From Chrysoperla carnea (taxonomy: Eukaryota; Arthropoda; Insecta; Neuroptera; Chrysopidae): a DNA stretch of 64,000 nt. Where the stretch lies: NCBI RefSeq assembly GCF_905475395.1, contig NC_058341.1, positions 34,611,501 through 34,675,500 on the forward strand, in the 5' to 3' direction. A model generated the notes under the pieces. The model did not search any database, was not told the origin of the DNA, and saw nothing but the letters and a program-made list of their open reading frames with translations. This document shows, in pieces, positions 1-64,000 of this stretch; the first letter of the stretch is position 1; each line of letters begins with the position of its first letter. The position numbers were made by a program, and so were the translations under genes.

Positions 1-121
1 TCCAATTTTGATTTGAAATATAGTTAGAACTTACAGAATTAGACAAAAGTAAAGCGCAAAATTGTTCGATCTAAGTTTTGAAAAGTAAACAAAAATAAAT
101 TTATTATTTCGAATTGTTCAG

Positions 122-157
122 TATATAAATTACGTACATTTGCATACAAAATCAGAA
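122..157 (+). promoter_or_regulatory. Possible core promoter of protease homologue A
   Basis: A TATATAAAT box at 122-130 is followed 32 bp later by an initiator-like TCAG (152-155), and an ATG lies at 173. This spacing matches the TATA/initiator pair of gene B at 3972/4004. In such AT-rich DNA a chance TATA is possible, because the neighbouring gene lacks the two 5' exons its paralogues have. Confidence 0.35.
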
Positions 158-172
158 TAGCGTAGTAAAAAA

Positions 173-1581
173 ATGTTTGTCCTTAACCAGGATCTTGGCT
201 ATGTTACTTATTGTGACTTTATTATTATTTCAGATGAAGATGAGAGTTATGAAAAATTATGTACCGGAACAATTGTTGATGAACGTTGGATATTTACTTC
301 AGCAGATTGTTTTGATAACAGTGGAAGAGATCGTACACCATTCATACGTGTGAAAGTTGGATCTGTGGATGTAGACGATGATAAAAAAGGAACTTTCCAT
401 GAAATTTTAAAATTCGTTATTCATCCTGAATATAATCCCGAGTAAGTACTTTAAAATTATTTTAAGCCAAACGCAGGAAAATATATCAGCTGGTTAATCG
501 ATTAAATGCCCTGCATATACTGAAAAATACACAGCTTATGAGAAAAAATTTGTTGGTGGTAAATCCATGAATCGATTTTGTCTAATTTTGTTCTCTAAGT
601 CCCTTTTGGAATTTAGAAAATATTTCTTAAACGTTCTCGAACAGAAAAAAAGCCACTTTTATCATAAAATTAAACACTTTTCTACTCAATGTGTAAGGAA
701 AAGCTCTTTTATCTTATTGCAAACTTGTCATATAAGAAGCTTTGTTCAACCTCATACATATCTGAAATAATTTTATTTTCATCTTTTAGGGACAAAAATG
801 TGAAAAATAATATTGCTATGGTTTTATTAAAGAAACCATTGACCTTATCGAAAACTGTTAGCAAAGCATTTTTACCACCAAGTTTTCTTGATCCGAACAC
901 AATTGAAGGTAAAATTGTTGGATGGAGTGCAGAGAATTCCACAGATGATGTGATTTCACATCGTATTGTTTCCACTGAAGTTACGAATGGTGAACCAAAG
1001 AGTAAGAATTTTAATCAAAATTAACAATTTAAATTTGGAAGTAGAAAGTAAAGCAATTTGTTATTTTTTACAGAATGTAAAGAAATGTTCCCAAATATGG
1101 ATGAAACAAATATATGCTTAGTCAGAATCGGAGGTAATTGCAGTCCTGACATTGGAAGTCCATTAGTAATTGAACAAGTAAGTAACTGGATAATGATCTT
1201 AACAGTATATATTATAATTTTTGAGGTTCAAATTTGCCTTAATCCTAAAAACAAGCGTGACAGTATATCCATGATAAATTTCCGGGAAAGTCTATGGGAA
1301 AAATTCCTAGAAACAAAATCTGTGGTAGCTTTGATTATTTTTAATGTTGAGCAATTTTACAGATAACTTAAGATTAATTTTTGGTAAAACTACTATATAA
1401 GTAATCGCTTATTTGTAAATAAAAAATTTTTTAATTTTCTTTATAGAAAAATGGAAACATAATTGTTGGATTAAATTCAATTGTGGATAAGAATTGTGAA
1501 CAAGATAAACCATTTTTGGTAACAAATGTGCATAATTTTGCAAATATTATCGACAGATTAATGCAGCTAGTATCTAAATAG
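173..1581 (+). CDS. Non-catalytic S1 serine protease homologue (gene A), 5' end uncertain
   Basis: Exons: about 173 or 234-441, 790-989, 1074-1177, 1447-1581 (stop TAG). Boundaries follow GT-AG rules, and the phases 2, 1 and 0 match the last introns of the other cluster genes. Read from ATG 173 the product is 235 residues. The fold is recognisable from the LCTG strand, an HPEYNPE loop and a GWS strand, but every catalytic position is replaced: TAAHC is TSADC (His to Asp), NDIAL is NNIAM (Asp to Asn), and GDSGGP is PDIGSP (Ser to Ile). It cannot be a protease; known homologues of this type act as cofactors or decoys. The signal-peptide and activation-peptide exons are not visible. Either they lie left of the window, or a deletion joined a promoter to the end of intron 2 (position 233 is a good acceptor). 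Polyadenylation signal AATAAA at 1674-1679. Confidence 0.75.
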
Positions 1582-2859
1582 ATATATGGATTTATTTAAA
1601 TCGAATGGTCGAAAAAGACTGAATAATATAGTTTTTAATTTGTTTTTATATAATTTGTGATTGAAATTTTTTTAATAAAATTAATTAAAAAACACAGTCT
1701 ATTATTCATATTCTATAGATGAAATAATATTTTCTCTTCGTAACGTTTTTTGATACTTTTATAAAAATGTGATATTTTTATAGAATTTCAAGAAGTATCT
1801 ATGATTTTTATATTTCAGAATTCGTAGGAAATTAATGAAATATGGCAAGATTTGAAGCTTATGATTTCTTATTTACAAATACCATTTATGTGTGTCGCGG
1901 AGATCCATAGATATTTATAAAAGAGATATGAAAAATAAATACTATGGGCAATTATGTATTAGTAAATTTTTTTCCCAATTGACTACGATATATATTATTT
2001 TCTACAGCATTGTTTTTTTTTGCCGCTCTGATGCTCTTTCCGTAGTAGCACCTATAACTTCATTAGTATTTAACAGTTAATTTTCTTAGATATGTTTTCA
2101 TAAAACCTTTGACGTGACTTAAATGTTTAATAAAATGAATTTCTCCCAGTTTTTGTCTTTCAAAACCATTTTCGGGCAACTCCCATGGACCCATTGAAAA
2201 ATATGAAGCAACGCATTATACTGAACAATTTGCATATGAATTTAATTTCTGTTCGCTAAAATTTCCAAAAGCGGGCGGTAATAATTTACTTTCGATTTAT
2301 ATATTAATAAAATAATTGTGGATTATAATAGGTTGTGATTATTTTTAAATTATTGTTCTTATATGAGAATTATATGTTTATATACGGGGTGTAAATTTGA
2401 AATGATGTTAAAACATCAAGAAGATGTTAGAGTACGTCGAAACAAGTATTTTGGTAAAGAGAAGATATATACGTAAATTTCCTGTGCCGAATTCATTGGA
2501 TTTTCGAAAAAATGATGCTTTGCCTTTTTTCGGTTTTTTGGTCTATCTTTAAGAGACGACTATAATAACATATTTACAATTTAAGAGACTATAATAACAT
2601 ATTACTTTCTCAATGACATATTAACAAAGTAGCTAAAAATGGAACCGCTTTTGGATACATTTTACAAATGCTTGTTAAAAAGTACTTTAACACTCGATTA
2701 ACTTTTTACCATTTGTTCAAATACTTGCTGTATGTACAAAAAAAAAAAAAAAGATTAAATTAATTTATAAAATAAAATAATTTTATTTATTCTGATACCA
2801 AAAATCACACCATATATTTCTTGAAGGTCCTTGAAAATCCAACTTTAGATATACAAAGA
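1582..2859. other. Intergenic, no gene seen
   Basis: AT-rich sequence downstream of gene A with its polyadenylation signal (1674-1679) and a short poly-A run near 2740. No open reading frame here resembles a protein I know. The short ORF at 1892-2080 has no domain or splice context. Confidence 0.5.
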
Positions 2860-3330
2860 TACTAGCGGCCCCGACGGACGTTGTCCCGTAAAAACGTAAC
2901 TCCAATTCATGAATACCTATACTACGTTTAGCCTGTCCGCTAAACCCATCCCGCTAAACCCCAATTTAACTCCTATTTATTGGAGTGGCCTGACCTTCGA
3001 CCTTTGGCCTGACCTTTGATAGTAGAGCTCGCTGCGCTCGCATATGGCTCTAATAAATGCCTATTGACAATACCTGAATACTATTAAAAATACATAGTAC
3101 ACATAGTATACATAATGTGATATGATTTATATGCGCTCCCACCATTTAATGAAATTTCATTTTTTTGGTACGGAGCCCTCAAAAACAGTTGTAGTGGACC
3201 GAATGGTAAATCTAAACCATTCTCCAATCCCCTTGAACTCACACAAAAAATTTCATCGAAATCGGTCCAGCCGTCTAGGAGGAGTTCAGTCACATACAGA
3301 CACACACAAGAAATATATATATTAAGATTA
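2860..3330 (+). repeat. Dispersed insect repeat, retroposon-like
   Basis: Base composition changes abruptly. The stretch opens with a GC-rich block at about 2866-2890 (CCCCGACGGACGTTGTCCCG) and ends with AAATCGGTCCAGCCGTCTAG at 3259-3278, followed by a CACATACAGACACACAC run and an AT tail. I recall this start/end combination as typical of non-autonomous repeats scattered through insect genomes. The short ORFs inside it on both strands are not genes. Family assignment is from memory and unverified. Confidence 0.6.
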
Positions 3331-3971
3331 TCGATTATTTTTATGAAAAATGTATGATGTTAAACAAAGTGCTATATCCGGCTGAGTAACTTATAGAGAG
3401 ATAATATAATATTTTTCGTTTACCTTGCGCTATCAATTTCTTACACTCGTAGAAAATGATAGTCCTAAGCGTTTTGTAATATAGAAACCCTTTTGCATTT
3501 TGTCGTAAAAATACAACCAGACGAATATATTCTTATTTTTAATTGGATTGGATCTCGGCCAATAGAGATATTCTTTTTTTTTTCGGTTAAAAAACTAATT
3601 TCTAATATAATTACTTTTATCAATAATTTCTTTATAGTCCACTCAAATGAGACAAAATATCGCATACTTTCAGTAAGTATATGTCAAATATGCAATATTA
3701 CAGGCGTTAAATAACAGGGTGTCGTTAAAAAACATTCAGAAAATAAAATTAAAATTTTCTAATTACTAATTCGTTAATCAATTATAAAATTAACCATGAA
3801 TTTCTAACAACGAAATTAAATGCACCTCAAAAATTTGTTAAGATACCGGAACAACTTAATTTCACTTTTCATAATAATAAACGTCATTCAAATTAAAAAA
3901 TTCATGTGATTAGCAAAAAAAAAATTATGATAGTAAATTGATTATCTTTGACCTTTTTTACCCAAAATTTG
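3331..3971. other. Intergenic, nothing recognised
   Basis: AT-rich spacer between the repeat and the promoter of gene B. Two overlapping short ORFs on opposite strands (3465-3714) look like chance. Confidence 0.4.
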
Positions 3972-4006
3972 TATAAAAGTGAAACATAAATTGTATAGAA
4001 TTCAGT
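3972..4006 (+). promoter_or_regulatory. Core promoter of gene B: TATA box plus initiator
   Basis: TATAAAA at 3972-3978 and TTCAGT at 4001-4006 put the expected start site (A of TCAGT, 4004) 32 bp after the TATA box. The ATG follows at 4019, leaving a very short leader. Confidence 0.75.
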
Positions 4007-4018
4007 AAAATATACACA

Positions 4019-7000
4019 ATGGCCCGGGCACTTAAATTCATATTAATTCTTGCAATTATTGGTGTTGCATTTTGTAAGTTTTTTTTAATTAAATTTTTTT
4101 TTTATTTTTACAATAGGAAATCGGATGCACGATGGTAACCATAATAATTTTCCCTGTGGGAAATAACTCAAAAATTTGTCATAATTTGTCTAGAAAATCG
4201 AAAAGCTTATAAATACATAGATCGACTATACTTTTTTTACAAATATTTTTTTTTTTGTGAACAATTTTAATGAGCATATAAAAACACAGAACTTACGGTA
4301 AAGAAAGGAAGGTAGAATGCGAAAAGAAATAAGTTACTAAGTTTTTCACTTTGCGATAAAAATGCTTACGAATTTTACTATGTAAATCGTTATAGTAAAC
4401 AACATTTTTTTGAACAATTTGTTATTTACGGCTAAGGTGTTGAATTAATTTGTTTTTTATTTTAAATGGGACTTTCGATTTTGTTTCACAATATGGGGAA
4501 ATTTTGATGCTTACCATCGTTATCAGTGTCTGATTTTACATAATACATGCATATTTGCCCAGAGTTAAGCGTTTTTGGAAGAAAAAGTTAATTTTTATGC
4601 CTTTATGATTTTTTTAAATAAAATTTTTAAAATATTTTAGGTGCACCAACTGAAGATGTAACAGTGACAGAGAGTGCAGCAGCAGGAACTGAACATGGTG
4701 CACATGCCAAAGGAAAGAGTGTGAGTGACTGGGTAAAAAAACCAATCAAGTGGTCATTCGATGTGGCACATAAGGGTGTCGATATGGGTATGAATATAAC
4801 CAAAAAAGCACTAGATTTTAGTGAAGACATATCTGAAAAAGCAGTTGAATTTGGACTTAAGCCATTAGACTGGATGGGACACAAAATTGCTGAGAAATGG
4901 CAAAAAGTACATTTAAAAGGTTCACCAGCTGATGTATCCAAATATCCTTTTGTTGCTTTCATTGTTAAAGGAGAAAAAGGTGAGTTTGAAATTTTCTCTC
5001 AAATTTTGTTCTGGTACCTTAAATGTTGAAATCTATCGAGCTGTTTGGGTCATACGAGGTAACAAAGAAATTTACAAACAAATATAATACATTATACATA
5101 TAAATACATACACTCATACAAAATACGCGCTAAAAATATAACCACTTCTTGACAATCGGGTAAAAAAGCTGTAGAAAACTTCTCACAATCTTTATGCCCA
5201 ATACTCCTAACACCACTATTCTTTAACTTTGTTTTTTGAATGGTCTCTTGAATTTTTTTTTTATATCGGATTCCATAGGGTAGCGGGTTCGATTCCCGAC
5301 GTCACAACAAAAATTAATTTAAATAATATAGTTGTGATGGACTGGTTTAGTGCATGGTATATACATGAAGGAGGTACACTTAGCCTCTGAAATTAATTGA
5401 GAAGCTGATAAATGAAATTATCAGCGGAAAAGAAGGTAAAACACATATATGGTATCACAATGGGCCCTATGGTCTAAGTATGTCTTACGTAGATAGCCAA
5501 TATAACCTAAAGTACTATAGTAAAACTAATAACTTCTTCAAACAGTGTTTATAATTACTTGACAGACTTTTAATTACCTTCCAAGCAAGTTACACTTTTC
5601 AGTTATTGTTTTAAAACTTCGTAAAAAGACGGCTACATAATTTCGCACATTATTAACATTTGACTTAGCAATAATAAATCTATAGCCCTCTTTGGTAAAG
5701 ATACTGCCATAAAATTTTCAACATCTAGATTTTATCCACGTATGTATCTTTTTACATTAATATCGCCATTTTTATTTAGATACTGAAGCACTTTGCGGTG
5801 GTACTATTGTTCATCAGAGATTCGTATTGACGGCTGCTCACTGTTTAGATAATCTGAAAGAGGATGATAAACTTTATGTTTCTGTTGGAAGTGATTCAGT
5901 AACCGGTAGTAACAGACAAATTGTTGCCGTCGAAGAAATTATAAATCGTCCATCTTACAAGTAAGTAAAATTTCTTTCTGTCTACCTATTAGTTTGTTTA
6001 CATCTTGATTAGGATCATAAATTTTCAACGTAAGAAAAAACTTGAAATGGTTCACTCCTAGCCAACGGTAGGCGCTAACCGCCCAAATCGCGCAAACTAG
6101 ATCGTAAAATAATATCAAAATAATCTTCTAATATACAAAAATATCGTGTCAAGGTGTTTCTGGTTAAACTCCTCCAAAACTGCTTGACCGATTTTAAAGA
6201 AGTTTTGTACATTCGGTAATTATGAGAATTCGGTTTTTGTACATTCGGTAGTTAAGCAGGCTGGCTAGCTATTCGAGCTGCTGATGCTAATTTAGATAAA
6301 TTATCGTTGATCAAAAGTTATCCTCAAATATATAATTTGTAGGTGAAACGAGATCAGCCAGAATTAAATAAAATTTACGTAATTTTGCTTGTGAGCCAAA
6401 ATGTACGATCGAAAGTAAAACTGTTAACATATTAAACTATTTAAAAACCTTTTTAAAATTTTTTTCAGTCCTAAAAAATTAACTTTTGATGGAGCTATCT
6501 TAAAATTGGCCAAAGATCTTAAATTTTCAAAAGAAGTTTCAGCTATTACATTGCCAGAAAAGTCTGATTACGATGCAGAGCACATCAATGAAGGTAAAGC
6601 AGTCGCACTTGGTACTTGTGAAAAAACTCACAAAATGATTGAAAAGACTGTGGAAATACTGTCACTTGAAGGTAAAAGAACAAATGGGGAAAATGTGTTG
6701 TACGTTAATTATTGAAAAAAATTTTATTTTTTCTAGAATGTTCCAAATCTTTCGAACTTTATTATAATCAACTGTGTGTTAAAAACGAACAAGGATCATG
6801 TAACGCTCAATCTGGTTATCCATTAACTCAAAAAGTAGTAAGTTAAACAAATTATATCTATTTTAATTATTAGCTTGGGAAAATTTACTTCCTTAATTCT
6901 ACGCAGTTCCTTATGGAAACCGCAGTACATCCCAAATTTTTATATAGAAATTTATATATGATTGCACTCTTACCACGAATCCTAAGAGCGGAATGGGTCA

Positions 7001-7935
7001 CCCTTTTTACTATTCAAGTACGCACTTAAATCTTTTTATCTTTTTGTTGTTATTGCCAAAATAGATTAATATTCAAGAGTAGAAGTTTAAAGGATAAAAG
7101 GAGCAATTGTTTTTTGTTTGCATCTTGCGTACACTGGAAGGGCTTGAAAATAAATTTAATTGAAATGACTGGAAAATTTCACAGAAAATCCTCTCTAAAT
7201 CTAATTAGGTCAAAATCATGGTAGGAGTGAAATTCAATTTTAATCAAAAGTGGCAAATTTTCATAGCAACTCGAGTCGATTCATATTTTTAAAACGTAAA
7301 TTTTAATGTTATTCGGATGTAATGTTTTAATGCTTTTTCAAAAGACCTTGACGTGTATAATTAGCCATCTCATTCTCTTTCAAGGTCATAAAAGAAATAT
7401 TTTACCAAAAAATACTTTTCTGAAAATAATTTAGATATTCCGTTGCTTACGTAGCCCACACCATATAAAATTCCTCAAATTTTCTTCCATGCAAAACAAA
7501 AAAGCTTTAAAGAGTCAAAAGGTTTTTACGGTATCTATTTAAGTTTCCATCGTTCAAAAAAAAATTATTTTTTGAGTTTTTTCAAATAATTTTAACTTGA
7601 TCAAATGTTTTATAGCTAACATTTTATTCCCTTTTTGTGGTCTTTTTAAGATCCTACTAAATAAATTTCTTTAACATCTGAAATTTTGTCAAATATACCC
7701 TATATATGCTCCCAAATTTTCTTCTGTGAAAAACGAAATAACTGCTTTATATTATTTTTCAGTACACAAAAGTTAATATATTGTATTCAATTTCTTTTAG
7801 GACGGAAAGGATATATTGGTAGGATGGGCTTCTTATACAGGTGAGCCTTGTGAAGCAAGTCCAGCTGTATACTCACGAATGAGCAAATGGATGACATGGG
7901 TAAAGAAAGTAATAGAAAACGATAAAACTAATTGA
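4019..7935 (+). CDS. Secreted S1 protease-like protein with amphipathic N-terminal domain (gene B)
   Basis: Exons 4019-4073, 4641-4979, 5780-5960, 6469-6671, 6737-6837, 7801-7935; 337 residues. Residues 1-19 are a signal peptide ending AFC before APTE. Residues about 42-108 form a Lys/Asp/Ala-rich amphipathic helical region with loose 11-residue spacing (for example KALDFSEDISEKAVEFG) that is not part of the usual protease family architecture. The protease-like domain follows from about 113. His152 (TAAHC), Asp199 and Ser285 are retained, but GDSGGP reads AQSGYP: Gly193 and Asp194 are lost, which should impair the oxyanion hole and zymogen switch. The Arg|IVGG site is absent (HLKGSPAD instead). 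It is therefore probably a weak or non-catalytic secreted protein. Polyadenylation signal 7956-7961. The function of the N-terminal domain is unknown. Confidence 0.9.
5270..5510 (+). repeat. tRNA-derived SINE, 5'-truncated copy
   Basis: This copy lies in intron 2 of gene B. It retains the Pol III B-box (GGGTTCGATTCC at 5285-5296), the GTCACAACAAAA junction, the GTGCATGGTATATACATGAAGG body and an AATATAACCTAA end. It matches the full copy at 62501-62768, but the A-box end is missing. Confidence 0.85.
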
Positions 7936-9688
7936 GTTGTACGCATTATTTACTAAATAAATTTATTACAAACATAATTTTAAGCTTTTTTTTTTTTTTT
8001 TAATTTCTCGCTATGAAGGATATAACATAATGCTGAACATGATCAGTGTCCCTTATTTAGGTTTGAAGCTAACCTGGATTGTTTAAATTAGCTAACCTAT
8101 TGGCCTCGAGCTTGGCTATGGCAAATAATACTTCAATCACTAATATAGAAAAAGACCGCTGAGCTCTGTTGTATAATTAGAAGCAGGCATCAAAGAAATA
8201 AGCACAGAGCGACATTTATTTACGGATAAATGTCTTGGAATGAATTAATTTCATGTGAATTATTTCATATAATTGTCAGGCTGTGGTAGGAACTATACTA
8301 ACTATTGAGCCTGCAGAAACCCTGGAAAGCACTCATTTACAAAATTTGTGACTTCAGTAGGAAAATCACTTTTACATAATTCAATCAATTTATTTGTTAT
8401 ATCGAAAAGAAAGATAATTGCCGTTGCAGATCTTTAGATATATCGCTGTAGGATAGCCGAATCTGCTGTTTTACATAACAGTAGGTTAGGCTAAGTTATG
8501 GAGCTCGTGGAGCTCTATGAAGCTCATTGTGATACCATATATGTATGTGTTTTACCACCTTTTCCGCTGATAATTTCATTTATAAGCTACTCAATTATTT
8601 TTCAGAGGATAAAAAAACCTTCATGCATATTCCATGCACTATATCAGCCCTTCAAAACTATTAATTACATTAGTTTTTGTTGTGACGGCGGGAATCGAAT
8701 TCGCTACCACACCTCAAACGGAATTGAAAAAAATTAAAAAGATTGTCATGCATACATGACGCTTGTTTCATGACCCAACTACCTTAAGGGTTCTTTTTAT
8801 AACTTTTAAAGGTTGAGTCTAAAGGGAAGTTATTTTTAAAATTTAACTAGAAAACAATGTCTAACGACTACTTTTTGAAGTTATTATTAATAGTATTAGG
8901 CCAAAATAAGACCACATTAGGTATGTTATGTATACAGAGCAAGGGGATCATCAATTATTGATAAGGTTGGACCATTTACGTAGTCAAGATTTGCTAAAAA
9001 GAAAATATGGAAAATTCATGTTTTATCTTTAATTCGGTTAAATGGGTGGTATATTAAGAAATGGTAGGAGTTGCCTTTTAGGTAGTTGTCAATGTGGTGA
9101 ATGTCGATGAGGACATAAGCAACTCTGACAACCACGACAAATTTCTGGCGTTTTTCCTTATATCTCTTCCCGCGCTTAGTTGTTGGTGTTTATTTGTAAG
9201 GTACGCTAAATTCTAGACATGGGAATTGAAAATAATTAAGGAAAATGGAAATGTATATTACAGCGAAAGGCGACGCTCAGAATAGTAACCATGGTTGGTT
9301 TGTACATTTTACACAATTTTTAATAGTTGCTGTTAAAAACAAGACTATTTAAAAAAAATTAGAAATTAAAATTGAATATTTTACTAGAAATATAAGTTAT
9401 GTAGAAATTTTTTTCCCATATAAGCCCTGATACAAATTAGCAAAGATATATTTAATTTGCTAAAACCAAGTTGGAAATTAGATACAATAAGCTTAAATCA
9501 CTAAAAATCTACTTACTGATTTCCCACTGAATTTGAAAGATTTTGGCATAAATTATTAATAAAGTTAGATATTATTTGATATTGTCCTTTGACCTTTAAT
9601 GGCAGAGATAACGACTTAAGCTTACCAAATTACAATGCAAAATTTGATAACAAAAAAAAATTAGTCTGTTTTAATAAGTGAATAAAAA
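7936..9688. other. Intergenic spacer between genes B and C
   Basis: Contains the gene B polyadenylation signal, a poly-T run (7986-8001) and one inverted SINE copy (8482-8712). The segment 9040-9230 is less AT-rich than its surroundings and may be another repeat, but I do not recognise it. No TATA box is clear upstream of the gene C ATG. Confidence 0.5.
8482..8712 (-). repeat. tRNA-derived SINE, inverted copy
   Basis: The reverse complement shows the B-box (GATTCCCGCCGTCACAAC), the CATGGAATATGCATGAAGG body and a CCTAACCTAC end. It is the same family as 5270-5510 and 62501-62768. The ORF at 8498-8737 is only a translation of this repeat. Confidence 0.85.
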
Positions 9689-12109
9689 ATGACGCATATA
9701 AACTTAATAGTTGTTTTCACAATAGTAATTGTTGGCATTGTCAATTGTAAGTAGAAATCTCCCATTTCTTTTAAGGGTGAAATTTGGTTGATATTTATAC
9801 TGGACCAGCCCGAAATGATATACTGCCCAATAGAAAAGAATCATTATAATAGATTTAATAACACACTCACAAAAAACAAGTCGAATTGGTCCTTTGCCAA
9901 CTCAATTAGGCAAAAATGATGCCTCATTAAATAAAAATGATAATTTTTTGACGTGATTAATTTGACCACGTCAAAATGTAAACCGCATACCATTTACGTT
10001 GATGTTACCCTTAAATATTTCCTGAGGAAGTTGAAAATAATCAATGAAACGTGTCATGGATAAATTTCATGGATTTTCATGGATAAAAGCACGTACAATC
10101 TGTCCTTTATTTGTTACACATTTTTATTATCCTGTTGCATCTCATAATTAAAAACAAATTTTTAAGGCGCACCAACAGAAAATACAACCTCTGAACCAGT
10201 ACTAAACTCTACCAGCTCGAATGGGACTTACAAAGGATTTTTTGGTGATATGGTAAAGGCACCATTTGGTGCTGCAAGAGACGCTGTATCGCTAGGTAAA
10301 AATATATCAAAAGCAGCTATTGGTGTTGCACAAGAAACCGCTGAGAAAGCAGTAGATGTTTCATTGTTACCCATTAAATTGATATTTGGAAATTGGCGAC
10401 ATGTTCATATCACTGGTGGATCCCCAGCGAAACAACAGGATTATCCTTTTGTAGTTTCTATACTTGAAGGAAACGATGGTTTGTAAATTATTGTAAAAAT
10501 TCAATTTGTGAATTATTGAAACAAAAATTAATTTTTAGTACAATAAAAATTTTTCTAATTTAGTATCGAAAAAACTTTGTGGTGGAGTAATTGTGTCCCT
10601 TCAACATATTTGAACAGCGGCTCATTGTTTTGATGGACAAAAACCGGATCAAGAATATTATGTTTTAACAACAAAATTTAAAAGACCTGTTAAAGTTGCA
10701 AAAATCATCAAACATGAGTGTTACGAGTAAGTATATTTGTGTATTTTGTCCATTTAACGCCTTTTGTTTAATTATTATAAATATTTCTGTAAATATGGAA
10801 AAATGATCAGTGCATTAATTATTGCCTAATTGATATTCTACAACATTTCCAACGATCAAAAGTTTCAATTTCTTAATTTTAACAGAAAAAGTACGTAACC
10901 TCCCCGCCCTCTTTTCAATCTTTTCGGCGCATGTTGATGCTCTAATATCAACTAAAAATCAATTCACCCTTTATTCAATATTTATTAATCCTAAAGCTTA
11001 GCAATTATTTTAAATTAAATTCCGCCTTTTAAAGTATTTTTACGTCAATTTTTATACCTAAGAATATTTCTGAAAAAATTGAAACGCAACTCAACGTACT
11101 ATAGGCTGACTTAGCAACATGATATAACAACAGATGACGATGATATAACAACAGATATAACACCGTATACGAGGACACCAAATCTTTTTTCAATAGAATA
11201 AACGACACCTGTGTAATAATAAATAAAGCTGTACAATTAACTATTAGCCAAGTGATTCTGATCTTTGATAACTTCTGATTACTGTTAATAGATGCCGTTT
11301 GATATAAAAGAAAAATATGCTTAATTTTACGATTTGTTTATAATAATAATTGTTATAGTAGTTTTTAGTTCACAAGCTAATAATTTCCAATTATAAAATT
11401 TTAATTATTCATACTATAATTATTTAAATAATTTAAAAAAAAAAGTTATTCCAAAGTTAGAGGTTATCACTTCTGTCAACAGTCCCCATGATTGACTATC
11501 TTTTTAGTTTGAATATTACACAATTTTATCGTTTGTTTTTAGCCCTGAAAGTATGTTCGATGATTTGGCATTATTAGAATTACAAAGTAAGTTTGATAAC
11601 AAAACCGAAATAATATCATTACCAGAAAGTGCTCAATACAATGCTGAACAAGTTGGTAAAGGAAAAGTTTTAGGATCTGATACTAAATCAAAGAGTTTAG
11701 TATACTTAGATGTATCTGTTCTGACACTCGCAGGTAAGGCAATGAAATTACAATGTAAGAAAAATAAGTTACAACATTATGATTGTTTGAATTAGAATGT
11801 TCGGAGTATTACACCAGTATTTATTCTCATCAAGTTTGCGTTATAAATACAAAGACGAATTCTTGTACGGCTGAATCAGGTTTTCCCTTCATTCAAATTG
11901 TGGTAAGTAAAAATTAAATTCAAATATTTTCAGAATTTCTAAACCTTGGAAATATTATTTTTTAGGATAACAAAAGTATTTTAGTTGGTATAGCTTCCTG
12001 CTCACTTGAGGAATGTGCAAAAGCTCCTAGCATGTACACACGTGTTGATAAATATTTAAGTTTCATAAATAAAAGCATCAATGGAGAGAAATTCGTTGCT
12101 AGATGTTAA
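9689..12109 (+). pseudogene. Gene B-like secreted protease-like gene with one in-frame TGA (gene C)
   Basis: Exons 9689-9746, 10167-10478, 10564-10726, 11543-11733, 11796-11902, 11966-12109; 324 codons plus stop. Residues 1-20 are a signal peptide, then APTEN, then an amphipathic domain (about 45-105) like those of B and G. His144, Asp185 and Ser269 are retained, with the Ser motif degraded to AESGFP. The Arg activation residue is His (HITGG). Codon 140 is TGA (10611-10613), four codons before His144, where every intact paralogue has Leu or Phe; a TTA to TGA change would explain it. All splice sites and phases are otherwise intact, so the lesion is recent, polymorphic, a sequencing error or read through. 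A stopped product would be little more than the N-terminal domain. Extra cysteines are Cys176 (ECY) and C-terminal Cys324. Polyadenylation signal 12109-12114. Confidence 0.85.
11090..11320 (+). repeat. Dispersed repeat in gene C intron 3 (copy near 46.8 kb)
   Basis: The blocks ACAGATATAACACCGTA, ACTTTTTTC-like, AAACGACACCTGTG and AAAGCTGTACAATTAA recur in the same order at about 46825-46965. The family is unknown to me and the boundaries are approximate. Confidence 0.5.
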
Positions 12110-12546
12110 ATAAAAAAGATAAAGACAAAATTCACACAAATTTTTTAAGAAACCTCAATTTTGGGTTAAATTAAATCAAAATGTACTTGTTAACTAATTA
12201 ACGTATATTTATTATATGTATGCATTAATAAAAAATTAAATTTGTTTCTTTACTTAATTCATCATTTTTTAAAAACCTTTTCTTTGCAATTATAGGTCTT
12301 GTTTTTCAGACTGACTGTAATAAGTATTAATGGGATAGATTTTCTAATAAATTCATATTGTGTATGTATTTTATTTAGTCATAAATGATTTCAATTTTTA
12401 AAACGTAAGTACATATTATAACAACAGTTGTATTAAAAATATATTTCTTAAAATTACAAGTGAATTTTTCAATAAAACTAAATAATTTCAATCATTTTAG
12501 AGAGCTTTACTTTGTGGAACTCCATAATAAGGATTGATGAAATAAA

Positions 12547-12640
12547 ATTTCTAATTTTCTTTAGTTAGTCCACTATATTTTTTTAATATTTTAATAATTT
12601 AAAAAATATAGGGGACTAAGCAAAGAAAATTAGAAGTTTT
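12547..12640. repeat. Foldback (palindromic) element
   Basis: Arms at about 12547-12585 (TTTCTAATTTTCTTTAGTTA...) and 12601-12640 are imperfect reverse complements of about 39 bp with a short AT-rich loop. The structure is that of a tiny foldback MITE. It lies downstream of gene C, before Orco's last exon. Confidence 0.6.
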
Positions 12641-14767
12641 CTTCAATTCTAAATAATTTCATTACTTTTTATCATAAAATTTAATTTGTACATCTTGTAG
12701 GTATTAAAAATCAAAACTTACAATTACAATTATAAATCACAATTATTGATATGAACTTTTTACACTTGAAATAAGGTTTCAAAATTTACTTCAATGGCAA
12801 AACCAATTTTTAATTACTAACATTTGAATTAATAATAATTCCCTGTCTCCATTCATCATATTAATGAAAGATTAGATGTAATGTATTAAACCATTTCGGT
12901 CGATATTAGACAAATTTTTGTAAATTATATTCCAAGTCCTGATTTCTATACATACATAATTTATATTTACTATTTGTTTTTTTAATACTATACAGATGGA
13001 CTAAAAGTCATTTTCTCACTGAAAAATTACTTTTTAAAAGTCGCTCAATTCCAACATCGATTTTACCAGATAAAAAATGCGTTATCTCGTTTAGGAAAAG
13101 TTCGATTATTTAAGCAATTTCCTTTCGATTTTTTAAATTAAGTGCTCGTTTGACTCGATATTAACTGCACTTTGAACGTTTAATGTCATCTTATCAACTT
13201 ATGTTTTTGTAAAATTACCAAAAAATGTGGTCCAAATTTTACATTTTAGATAAACATTGAAAAATTTTTAACATACTCTTTGAAAAGATTCCTTCATCTT
13301 TCCGAAACCGTTTCAGAATTGAAAATAAGATAAGATAGTTTTACAACAGTAAATTGATAATTTGAGAGTGTAAACATTTATTTAAGACCTGTATGGTGTT
13401 TTTTTTTCGATTTTATATTTTTTTAGCGACTTAATTTAAAAGAAAGTTGCAAAAATCGTATTATATCTAATAAACAACTTCTTAAATTAAGTTTTTGAAT
13501 GAGAAATTGACTCGTTATCCAAAACTGTAACTATCACAAAATTGATGAAAAAGGCACATGTAATTGCCAAATCGTAATAGATAAAATAATTTATAAAAAA
13601 ATATACATTTTATGCAAAAATATAATAAGTTATTTGTGATTGTATCAATCTCATTAGCGTTAATTTTCCCCTAAAGTGACTGTAACAAGTGAATATTATT
13701 TATTAATTAATTTGATGTTTTCTTTACGTGCATATATTGCATCTTATTTAATAAATTTTATTTTTCGTTATAAATTTGTATTATAGCGCAATCCTTTAAG
13801 GCTCAAAAAGCGTTAGTTGGTTGAAAATCCAAACACGTTTACTCAATACTTGAATATTTTAGAAGACACATTTTAAAATGGTGCTTTTTAACCCCCGAAC
13901 CAAGTTTGACCGCTATGCGTGTCTGCCTGTCTGCCGGTGTGTCTGCCTGTGGCATCGTAGCGCCTAAACGGATGAACCAATTTGGTTTTTTTTGTTTCGA
14001 AAGGTAATTTAAGGGAGAGTGTTCTTAGCTAGCTTAGCTGTTTAGGTCAAGTGCAAGTTTAGGGCTCCGTATCCGAAAAATTTCTCGTGGGTTTTTTAAA
14101 TTTTGTAAATTTCACTTGTTCATAAACAAGGTGGCAATCGAACTGTTCAATTAAATATTCCTGACTTTTCCCAAAAATTCCCTGATCATTATGAGGTATT
14201 ACAATTTAAATTTTACTATTAGAGTGCTGATTCTTCATAAATTCTAGATAACTTTTAATTTTGAATTTTTATCTGAATTTCCGATAATTTCAAAATTCTG
14301 TAATATTTCCAGATTTTCCAGGTCCATTGCCACCCTGCTAAACAAGTTTCCTACTAAGCTTAATCGAATATAAAAATGATTCTGTTTTATTCTTCATTTT
14401 AAAATGTTTTAAAAGTTTTAAAATTGTTTTAAAAGTCCATTTTCACCGCGTTTCATAAGTTAACTTTCTAAATTGGAAAGAAATTTCACCTTTAAAGTTA
14501 ATTTCTATTAAAGAAATAAATGTTATTCATATATTCAAAAAAAATAAATGATTCTTAATTAATTTAACTTCAATCAACGATTAATGCTAATAAATGTTGA
14601 TGAAATCGGGCCTTAAAACATGTATATAAGAGCTGGTCTGGTATTGTATAGTAATTATTTTCCATATTTTAATTAATATTATTAGTGTTTTACGTTTTAC
14701 AAAGTTAGAATAGATTTTCTTAAATAAACGTTAAACAAATTGTAACAAATTTTTCCCATATCTCGAA
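12641..14767. other. Intergenic between gene C and the Orco 3' end
   Basis: No gene is seen. The stretch contains one dispersed repeat (13880-14120) and must also hold the Orco 3' UTR on the minus strand. A candidate minus-strand AATAAA lies near 14387-14392, but many AT-rich matches make this uncertain. Confidence 0.4.
13880..14120 (+). repeat. Dispersed repeat family R1, copy 1
   Basis: Contains a GTGTCTGCCTGT-rich stretch, GGCATCGTAGCGCCTAAACG, then AGGGCTCCGTATCCGAAAAA and TTGTAAATTTCACTTG. The same string appears inverted at 19230-19530, 23270-23560 and 37400-37570. It resembles the 3' tail of a non-LTR-type element. Boundaries are approximate. Confidence 0.6.
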
Positions 14768-17700
14768 TTACTTCAGTTGTACCAACACCATGAAGTAAGT
14801 TACAGTTGCACCAAGCACCTTAAACATTAAAGCAGAGTACACATAGTTAGTAAAATGATAAAAAACAAAAATTTCACATTAGAAGCAAATCAAAGTTTAA
14901 TCACCGAAGCAAATAAATCTAATGAGACTGTGAAGAATTTTGCACCAGATATTGACATGGCTTTTTGACATTGTTGACATACAATTTGTACAAATGTTTT
15001 TGCTTCTTCAGATCCATCATACCAATGGCAACTGTATGCAGCTTCCATTACCGATGAGCTCTAAAAATTATGTAAGATATTATGGAAATTATTTATAAAA
15101 ATTAACATATTTTTAATTACCTCTTCAATAAGTCTATTCCCAAAGATACAGAATAAAAATACTTGAGCCAGAGCATAAAATAAGTATCCCAAACATGATG
15201 CTGCATATTTATTTACACCATCAATCTAGAATAAATTTAAACATTAATAAGTCAGATTCTACTTTAAAATTTCTGTGGACTGTATTCTTGGGAGGATTGC
15301 CAAAGCAATCGAAACCGGTGTAGCTAATTAATAATAATTTTAAGGTGATATATTTTTAAAAAAATGCAACCCTACTTTGATTATTATTATATATCTATTT
15401 TTGTTTACTTGGTTAATTTTTATACGAAAAATTGCGAAATAAAAATGATCAAAAATGTCTTCTAAACAGTATGGATTCCTATTCTTTACATGTTAAATAT
15501 TGACAACTTATAAGAGAAAACAGAGACGATCATAGTCAAAAAATTTTGATTATAGTTGTAAGTCATTGAAAACTACATCTTTGGAACTTTCCGCACAAAA
15601 CTACTTTTAGTAGCATGTCGTTAGAAATATCTTAAAACGATTAATTAAATGAAACGAAAAATCGGCTTTACTTTGGTCGCTTGATATGCTAGAAGTGTTA
15701 AAGTGATTGTAGAAGTCAACATATGTAATAATAAAGCTGCACCATAAGCATCTCCAATAGCCGTTACTAATCTGAAACGAATAAAAATAAACATTAGATA
15801 TATATTTTGTTTAGGTTCAATAAGTTCAAGTTCATTTTAAATTTCACTATCAATAAATTTTTTTTGAAACGATCCAAAACGTAGAAGTCAAGGCAATCTT
15901 CAATAACGCATGAAGATAAATTTTAATAATATTTATTATGTAAAATCAAATAATTTTGGACAATTTTGTTTAAATCAGTTCTTTCTAGAATTTTTTTTAG
16001 TTTTCTAAAAATCGTAGTTTTGTTTTGGCTTTTTATTGGAATATTTTTCCATACGCATTAAGGTAACAGTAAAAATTAAGAAATTTGGATCATGATGTTT
16101 AATATATAAATAAGGCAGATTGAGGAAAATGTAACTAAGAGCGATAGTAAGTTAAAGTTTTAATAAAGCTTAGTCTGATCTTAGCCAAGAAATTTTTAGT
16201 TGATTTTAATGTTAATCCCACTTTCTGTAATCTCTAATACGGTATTTTCCTTTTTTTAGAAAATGCAACAAAAAAAAAAACATCGGTACATTCCCTATTG
16301 TTTGTCGAATTTAAATGCATTATTGGAAAATTGTAAAGGGTACTACTTTTGAATGTGGTTTTCCCAAGAAAATTTCCGTAAATTTTAAATTCAATTTCAA
16401 TAGCTATGATCATACACCAAGTTTCGTAAAGGTACGACTAAAGGTTTGATTTCACACTATGGAGTATAAGCCTTATGGAATCGAATGTAATATAGCAATT
16501 GTTTCATTTCCAGACAATGCATCAAACAATCCAGATTAAGTTCTCTTCAACGAAAGAGTTTTTGGAAATCCAGCCCAATGTTCATCTTTGAGGGGACATC
16601 TCACAGAAATCATGAGGTTTACATTGATTTTCAGAGTCGATTATAAATTAACTCATAGTCGTTACTAATGAGATATAAAGATAAATTGTAAATTAGAGAA
16701 TTATCATCATCACTACATATTATAAAACAAAGTCGATTTTTCTGTCCCTATGTCCCTATGTACGCTTAAATCTTTGAAACTACGCAACGGATTTTGATGC
16801 GGTTTTTTTAATAGATAGAGTGATTCAAGAGGAAGGTTTTTATGTATAATACATCCATATTATAGTAGAGTAAGGGGTTGAAATAGGGGTTGAAAGGGAT
16901 ATGCTTCAAAAAATAAAACAGTTGTGCATCGATTAAGCTCAAATATTGACACGATATACAACCAGCTTCAAAGATCTATTGTTTTTATCTACTTTTAACC
17001 TTCGGAGGGTAGAAAGGTGTAGCGAGAAAGTGGGAAGGAATTATCGAAAATTTACAAATATACCTAAGTGGGGTATCAAATAAACGAGCAAGACGTGTAC
17101 ATTACAAAACTGTTATCCAACGCAAGGAAATGTGGAGGGAGGGATGCAAGTGGGGATGTTGCTCAGCAAAGCGGGTAGTTCACGATGAAAGTGGTTTTAA
17201 CATATAATTTTTTATATAATTACTACTTGTTTCGCTTCTTGTACCTGCTATAGAAGCTACATCTTCAATAGGCTATAACCTTTAAAATGCAGCTTCTGAG
17301 CTTTGCAAGTTGCAAGTTTGCTGATAGCAACTTCATTTTGAAAGAAAATAATTGTTTGATTCGTTTAATATTTCACGTTCGATAAAAAATTAATAATGAA
17401 ACGAAGACAGAGTAATTTTTATTGGTTAATATGACTAACTACTGATAAAATTTCCATTTGAATAATATATGTGATATGACCGAGACTTTGTAATATATAA
17501 ACTTTCAAAATTAAAATTTTTTATTCTTAAATAGATTGTATTGAATTTAAGATATCAAAATGAAATTACAATTATTTTTAATTGTAGTATTTGCTGCATT
17601 TATTTCATGTAAATATTTCTTGAATTTCGATTTATTTTTGTAATTTTACTTAGTTACATATTTATTTGGATATAAAATAATATATAGGTGCACCTCGAGC

Positions 17701-20700
17701 AGAAGTTTCTGATGATGAAGGCGTTCAAGATAGAATTTTAAATGGAGATTTGGCAGAGGCCGCGAAATATCCGTTTATTGTGAATGTTCAAGAACGAAAA
17801 CCTGGTGGTAAATATATTTCCTCTGTGGAATTCTTTATATTCACCTACGAATAGTAAAAAGTGGAATAGGAATAATAAATTTACTAAATATATTAAATTT
17901 CAGAGAAAGATCCCTTCAGATTTTGTGGAGCTTCAATTTTAAGTGAAAAATGGCTTTTAACAGCAGCTCATTGCTACGACCATGTAAAATCAACAGCTGA
18001 TATTCGTATAAATGCTGGTGTTGTGGATGCAAACAATTTTGGTTCGAAATCTCAAGAAATTTCAGTTAAAAAATGGTTTATACATCCGAAATACAGTCGA
18101 ATGTACGTATGCGTTAATTTTTTTCAAATTATATAATATTTACCCTTAGAACTCAACAACTTCTCAAAACTCTTGAATTTTTGCATGGTTTTTTGAACCA
18201 GCATTTACACTGCAATGCAATTATAAGGGGAGGGGCGTGTAGGTCTTTCAAAATTGAGAATATTGAAACAATAATCTATCACCTCAAGGGCACTATTATG
18301 GTCCACAGTTCTTTCAAGTGAGGATAGTTTTTATTGAAAGTCTGGTACATTTTCTTATTTAGAAATATTCTCGGAAATAATGACGGAATATGTTCATAGA
18401 GGTAATTCTAATGATTTAAATAAATTTTTAGTGCCGTACACGATGATATTGCATTGATCGAATTATTAAAACCATTAAAATTCAATAAGCATGTATCGCC
18501 AATCAGTCTTCCACCAGCGGATTATGAGCCAACTGGAGAAGGTAAAATTTTAGGATGGGGTGCAATTGACCCTAAAGAGGAAATCCGTTCTCAATACTTA
18601 CGTGAAGCTACCATTCACGTTTCAACCGAAGCAGGTATGATAAGCAACAACTAATTCGCAAATTTAGAAAATAACTATAAAATAATTTGTCTTAGAATGT
18701 AATAAACATGACAGTCCAATGTCAGCCGCTACCCAAATTTGTCTTGGAGTCAGTGATAAAACTACAGCGTGCCAAGGTGATTCTGGTGGCCCATTTATGC
18801 AAATGATTGTAAGTTATATATAAAAAAAAAACATAATTTTTTCCTCCTACATAACGAATGGGAATTAAGAAATAAAAATCAATGAATTTTTTTTAGAATA
18901 ATAAACCATGCATTGTTGGTGTTACTTCATTTGCTGGTAAAGGATGTACTGAAAAAGCTCCATCTGTATACACTAAAGTGTCCGCTTACAAATCTTGGAT
19001 TGAAGAAACAATGAAAAATAATCCATAATTAATTTATTTTAAATGAACTTGTATATATTTTGTTGTATTTTTTAAATCGAATAAATAAATAATATTTCAA
19101 TTATAAAACATAAAATAATTATTTTCGTATTTAATAAAAATTGAAAATATTGCAATCAATTATCACTCCCAAATCCCAACTGTTCCCGCATGACATGTTA
19201 AAAGTATAACAAAAATCAGTGAAATTTACAAAATTTAAAAAAACGCCAAGAAATGTTTCGGATTTGGAACCCTTAACTAGCACTTGAAATATACCCAAGA
19301 ACATTCTCCATCGTCTTCCTTATAGCCATTCCCAAACTGAATCGATTTTAAAAGTCATCGAATCTTTTTTAGTTGTTTCGGGTACGAAACTCTAAGCACG
19401 CACTTGAAACCTTGCTAAGAACACTCTCCATTAAATAACCGGTTCATTCGTGTAGGAGCTAAAATGCTACAGGCAGACATACACTCAAACATCGAGATTA
19501 AACTCATTACACCCCTCTTTTTTGTTCGGGGGATGGATTTCTACCTCTTAAACACATATGATCGAGATTTTATTGAATGCGAAAATTAGGACTTTGCATA
19601 TAATGAAGATCAAAAGCTAAAACAAACGAAAATTTGATTTATTTTCCTTGGCCATGGTTAGCAAACCCAGACATACATGATTGATTAGTCTTGGTCATGG
19701 CTTTGGGAAAAACGGGCGAACCAAATTTTTGTTGGTCAAATTTATTTGATATTTGAATAAAGGGATATACCAAGGCTGGTTCGTCCAACGTTTGCCCAAC
19801 ATCTATCGTCAAGAGTGGTATTTGACTACTTGCATACTGTAAAATTTTTTTTAATTAAGCGTATTTACAACAACGATAAAAGAATTCAACGCTGTTCAAA
19901 CACAAAGTTACCATATTCCCGTTTTACATAGAATTTTTTTCCGATTAAAACAGTGAGTATACTCGTCGAAACAATTAAGTTTACGATTAAATGTCTATTA
20001 TTAAATTGTTATGGCCAACAAGAAAAATTTTGATTTTAGAGTAGAATATTGGAGTACCATTTAGAAGACGGGTGAGTACGATTTAAGAAACCGGCTGCTA
20101 AAATGGAACTTTTATATTAAACCACTCTCCCCTATATTGTTTTAAATAATGTTTTCCTATTTATCCTATTTTTTAAACATATTAATGATTTGAATAAATT
20201 GTTTTATAAATAAAAAAAGATTTGTTACTATTATTATTGATTAATTTTATCACAGCAATTCAATAATATATAAAACTTCCAAAATTAAATCTTTTTCAAT
20301 CTTCAATAGATTGTGTTCCACTCAACAAGAAACGATTATGAAAATACAATTACTTTTAATTGCAGCATTTGCTGCATTGATTTCCTGTAAATATTTCTTA
20401 ATCAATTTTAAATTTATACTTTGAAATATAATTAATTAGTTCACTGAATATTTTATTAATTAGAATAACTATTTTAGGTGCACCTCAAGCAGCGGTTTCG
20501 GAGGACGAAGGAAATCAAGATCGAATTTTAAATGGAAATCTAGTAGATGCAAAGCAATTTCCATTTATCGTATCTGTTCATGAAAGAAAACGTAATGGTA
20601 AGTCTTATATATTTTTTTAAACATTTTTAAGCTTAATTAGAAAAACATAAAAATTAATTTTGTATTTCAGAAAATAATCCTTTTAAATTTTGTGGAGCTT

Positions 20701-23700
20701 CAATATTGAATGAAAAATGGCTTTTAACAGCTGCTCATTGTTACGACCACGTAAAATCGAAAGCTGATATTCGTATAAATGCTGGTGTTGTCGATGCATT
20801 TAGTGTTGGCGCCAAGTCACAAGAAATTTCAGTTGAAAAATGGTTTCTTCATCCCAAATACGTTCGAATGTATGTATATATTCTATTACGATAAAGACCT
20901 ACAGAAATATGATTCAATTAAAATAGATAACTACAGCTTTCAATTAAAGCTATTAACAGACGTTAAAATTAAGTTGTCCATATTGTGGACTGTCTAATAA
21001 AGACTCATTTTTTTTAGATAATAATCACCCACATTTTTTGAATCCGATGTTTATTTTTATAGTTATTCGGTATCTTTATTCGCTTTACTCTTTATTTGAA
21101 AAAAACTTGTTCTGAGAAAAATGTTTCTAATGTTTGATCTACTTTTGTTATACTGTATCGATAGAGTTGCGACTAATCTTTAAATTTAATTGATTTTTAG
21201 TGCCGAACATGATGATATTGCATTGATATTGTTGTCAAAACCATTGAAATTCAACAAATTCGTGAATTCTATCAGTCTACCACCGGCAGGCTATGAAGCA
21301 ACTGGCGAAGGTAAAATTATAGGATGGGGTGCAATTGATCCTAAAGAGGAAATTACAAGTCAATATTTACGTGAAGCCACCGTTCATGTTTCAACCGAAG
21401 AAGGTATTATATAATCGACAATTGTGTGAAAATTCAGAAAACATCACCAAAAACATTTGTTTCAGAATGTAAAAAACATGACAGTCCAATGTCAGCAGCT
21501 ACCCAAATTTGTCTTGGTGTAAGTGATAAATCAACAGCATGCAAAGGTGATTCTGGTGGTCCATTTATGCAAATGATTGTAAGTTAAAAATTTTTTTGGA
21601 ACAATTTTTTTTCCCAAGTAACTCCTCTCTTAAATTTTGAAGTTTTCACTTTTAATTAATATCCCAAAAATTAGTTTTATTTTCCTCAAATTGTTAGATT
21701 TTTTTGGCCAGGTACTTTATTCCCTATATCTTTTGCAAAAAAGATATGACAAAACTATTATTTTTTTTCTAATTTTGTTACCTGAAACATTCAAAAGACC
21801 TCACAGAATATAAACGGCTAACAGTTTACAGCCAAATTAGCAGAAATTTTGCTAGTTCAGCATGCAATATTTTAAGCAGGTTCAAATTTGGAAATATAAG
21901 CAGTTTTTAAAGTGTATGGAGTTAAAAAGCACAATCTTCTTATGAAAATATTGTAAAAGAAGAACAAATTATGCTTTTAAAAACTTGGATCCGAAAACAA
22001 TAAAAAAATTAAACTTTTTTTTTTTTTAGAATAATAAACCAGCTATTGTCGGTGTTACATCATTTGGAGGCAGAGGTTGTAATGAATATGATGCTACTGT
22101 TTACACTAAAGTGGCGGCCTACTTAGACTGGATCAACGAAACTATTAAAAATAATTCATAAAAGCTTTATAAAATTTTTGTATATTTATTATTAATTTTT
22201 TTAAATAAATAAGAATTAATTAAGTAAATTTTTCTATTATTATTATTATCATAAATACAATATGTTATTGAATCAAAAAAATTATATGTTTTCCCCCTAA
22301 AGACTAAATCAACCGTACCTTGTGTTTTTATACCATGGCGTTGAGAGTCTTCGCCTTTCCATAGCTAATCTAGCACTCTTATCAGTCATAAATTTATGTT
22401 AGTAGCAAAATTATTACGTATAATTAAAATTAATTTATTCCTTGACCCATCTACATTTTCAGTACAACATAAACCACCCCATTATATACATATGACAATC
22501 ATTTACCTGAGGAAATATTTAAGGTTTTTTTATTATCTCTACCTGAATACTTATCGTAAATAACAAAGAAATTCAGCAATTCAGGTCAAAAATATAAAAT
22601 AAACAAAGTCAAACATACAAGCAGTGATCCTTTTCCGTAACGTGAAAATATGTATCCATATAAGCCTTCTTACCCGACTGTCAAGAAGTGGTCTATGTAT
22701 CTACTATAAGGTACCTACTTTTAGGAATTGCTAAAGGAAATGGAATTATTACTTTTTTTTGGAAAAATTTCTGCTCCGTTCATGAATCTTTGAATGACAG
22801 TATAATGTAATAAACTCAAGAAATTGCATAAGCCACACAAAAAATACTGTTCCAAAATCCGAATCCTTGTCTAATTTTAATGAATTAAAGTTCAATATTT
22901 AAGCATGCCATCAAATTATGGCTAAAGTTTTTAGTTTATTTAAAGATTGACATGCCCTTGACTTACAAATATAATAAGTAAATTTAGAACGATACAAAAA
23001 ATGCAGAAAGATAGCCATGTTATTATTATTATTTTTTAATTACATCTTTTTCATAAAGATGAGTTAATTATAGATTGATACTTAGCTCGAAAAATTGAAT
23101 CGGTTTCTGATATGGATTCCATTACCATCAATTGTTAGAATTCAGTTAGGGGACAATCTTTGGTTCTGTACATGTTGGGATTCGAGGAATTGAAGAAAAA
23201 AGTAACCACAAATTTCAAATTGGGAGGAAGGAAAAAAAGGAATTGTAATTTATATTACTAACAAATGAATTTACAAAATTAAAAAAAAAACCGACAAATG
23301 TTTCGTGTACGGAACTCTAAGCTCGCATTTGAAACATAGCTAAGAATACTCTCCATTAAATTAACTTTTTTCTCAAAGCCTTCTCCACAATTAACTGCCC
23401 ATCGCCTCATTTTTAGTTGTTTAGGGTACGGGACCCTTAAATCGTTCACTGTTCGAGAGCTTCGATGCTACAGACACACATATAGGCAGATAGGTACACA
23501 TAACGGACCAACTTATTACAAAATGTGCTGACAATTTGACGAGGAAACATATTGGTTGTTGGAGGGAACATATAAGTCAAGAACTATGTAGAAGTTGTCT
23601 GGAGTTGATACTAATCTTTTTTTTTTTTTAATTTTGGCGTTGTTAGCTTAGATGATTCAATTTTTTATTAATGAGATAAATTTAACGATAAAATAAAATT

Positions 23701-26700
23701 TTATTTTTGTATCCAATTTTGCGAAAAAAAATTTCTATAAAAAGCAAAAAATACTCTACAATGCATTGGTTTTAAGTATGACTTCATTACTTAATGTTAT
23801 TTTGATTTCATTTGCTGTGGGCTTGGCTTTTGGTAAGTGTTTTAATATACATATATTATTTAAATAAAAAAGTTCTTAAATTAGAAAAAGCATCACGATG
23901 ATTAATGATTTCTGAATCACATACAGCCAAAAAATCGGTTGAGTTTTGGATATGGCTATCAAAAGATTTCGTTAAAAATTCTGGTTTAGGTACCCCAAAA
24001 ATTTTTGATCTGCAAAATGAATTTTTTTATTGTTTGTATATCGATGATTGACTAAAAAGAATACAAAGTTGTAAAACAGCGTACGGATTCTGACATATTT
24101 TGGGATGAGAAAGACTCTTTAACAAATCCAGGGTCTTTTTGTAAAGCTAATTTCGGATCCAAATGTCATTTATTCGGCAGTTTAGTACAACAATCCGAAA
24201 AATTGGTTCCGGAAGAATAGATTTGTAAAAAATAGGCTTGGCAAAAATAGACACGAAAAAAATAGATACAAAAAACATTCATTACTATCGAATGGGTGTA
24301 TTCTTCTCAGTTACTTCTCATTTTTTCCGGGACTATTTTTTCAGAATTCACTTCCTCTTTTAAACACAATCTCTTTCAAAATATTTAAACGAAAGTTTTT
24401 ACAGTTAATGATAAATTTTATCCACCGTTAATTGGTCATAGTTGTTTAACTAACGTTTTTAAGAAATACAGATAATGCAACATTAGCAATTATCTTTGGT
24501 AACGTTTGAGAATTAATTTTACAAAATAGTATGAATAGTGTAGCTTCTACTGGCTGTATAATGCTGACCGCCTAGAATATTTTGTAAAAATAGTAAAAAA
24601 TATAAACAAAAGTTGTTTCGTTTTCCATTGTTATGAAATGATCGAATAATAAAAATTAATTGACCAAGTTTCTGGAGAAGGTCAATATTATAAACAGTGT
24701 TAAAATATTCTTTGTTCAAATATGAAGTGGATTTTCATACACTTATTAGACATTTAGATTTACTAAAATATAATATTTTAAATTACAGCCGCCCCAGCAG
24801 AAAATGCAACAAAAATTGAGGCACCTAAAATTGAATTAGTTCAACCACAAGGAAACTCACTTGAAAATGTGGAACTAGCAGAAGATATGAATGATCGAAT
24901 TCTAAAAGGAGAAAAGGCACCAAAGAATGCATTTCCATTCACTGTTTCCCTACAAATGCAACATCCAAAAGGTAAGGTTTTTGAAAGTGGCATTCAATAT
25001 AGGATTGAAGCAGTATAATATATATTTTTTTAAAGTTATTTGCAACAATTCAAAAATTTGTGTAGCCTTTGCCTCAAGGAAATCTGATTATAATACGAAA
25101 ACGGTGTTTTTTGAATGCGAAGACAGGTAAATTTTCAAATATAACACGAAGCTAAAATTAATGAATATTTGTTGGATATCTAAAAACGGACAGCGTTTTT
25201 TTCCATAATTTTTTAGTTGTTTTTCCCATCAAAGGGAACACCGCCAGTTTGTACAGTAACAGGCTTGTGTTACTGTACGAACTGTATGTGTACACAAATT
25301 TTTGATTTGATGAAAATATTTTCAAAATATGTACCTGTCATATTTAACTGATTAAAATATGTTAAATAATATATTTAAATTTTAGGACCTCCTGGTGCCA
25401 TGCATAAATTCTGTGGTGGTTCAATAATTGCTGCTAATGTAGTTCTAACAGCTGCCCATTGCTTCGAACCAATGCCAACAACCACCATTTATATCAGAGC
25501 TGGTAGTACTCACGCTTTTGATCCAAATGGTCAATTAGTTGCTGTAGCACAAATTATTAAACATCCTTGCTACGCGTAAGTTTTCTTATTTAAATTAAAG
25601 TTCATAAAAAGTTGAATTAAAATTATTTATAATTTCAGCCCACAAAACATTTATCAAATTCCACACTTGAATGATATTGCACTTTTAATATTGGCTGAAC
25701 CTCTTAAATTTTCACAATCAGTTCAACCAATTTCAATAGCAACTGATGCACATAGTGCTGAGAGCGCCCGTGCAGGAAAAGTTATGGGTTGGGGTGCCAC
25801 ACATGGCTCAGATCATTCTCAATCGGCAATAGAATTGCTTTACAAAGATATTCCTGTTATTTCTCCTAATCAATGTGCAAAATATTTCCGAGTACATTCC
25901 AATGTTTTATGTGTATCGAATGGAGACGATTCCGAAGCTGGACCTTGTGTAGGAGACTCTGGTGGCCCATTCATTCAGGTAAAAAATATTTAAACTAATA
26001 AAATAGATATAAGAACAGAGAATAAAATTTAAATAAATTTTCACTACCGCTTATAAGTACGTACTTTCTAAATTATAAGCGAAAGACCGGAAAAAGTAAA
26101 CAAATTTCGTTGTTTTTTACGCATTCCTAAAAACATCTGTTCAATAATTCATTAAATTATTGTTTTTATTTGCAGAAATCTGGAACTAAGGAAATATTAG
26201 TTGGTTTAACATCATACGGATCCACAACCTGCGGTAAAATACCAACCGTTTATACAAGAATCAGTAAATACCTTGCTTTTATTAATGATGTTTTGCAAGG
26301 ACGGCCAATTTACCCAGTATGTGCGTAATCGAATCAATTAATGTAATTTATAAACAAAATAAAACAATTTAAAAACTCAACTCAATTTTTAATTATTTTA
26401 TTTCAAATATTTATTTTATTTCAAGCAGAAGTATCTCCAAGTTTAATGTTCTTATCGGGGTATTCTAGAGTTCATTCCAAAACAATTGTTATTTTCAGTT
26501 TTGAATATGAAGGGATGTTAATATTCGAGAATAGACGATGCAATGTTTTGAATCAAATTTTATAAATTTTCAATCTTTAAAAATGTCATAAAATTGGCTT
26601 TTAAAATTGTTTATTAAGACAAATTAATCGACCGAGTAATATTCAATATTTTTACTTTAACAAAGAATGAATTTGTTTATAAATAGAAAAGACTATAGAA

Positions 26701-29700
26701 AACTTTTATTAGTCGAAACATTGTATGAGACATGATAATCTCCTCTCGTTAACTCTAGAAATCTAAAAATGTATTTCTAAAGACTAGAAAAGTGAAAGAG
26801 TATAAGACTTTTTACTTCTCTTCGAAGTTCGAATTGATCTGACAAAAATAGTAACGCAAAAATCCCTGATTATATCGTCAAAATTGGCGACCGACTAACA
26901 TGACCAGGAATTTTTCCCATAATTAAACATTATTTTTATCAGAAGTTTAATAACCGAACAGAACTGATTTCTGAAATGTTTTTGCTAACGAAAATATTCG
27001 AAAATTGACTCCTAGTATATCTACTAAAAGACTGAAATGAATCCTGCATTAATTCTTATAAAATTTTAAAAAGTATTCTGTATTCTCACATAACATTGCG
27101 AATTTTCTTATAGGATGGAGATATACATGCTAATTCACAGTACAAACGCGATTACAAAGCAACTAAGATGCGTTAAAATTTTAGTATTTACCAATAAATA
27201 CACCTTTAGAAACTGTGCTGAAGCTTTCTAGAAAAATAAATTGAAAATTTCATTTTTATTTTAATTGGTTGTTGTTATTCGGACGTAAACACAGCCTAAG
27301 AAAGAGCTGCACGAAATCCACTGCGCTTCCAAGTATTAAAAAATTACTTACTTCTCTTACTCCATCAGTTTTATTGAGTCCATCACTTGGAACCAATAAC
27401 AGTGTATCTCACATAAGCTCATAATTTTATTGTCCATTGACTTCTAAGAACTGTTAAGAAAACTAACTCTCTTCTTAAATATTAGAGCAACCCACCTTTC
27501 TCCTTCACTTCCTTATGATGATTGTCGTTTGCATGGTCCTCAAGTCTTGGCCTAATCTTGTGTAACGGACTAAACGAATATATATATTGTATTATGTTCA
27601 ATATTCTAACAAATAGCCATGTGTTTAATCGGCACATGTATTTCTGGCTTTAATCTATTATTAAAATGTATCACATGCTCGCTATTGCTCATCTTCATAG
27701 TTGATCTAACTAATTTATTTTGCAATGTGATGAAGACTGACGTTGCCTATTAAAAACTTAATAATAATAAAATTAAAATTAAAAAATATTAAAATTAAAC
27801 CATTTATAGACAACTTTATAATTTATTTTTCTTTAGATGTTTATCTTCAAAATATAAATATACCTACATGATGACAGGAAATAAAGTAATTTTCTACTTC
27901 AATCAAGAAAAATATATTAAAACAAATTGTTAATTTCCTTCATATTAAAACTAATTTAAATATAAAGTTATTTTTAAGAGTAAACAAATTTTAAATTTAA
28001 CAGTTTCAATTTTCATCTCAACATATAAAAGTTAAATTTTTTTGAAGAATTGTGTTGGTTTCATTGATTTTTTGATAAAATGGCTTCATTCAGCCTTTAT
28101 TTTCTTTTAATTACTTTTCTATTTGCTGGAATTGTTATAAGTAAGTACGCATTTTTCTTCTCTTCATTATGAAATTTTATTAATGACAATGGTTGGTTAT
28201 CCTAATTATACACTCCTCGATCCAGGAGATTCTTATCTTGTGTGTAATCATTTCTTAAACCTCCACATGTCAGAGAGATGACATATGTCAGAGATAAAGG
28301 CTAAAATGAACTGGCATTTTAATTTTCTAAGAACACGATAAGTGATAATAATTTTGTTTTATTAGAAGTAAAGACGTTAACGATTATATCTTCATGTCAG
28401 GACATACAATGCCTGATAGATGAGCGCTGGTGTTGACGGCACATGTTCACTTTTTTACGAAATATTCCAAAACATATAATCAGAATTTCTAAAAGAAATG
28501 TTTGTGAATTTACTTTTTTCGCCTCACTATATTTACAATTTATATTTCCAAAAGAACATAAAAAATGATTTATGTTAAATAGCTTTGAAATTTTTTGAGC
28601 TTCTTTGACGAAAGCGAACTAGTAAACATAATCGCTCTCGGATGCAAGGCATATTTCATTTCTACCTAGTTTAAATAAAAATATCTAAAATCCAACCGTC
28701 TTGAAATCAAATTTTTCGTGGCCATTCTAGTAAGTCTTCTATATCATAATAAAGTAATAGCAAGATTAATAGTGAGACGAAATAAGAGTGGCAGTTTTAT
28801 CACTACTTGGCAGTGTGAGCAATTATAATTAATGGGGCGGTAAAATTGATCACACTGTCGTCGATTGGATAAAACGGAGTAACCAACTCCACCCACATCA
28901 TTAATTGTATATTGGATGTAGTTTCAAATAAATAAAATAAATTAAATATTAATGATGTGGGTGGGCTCTTTTATAGATAGAAATCTGAAAAACAGAGATT
29001 AAACCCCATTATTATTATTACATAGTTATTTATTTGAAGAATAAAAAACAATATATCTCGTTTATAAGGTGCACCGGCTGATCCCCCTATAAGTGATGAC
29101 GAGATAAGAATGGCACATCCAATACTCAAAGAGGTGGACAATTCCTCATCAGAAGAAAGCAGTTTAATTGACGATATTATAAAAGTACCAAAATTAGTTG
29201 GGAAAAATATTGCCATACATGGACGAAAAATAGCAAATGCAACAATTGATTTTGCTGGCAATGCAATGGATGGAATCAGTGAAGGCGCAAAAAAATTTGC
29301 GGATAAATCCTATGGCATTGTACAAGATATTGCACAAAGGGCAACAGAATTTGGCAGTAAAGCTGTAGAATTTACAATGAAACCAATCAAAGCAATTGGT
29401 GATAAATTTAACAAACAGCCACAATTTAAATGGGATTCAGAAGAGGATGTTAATGCAGTAACTGACATTGAAGAATTTCCTTATATTGTCTCACTTCACA
29501 CCGAAAGATCATTGTGTAAGTTTATGTAATTTAGATTCAAAAAAGCAGGAGGGGAGTTTGTAAAACATGAGAAACATAATTTGTTAACTTAATTGTATAT
29601 ATGAGACCCCCACGAATACACTAACCCATGTTGCCGGAAATGTTGCTCAAATTCACAAAGTATTGCAACCCAAAATTTTTCCCCATTTTAGTGTGCTTCC

Positions 29701-32700
29701 TTATTTTAAGCACCAGGAGTAATGCTTAGAATGTCATGAAACACCTTATGTAACATATAATTTTACCCAAAATACCTCTGGAAATTGTTGACTTGAGTAA
29801 CAAGGAATACTTTTCAAATTTTTAAGGCGAAGTTATAAAATTTTTCTTCTTGGCTTCAGCATGCGTTTTTGAAGTTCTGAGGGTGCAAACTATATTAATC
29901 AGTTAACAAACCGTACTTCCAACTCCATTTAGAACACGATGTATGTAAGATGTAAGATGTTTTCAATGTTCTTTATTTTTAGCTTCTAAATTTTGTGCTG
30001 GTACAATTATTGCACCAAAATATGTTTTAACAGCAGCTCACTGCTTTGATTCAATTAATCTTGAAAATTTACATGTTGGTGTTGGAAAATTGGGAAATCA
30101 CCAGGTCACCAAAGTGGCTAATATTTATCAACATCCATGCTATGAGTAAGACTTTAACTTTGTTCTTAAGGCCTTCTGTTGAAATAGCCGTTTTAGATTT
30201 GTCACCACTGCAAGTCTTTTTGAATACTAAAGATTTTTTATATTTATGACGTCGGCGCATGTTATCCTCTATTTATCTAGTTTGGTCAAAGCGATGGCAT
30301 AGAAGTAACCAAGTTGTCAATTAAATAGATGCTTTTTAGAGTCATAAAATGAAAATTTAAATAATGGACGTTTTATTGAGAAGGCTTTTATTACTTATAT
30401 TACTGAGTCACGCACATAAAAGCTTGGCTCATCATTATTGTTAAGCTTAAAGCTGACAACACCAGGCTTGATCTAGATAGTAATATTTATTGTGATAATT
30501 GATGTAATTTTAGTAATATCATAATAATTACTACAATCTATGATAACGATATTCAATGCCATCATTAAACGGAACTCCCCAAATTTTTCTTAAATATTTG
30601 TTTAATCATTTTTCAAATCATTTTTGAGGGTACAACGTCTTATCGAATTAATTATTTAAATATTTCCAAGAATTTACAGGAAAAAAAATTCAAATTTTAT
30701 TTTAGCAAGAAGAAAATGACGAATGATATTGCATTATTAGAATTGCAAAATAAAATTCATATTTACGATAATGTTATTGATCAATTAGAATTGGAACAAA
30801 ATACAGAAACATTTGAAAACTTAAAAGCAATCCAATATGGACCCGATATGGCCAATAAATTTAATATACTATATAGCAATGTCACTGAAATCGAACCAGA
30901 CGGTAAGATTACTTCTTGGAAAAAAATATACATAAATGAAATCTTAAAATATGTAGATATCATCCAAAAAGTTAATTTCATCCTATTTATTAGACATATT
31001 CCTCGTAGACCGTAAGCCCACAATGAAGTGGGCTTATTATTAAGATGTGTAATAATCTTTTGTGAGTCGAATTTATGAAAATCGCCTATATTCGATGTTT
31101 CCACGGTTCTTTATTTACTGCCGTTAAAGCAAAAAATGTCCATTTTGAACCTTTTTTTAAAATATATGTTTCATGTTCTTTCTTCTTTTTCAAAATTAAA
31201 ATAGTATGTGGGTATCTATTTACATACTTCAACTTAATGACTGGCTAATAACTTTATAAAAAAGCGTTTTAACTAATGTGTTAATTTTTTCAGTCTGTGC
31301 CAAGTCTTTTGAAATAACAACGGCACAAATCTGTGTTGGTAAAACTGACAATACCGGAGTATGTACTGTTGAATCTGGTGCTCCATTAATACAAAAACTT
31401 CCCACAGAAAAGGTAATGTTGTCAAAGGTAAACCATTGAATGTGTAATATAAAATGAACTTTTTGTTTTTTATTCATTTTATGTAGGGAGAACGTCAAGT
31501 TTTCACTGGAATTGCATCATACACTGGCAGCGACTGTCATAAGGATCCAAGTGTATTCACACGTGTAGCTCCATATCAATTTTGGATTGTTACTGTTGTA
31601 ACCAAACATAAGAATACTGTGGCTGATAGCTGTTAGGTATAGAAGATTGGAAGATGTACTATTCGAAAACAACGAAAAATGTGATTCTGAATTTTATAAT
31701 TAAATTTTCAATCAATTAATTTGTAAAATTTACATTTAAAACGAAATAAACGCCTAAAAATATTCTCCCTTTGATGTTTTATTTACCTTTTTTTTTCCTG
31801 TTTTGATATTGCCAAATCACATAAAATAATTAATGATCTGTCATAGAAAATCTGAAGAAAATTTAAACCCTCGAGGCTAAGATTCATTGATGAAGACACA
31901 GAAAAAATGAACACATTCCAAACTTCTTCAGACTATATTACAGCCTATTCGCTCCGAGCGTGAATTTCGTTTCCATGACAACGATACACTACTTTAATTA
32001 TAGAATTAATGGATGCATATATAATTGTGTGGATTGCATTGAAAACTTACATTTAAAATTTAATATTCTTGTTTCACAAATTTAAATAAATAATTACGAT
32101 AATTAACATTTGAAAAATAATATTTGTACAATTTGATTTCTTATTTTCACAATTTTTAATGCATTAAGTTTAATTAATTCGTGTTTTTCAATCATTTTAA
32201 TTTGACAGTTTCTATATCATTAACATGTAAATAATTGCAAATTAGTCATAACAGCCCACTTTATCTCCAAAATTTTTCACTTAAAGCGCTGGCATCGATT
32301 TTATTATCCCCACCATGACTACGCACACAACGAATTTAAAATAGTAAATAATTAAATGAAAGAAAGTAACAAATTTTTGTTACTTTCTCCAAAAATTAAA
32401 AAAGATAATAAGATTTTGAATTCAACATCTTTTTTTTCTATGCTAACAGTTGAAATATCTGTTATAATATTGGGAAATGTTGTCGAATTAATATTTATCA
32501 ACAATTGGTCCAAATTTTTTGGGGAACTTTTGAGCCATTGGGAATATTAATGCATGGAACATACATATTTTATTGTCATTGTGTTAAAATGAAAAATAAT
32601 CGGGACTTGTATTGATTCAACTACAGAAGTCGACTAATAGTCGTATTAACATTTGGAAACTCTTCTTTGAGTACCTATTTACAAAAGTATTATTTGGGAA

Positions 32701-35700
32701 GTTAACTAGTCGTGTGTAGGTGGCCAGTCAGTTATTTGTAAACAGTGGCTTCCTGTAAATTTGATACCATAATATATTAAATAAATATACAACGGTGAGA
32801 ATTTTTGGGACTTCCATAATTGTTGATTTGCTAAACATATTTTAGTTTAACGTGCTGCATTTATTATTTGAAAATGTCTCAGTGACAAAAACAAAACGAT
32901 ATTTCGACGAGTATGCATTCCTTAATTTTGATAGAATAGTTTTAAGTGAAGGTACTACGAGCTGTGGTTTTTTCATCGTGGTTTATTTGAAAATATAATT
33001 TTTTCTAGAATTGCGTATGTGAATACCGGTAGTCTTGTGATGTAATTGTTCCAAATATCAACTTAAATGATAATATTATAAAATATACTAATAAACGTTT
33101 AAGGTAAAACTTATACCGGAAACTTTAAACCACATTCCAAGATCAACATTTTTGAATGATATATTTCTATCGAAAAATAATTATTTACATAAAAATTATT
33201 CTAGTGGGTGGAAAATTCTCTAAAATCAAAACCCTATTTATACTACTTTGGGTAGACATTACAAATTTCTTTCTGTTATAAACTATTGAAAACAATATTT
33301 CCAAATGTATTTCATAATATGAATAATAAAATGAATTTCATGACGACATTTTTGCCAAGAAGATTAATACTTATTGTCTACGGACGACTTATTTTGATGT
33401 TTAAATAAAATAATTTTATGTTAAAAATAAAATTATTTTATGGGTTTAGTAAGCCAGTTTATTTTATGGCAACTTTTTAGACAAAATATAACAGACTTTT
33501 AAATTAAAACTAACAAGCCTAAGATAGAGTCTGATGCGACCATTGTGGTTCACACGAATAACTTCCCAGCATAATAAAAAGTAATAAATGATTATAAAAA
33601 ATGTAAAAAATAAAAACTCGACCGATTCGAAACGACTCTATCGATGTTATGAAATTTTTTTCGGATCATAATGCCATTAATACTCTTTGATCGACACCTC
33701 AACGACGTTGATGTCATTTTTTGTACGCGCGATATCGATCAGGATAAAATTTTAGAAAAAACTCACCAGACTCGAAATGGCTCGACCGAATGTTATGAAA
33801 TTCTTTTCGGATCATATTGCCTTTAACACTGCTCGATCGACACCTCAATGAAGTCGATATCATTTTAACGTACACTCACAGTGCTAAAGCCTTGTCCTAA
33901 CCATGAAACGTAAAGATTAGAAACGAGAGACATATTACAATAACTTCCTATATTGGGAAGTTAAAAAAAAGATTTTATTAGAAATTTTAGTTTAAGTACA
34001 AATACAATTCAAAGAAACCATTCATGTGCCTTATTTTAGTATTCTTCATAAAAGCGTCCTAATAAAAAACTATGTCATTGAAAAAGCTCCCACCTGGGTA
34101 TTTGTTAATCATACATATCCGGTTAATTCCGAAATTTGGCTAGCCTTAGGCCAAAAATTCCAGTTTTTTTTTTCCTTTTTGGCCATAAGCCGAATTCGAT
34201 TAAGTCAAATTGTATTGTATTACTTTTCAGTACTAGTATTTGATTAACGAAAAATTTTTTATATTTGGGCTAAGAAATTAGAATGATATGCATGATTCCT
34301 TCCTTCTTGTTTTGATGTAGATAAAAATATGTAAATTAAAAACAAACACAAAAAAAGTTCTTGAATATTAAGAGTAACTACAAATAATGATGCTTAATCA
34401 TTAATCACAATTTACAAATAAACACAGGAACCAGTTTTCTGCGGGGGTCTTACACAAATTTCAATGCTTATCATTTTTTTACCACAAACATTAATTTGGA
34501 AAGGTATAAATATAAATTGTTTAAGCCATATTGTAAGTTTTATTGTTTCCATTTACATAAAGTGTACCTGTTTGTATATTGCAATGGCTCAATTATTATT
34601 TTCATTGCTTGTAATTACATCAGTAATTCTCACCGCACAATGTAAGTTAAAAGCTATTCATTATAAATTATAAATTACTATTACTTATTCATTATAAACT
34701 TTATTCGTTTATTTATTTTAATTCCATTACCTACCTTTATTATTTTACTAATTATATTACATTGTATTCATTTTTTATTGAAAAATTTATCTGTTGACCT
34801 TCAGTACGGTTTTCAATGTGAAGAAGATCTTGTAGTACAAATTCGTACAAATTCTTATAAAAATATTTCTTAAAATTTTCATTTTTCGATATAAAAATTT
34901 TAATTTAAGTTATTATTAACTGCTTCTAATTAATTTTGGAATCAATCTGTGTCTCAATCTATCACTACAATATTTTGCTAAGAATATACTTTTAATATAT
35001 AGATACACAAAATCAAACTATATACATCTATTTATTTGAATTTCTGTTCTCATGTCTAGGCGAAGATGTAGAAGAAGGATGGATAAATGGATACCAACAT
35101 ATTTTACCTTATGCTGTTTCGATTCAACATAGTCCGGATGGTAAGATTAATATAATAAAATATATGATCTTATTTTCATTAAAATTATGTTTTTAGGATC
35201 CAAATACGATCATGTTTGTACGGGAAGTATTATTAAAAAAAATTATATTTTAACATCAGCTAGTTGTTTTGATAAATTAAGCGATGATGGTAAATTAGCT
35301 GTAAATGTTGGAGTTAAAGAACATCACGATGAAAAAGGACAATTTGTCAATGTTCAAAAATTGGTACTACATCCTTCATATAACAAAGAGTAAGTAAAAT
35401 TTCGGATTTATTTAGCCTGGAATGGTCATAGGATGCAAGTTAATAAAGGTTGTGCGAACGATATACATGATAGGACAGAGAATTGTTTGCGATTTTGAAA
35501 ACTTTAAAAAAATGTCATCAATAGTTTTCAAAATATCTTTTTACCACCTTAAACCACGTAAAAACATTTGAAGAAATTAATTGTATTCTAAACTATATTT
35601 ACAAAGGTAATTGGGCTTGTTTAAAATGACAGATGAGCGTTGGATTTTGTGCGTACGACCAAAAAACAAAGCGTAAATTTTTCTGTATTTAATAGAAAAT

Positions 35701-38700
35701 GCATAATGTAAGTGTCCGCACAAAGCCGATACGCATTGTAATACTAATCAAGGCCATTGGAAGTATAATAACATTTTATTTACCACTATTACATGTAGTT
35801 AAAAATGTTAAGGAGAAAATTTGGAATAATTAATGGGATTTGTTTTTACAGACATCTTAAAATCACATAATTCTCGTACCACCCTGTATAATAGGATGGC
35901 TCAAAAATCAGATAGAAATTTTAAAAACCAATCACGTTTTAGATCGTAGAACTAAGAAATTTTTTTTAAACTAAATTATTGAAATTTTTTTTTGACTTTC
36001 AGAGACCCACTTAAGAAATTCGATATTGCTGTATTAGAACTTGCAGATTCAATCAAATTTAAACGTGAAGCACGAAACATTAATCTTCCTTCTAAAGATT
36101 TAGTAGCAGAAGGAAAAGGAGAATTGGTCGGTTGGAATGGATTAACATCAAAAACTCAAAAAACTGTTACCGATAAAGTTTACATTGCATCTGTATCTGT
36201 TTTGCCTTCTGATGGTAAATGAAACATTATTTACTTATAATTAAATTTTAGAAAATATGTTATTAAAAATTAAATTTAACGTTTAGCGCCATTTTCAAGT
36301 TTTCGTACTTTTACCATTTTAATTTTGGCATTTTTATTCGCAAATTTTTTTTCGTAACCTTATTCATCGATTGGCATAATATTATATTTTCTATTGAATA
36401 TTTGCTGGTATGGCTAGTGCTAAAAGATATTTCAATGAACTATATCTATTTTCAGAAATAGTCATTAATTTTAACATTTAATTTTATTTTAGATTGCAAA
36501 AAATCCTACCCAGATTTAACTGATGACCAATTTTGTGTTGGAGGAGTAAATACACCAGACGCTCCATGCAAAGGAACTCCTGGAATACCATTTGGCCAAC
36601 CTATCGTAAGTGCAGTTTGTACATTCAATATTATTATCGATTAAATTGAAAAATCAATTTATTGATATAAACAAACAAAACCAATTCTTATATGTGATTT
36701 AATGAATTTCGGATGGTATTTTTACTAAACTTTGCTTAGGCCACATTTTTTAAGCAATCCGTTGCGGGGATATATGTGCTTACATTTTATTTTTCATAAA
36801 AAATATCTTTCATATCGTAAGCATATTTGTGAGGATCGATCATAATTCGTATCTTTGACTATTAATAATTGTATTTTATTCAGTGTATCAAATAGCCTGA
36901 AAACTATTATAATAGAACTGATACAAGAAAACATTAAAATATGTATTTTTGGTTACCTATGTACTACACAAATTAAACTATATTTTCTTTTTTTTATCAG
37001 CGTGGATTTACTATAACTGGACTTGCATCAAGTTGGCCAGAAACCTGTGATGGTCCTGCATTATTTACAAAGGTCACTCCATTCTTAGATTTTATACAAG
37101 AAGCTATAACCAACTAAACCAAAGACGAGATCATCATAATAATTTTTTGAAAAGAAGTGTTTTATGAATTTTGTTGTTGTATTTTAAAAATTTAATTCAT
37201 TTAATAAACGTTAAAAATTAAAAAAATTTCTTTGTCTTTTTAGTTATATTAATTCCCTTTTTATTAATAGACTTACACACTGTATCAAATATCTATATTT
37301 ATTTCTCCCCGCCACCTTTGAGCGTCTATAGCGACATGATTTAGTTCAAATGAGTTGAAATTAATTATACAAGGTTATTAACAAAATATAACGATGTTAT
37401 AACAAGTGAAATTTACAAAATTTAAAAAATCCCCGAAAAATGTTTCGGAACATCATAGTCTTCTGGAAAATGATTGAGAAGATCATTGCCTGTTTTAAAA
37501 GTTTATTTCACATACATAGCGATCAAACTGATATCACCCCTTTTTGATTCGAGGGTTAAAAACGGCATTTAATCCGAGAAATTTGGAGATTTTCTGGGAA
37601 AAATCGCATTTTCGACATTTTTATGGCTTTGCACATCTACTCAATCTCTAAAAATTGAGCTTTAAGTTTGAAAATCAGTATGCATTGGGTTAGTATTAAA
37701 TAGATATCTTTTGGTAGTATAGACACTCAAGTTTCCCTTACCTTTTTAACGTCGAAATGTCGTGGATTTTCATGATATAAAGCGCTTGGGAAATTATAAT
37801 TACAATTTTATTCACGTGTTAAATAAAGTAAGTGTAGCTTGTATTAAAATGTAATAATAATGACAATTTATTATTGTACATTAAAGACTCAAAAATTGGC
37901 AAATGTTAATTATAGTTACAAAGATTAGTTAAATTTTCAAAGTTATTAGTTACAAAGGTTAGTTGAAGGACAATATTTTCTTGACATTTTAACGTTCTAG
38001 AAAACTTGAATCACCCATACATACAGAAATGACCTTTTTCTTTACTAAAAAAAGTTACTGCTTATCCAGAAGCATTCGCAGTACTATGCGAAATGTTGTC
38101 AAGAATTTTTTTACTAACAAATTATATTAAAATGAATAGGATTTTTTTGCAATTAAAATAATAGTATTTGAACTGGTATAACCAAAAGTAATATTTTAAT
38201 TGGTCGTGAGTAGGTGGTCATAATTTTATCTGCAAACAATGGTTTCCTGTGTATTACTTACCATAATATTTTAAATAAATAAACAACGATGGAATTTTTG
38301 GGACTTCCATAATTGTTGATTTATCTAACATTTAGTATTTATTATCTTGAAACATACAATTCAAGGAAAAATAGAAATATTCAAAAATGTTTACCTAGGT
38401 TCGACTTTATCGATAAATTTCCACGAGTACAACTTTTGTATATAACAATTCAGCCACCGTATGTTTGTGTCAAAAATTGTCAATTGATTTGAAATTTTGA
38501 GCGGTCGTTGCATGTTTATCCAAGAGTGTTTTTATGTGCTTTGTGTCCCGAAATTCCATAATACTAGATTATATGATTCTTTTAAAGTAAATCATTTCTT
38601 TTCATTTCATTTAACATTCATTGTTGTTACGGACCGACAGAGACGAGTTTTGCTCGTGATCTGTAGTCCTCCCAATGTTGTTGTCATTATGAAAAGGGTG

Positions 38701-41700
38701 GCCACATTACATATCACGAGAAGATTTTCACTTTCATTCATCAGATCACTACCAAAATTCGTCTATGTCTCTTCGCCCATTAAGAATTATTTGACGGTCG
38801 TCTATTCATAAAACTTGGTGTACCTAAATTACCGGATTAAACAAACATAATGTATTCTCTCAGACGTAGATTTAAGCTTTGTTAATTATCTTTTTTAATT
38901 TTAAAATTTTCTTGTAGTAGGTACATACATTAGGAAATTTGATTTTTTATAATATGTAAAGTTACAGGAAATAAAGTTTATTATAATTTATGACTAAAAT
39001 TTTGAACTTCCATCCTTTATTTGAACACGCATGAACAATATTTGACACAAGATTCCTTCCTCCTTTTTTTGAACTAGGTCGAAAAATGTAAATAAAAAAC
39101 AAACAAAAAGAAATCTCTTGACTACTAAGAGTAACTACAAATAATGATGTTTAATCATTAATCACAATTTACTATTAAACACAGGAACCAGTTTTCTGCG
39201 GGGGTCTTACACAAATTTCAATGCTTATCATTTTTTTTCAACCGCAAATATTTATCTTTGTTAAATTCAAAAAGGTATAAATATTAATTTTTAAGCCACC
39301 TAATTGTTTAAGCCTGTCCATATTGAAATGGCTCAGATATTATTTTCATTGTTTGTTGTTACATCAGTAATTCTCACCGCACAATGTAAGTTAAAAGCTA
39401 TTCATTATAAATTATAAATTACTATTACTTATTCATTATAAACTTTATTCGTTTATTTATTTTAATTTCAATACCTACTTTTATTACCTGACTAAGTTAC
39501 CTTTTTTTTTAAATTTAGCTCTTGACCTTCATTACGTTTTTGGTTGTAGAGGCCTAATGGGTTATAGAAACATAACCAATCCTAATTTGAATAAAATATG
39601 ATCCTAAAATTTTCGTTGTTCATTTATTATTTTTATTACTAAATGAGCACTTTTTTGTTACCGTTTATCCAGGTATCTTGATGTGTAAATATACTACGGC
39701 AAACGAAGCACTATCCGAAAAGGGTCACAAGAAAAGACCTGATCAAATATAAAAAAATTGATTGAAATTAATTGTTTAAATATCACTTATTTACACACAC
39801 ACAACATTTTTGATTTTTGCTATTAAATTGAAACGACAGCGGTTAAAATAAAATAAAAAGAAGTAGAATTTTCTAAAAATAATTTTCATCGTTTAATCTC
39901 TAATTATTTATAAACTATAAATAATATTGATTTTTGTGTTTTAAAAAAATGGGAATATTCATTTAACAAAACAGTAATTCCTTAGTTCGCAGGATACGTT
40001 ATCGATATGTACTTTGAGTTGAGAAAGTTTAGACCATATGTTTTTTTTTATTTTTTATAAATAAAAAACTACTTGTCTAATTGCCTAGGACACCTTAGCC
40101 TTAATTAAAGCTTAGTCCTTCCCTTGTTTAAAAGACAATCAAGCTATAATAGGTACGCACATATTATTATAATTTATTCTTGAATATTCTATTTCTAGGC
40201 GAGGATGTTCAAGAAGGATGGAGAAATGGATATGATCATTTTTGGCCATATGCTGTTTCGATTCAATATAGTCCCGATGGTAAGATTATGATGAAAAAAA
40301 AATAAATAAAGTGCTCCAAAATTACAGGAACCATTTTAAATTTAAATTGTTTTTTACAATTATTTAATTTAAATATTGAACTTAAGATTTGTATAGCGAA
40401 AGCTTGGGGAAATTTTAGTTAATTTTCTTTAACTTTAAACTTTTTTAGGATCCAAATACGATCATGTTTGTACGGGAAGTATTATTAAAACTAAATATAT
40501 TTTAACATCCGCTAGTTGTTTTGATAAATTAAGCAATGATGGAAAAGTGGCTGTAAATGTTGGAGTTAAAGAACATCACGATGAAAAAGGACAGTTTATC
40601 AATGTTCAAAACGTGTTACTACACCCTTCATATAACAAAGAGTAAGTAAAATTAAAGAAGACTTTAGGCTGAACTAATCGAAGACCGTAGAATACATTTT
40701 AAAGCTCCCATTATCGTCAGCATTAATATGATGTTCATAAACACAGAAATTTTGAGTGTGCATTAATTATTACAAATTTTTCTTAAAGAAAATTATTTTC
40801 CCCGTTATTAGAAACAAGCTTTAAATTTACGTTTAAAAATTTTGTATACATTATTTTTAATTTTTCAGAGATCCACTTAAGAAATTTGATATTGCTTTAC
40901 TCGAATTGACGGATCCAATCGAATTTATGCGTACTGTACAAGCTATCAAGCTTCCAGAAAAAGTTTTACCACCAAATGAAATAGGAGAATTAGTTGGTTG
41001 GAATGGATTAACTTCGAAAACTCAAAAAACTGTAACCGATAAAATTTATATTGCTTCTGTGAAAATTACATCCCGAAACGGTAGTTTAGCTTTTATTTTA
41101 CTCTATTCTTTAGTTTTTGCCAATAAATTAAATTAGACAGGCGAAAACAATAATTTTAAATATATAACTATGGTCGTTAAATTTTATAGATTGCAGAAAA
41201 ACCTACCCTGATTTAACTGACGATCAATTTTGTATTGGGGGAGTAAATACACTAGAAGCTCCATGTAAAGGAACTCCTGGTATTCCATATGGACAAGCTA
41301 CCGTAAGTAGATTTTTCAATGTATAGTAAATTATTATGGATATAATAAAATCCGATTTATAAGAGAGTTGTGTGGAATAATTGATTTTGTACTGAAAAAG
41401 TAAAATTAGTTAAATGTCAAATTTTGGTTAAAATCATATTTTGAATTTTTTTCACAATTTAAGGATCAATACTTGTTGATAAGAGAAGGAAAAAAGGAGA
41501 AGGGTTCAATCTTTTAAACTATTTATGGCATAAAATATTAAAATTATTAAATAAACATACTTTTCAGGAGGATGGTTGGACAATTGCAGGTCTTGCATCA
41601 ATTTGGCCAGAAACCTGTGATAGACCTGCACTATTTACGACAGTCAGTTCATATTTAGATTTTATACTAGAAGCTTTGAATAACAATACTGAAGAAGATT

Positions 41701-44700
41701 ATGATTATTAAATACGATAATTTTTTTGTATTTAATATTTAATTCCTTTTATAAACTTTAAAAATTAAAAATATATTCTTTGTTTTCTTTTAATTTATCG
41801 ACTTTTTAAAATTTCAGCATCTTTTTTCTCGATTTAAACTTCATCGATAGTTATCAGATAATAAATAGTGATTAATTAATTAGACGAGTCTAAAAGATAA
41901 AAATATTTCTTAATTTTTCTTCCTTTTCTCACATTTAGGTATTTTTTTCAATAATTTACTTTTTTTTTAAGAAATTGCCATTAAATGAATAAGTAATAAA
42001 TAATTGTTAAATTGTAATGAAATCACTTTTGTATCATATATAATTTTTTTTACATATTGAAACCACATAACTAATTGTGACATAAAAATAAACCTTCCTT
42101 TAACAGTACAAATTCTTCCAGTTTTATTGATGCATACTACAATTATTATTAATTACTTAGAATTAACAGTAGATCAATAATTTTTATAACTTCAATTGTT
42201 TGCAAAACAAGCGTACTTTAGGCAAAGTACATAACATTGACGTATTAAAAAAAGTATAGGTGTTTTAGGTTAATGCAAAAAATTTTACATTTAAAAGATA
42301 AAAATTATTCAAATTTTAAACGTATTTACAAAATGTTTTTGATTTTTCCAATTTTGACGAGCAACTATTTCGTTATATTGTGTCATCGTATGTAGACCGT
42401 GTCATGATGGCAGATCTAGGTGTTTTTTCCAAATTATCTCGGAGGGGGCAAACAGGTATATCCTTTTGCCGTATATACTGAATCAATTTTATGATGGAAC
42501 CTACCATTGTAAAATCATTTAACGTAATGATTATAAAAAACCAGATTTTGAAGCAAACATCGCAACTTTTCACGTTTTAAAAGTCTTTACCCATTAATCA
42601 AACTACAATAGCGATTATTGTAGAACACACAGCAAGTATTGGCAAAAGGCCTGCAAAAAGACTAAGCAAGGGGTTTATTTGTGCCTTATTTATTAAGTCA
42701 GTAATGAAATAATTGTAACCACCTCCTAGGCAGAAACTAGAAAATAAGGCATCAAAACATGTCATCTTTTGTGATCGAAATAATTGGTATTTTTAACGTC
42801 CAGTGGTCCAGCAAAACTTTTAACACCTGCTTTTTTGTAATAGCCAAAGAACCTGAATATAAATAAAGAGATTACGTTAGAAAGAGGTACATAACAATGC
42901 TAATGTACTGATTTCACTTGTGGAAGAAGAAATTAAAACTGCTTATTTATCCAAAAGGCATTAACATTCAGTATAATTTCATTTTCATTTATGGCATACA
43001 TATGCTGAACTTTTATTAGACCTTGAACTTTAAGTTTGTGTATGAAAAAAAAATTGATTGATAAAAATGTTCTTATTTTAAAAATAAAATAAAGTTTCCA
43101 AATATTTTTTATCTTCTAAAAATTAACTTGACCTTATTTTTCTGTTCAAGTCATTTATCGATCAAATAAATTTATAAAAATATTCAGTTTTAAAAAGAAC
43201 TTCAAAGATTCATTATGGTTTCCAAATTAAAAACATTATTTTTACTTTGCACCCTATTGGGACTCACTTATGGTAAGAAATTGCATATTATTGTAGCAGC
43301 TTACGTATTAAAAATTGTATTTAAATATTATAGGAGCCCCTACTGTAGAAGAAGAAATTGTTGAAGAAGATGCCGCAATTGACGTAAGAATTCGTGGAGG
43401 GCAAAAAAGTCCCGAACTACTATTACCATATGCGGTTTCTTTACAACGTAAGCAAAAATTAATTATTTTTAAATTAACAAAATTGTAATTGTTGAAATAT
43501 TTTAGAGGCTTCTAATAATAATAAATTTTGCGGTGGTGTAATTATTGATAAAAAATGGGTTTTAACTGCTGCTCATTGTTTTGATCAGGCAACAGAGAAA
43601 GATGATCTACGTTGTTTTGCTGGATCTGTTGATGGTCAAGATTACATGGGTGACGACTCAGAGTTAATTAAAATAGAGAAATATTTTATTCACAAAGATT
43701 ATGATAAAAATAATGAAGAGTAAGTTTTCATAGAAAAAAAAACTGATTGAACAAAAATTGATTAAATTTTTTGGTGTGCTTTAGTAGCGACAAAGGTGAT
43801 ATTGCGTTAGCTAAATTAACAAGACCATTCCATTTATCGAAAGCTATTCAACCAGCAACATTACCACCGAAAGGATATAAATTGGCTAGTGATGGTATTG
43901 TATATGGTTGGGGAGCAACTACCAGAAACCAGGAAGAACCTTCTAGATATTTGAAACATACAACTCTCAATGTTATTGACGATAGCAGTAAGACATAATT
44001 TTTATTTTAGAATAATATCTAAGTAATTCCGGGAAAGAGGTTAAACCCTTTTTTGAGAGCTTAAAAAATCAGAGTTTCAATCAAGATTTGAGTGCTTGAC
44101 AATTGGAGCAAAACGTTAAATCGCAAAAAAACATGAATAATAAGTATTGCATTAGTAGGCTACAATCATAGATCAAAATTTTAATTTATTGTCGGACTTA
44201 GTATTCGGACCAATAAATAAATAATGTACACGATATGTTTTATTAATTTTTTAGAATGCAAAGCTGTTTTCAAAGGATATGGTGACCGTCAATTTTGTGC
44301 AATTGGAACGTCACCTAATGCAGCTTGTCAAGGAGACTCTGGTGGTCCATTGATACAAATCGAAAAGGTAGGTTTTTAAAAGAGAGTAACAACATTTCGG
44401 ACATTTATCACTTATATATATATATTTAATTACAGAGTTCAGGAACTCCATATGTTGCTGGAGTGGTATCATTTGGAAGTCCAGATTGTGGAACAGGTCC
44501 AACTGTTTTTACAAAAGTAACCGATTATCTTGACTGGATTGAAACGACACGAAAAAACAATGCATAATTTAATTGTTAAAATAAAAAATTAGTTTTCTAA
44601 AATACAATTTATTTTATTTACCTGACAACATGCTTATGACGTTCAACCCAGTATTTTATGGCTGAGCGCACCAATAATTCTTGTTTCTTGGTTAAACCAT

Positions 44701-47700
44701 TCGGTCCTACATTTCCAATATTCTCCGATTTTTCATCACCAAATGTTTGTAATGCACCTGATCGAAAATTTAATCCACCTAGCTCTTGACGTGTATTGTA
44801 CACACCACGGAAATTTAGGTCACTTGGATCTGGATCTTTTGTGTACTCTAGAATATAAAACAATAATTTATAATTTTTTACGTTAGGCCATTGATGAGAT
44901 AAGAAATTGTTACACCAGGTAAAAAATAGATGTGACATTTCTGAAGCTTTGAGGCGATGTTTTGAGTAAATAAAAGTATATGTGGGTAACAACTTTTTGT
45001 AATTTCTTTTTTGTCCGATTAGTTGTAAGTAAAAGTGATTGGTTAAATGGTTCGCATCTAAGAGCATAGATTCGAAGGATTATGAATACGATAGAAACAA
45101 GGAACCATCTGGTTATTATGAGTATATACTATCGGGTTCATGTGTAAAAATATGCCAAGTTGGTAATTTATTCACCATGACGTGTTTGGACGAAGTGTGA
45201 GGAAATAAGACAAACCTGACTGCCATCTTTACTGTCATCAAGATCGGCTTGGTTATAAGAAACGGCGAGAGCTAATGGTAGGTCGTATGGCATGCTTTGG
45301 GGCGATGTTTGTAGACCGTTTTGTTAAACACTTTGTCGTATTGACATTCCGAATCAATAAGCAGAAATATTCAACACGTTTGGCTTTTCTTATCATCCAA
45401 TTCATATTTAACGTAGTTTTCAATTTAGCACATATTTTAACAAAATTTGATGGGGAGCAGGGATCAATCTTGATTGTATTTTTTAAATTTTAAATCCTTA
45501 AAATTACATTCTTTTGCTAACTGCAAAATTTAACCTACCATTTATTAGCTGATCGGTTCGACGTATTGAGTAAGCGAACTAGAAACCGGCGCGAAATGAT
45601 AGAAACGGACAGTTTGAAGTCCTTATCCACCATCTTGTATTAGAACGGCAAAATTTGTACTCTGATTTGTGAAATCAAAGATTTATTTCAGCTATAACCA
45701 TCCCAAATCGAAATTTCGACATTTCTCCCAAACAGATAAACTAATAATAGCTAATCAATAATTAAAGTTTATAATAAGATATTTTGTATTTTTCTTAAAA
45801 AAAAAAAGAAGTATATTTGCACAGTAGTCATAAATAATAAAATGAATAATTTAGTGAAGATTAAAAATGTCTGAAAATTAATTGAAAACGCAATAATATT
45901 TTGAATTATTATCTGTGAAAATAAAACAATTTTTCTATAAAATAATGATTTAACTTAAATTTATAAGGTTGGTAAAGACTGTGAGAAATTTATCATATGT
46001 TTATGAATTGTATAGAAAATAACTAAAAACTTTATGGTAGGTATTATATTTACTTCAACTGTTATAATAATAAAATACAATAACATAGGACTGTACACGT
46101 ACAGAATTATAAATTATTTATCTGTCATCAAGTACACCAATATACAGAATGCTTATTAAGAACTCGTGGTCAGTAGAGCTCTATCACTGAAGTGATATTT
46201 TCCTCTTAGCAGGTATTTCTTATTTTAAGATGCTCTTTTGCAGTGAAAACTTCTATAGACGTGTTAGACGATATGTAATCTATATATTACAATCACGAAA
46301 GTTTTGATGGATAGATGTTTGTTACTCAATCACGTCAGAACGGTAAAACGGATCTGGATGAAATTTGACACAGAGTCTAGAATATCACCTAGATTACTTT
46401 TTAATCAGATAAAATGTATGATTTCATTGGGATAGATTTGTTTCAAATTATCATAGAGAAAAGGATCGACATGATTTTTTGCATAGTTAGTGATAGATTA
46501 GGCGTCAGAAAATGACATAGGCTAATTTTAGTCACGGAAAAATGCCTGTTTTTTGAAGGGTTTTGTAAAAGTTCGCGAAAATGATTTTAGCACCAAGAAA
46601 GCTTGATTAATTTAGCCTTTCTCAAGAAAGCTTGGTTAATTTACATTCTACAATTTACAGTAACGATAAAAACTCCCGAAAACTTTTTTAATCGTGGATA
46701 ACACCATTCTCTTTTAATCGCGGGCAGCACCGCGGAGTTAGAGGCAGTGTATGTATACAACATAACATTTTTTTGGGTAAAAGCTTATGGTTTCGCATCA
46801 ACAACATGCTATTATTATAGCTACAGATATAACACCGTAACCTAGGAAAACTAAAACTTTTTTCGATCGAAAAAACGACAACTGTGGAATTATAATTAAA
46901 GCTGTGCAATTAAAACTGTGATTATTAATGTTCATAGATGGCGATTGATATAAACAAATAAAGTTTTTATCAAAAGTAGCAAAAATTCAACGTTATAATC
47001 ATTTATAATTAAATTATCTTGAGAGTACAGTTCAGTTTTGTCGAATTAATGTGGTTTTCGAAAAAATAGTATCAAATAAAAGTGACTTGTATTTATTTGT
47101 AAAGAACTGTCTAATTTAAAGTATGTTTTGCTAATGACTGACTCTATACAACCTTCGTTATAAAATCCAGAATGGGCCTCTTTACTAGCTTATTTTATGA
47201 TCTGCAATAACATATCTAAATTAAACATTCTGTATTTTATAGTATAATAACCAACTTATTTTTATTAATATTTTAGAATGTAATAAGTATTTAGTATATA
47301 TATTTATTAGAACTTAATCAAATATGTTATTAAATAATTTTCGTATTTATTATTTATGTAAGAAAATTATACATAGCACCAAAAATAAATTTAATAAGCT
47401 ACATAATCCTGTTTAACAAGGATCATAATCTTGTTATATAATAAAATTCCTTTTAACAAGACAGACAATAGCATTCCTCCTTAATAAGACAATAATTCTT
47501 TTAAATTTTTGCGTAGTTTGCAACATCATTAAAATTTTAATTGAAAATTCATAAAAATAATTAATTTTAATAATTATTTTATTCACACTTATACGTCATT
47601 CTTTAAACGTCATTCATGAAAAGTTTTCCCACAAAGTATTGCATAATTTTTATTTTTTATTTTTGAACTTTCAGAAAAGAAAAATTTTACGCCTGGCCAA

Positions 47701-50700
47701 CAAAAGGGGAAACTAAAAGTTTAAAGTGTGTGTGTATGTATGTGTCGGTCTGAGGAATCGTACCTCCTAAACGAATGATCCAATTTTGGTTTTATTTTTT
47801 GTTTGAAAAAAGAAGAGAGGATGATCTTTAAGCGGTCAGATTTGCTTGAAACATAGCTAAAAACAACCTCGATCAAATTTTCTTTAAAAAAAATATCAAA
47901 ATCGCTTCAACCGTTTAGGAACTATGAGTCCACAAATGAATTGATTACACCTGATTTCATGTCGGAGGTTTCTTTAAATTTTTATTTCTCTATTTCTCTA
48001 TATATCATAAATTTATGCGAAAGTAAGCATGTTTGTTTGTTTGTTTGTTTGTTACGCTTTCACCTTAAAACTAGCGAATGGTTTTTAATGAAACTGTACA
48101 GCAATATAACTCATACTTCAGAATAACACATGAGGTATAATTTAAAAAGATTTATTAATAAAAAAAGAGAAATTTAAAAATTAATTTAAAATGACATTAT
48201 AATAAATTACAGATTTCTGTAAAAATAGTCACTTGACATTACCATAAATTACAAATTTCTGTAAAAATAGTCAATATAAAATATTTCACGGCCATCTTTT
48301 CTGATATACTCAATGAATAATTACGACAATTATACATTTAAAAAAATAGAAAACCATGCATATATTTTAGCTGTATGAAACAATCCTTACCATTATTTCG
48401 AGTGTTATAGAAAGGGGATAAGCGAGAGCAATCTTTATCAATCTTTACTTTTAAACCCAGCGAAGCGGGTGGGTATCACTCTAGTTAATATTATAAGTTA
48501 ATTGATATATTGTTGTTCACTCGTTTGTCAAATTTTTATATAGAAAGAAATAATTGAAAATAAATTATGCGTAATTAAAATATTTTGGTACCCATATTAA
48601 AAAAATTTAGAATGTTACAGACTGTTATATAGGTACGGTTAAATAACTAATTTTCTTTCTTATGTAATTTCATTTATTACATCACTCCACTTGTGACAGA
48701 TTTTTTGCTTATACTGTAAGAATTGTTATTTAACCCTTAGTTTGTTTAAATTTAAATTTGTTGTAATTTTAAGTAAAAAATGGAATAAAAAATGGAACAA
48801 AATATATGCCTACTTTTCTTAATAAAATTGCAATATTTCGATAAGTTATAAACTATAGGTGAATTGCGGTAAAGAAAGAATCCTTGATTTCGATTTTTTG
48901 AGGTATTTTGCTGGTATATTGTCGATAACCATGCCCTTCATTAAGAATTCTTTGCAAATAAGGAGATTTAAATTAAAAAATTTTTCTTTTCAACAAAAGG
49001 GCGAATGTATATTTTACTACGATGGTTACAGAGGGTCAATGTCTAAATCATTGTTTCAATCATCATAAGATAAGAAGATATAAATCATGGGGGAAATTTA
49101 ATCGATGACAATTAATACATTTTCGTATATAGCTAGTCGAGATGATAAGCCCCATCATCTCTGCAATAAACGATTCTACGATGCCGTTTAATATAAATGT
49201 TCTATGAATCCATACCATGGTTTTCAGAGCTGATGACTCAGTGGCACCCATTTCGGAAAGGGATATTTTCAATCTACAAAATCGGTTTTTTCACAACTAG
49301 CTCAAAAACCATGAGTTAAATGAAAATAAATTTCAAACAAAAGATCTAGCTGACGGATTTTCACACACATTTCTGTTCTTTAAGTGACTTTCTAACAAAC
49401 TTGGCTAAAGTATCTCTTACGAATGAGTGGATATTTTTTTTTAATTTAGTGACTTATGCGAATTTTTAACTTAAAGCACTTTTACTTGAATAACTCGACA
49501 ATCGTATCGCATCGAAGAAAATGTGATAAAAATGAGACTAATTCAATAAGAAAGTAACAAATTTTTTTTCCGCTTCTCTAAAATCAAAACTTGGGAAGCT
49601 TTAGCCCATTATTTACCGAAAAAGTTTGGAGATATTTTACAGAAACTCGTTTAAAAAAACAAAAATATTTTATATTATCATTTAATCCATTTTAGTTTTC
49701 AAGATGGCTGTATAAAACAGATTTTGTACTTAGAAAATGTACCCTCTTAGAAGGTTCTTTAGGGAAGATCTCCTCAAAGAAAGTTTCATCGTGGCACCGA
49801 CTCTGAAAACGAAGGTATGGGTTTATACCAATCAAAAATGAGGAGTTATTAAGTGCAGGATCAATTGATATTTTAGCACTGATCATCCGTACTAATAAGC
49901 CGGATTTAAATTCAGTTACTGCATTTAAAAGATGACTTTAGTGAGGAAGTAACACAAAATATAATTAAATGAATAAATACTTATTATATTCCGATTTTGA
50001 AATGAATTTAGTAACACTTTCATACGAATAAAAATTAAATGATAAATAAATTTTTCAATAATAAAATAATTTGTATAAAAAAATACACTTTTTTAAATAA
50101 AAATATTTTTACAAAATAAATAAAAATAATAATATAATAATTTTATTTAATTTCCGTGTTACAAAACACCTAGCAATGAATCATACGATATGAACGTAGT
50201 AGGTAATTCTTTTTATTATAATTGTAATTACCTCATAGTTGAAGCAGTAGTTAAGTTTTGAATAAAAATGTATAAAAAAACGTATCATATTTATGATGTT
50301 TTGAAATACTAAAATCATTATATAGTAAAAATTTTTGCGTATCTGTATAAAAAAATGTTTTTGATAATTAGAGAATGAATGTTTTTATCTGTTTTGTACA
50401 GGATGAGCTACAATGAACTGGCAAATGGTGACATATTTCATAAAACGAACGTACGTTTGTAATTTTACAACTACAGAAAGTCTAAATTTTTTACCAGTGC
50501 TGCTTTTTGTATTAATTCTAGAATACACACAAGCGATGAATATAACTTTAGAGTGAACTTTGAATAACTTTTGAGTTATTTAATAAAATTTAAAAAATTT
50601 TCATCAATTTAACTTTTTGTTTTCCTAGTATTTTTATACCATGCATATATGTAATATGCAAGGTATACTAAGTTTAGTCTCAAGTTTGTAACGCTTAAAA

Positions 50701-53700
50701 ATCTTGATGCTAAGCAAAAAATTTTGGTATAGGTGTTCATAAAATCACTTTGTTAGTCCATTTCCGATTGTCTTTCTTTCGTCTGTCGTCTGTCGTCTTT
50801 CGTCTGTCTGTCCGTCTGTCATCATGATTACTCAAAAACAAAAAAAGACATCAAGCTTAAATTTTTTAGCGTGCTTAGGGCGTAAAAAGTGAGGTCGAGC
50901 TCGTAAATGAGCAACATTAGTCAATTGGGTCTTGGATCCGTGGGATCCATCTTGTAAACCGTTAGAGATAGAACAAATGTTTAAAAGTAAAAAATATTCC
51001 TTATAAAAAAATAACCAACTTTTGTTTGAAACATTTTTTCGTAAATATCACTGTTTACCCGTGAGGGTGTAAATTAGGCGTAAATTGTATAGTATGTAAT
51101 TATGAGAATATCAGTTATGTATATATGTGTGTGTAATGTGATAGAACCATCAACACTGTCTAGGCATAGTATTTCAACAATTAACTCAGTCAATTGTTTG
51201 TTTTCACTTGTATCTTTTAATTTTATGTGCTTGTGTGTATTCTACAGTGAACGCAAGAAGCAGCACCGAACTAATCGATTAGATTTTTCATGTTTTGTAG
51301 TAAAACTAGTGATGAAATTATCGAAATGGCTTCTCAAATTTTCCGACAATTATACTCCTTTTTAGATATCTGTTTCAGAACCAGCATCTTTTTTTTTGCG
51401 TCTGTAAACATTCGTGTACTGCCTTTTTTATTGAGTTAAAATGTAAATCGAGAAAAATGATTAAATCTATTGAAAAATATTCCCTAGTACTGCTTTCCCC
51501 AAAAAAATCATCCCAATCATTTTGTGAAAATTTTATATTTACTTGATGACTTTGCCTTATAATCTTCTCCAAAAAAGTTAACGCAGATGAGCTGCCTTAA
51601 TGGATATTATCTCAATCCGTGGTAAATAAACCAAACTTAAATCGGGTTGAGTCGACACAGGTTGAGTTAGCATACATAGCTTGATAGCTAGAAATAGAAA
51701 AGTAGTTGTCTAATTCACTCAAAATTCTCATAAAGATATAGGTCCTGCTCAATGAATCAATGAATATCGGTAAATTAAATTATTGTCATTTTTATTGCCT
51801 TGTACTATGATGTAAAGTTAGATAGGTATAGGAGTTTTGCACGTAAATGTCCATTTTGAATTCGATTTGAATTCATATTTTTTCGTTACGTGATGTCTGT
51901 ACATACGTAGGAACGTTTGCATCCTCGTACATATATAAGTACTTCACTCCTTGTGTACTGCCTTTTACGTAATCACGTCGAAAATTTTCGAGACCTCGCA
52001 TAACTCCAAATTTTCTCGAATACATATAATCCTTTAGAAATAATTTAGGACTATTGAATACTTCTCCATGTTTATTTCTATGTACACAGCGATGTCGGAA
52101 GCCACAGAGCCCTGAAATTTTGGAATTAGAACTGCTCTAACATCTCGAGTTGTACACATCTACTCAATACATATTTGCAATATCGAAAATATACTTTTTT
52201 CACACTTCAATAGAAAAGATGTTTAATTTAGAAATTTGACTCTGTATAATCCTTTTTGACTAATTTATATGTGCGCAAGGAAGTATATGCGTTTGTATCA
52301 CCTAAATAGTATTTCGTAGATTGTTTGAACTTATATACCTATTGCCGGTAACATATATATATTTGACCAATTTGTACAAATTATGAGATTATATAAGATC
52401 CAAATATGCTTTAACCCACTGTAGTTAGAAATACATTTTAATATAATCACAAACCATTTTGTGAAAGGTATACAAAAATGTGTAAAATAATTATTAAACA
52501 TTTTTTATATATAAATTTACTAACCTGGTTCATTACCTATAAGATGATCTTGTGATGTATTACTTGCAGCACGGAAAAGATCAGCACTACGTGGCACATA
52601 TGTGTCCAATGTTGCTGATAATTCCATCAATGGTTTCATAATTTGTTTCAAATGTTGTAATTGTTCACATGCATATATTAACCATGAACAGAATAATACA
52701 TCCAATAAATTTGAATGGCACATGGAGAAAAATACATAATAACACTGTAAAAAAAATTGAATTGCTTTACTGACTACTCAGTTATTCGCTAAATTAATGA
52801 AGGAAGATTATACAAGTTGTAATAGAGTAATGTGCGATTTTGAAAAGCTGTGAGAAAATACCATCATTTTTTTTTAATTATATTTTTTTTAAATATATTT
52901 AACTAAGTACTTAAAAAAGTGTTATAACTTCATGAATGTAGACGAAAATTCCGAATACAATATTTCGATATCTGCCTTCTTTTCGAAATATTGAAAGCTA
53001 AATAATTTAACAAAATTTTCAATTTTCGATATTTTAAAATAAGTGCTCATACATCCTCAATAAGTCAGACACAACAGGTTTTTTTAGTTTTCAATTACGA
53101 TTTTAACATTAATTTAAATAATTTTTTTTTTTAATTTCCACCGATTATTTTTTGAGAAATGGATGAAAACATCATCCACCTACCGTTTTCTCATAAGAAA
53201 ACGTTAAATATGCCTACTTTGGAAGTCATTTATTTACTTAAAGAATCGGGCAATTCCTCCTCAAATTTTTAGAATTGATTTAGACTGAGTCCAACTTCCA
53301 AAAAATAAAGCCTTTTATCCAAAATTGGCTTGGCACTCGTACATCCTTAAATACTTTTTAGAAATAATTTATAAAATGATTATTTTTAAAATTTGATGGA
53401 ATTATTATCTTGACCCACCGTTAACGTTTACAAATGGGGAATATGATTAATTGCGTATGACCACACGATCGAAAATATACAAAACAAGGACTTAGAGCAT
53501 ACATTGCAGGCTGCTTGCGTAATTTGTCTCAATTTATTAACTTGATACGCAACAAGTCTGCCAAACTGCTGTAGTTCCGGAAAAACGTATTTTCTTAAAA
53601 AAATTTATGGAAGTCTTATGTAGCCAAAAAGAAATAAGTAAATGATTTTTCCTTAAAAATGTTACTACTTACTTGATATATTAAAGAAATATAATATTTC

Positions 53701-55296
53701 ATTCCATGCATGGCGTTCCACGGATACCACGCTCGGACCAGTAATCTTGGTATTTCGACCACAATTGTATTATTTTCATTCTCTGGATCTTTAGCATTTT
53801 TAACACTATCTCCCACAAATGTAATGGTTGTCCAACCTATTTAAAGTCACAAACATGGTTAAAAATGTAATTAGGAAATAAAGAATAAACAAGTGTTATA
53901 AAATTAAATTGGTTGCCTATAAGAAAAAACAAATAAGTAGCATAGTTTACGTAGATATATTTCATGAACGCAAGCCCGGCTAGCTCAGTCGGTAGAGCAT
54001 GAGACTCTTAATCTCAGGGTCGTGGGTTCGAGCCCCTCGTTGGGCGAATATTTTTTTGAATTATTTATATTTTTTTTCACGTTCTGCATTATCGTAGCTT
54101 ATTTTTAATACTATTTACTATTAATTAAGATTACTTACATGCAAAACTAAGTACAGTCGCTGCAATGACAATCATTAAAAGACGTCGCATTGAAGTCAAT
54201 GCTATTGCGTGATGCCTATTATTGGATTCCACAAATAATGGATGACTATTGGCTTGATTCCAAATGCCAAGTGTTCTAAAAATAATAATTTATCACTTTT
54301 ATTCAATAAGCCTGTAATTGTAGATATATATATGATATTGGCAATTTTATTCAATATTTAAAATTTTGAAATCACGCATAAAAATAATAATTACTAACTA
54401 AATGGAATAATTTACGGTTAGATTGAGCACGAATTTTCATAATTTAATATATTAACTGAAACGACTTTTATCGAAGTTTTACTTTCGTAAGAAATTCTCT
54501 CTGGGTCTTTAAAATCTCTCATTGTATTCAGTTTCGAGTGACCTAGGAAAACTGTAGGTATTTCGTTTGAATTTGTTACAATATCATTTAAACAACTGTA
54601 ATCGAACCTCTATATGTGTTTTAAGCGCGGTTCTACGTACAAAAAAAACAAATCAAAACACTAAAGCAATAATTTTCATAGCAAATTTTTAACATGCTCT
54701 TGAAAGAGTAACTTGAATGCACTAACTTTTGAAATGAAAAAAAAGTACTATTCCAAACTTAATCGTTTACTCTTGAAAATTAAGTATCAATTGCTTGAAA
54801 ATATTTCCTATTTTTCATTAACGTATGAAAATTCAATAAACCATGAACATATATGATTCTTACCTGATGATCGGTATATAATTTTTAAGGAACCACAATT
54901 ACTCCTGCTAAATGTTAAGAAAACTTGCGCTCTAATCAACTCGAGGGTTTAAATCAATGTAAAATTTGTTATCCATTATAAAACTTACCGATAAAATGCC
55001 TTAGATCGAACAGCAAAATATATTAATTTTGTAACACAATGTACAAAAAATAAGATTGTAATTGTATTCGATGATAGATCATTAACATCATCGGCTTCCT
55101 TAACCAAATTCATAAATACAAAAAAGAAATGTATTAAGACTAATACTAGATGCATTGATGAATATGCCATACGTAATAAATTCATCATTGATGATTGATC
55201 TGTATGATAATTGAATAAAAAGTGGCCACATGCTTGCATTAAACGAATATTTGGAAGTAAATCCGCTACAAGTCCTTGAAAGCGTACTTTCATCAT
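14768..55296 (-). CDS. Orco: Odorant receptor co-receptor (Orco), complete, nine coding exons
   Basis: Coding exons in gene order: 55296-54989, 54275-54139, 53836-53673, 52744-52525, 44847-44622, 15771-15672, 15225-15121, 15060-14905, 14818-14768. They join in frame to 488 residues, close to the usual 475-490. Recognised landmarks are [14 protein letters not shown] near the N-terminus, [20 protein letters not shown], the calmodulin-binding motif SAIKYWVER at 338-346, the invariant [20 protein letters not shown], and the C-terminus [11 protein letters not shown]. Orco is the seven-transmembrane subunit that forms ligand-gated cation channels with odorant receptors in sensory-neuron cilia. The last coding exon is only 51 nt. 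A TTTACAG acceptor abuts the ATG, so a 5' UTR exon lies further right, probably past 55.3 kb. The fifth intron (44621-15772) is 28,850 bp and holds seven antisense protease genes. Phases at all eight junctions agree. Confidence 0.97.
15772..17493. other. Left part of Orco intron 5, no gene
   Basis: Between Orco exon 6 and the gene D promoter I see only AT-rich sequence and the repeat at 16725-17190. Confidence 0.5.
16725..17190 (+). repeat. Dispersed insect repeat (Helitron- or RTE-like)
   Basis: Begins around AAAGTCGATTTTTCTGTCCC, followed by CTACGCAACGGATTTTGATG and AGAGTGATTCAAGAGG, and ends near AGCAAAGCGGGTAGTTCACG. I recall both the body and the 'AAAGCGGGTAG' end from repeats widespread in insects. 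No coding capacity. The superfamily is uncertain. Confidence 0.55.
17494..17501 (+). promoter_or_regulatory. TATA box of gene D
   Basis: TATATAAA lies 66 bp before the ATG. The sequence after it (ACTTTCAAAATTAAA...ATAGATTGTATT) is closely matched after the TATA box of gene E, so the promoter was duplicated with the gene. Confidence 0.65.
17560..19028 (+). CDS. Secreted S1 serine protease, catalytically intact (gene D)
   Basis: Exons 17560-17608, 17688-17807, 17904-18102, 18432-18634, 18696-18808, 18897-19028; 271 residues. Signal peptide 1-17 (ends FISC), short acidic propeptide, activation site Arg32|Ile33 (DRILNG). Catalytic His79 (LTAAHC), Asp128 (DDIAL) and Ser220 (CQGDSGGP) are all present. 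The position-189 residue is Thr (TTACQGDS), so it is not trypsin-like and chymotrypsin- or elastase-like cleavage is more likely; activation after Arg would need another enzyme. It lies antisense inside the 28.9-kb Orco intron and is a tandem duplicate of gene E, which has identical exon lengths. Secretion and family suggest a gut digestive enzyme, but the sequence does not show tissue. Confidence 0.93.
19230..19530 (-). repeat. Dispersed repeat family R1, copy 2
   Basis: Reverse complement of the 13880 copy: GTGAAATTTACAAAATTTAA, CCAAGAAATGTTTCGG, GGAACCCTTAACTAGC, then GTAGGAGCTAAAATGCTACAG and CAGACATACACTCAA. It fills much of the spacer between D and E. Confidence 0.6.
20267..20275 (+). 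promoter_or_regulatory. TATA box of gene E
   Basis: TATATAAAA, 71 bp before the ATG, in the same context as the gene D promoter. Confidence 0.65.
20338..22161 (+). CDS. Secreted S1 serine protease, catalytically intact (gene E)
   Basis: Exons 20338-20386, 20478-20597, 20671-20869, 21201-21403, 21466-21578, 22030-22161; 271 residues, each exon the same length as in gene D. Signal peptide 1-17 (ends LISC), activation site Arg32|Ile33 (DRILNG), His79, Asp128, Ser220 (CKGDSGGP), Thr at position 189. Long shared stretches with D, such as [10 protein letters not shown] and HVSTE, mark a fairly recent tandem duplication. The last intron (21579-22029) is much longer than D's. A polyadenylation signal lies near 22203. 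It is nested antisense in Orco intron 5. Substrate is unknown; a non-tryptic digestive protease is the simplest reading. Confidence 0.93.
22600..22700 (-). repeat. Short dispersed repeat fragment
   Basis: On the minus strand the string CCACTTCTTGACAGTCGGGT (in + as ACCCGACTGTCAAGAAGTGG) matches 5142-5161 (CCACTTCTTGACAATCGGGT) with one change, and the similarity continues for about ten more bases. Family unknown. Confidence 0.4.
23270..23560 (-). repeat. Dispersed repeat family R1, copy 3
   Basis: Inverted relative to the 13880 copy. Shares TTACAAAATTAAA, ACAAATGTTTCG, TACGGAACTCTAAGC, GAAACATAGCTAAGAA and a GCTTCGATGCTACAGACAC end. Confidence 0.6.
23736..23743 (+). promoter_or_regulatory. 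TATA box of gene F
   Basis: TATAAAAA, 42 bp before the ATG at 23778. The expected start site (about 23767) falls after the upstream ATG at 23761, so that tiny frame is probably not transcribed. Confidence 0.65.
23778..26328 (+). CDS. Secreted S1 serine protease, catalytically intact, extra cysteine pair (gene F)
   Basis: Exons 23778-23832, 24789-24971, 25386-25575, 25639-25978, 26176-26328; 306 residues. Signal peptide about 1-19, then a 36-residue propeptide without the amphipathic repeats of B, C and G, then activation at Arg55|Ile56 (DRILKG). His104, Asp155 and Ser250 (CVGDSGGP) are intact; position 189 is Gly, so it is not trypsin-like. It has five exons, because the intron that precedes the EC codon in the other genes is absent and exon 4 is a fusion (340 nt). 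Extra cysteines Cys141 (HPCY) and Cys305 near the C-terminus are shared only with C and G, so F may resemble the active ancestor of that subgroup. Polyadenylation signal near 26354. Nested in Orco intron 5. Confidence 0.92.
25245..25284. repeat. Short hairpin in gene F intron 2
   Basis: CAGTTTGTACAGTAACA (25245-25261) and TGTTACTGTACGAACTG (25268-25284) are inverted, with 16 of 17 bases pairing and the last pair G-U in one orientation; the loop is 6 nt. No longer stem extends from it, so a microRNA precursor is not supported. Confidence 0.5.
26329..28023. other. Intergenic between F and G, nothing recognised
   Basis: 1.7 kb of AT-rich sequence within Orco intron 5. It contains the F polyadenylation signal near 26354 and no ORF or repeat I can name. 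Confidence 0.5.
28024..28030 (+). promoter_or_regulatory. TATA box of gene G
   Basis: TATAAAA, 56 bp before the ATG at 28080. Confidence 0.6.
28080..31636 (+). CDS. Secreted S1 protease-like protein with long amphipathic N-terminal domain (gene G)
   Basis: Exons 28080-28140, 29069-29515, 29983-30145, 30706-30902, 31294-31412, 31487-31636; 378 residues, the longest in the array. Signal peptide 1-21, acidic linker, then residues about 52-135 as an almost Cys- and Pro-free amphipathic region with roughly 11-residue periodicity ([35 protein letters not shown]). The motif AVEF..KP[IL] plus a nearby Gly recurs in B and, more loosely, in C. The protease-like domain keeps His189, Asp231 and Ser317, but GDSGGP is VESGAP and the usual GWG strand is missing. 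No Arg|Ile activation site is present (DIEEFPYIV). Cys222 (HPCY) and C-terminal Cys378 match C and F. Probably secreted and non-catalytic or weakly catalytic. The domain is reminiscent of apolipoprotein- or LEA-type repeats, which is inference from pattern only. Polyadenylation signal near 31743. Confidence 0.9.
28889..28964. repeat. Inverted repeat in gene G intron 1
   Basis: CCACCCACATCATTAAT (28889-28905) and its exact reverse complement ATTAATGATGTGGGTGG (28948-28964) flank a 42-bp AT-rich loop. This could be terminal repeats of a small element or a hairpin. Confidence 0.55.
31637..33616. other. Intergenic between G and H, left part
   Basis: No gene seen. The segment about 32715-32840, which includes TTTTTGGGACTTCCATAATT, recurs at about 38215-38330 and marks part of the H/I segmental duplication. 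Confidence 0.5.
33617..33885. repeat. Two-copy tandem repeat, period about 146 bp
   Basis: TGTTATGAAATT...TTCGGATCAT followed by GATCGACACCTCAA occurs at 33645 and again at 33791. Copies are about 80% alike by eye, separated by a GCGCGATATCG-like stretch. Not recognised. Confidence 0.6.
34360..34485 (+). promoter_or_regulatory. Conserved upstream block of gene H
   Basis: About 125 bp, including CAGTTTTCTGCGGGGGTCTT, are nearly identical to 39120-39238 upstream of gene I, while sequence between this block and each ATG is more diverged. It lies directly upstream of the TATA box. It is either a recently copied promoter or a constrained control region. Confidence 0.5.
34505..34514 (+). promoter_or_regulatory. 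TATA box of gene H
   Basis: TATAAATATA, 79 bp before the ATG at 34584. Confidence 0.6.
34584..37117 (+). CDS. Non-catalytic S1 serine protease homologue (gene H)
   Basis: Exons 34584-34641, 35060-35140, 35197-35389, 36003-36214, 36493-36605, 37001-37117; 257 residues. Signal peptide 1-20 (ends TAQC). Catalytic His is Ser69 (TSASC), Asp118 is kept (FDIAV), and the catalytic Ser is Pro211 (GTPGIP for GDSGGP). The activation site is lost (GWINGY). The domain is otherwise full length with conserved cysteines, so it is probably a folded secreted protein with a binding or regulatory role. A tandem copy (gene I) shares promoter and first intron, and the 19-residue segment [19 protein letters not shown] is identical in both. 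Nested in Orco intron 5. Polyadenylation signal near 37203. Confidence 0.92.
37118..39119. other. Intergenic between H and I
   Basis: Contains repeat R1 copy 4 (37400-37570) and the duplicated segment near 38215-38330. The ORF at 38497-38811 is somewhat longer than its neighbours but has no domain, signal or splice context I recognise, and is probably chance. Confidence 0.45.
37400..37570 (-). repeat. Dispersed repeat family R1, copy 4
   Basis: AAGTGAAATTTACAAAATTT, CGAAAAATGTTTCGGA, and a CATAGCGATCAAACTGATAT end followed by CACCCCTTTTTGATTCGAGG, in the inverted orientation. Confidence 0.55.
39120..39238 (+). promoter_or_regulatory. Conserved upstream block of gene I
   Basis: Counterpart of 34360-34485, with the CAGTTTTCTGCGGGGGTCTT core at 39189-39208. 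It sits just upstream of the TATA box. Confidence 0.5.
39276..39283 (+). promoter_or_regulatory. TATA box of gene I
   Basis: TATAAATA, 52 bp before the ATG at 39328. Confidence 0.6.
39328..41711 (+). CDS. Non-catalytic S1 serine protease homologue (gene I)
   Basis: Exons 39328-39385, 40199-40279, 40449-40641, 40869-41080, 41190-41302, 41568-41711; 266 residues. The first five exons have exactly the lengths of gene H, and the C-terminus is nine residues longer with an acidic tail ([10 protein letters not shown]). Signal peptide 1-20; Ser69 replaces His, Asp118 is kept, Pro211 replaces Ser (GTPGIP). The activation site is GWRNGY, so Arg is present but Ile16 is Asn, which would prevent normal zymogen activation. 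It is a tandem duplicate of H. The substitutions in the middle of the protein ([14 protein letters not shown] region) are larger than in the shared WNGL segment. No clear AATAAA follows. Nested in Orco intron 5. Confidence 0.92.
41712..43172. other. Intergenic between I and J, nothing recognised
   Basis: AT-rich spacer in Orco intron 5. The segment 42370-42560 is less AT-rich, but its minus-strand ORF (66 codons) has no recognisable domain. Confidence 0.45.
43173..43180 (+). promoter_or_regulatory. TATA box of gene J
   Basis: TATAAAAA, 42 bp before the ATG at 43215, the same spacing as gene F. Confidence 0.65.
43215..44567 (+). CDS. Secreted S1 serine protease, catalytically intact (gene J)
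   Basis: Exons 43215-43272, 43334-43447, 43506-43719, 43785-43987, 44255-44367, 44436-44567; 277 residues. Signal peptide about 1-19, a Glu/Asp-rich propeptide ([13 protein letters not shown]), activation at Arg38|Ile39 (VRIRGG). His81 (LTAAHC), Asp134 (GDIAL) and Ser225 (CQGDSGGP) are present; position 189 is Ala, so it is not trypsin-like. It is the most compact gene of the array and the closest to a standard secreted protease. An extra Cys lies in LRCFAG (exon 3). Its stop codon is only 54 bp from the end of Orco exon 5 (44622) on the other strand, and the polyadenylation signal is at 44580-44585, so its 3' end may reach the Orco splice donor. Confidence 0.94.
46290..46500 (+). repeat. Repeat fragment, Helitron- or RTE-like
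   Basis: Includes AATCACGTCAGAACGGTAAA, ACGGATCTGGATGAAATTTG and a GTCTAGAATATCACC stretch. The wording is typical of dispersed non-coding insect repeats. Truncated; boundaries approximate. Confidence 0.45.
46780..46965 (+). repeat. Dispersed repeat, second copy of the 11.1-kb repeat
   Basis: Shares ACAGATATAACACCGTA, ACTTTTTTCGAT, AAACGACAACTGTGG and AAAGCTGTGCAATTAA in order with 11140-11260. Copies are diverged, so old. Confidence 0.5.
47700..47950 (+). repeat. Diverged relative of repeat family R1
   Basis: GTGTGTATGTATGTGTCGGT, GGAATCGTACCTCCTAAACG, a CCAATTTTGGTTTTATTTTTTG stretch and GAAACATAGCTAAAAACA follow the order of the R1 copy at 13880, but with low identity. Confidence 0.4.
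47997..48484 (+). mobile_element. Non-autonomous Helitron-like element
   Basis: Possible 5' terminus TCTATATATC at 47997, a (GTTT)n run with GTTACGCTTTCACC at 48029-48063, and a 3' end ACCCAGCGAAGCGGGTGGG...CACTCTAG followed by T. A CTAG-type end preceded by a short GC-rich hairpin (GCGAAGC) is the Helitron signature. No coding sequence. The 5' boundary is uncertain because the base before it is not A. Confidence 0.5.
50636..50979 (+). repeat. Dispersed repeat family R2, copy 1
   Basis: Starts ATACCATGCATATATG, contains CAAGTTTGTAACGCTTAAAA, a TCTGTCGTC/TCTGTCTGTCCG microsatellite, and GGATCCATCTTGTAAACC. An inverted copy lies at 61990-62247. I recall this sequence from several insect genomes; it is non-coding here. 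Confidence 0.75.
53974..54046 (+). tRNA. tRNA-Lys(CUU)
   Basis: 73 nt with a full cloverleaf: acceptor GCCCGGC/GTTGGGC plus discriminator G, D-arm GCTCAGTCGGTAGAGC, anticodon stem TGAGA/TCTCA around loop CTCTTAA (anticodon CTT at 54007-54009). Both Pol III boxes are present (TAGCTCAGTCGG and GGTTCGAGCCC). The T-stem is GTGGG against CCCTC, which leaves one T-T mismatch where I recall the usual insect gene having CCCAC. A T-run terminator follows at 54050-54056. It is antisense within Orco intron 2. Probably functional; the mismatch could mean reduced activity. Confidence 0.92.
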
Positions 55297-58200
55297 CTGT
55301 AAAGAAATAATATTTACAAATGAAAAACTAGAATACGTAGCCAGTGTTCGTTTTAACTACTGGTTTTATGAACGAATTATATAAAAGAACAAGTTATGGC
55401 CGAGTCGTAAGCCATAAAACTATTTTCAGATTTGAAAGCTGGAGGCTAATCCCAAAAAATAAAGGTTGATGTGACTGCACTAATTTTGACGTAATATTTT
55501 TCTACTTTGCATAGACAAGTTAGTCTCACTTACTACTTATGTGCTGTATTCTGAATAGGAACTTTTTTGTTCACTCAACTTAAGGTGCTTTGCTAGTATT
55601 TTTGTGTGTTTTTTTATGTTATGTAAGAGAGACGGTTTGAAGCATTGAAATTTTCAATTTAAGCCGGAAGTAAGAAGGTGAAAAGTAAAATAAATATATG
55701 TAATAGGTTGCGGAATTGCTGACAAAAAAAATGACTATTCTTCCGCGGATCTAGGACCAAATTAAGAAGAGGATACAGTCTTAAGCTCTGCTGTATATTC
55801 ATTCTGCGATATGTATTGAACAAACGATTTTCTCGTGATGCAATAGACGTGGATTAATTTTATGCCAAAACATTGCAGCCATATTGAAGAATATTAAGGC
55901 TCCCTTTTGAGACTATCGTCAGTATATCTAACATGTCTAATTATAGATCGATAAATTTTTGGTTTTTCTATCAAAAAACAGAAGCCAAGAAACTGTTTTT
56001 CTTGTAAAAGGATTTTTTCAAAATACTGTTTCTTATAAAGTTATTAAAACTCTTTTAGAAGATATTTGATTCCGTTTTACTGGAATTGTCTAGAAGGTGG
56101 AAAGGTGGTTAAATAATTTTCATACATTTCATCGTGCATTTATTTGAAATATAAAATTGATTCTTTATACTTTTAGTACGATACTGATCAAACAATCGAT
56201 TTCTTGAACATTTTTAGATTCAAACACACGCTTAGAATTAATTTTTGCTGATTTCGATTCTAGATTTTAGTAATTAGATACATTTTTATATTTTTTTTTT
56301 AACCAAATAATTATTTTGAACAGATATTTTAAAATAATATTAATTAGTATGTTAGGTCTATAAAAATACACAATAATTAAATACAATTATGGGTATTATG
56401 TTTTGATTTTGTGGGATTCAGGAGATAAAATAATATATTAAAATAATTATCACCTTGAATAGAATATAACTTTAACAACTCCAATCGAAAAAAAAAAACA
56501 AAATTAAAAATTAAAAAATATCCACAAAGTATTAAATTCACAAATCCAAATCAATAATTTACAAAATAATTTTTTATGAACACCAAAAATTTCATTATTC
56601 TAAAATCGTTTTATTACGACACTCATTGATTTAAAATGACATTGTACAATTAAAATGTACAATGTTAAATTGATCGAATTTTCCAAAGAACTTGAAAAAT
56701 GGATTGAAAAAGAAGAAATTGAAAATATTTATCGTGGACCAATCAGATAATAGAAATAGGTATTATTGGTTAAATGATTATGTCACGTGATTAAAAATAA
56801 ATAACAATAATAGTTCTACAGAATTTTTTTTTTTAAACTATATTTTCCACTCTGTAATTAAACATTGAATCAATCGATCATCAGAAATATTTATTAATGG
56901 AGGAAAATGTAATTCAAATCTAATTTTATAATATTTAATGAAATCCTTTATATATCGCTAACATAAATACCAGTTATATAGTTAAGTCGTAATAATACAG
57001 CAAAATTGGGAAATTCTTATAAATCCATTCTATAATACATTACATTTTCATGAGCTATTTTTTCGAGGAAAATAGTCTTGTCTTTCTATGTGACATCAGT
57101 TGTTTTAAACATTAAGTTTTGTATTTTAATAGAGATACTTTACTATTGAAAAATTTTAAAATTCAAGTGCAAAAATAAAAGTGCCACTTTTTAGTTTTCC
57201 TTGCCTCCCCCCCTCCTCACGTAAATGCGATTGATGCTTATACAGAAAGGTAAAAAAATATCTGTTTAGGTAAGATATTTTTAATAAGGTACAATTTATC
57301 TTCTGATTATTAGGGGCCATTCATAAATTACTTACTTAAAAACGACTCATCTTCCCCGTCATTGTCACATTTGAGAATCCCTCTACCCCCTATTGTGACG
57401 TCACATATTTTTCAATTTTATACTTAGAAATAACTATATTAAAATTTAAAAATGTTTTTTTTTTTCGATCAATTAATTTTTATTTCTGAGTTGCATAAAC
57501 CTTATAAAATTGATCGAGTTAAGGTAATCTTTTAAATTTTTTTCTTTACTCATCAGTTTCGCGCTAATCCTTGTCACACAATGTCTCATTTCGTTGAGTC
57601 CCACTCCTCTCCTTAACGTCGGATGTTAGTTATGAATTACCCTTATTTTCCTTGAAAAAAATCTTATTTCAAAAATATTAATACTTAATCACCCGATTTT
57701 ATTCACTTTAAACAAAAAATTTCTGAATTTACTTTAATTAGCAAATTTATTAACTTTTCTGTAATCATTTGATTCTGGCAAAATTTTTTCCCAACACTAA
57801 AGCAATTTGCCATTTATTTCTGTTTTGATACTCGTTTAATATTTGTTTTTAGTACTTATCTAGACGTACTTGGTGCAAATATATCCTAATGTTGCACCAA
57901 AAAAATAGTTCAAGGCTTCTGAGTAGAGAAAATTATCATTAAAATTCACGAAAACTGAGTTATTACTGAAGGTATTATTTAGGTTTCAGTTGTAAGGTTA
58001 TATAAGTACGGGAAGTGTAGCATAAGAAAATAAAACAGGATTAGTTCGAGGTTCAACAAAGCAAGCACTATCCGTTGCTAGTAGCCGATATTAAGATCAC
58101 GGAAACATCAATATTTATTGCTTTTCAATGTTTTGAGTAGATTAAAATAGAACCTCTACTGTAATTTTAACAAATGACGAACATACTTTTTTAATATTGA

Positions 58201-61200
58201 TAAATTATGACTACATCCTTTTACTACATAATATCATCGTCTACTTTTATTGATCGACATTATCTATAGACTGTTAAAAGTTCTATACGTTATAATAACT
58301 GAATTATTAATTTCAAAAACGTTTTTTAATTATTAATAATCGTGGTACTTCTTGTCTTATACTGTATAATTTGTTTTAGTTCCATGAAAATAACTTTAAT
58401 TACCTTTCTTTTAAAAAAACATCAAATTATAATAATTATACTGATAATATATATCTATACTGACTATGAGCTATTAAGCTTTGAACTTCAACATCAAAAT
58501 CTTTTATGTTTGATAAGATCAATAGTACGTATCATTTTTCGGCGATTAAATTTTTATTGACTATAGTTTTGGGTAATCAAATAGTAAAACTGCATAATAC
58601 GTAAGAAATTTGTAACTCAAATTATCCTTAATATTCACGGATTATGAGACTAAACCAATGTTATATTGAAAATTGTGTCTGAATTTTGTGTCAACAAATG
58701 GAAACGAATCTTTTTATGAAGAATAGGTGCACATTCTGAGAGGCCATCTCGTTTCCTACAATAATATGGACATGCGCCTATTTTATGCTCATCTAATGTT
58801 ATACCAATATTTTTCCAAAATTAATGCTCAGAAGCAATTGTCGTTCAGAAGCAGTTAAATAATTAAGGTTATAAGCGGATATGCTACATAAATCCATGTA
58901 GATACACTCAAATTTGCCGAATAAAAATGATTAATTTTTGTCATTATTTTATATTAACAATTATTTTTGAAATTCATATATTCCGCAAACGAGATATTAA
59001 TTGTTCTGCAGAATAAATTTATTAAATAATTATAAAAATTCTTAACTTTCTTCAAAATTCCTTTCAGTATAAAATAATATCTACTTATAAATTGTTAAAA
59101 GTAATTTTTTTTGTTCTTAAACATAAATTTTGCGTGTTTCATAACAAACATTTAATATTTTTTAATATTTTTAATTTAAAATTCTTATAAAATTAATTAG
59201 CAGCAACAAATTCTGTTATTTTACAGAATTTATTTAAGTTTGTCTAGTTCTACAATATGAATTAATGTTTAATTTTTATATAAATTTTTTTTTATATAAA
59301 ACACATATAGCGGTCAAACTTATAACATCCCTTTTTTTTAGTTCGGGGGTTAAAAATAGTTCATCCACTTATAAGTGTTATTCTAGCCAGGCTATTCATT
59401 ACCAAATTAAATTTAAAGAAATTGTCTGCTGTCAAATCGGTTATTAAACAAAGTTTGTTGCCTACTCAAAGATGTAAGCCCAAAAAAAAATCATCCTTTA
59501 AAAACAAAGTTATAACCAATTTTTTTTTTTCAAAGTGAATTACAATACAAAAAACTACTTCCTTTCTTGATTCATTTCAAGATGAAATTAAAGTTGTTAT
59601 TAACACATCGTAATAAAACTACTAAACTTAATCGCATTTAAATTGATTTAATGAATTAGAAAATTATACAAAAAGTGTGAATATATTATTAAATACTTTC
59701 ATGTACTATTCTATTTTGTGCTATTCTTCTTATCTTTAAAAAAAAATTAAAATATTGGATACCTATATTATTATCTATTATTATAAATAACTTAATGATT
59801 TGAACATCAATTTTTGTTTAAAATATACTTATTTTATAGAAATAGTTTATTAAACCATGAAGTGTTACGAATCAATAAAAAATATTTTTCATTAACTATA
59901 AAATATATATAATGATAAATATTTTAGTTCTGTTATATGACCCAGAAGATTTTTTTACAAAAAATAATACAAATTATTTTTATTTGCTCGAATTTGCAAT
60001 TTTGATCAGTTTCTTTTACAGAAAATAAACATGCACATAATACAAAAAATTGGTACAAATTGGTATAGTAATTTCGGTAAAAAGGCAGTCATTTGGTTTA
60101 AAAAAGAGGGTTTTTTGGAAATTTTTCCGGGAGTTTTGAAAATGGGTTATTTTATAGATTTTGAAGCATTCATTTCCATCTACTATCTCTTATTTTTGCC
60201 TCCCGCACCACCATATTGGAAAAGTGGCTTTGAAAAGCAGTGACGATATCTTTTTTCCGAGTCATTTTACGAGAAAAATATCCATATACAAAATTAAACT
60301 GGATAAAATTTCTTAAAACTTATGTCTTAAGCATTTTTTTCATAAATTCAACAGCTTCAGCGTACGAGCGCCGCAAAATGTGGTGCTGTGGTTGTGCCGG
60401 ATACGCTGAGTAACTCGTGAAAAAAGCGGATAATCACAAACAATTTTTGGTTTCGGAAATTGATAAAACTAAATAAATAGATTAATTTTGACTGAACAAA
60501 TACAACAATTAGTTACAATTGACTATCAATCGAATGTTTTCTGGAGATAAAGGAAATAAAGGAGGCAGCGATAGAATCGGGTAAAAAAGCATGAATTAAA
60601 TTTGAAAATGTATTTATAAAGTAATACTAATTGCTTTTTAGCTATTTAGCTATTTTAGCCAACTAACCTTGTTCATGATTTTAGAACAATTTTTATATAA
60701 ATATATAACGATCCATTGACGTCAATTCAAAATTTGTAAGTGAATACCGTGACTATGTGGGATAACGTGCTACGATTTGATATATTAAAAACACGCCAAG
60801 GATTCTCGTTCTGGTCAATATTTCACGGAATTTATAAAAATTTGATTTAAGGAACAAATATTTACCTATTTTGTAATTTCATATAACATGTTAAAAAATC
60901 TTTTAATGAGCGTATAGTCTGGATACCCTAGGCAAAATATTTCCGCGACCAAACATAGCTTTGATCCAGGGATATTTAGAGAGATCAAGTTGAAAAATAG
61001 GGAAAACAGCTTCAAGGAAATTGTGGAATTGTATTTGTTTACATAGTTGGCATTGTGCATTGAAATGGATGGATAACGATTAAAAAATCAGATTTTAAAC
61101 ATCTAATCTCTAATTTAAACTATTTTTTATCTTGTCACGTGAATAAAGCAACCAAGTGTAGCGGGCATTCTACGCGACGGGTGACAAGAGGCGCCAAAAT

Positions 61201-61989
61201 GCGAAAAACAATTTCAATTTTAAGTGTTGATCATTGAAATTCAATGATCAATATAGATCCAGGGTCATGCGTAATATTTGTCATTTGAGAACTTCTGAAA
61301 ATTTCAAAACCAAGTTCATACCCAACATTTTTTTGCATTTCGTATTCAGGAGCTTTTTTAAATTATCTGATCTGAATATCGTCTATTCTTTGCCTATTAT
61401 CCATATCATAACATTAATTATTTTTAAAATTGCTGCTGAATTAAAACAGCCCCCCTGAATAAGATGTCTCCAACAATGAAATTAATCAAGGCTCGCATAT
61501 TAATGCTGATGATTTTAACAACAGCCTCCAAAATTCTCAGTCGTTGTGTAATGACAGTCAAATTCCACATTACGGCTCTAGACCTATTTAAAATTTACAG
61601 TCAAATTAAAAATTTTGAGTACCTATGAAGAAAAGTGAAGTTATTAATAACAAACCATATTGATGACGTAGATTTGTATGTATACATTTAAAATATTTGC
61701 GGTTTTTTGGAAAGCACTACAATGAACTCCTGTCTATCTATTCGAAAATGTCATTGATCTTGAAACAATGCTACACAAATTCCATAACGTTTCCTTTGTG
61801 TACTTTTTACTTATATTTATTCAAACTATGATAATAATGCTATGTAGTTGTATAGTAATATTCGATTTGGAAAATTATGATTGGATTGCTATCAAATATC
61901 TACCCAGTGAGATCATATGATACCCAAAATTACATTTTGATATCGATATATATGTATTATGCATATGTTCGACAATTTTTTAACATTTA
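55297..61989. other. Upstream of the Orco ATG, no protein gene seen
   Basis: Should contain part of a 5' UTR intron of Orco, since an acceptor abuts the ATG. I see no convincing non-coding exon or promoter. A fragment ending in AGTTCGGGGGTTAAAAA (59340-59356) resembles the end of repeat R1. Other ORFs are short and featureless. Confidence 0.45.
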
Positions 61990-62247
61990 AGCTTTAGTTC
62001 TATCTCGGTTAACGGTTTACAAGATGGGTCCTACGGATCCAAGACCCAATTGACGCATGTTGCTGATTTACGAACTCGACCTCACTTGTTACATCTTTAG
62101 CAGGCTTTAAAAATTTCAGCTTTATATCTTTTTTCGTTTTTAGTTATCGTATTCGCCAACCTATACCGAAATTTTGTTCGTAGTTTCAATATTTTTATGC
62201 GTTACAAACTTGGGACTTAATTATACATACCATGATATATTTCATAT
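61990..62247 (-). repeat. Dispersed repeat family R2, copy 2 (inverted)
   Basis: On the minus strand: ATACCATG-like start near 62240, AAGTTTGTAACGC, CCGAAT..AACTAAAAACG, GAGGTCGAGTTCGTAAATCA, CAATTGGGTCTTGGATCCGT and CCATCTTGTAAACCGTT, matching 50636-50979 but without the TCTG microsatellite. Confidence 0.75.
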
Positions 62248-62500
62248 ATACATATAATTACAAACATCAAACTCTGATATGAACGAATGATATTATTCTC
62301 TTTTGTTTCGGACTATACGATCTATAATCAATATAATAAAATTAATAACAAATATCTTCTATCTTATTTCAGGTAATTAGTGTCAGTCCGAAAAAAGACC
62401 TTGATATGCAATATTTTCTTGGAGACTTGGAGACATTTTATTTGAGGGGAAATTTAGAAAAAATAGTATAAGTTAATTTTAATTCTAAAGTAACGTTGTC

Positions 62501-62768
62501 GCCCTATTAGCTCAGTTGGTTGGGGTATGCTTAGGGTAGCGGGTTTGATTCCCGCCGTCACAACAAAATTAATTTAATTAATAGTTGTGATGGGCTGGTG
62601 TAGTGCATGGTATATGCATGAAGGAGGTGCACTCAGCCTCTGAAATTGAGGAGGTGATAAATGAAATTATCAGCGGAAAGGTGGTAAAACACATATATGG
62701 TGTCACAATGGGCTCTATAGCCTAAGTGTGTCCTTCGTGGACAGCCAATATAACTTAACCTAACCTAA
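62501..62768 (+). repeat. tRNA-derived SINE, full-length copy
   Basis: Head: GCCCTATTAGCTCAGTTGGT with A-box TAGCTCAGTTGG (62508-62519) and B-box GGGTTTGATTCC (62542-62553), then GCCGTCACAACAAAA. Body: GTGCATGGTATATGCATGAA, GAAATTATCAGCGGAAAGG, CACATATATGGTGTCACAA. End: AACTTAACCTAACCTAAA. Its head is a tRNA-like half without a perfect cloverleaf. Two further copies lie at 5270 and 8482. Confidence 0.88.
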
Positions 62769-63537
62769 ATTAAAGTAAAGTCGATTAAAGGTTATGGTTC
62801 GAAGAAAGTAATTGTTTAACTAAAGGTAATCGCAAAAAACTCCTCTATTTCTTTTACTAGTATGACGGAGCGATTTTCTCAATCAAAACTGAAGTGTGTA
62901 TAATATAATTTTTTTTAAACCGTTATTCATCGAAAATACAGATAAGTAGCTAAAAGTTAAAAAAATGTGCAAATAAAACTTATATTGCATTTGTAATCTT
63001 CCCATCAGTTTGCAAAAAAAAAAAATCCTAAAAAATTTATAATTCCTCACTCAAAAGGTAATTTTATTCAGAAGTCAACTACCTTATAATTATACAATTA
63101 ATTAATATATTTATATATATTAAAATACACCAAATATAAGTCACAAAAATAAATAAAATATAATAACTATTTAAAAAAATGAAAAGATTATTTTGGTTTA
63201 GATATAAATAATATGTTACATTTTAGTTACAATCATGTAGGGAGAGTTTGTACGAAATTGAAGAATGCAATGATTGTGGTAAAATTCAAGTTTCCATTCT
63301 CTAAAAAACTAATAATGATGGAGAATTGAAAATTTGCAGGTGGCTTCAAAGAATAAGTCTTTTGATTTTAATTTATTATTAAACCCATTCGATAATATTA
63401 AGGGGAAGTAGGATTGAGAAAAAAACGAAAAGACAATTTTAAATTTTACGGGAAACAAATAGCCGTCATTTTTATCCGACTTCTAATTCAAAAAAAGGCA
63501 GAGGTTTTCAATTCGACTGTATTTTTTTATTTTTCTA

Positions 63538-63565
<28 letters not shown>
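63538..63565. repeat. Poly-T tract
   Basis: 28 consecutive T with further T-rich sequence on both sides. Confidence 0.9.
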
Positions 63566-63574
<9 letters not shown>

Positions 63575-63855
63575 TTTTAATGTTTATAACCTCAGAACTT
63601 TGGATTGAGTGTACCGATTGGCCTGACAATGGCATTCCGGCAAAAAACCGTCTTAAATTTGCATTAAGTATGTGTGCGACAAATGGACGAATAATTTCAA
63701 TATCACGCCAACCGATTCCGATTATTCATTTTAAGTTACAAATCAGTTAGTGTACTTCGGATTCACTAAAAATCACAAAATAAAATACTTTCAACAAAAA
63801 GAAAATCGACTTCAAAAGGTAAAAAAATAAAAATGCACTAAAAAGTAAAAAATAA

Positions 63856-64000
63856 CGACAATAGGTATAATGTAGTTATAATTATTGTTATTTTTTGGAG
63901 TCGGTGGCAGTCAAGTTAATGTAATGTTCTGCCACAGTTTCCTTGGCTGACACCAACTCCAAAAAAAAAAAACAAAAATTATAGCTACATTATATTGTCG
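63856..64000. mobile_element. Foldback MITE, 145 bp
   Basis: Starts CGACAATAGGTATAATGTAG and ends CTACATTATATTGTCG, with arms of about 60 bp containing GGAGTCGGTGGCAGTC and its near-complement GCTGACACCAACTCC around a short loop. It has no coding capacity and ends exactly at the window edge, so target-site duplication cannot be checked on the right. Confidence 0.75.

Follow-up and report, generated by a model that had tools for sequence, protein, structure and literature searches.

Arrays of paralogous genes comparable to the one described here are already known from the introns of insect host genes. The closest of them is the GMC oxidoreductase cluster of Drosophila melanogaster, which is reported to lie wholly within a single 83.2-kb intron of flotillin-2 (Flo-2), to consist of tandem enzyme paralogs oriented almost all antisense to this highly conserved host, and to be conserved in four insects (Iida et al. 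2007, PMC1891103). The TipE cluster, a small family of sodium-channel auxiliary subunits encoded on both strands, occupies the last intron of CG18675, a host described as spanning ~20 to 100 kb and as correlating poorly in expression with the nested genes; its nesting has been dated to the insect ancestor, with escapes in the silk moth and the flour beetle (PMC3240667). On a smaller scale, intron 11 of Drosophila timeless2 carries one antisense protein-coding gene, 2mit (PMC3786989).

In the green lacewing Chrysoperla carnea, seven S1 protease-family genes are nested within the gene encoding the odorant receptor co-receptor Orco, which is needed for smell, an arrangement that is real and, for Orco, striking; no report of genes nested in Orco was found in the titles and abstract openings among the matches listed. 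As in Flo-2, tandem enzyme paralogs reside in one very large host intron, and all seven are antisense to a conserved host, so that the locus fits the Flo-2/GMC kind, with several paralogs wholly in one intron on the opposite strand. The gene family and the host of the GMC cluster are, however, unrelated to S1 proteases and Orco, and whereas the GMC cluster is entirely intronic in D. melanogaster, the lacewing array straddles the last exons of its host; enclosure of the whole cluster characterizes the GMC case, not nesting in general. With the TipE cluster the locus shares a small gene family within one host intron, although not the family or the use of both strands, and with 2mit the antisense placement of a protein-coding gene, there a single gene and here an array.

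The host gene was modelled in a window of 64,000 nucleotides, the whole stretch of DNA that was analysed. The Orco coding span (14768..55296, minus strand), identified through Pfam 7tm_6 (E 4.9e-58) and PDB Orco matches, comprises nine coding exons, all on the minus strand, at 55296-54989, 54275-54139, 53836-53673, 52744-52525, 44622..44847, 15672..15771, 15225-15121, 15060-14905 and 14818-14771 (exons 1 to 9, respectively). As the initial annotation had proposed, these join in frame over 40.5 kb, giving a coding sequence of 1,464 nt, or 488 codons free of internal stops, with GT/AG ends at all eight introns, the lengths of which are 713, 302, 928, 7,677, 28,850, 446, 60 and 86 bp. The PDB Orco match covers residues 4-488 (E 6.1e-207), and the alignment of the joined protein with the solved Orco 9vqr is gapless at the intron-5 junction. 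A genome search detected no second Orco copy: eight of the 11 matches were the Orco exons of the window, and the remaining three had at most 33% identity. A receptor gene at C5:34734151-34739315, considered as a second Orco, proved to be an ordinary OR with ~30% identity to Orco. By this search Orco is a single-copy gene, and its reading frame is intact; the Orco cDNA of C. pallens is reported to encode 488 aa likewise (PMC12480744). Published data place the Orco of that species chiefly in the antennae.

The fifth coding intron (15772..44621, minus strand; GT-AG, phase 2) measures exactly the 28,850 bp originally claimed for it. It interrupts an arginine codon: exon 5 ends with WVERHKHVV followed by AG at the donor (AG/GTAAAT, the slash marking the splice site), and exon 6 supplies the final A after the acceptor (TTTCAG/A). 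The intron is long against both the mean intron of the C. carnea genome, 4,304 bp (PMC10116181), and aphid Orco, in which all eight introns sum to 5,572 bp; the accompanying statement that Orco introns are usually far shorter is plausible on this one comparison, with the aphid.

All seven nested genes, designated D to J, lie inside intron 5 on the plus strand, opposite to the host, as first annotated, and together cover 54% of it. Their description as seven serine proteases holds at the level of the Trypsin domain, which scored above the Pfam cut-off in 7/7 proteins, but in the alignment the catalytic His, Asp and Ser with the full His/Asp/GDSGGP signature are kept by only four, D, E, F and J. 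Genes D (17560..19028, chymotrypsin-like) and E (20338..22161), of 271 aa each, are tandem sisters identical at 211/271 aa; F (23778..26328, ~285 aa) lacks one of the common introns, with an uncertain start of exon 2; and J (43215..44567) encodes 276 aa. The other three are S1 homologs in which, judging from the substitutions, enzyme activity would be impaired or gone. Gene G (28080..31636, 378 aa) bears a long amphipathic N-terminal extension and has VESGAP in place of GDSGGP, and the tandem sisters H (34584..37117, 257 aa; His57 and Ser195 replaced) and I (39328..41711, 265 aa; catalytic His and Ser lost), identical at 196/257 aa, are predicted to be catalytically dead. Each of the seven genes has a short first exon, resembling a signal peptide as judged by eye, GT-AG introns and a stop codon. 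Nine leftover ORFs were sampled (four in the intron, five from 49-62 kb) and gave no Pfam match at the cut-off; the two weak matches among them had E values of 0.0097 and 0.078.

The intron-phase pattern 1,1,2,1,0 is common to six of the nested genes, F being one intron short, indicating that they are DNA-level duplicates; an origin as retrocopies is ruled out by the common introns and phases. Substitution rates (NG86) were used for two of 11 pairs, the other nine having been set aside at dS >= 1.19, and by these estimates both young pairs, D/E (dN 0.133, dS 0.587) and H/I (dN 0.143, dS 0.414), are under purifying selection, the dead pair H/I included.

The nested genes are the right half of a single array of ~15 S1 genes that extends over 77 kb of chromosome 5 and is split in two by the last four exons of Orco, with 8 of the ~15 genes outside the Orco coding span. 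This continuation past the last Orco exons is new here and goes beyond what the initial annotation had claimed. Three genes occupy the left flank, all on the plus strand. One is m2A, a double-domain S1 protease whose 3' end (1..1581) falls inside the window and whose start lies 4,521 bp beyond the left edge; its second domain is without the triad. The others are the S1 homologs B (4019..7935) and C (9689..12109), both with amphipathic N-terminal extensions; the model of C is missing the residues directly ahead of the His motif. The two double-domain genes of the array, m14m12 and m2A, encode 520 aa each, and both keep the first-domain triad. Other S1 arrays are present elsewhere in the genome.

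The same species is reported to possess a tandem S1 array of many paralogs, the NVSP venom proteases, known from the larval venom-producing tissue, the CNS and the defence gland (PMC12758981). That set likewise includes double-domain S1 proteases, with which the triad-less single-domain NVSPx11 groups. The array nested in Orco may be the published NVSP array, a guess to which we give slightly less than even odds because one detail of the report does not match, namely that one member of its double-domain group is without the triad, whereas here both keep it in the first domain. The passages describing the NVSP genes contain no coordinates or sequences, do not mention Orco and do not explicitly place the double-domain genes in the array.

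Phylogenetic analysis was performed on 18 domain-level models, with the double-domain genes still unjoined, the C-terminal end of m02 wrong and the gene at -162 kb as the outgroup. A single clade for the seven nested genes was rejected (AU p 0.0024); as a further new result, therefore, they are not one lineage. F and G group with B and C from outside Orco (99/99), and a branch that is not starred (84/87) joins H and I to m12 and A, both of them second domains. The adjacent sister pairs D/E (100/100) and H/I (100/99) are recovered as well. The best tree implies four changes between inside and outside, two of which are forced by starred branches alone, and the clustering of these labels relative to shuffles is weak, with 49/500 shuffles as low. 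The tree has long branches, and 5/15 inner branches are without support.

Two routes to the nested state can be weighed against this pattern. Tentatively, and at well under even odds, Orco exons 6-9 were duplicated into the middle of an existing downstream protease array, with loss of the original copy, and half of the array was thereby swallowed at once. This scenario would explain why genes on opposite sides of exons 6-9 are related (F and G to B and C, H and I to m12 and A) and why the seven do not form a single clade, and it takes one event where protease movements take at least two. It has to contend with the failure to find remnants of exons 6-9, whether close to exon 5 or farther off within the 284 kb around the window (all non-Orco matches had E values of 0.19 or worse), with the long and partly unsupported branches, and with gene conversion or an old rearrangement, either of which could mix both sides. 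Alternatively, and at only slightly lower odds, the proteases reached intron 5 in at least two separate events, either transpositions or unequal exchanges, and expanded in place. D/E and H/I are adjacent sisters inside the intron with moderate dS, from which it follows that some growth took place within it; yet several entries are needed, all in one orientation and into an array continuous with its outside part. A simple block duplication of the array with exons 6-9 was rejected, since the order of related types differs between the two sides.

Signals consistent with autonomous transcription were found at both ends of most nested genes. A TATA-like box is located 42-71 nt upstream of the ATG in five of the seven, compared with 30 of the 512 plus-strand ATGs of the intron, the nested genes' own included, an interval that was picked after the positions had been looked at; the 250 nt upstream of H and of I contain none, and a box at 42-71 nt occurs in only two of five outside genes scanned (m2A and B). 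AATAAA or ATTAAA is present within 90 nt past the stop in all seven, a frequency given without a background; in J, AATAAA is at 44580.

The most likely reading, with a probability of about 0.78, is that the nested array is tolerated, has promoters to itself and serves other tissues and stages than Orco does. We infer that in C. carnea Orco transcription would traverse the array's right half, the 28.85-kb intron 5 being spliced out, and that each of the seven nested genes would be driven on the opposite strand by its own promoter. Secretion of the proteases is probable and may take place in larval venom-producing tissue and elsewhere; larval venom tissue seems no worse a guess than the gut, because the double-domain kind is reported among relatives of the C. 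carnea venom proteases. Since Orco, chiefly antennal, and the proteases are probably active in different cells and stages, the nesting would be tolerated rather than regulatory. Against simple tolerance counts the spacing at the right end of the array, where only 54 bp of intron separate the J stop from Orco exon 5 and the 3' end of J nearly overlaps the exon-5 splice donor, leaving room for interference.

An antisense switch, in which Orco transcription silences the nested proteases and vice versa, would draw on this same spacing, on the orientation of all seven genes antisense to Orco within a single intron and on the expression divergence of Drosophila nested genes, which has been attributed to transcriptional interference (PMC8467205). 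Nevertheless, it is improbable: the eight array members beyond the Orco coding span would, barring a very long Orco 3' UTR, escape it, the antisense GMC cluster of the Flo-2 intron is described as having a complex expression of its own (PMC1891103), and the poor correlation of the TipE-locus genes with their host points the same way. More improbable still is the compound proposal that equates the array with the larval venom proteases of the lacewing and has an antisense stage switch make adult-antennal smell and larval-gland venom production mutually exclusive at this locus. Finally, that Orco is broken, or that its 15-kb and 44-kb parts are separate pieces brought together by misassembly, for which no supporting point was found, is rejected, given the absence of any N in the joined 284 kb around the window, the contig N50 of 67.8 Mb (PMC10116181), the lack of another copy of either half in the genome search, the exact phase-2 join, the gapless protein of the same length as that of C. 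pallens and the presence of one and the same protease array on either side of exons 6-9.

With the lacewing locus, one more enzyme family joins those known to form antisense arrays inside a conserved insect gene. With the last exons of the host lying within the array, it offers a clean test of the route of nesting, that is, whether proteases moved into the intron or exons into the array. Orco is a common knock-out and RNAi target in insects, and in C. carnea, an insect used in biological control, extensive deletions at this locus, or manipulation of the Orco promoter, could affect the protease array too.

Orco, the odorant receptor co-receptor gene, was located in the window (C5:34611501-34675500) by tblastn with a Drosophila Orco query, whose matches covered the full set of nine exons, on the minus strand. 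In a spliced alignment, confirmed by a last verification, these exons join in frame over a coding span of 40.5 kb into 1,464 nt (488 codons, no stop), with GT and AG ends at 8/8 introns and a phase 2 intron 5 of 28,850 bp (44621..15772), as the initial annotation had proposed. A splice acceptor immediately precedes the start codon, suggesting that another exon lies 5′ of it. Searching the genome (559 Mb, 337 contigs) with Orco gave 11 matches, namely eight Orco exons in the window and three other receptors of 25-33% identity; the 48-bp exon 9 was absent, probably being too short to score. According to the available text of PMC12480744, the Orco cDNA of C. pallens measures 1,467 bp (488 aa), as long as our model, which argues for the splicing of exons 5 and 6 together in a relative, a length informative on splicing rather than on intron size in C. 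pallens. An ordinary odorant receptor gene (L031, C5:34730501-34740500) lies on the same strand, ~67 kb upstream of the first coding exon of Orco.

Intron 5 does hold seven genes, D (17560-19028) to J (43215-44567), all on the plus strand, opposite to Orco, each with GT-AG introns and a stop codon; their spans sum to 15,672 of its 28,850 bp (54%). The intron phases are 1,1,2,1,0 in six of them, F being one intron short, and the first exons, judged by eye, encode putative signal peptides. The name 'serine proteases', initially given to all seven, stands as a family assignment (Pfam Trypsin over the cut-off in 7/7 proteins) but not as a statement about catalysis: in the alignment, His, Asp and GDSGGP are kept in D, E, F and J, whereas G carries VESGAP in place of GDSGGP, and H (34584-37117) and I (39328-41711) have lost the catalytic His and Ser. 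Among solved structures, D is best matched by chymotrypsin (E 3.5e-34) and almost equally well by plasma kallikrein (E 6.6e-34); residue 189 of D is Thr, Asp at this position being a trypsin feature. Pairwise dN/dS is low both for D/E (0.23 by NG86, 0.10 by YN00) and for H/I (0.35 and 0.15), so that the nested genes appear to be maintained, even the catalytically dead pair H and I, which probably has a non-enzymatic role. TATA-like boxes occur 42-71 nt ahead of the ATG, an interval picked after the hits were seen, in D, E, F, G and J, in two of five outside genes scanned (m2A and B) and at 30/512 plus-strand ATGs in intron 5, the nested genes' own included; H and I have none within 250 nt. Since the stop of J ends at 44567, with AATAAA at 44580, and the Orco donor on the opposite strand begins at 44621, all within 55 bp, the 3′ end of J is squeezed against the Orco splice site. 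On the Orco strand, AATAAA occurs 99 times within intron 5 (raw count).

The array is larger than first described, its exons reaching 32 kb left of the window. Within 284 kb (the window with 200 kb of sequence on its left and 20 kb on its right) it comprises ~15 genes across 77 kb, seven nested and eight outside the Orco coding span (one of the eight on the minus strand), a lower bound because of the exon search cut-off (E 0.001). One further relative lies at -162 kb (negative positions being left of the window), and more occur elsewhere on C5 and on other chromosomes. Orco exons 6-9 (1.0 kb) sit between the outside gene C (stop ends 12109) and D (start 17560). At first impression m14m12 (-14801 to -9115) and m2A (-4521 to 1581, running into the window) looked like two neighbouring genes each; they were replaced by single double-domain models of 520 aa and ten exons with canonical splice sites, each with two Trypsin stretches, the first domain intact and the second without the triad. 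Long N-terminal extensions in G (29069-29515), B (4641-4979) and C (10167-10478) form strongly amphipathic helices (mean moment 0.37-0.47 vs 0.20-0.22 shuffled) and occur on either side of the last Orco exons; that of G, scanned alone, matched no Pfam family at the cut-off. The His exon of C (10618-10726) lacks the residues usual ahead of the motif, and C is incomplete there, as a model or as a gene. Short dispersed repeats, 81-87% alike and some inverted (5276-5510, 8515-8708 and 62532-62758; 31946-32335 with -29972 to -29570), are probably small mobile elements.

A tree was built from 18 domains, of which seven are nested and 11 lie outside Orco; a single clade of nested genes was rejected (AU p 0.0024). 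F and G cluster with outside genes B and C (99/99), H and I with m12 and A, the second domains of the double-domain genes (84/87, not starred), and the sister pairs D/E and H/I arose in place. The nested/outside label changes four times on the best tree, two changes being forced by starred branches; shuffled labels gave a mean of 5.7 changes, and the label clusters weakly, since 49/500 shuffles were as low as 4. Five of the 15 inner branches were drawn open. We infer that the most economical origin would be a single event in which Orco exons 6-9 moved into the array and their first copy was lost; no relic of these exons was found in the window, 200 kb to its left or 20 kb to its right.

The suggestion that the Orco and protease expression programmes may exclude each other is unsupported; Orco of C. 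pallens is expressed chiefly in antennae, as far as the available text states. Identity with the C. carnea venom array (PMC12758981, whose text as available lacks coordinates) falls a little short of an even chance: the array here has double-domain genes, a kind also reported among relatives of the venom proteases, and triad-lacking single-domain relatives (H and I), but both of its double-domain genes keep the triad in the first domain, and other S1 arrays exist in the genome, for example at C1:54.47-54.50 Mb.

Antisense arrays in introns of conserved insect genes are a known kind, because, by the available texts, the D. melanogaster GMC cluster lies wholly within an 83.2-kb intron of the oppositely directed Flo-2, a nesting conserved in four insects (PMC1891103), and CG18675 is host to nested TipE genes (PMC3240667). 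From similarly partial sources, the Orco introns of an aphid, the one species covered by our length comparison, total 5.6 kb (PMC9147661), and Orco of two beetles has ten introns (PMC6720082). The nesting is real and was correctly described, striking for Orco and with precedent in kind; within the literature searched, what is new is the host, the protease family and the splitting of an array by the last exons of its host.
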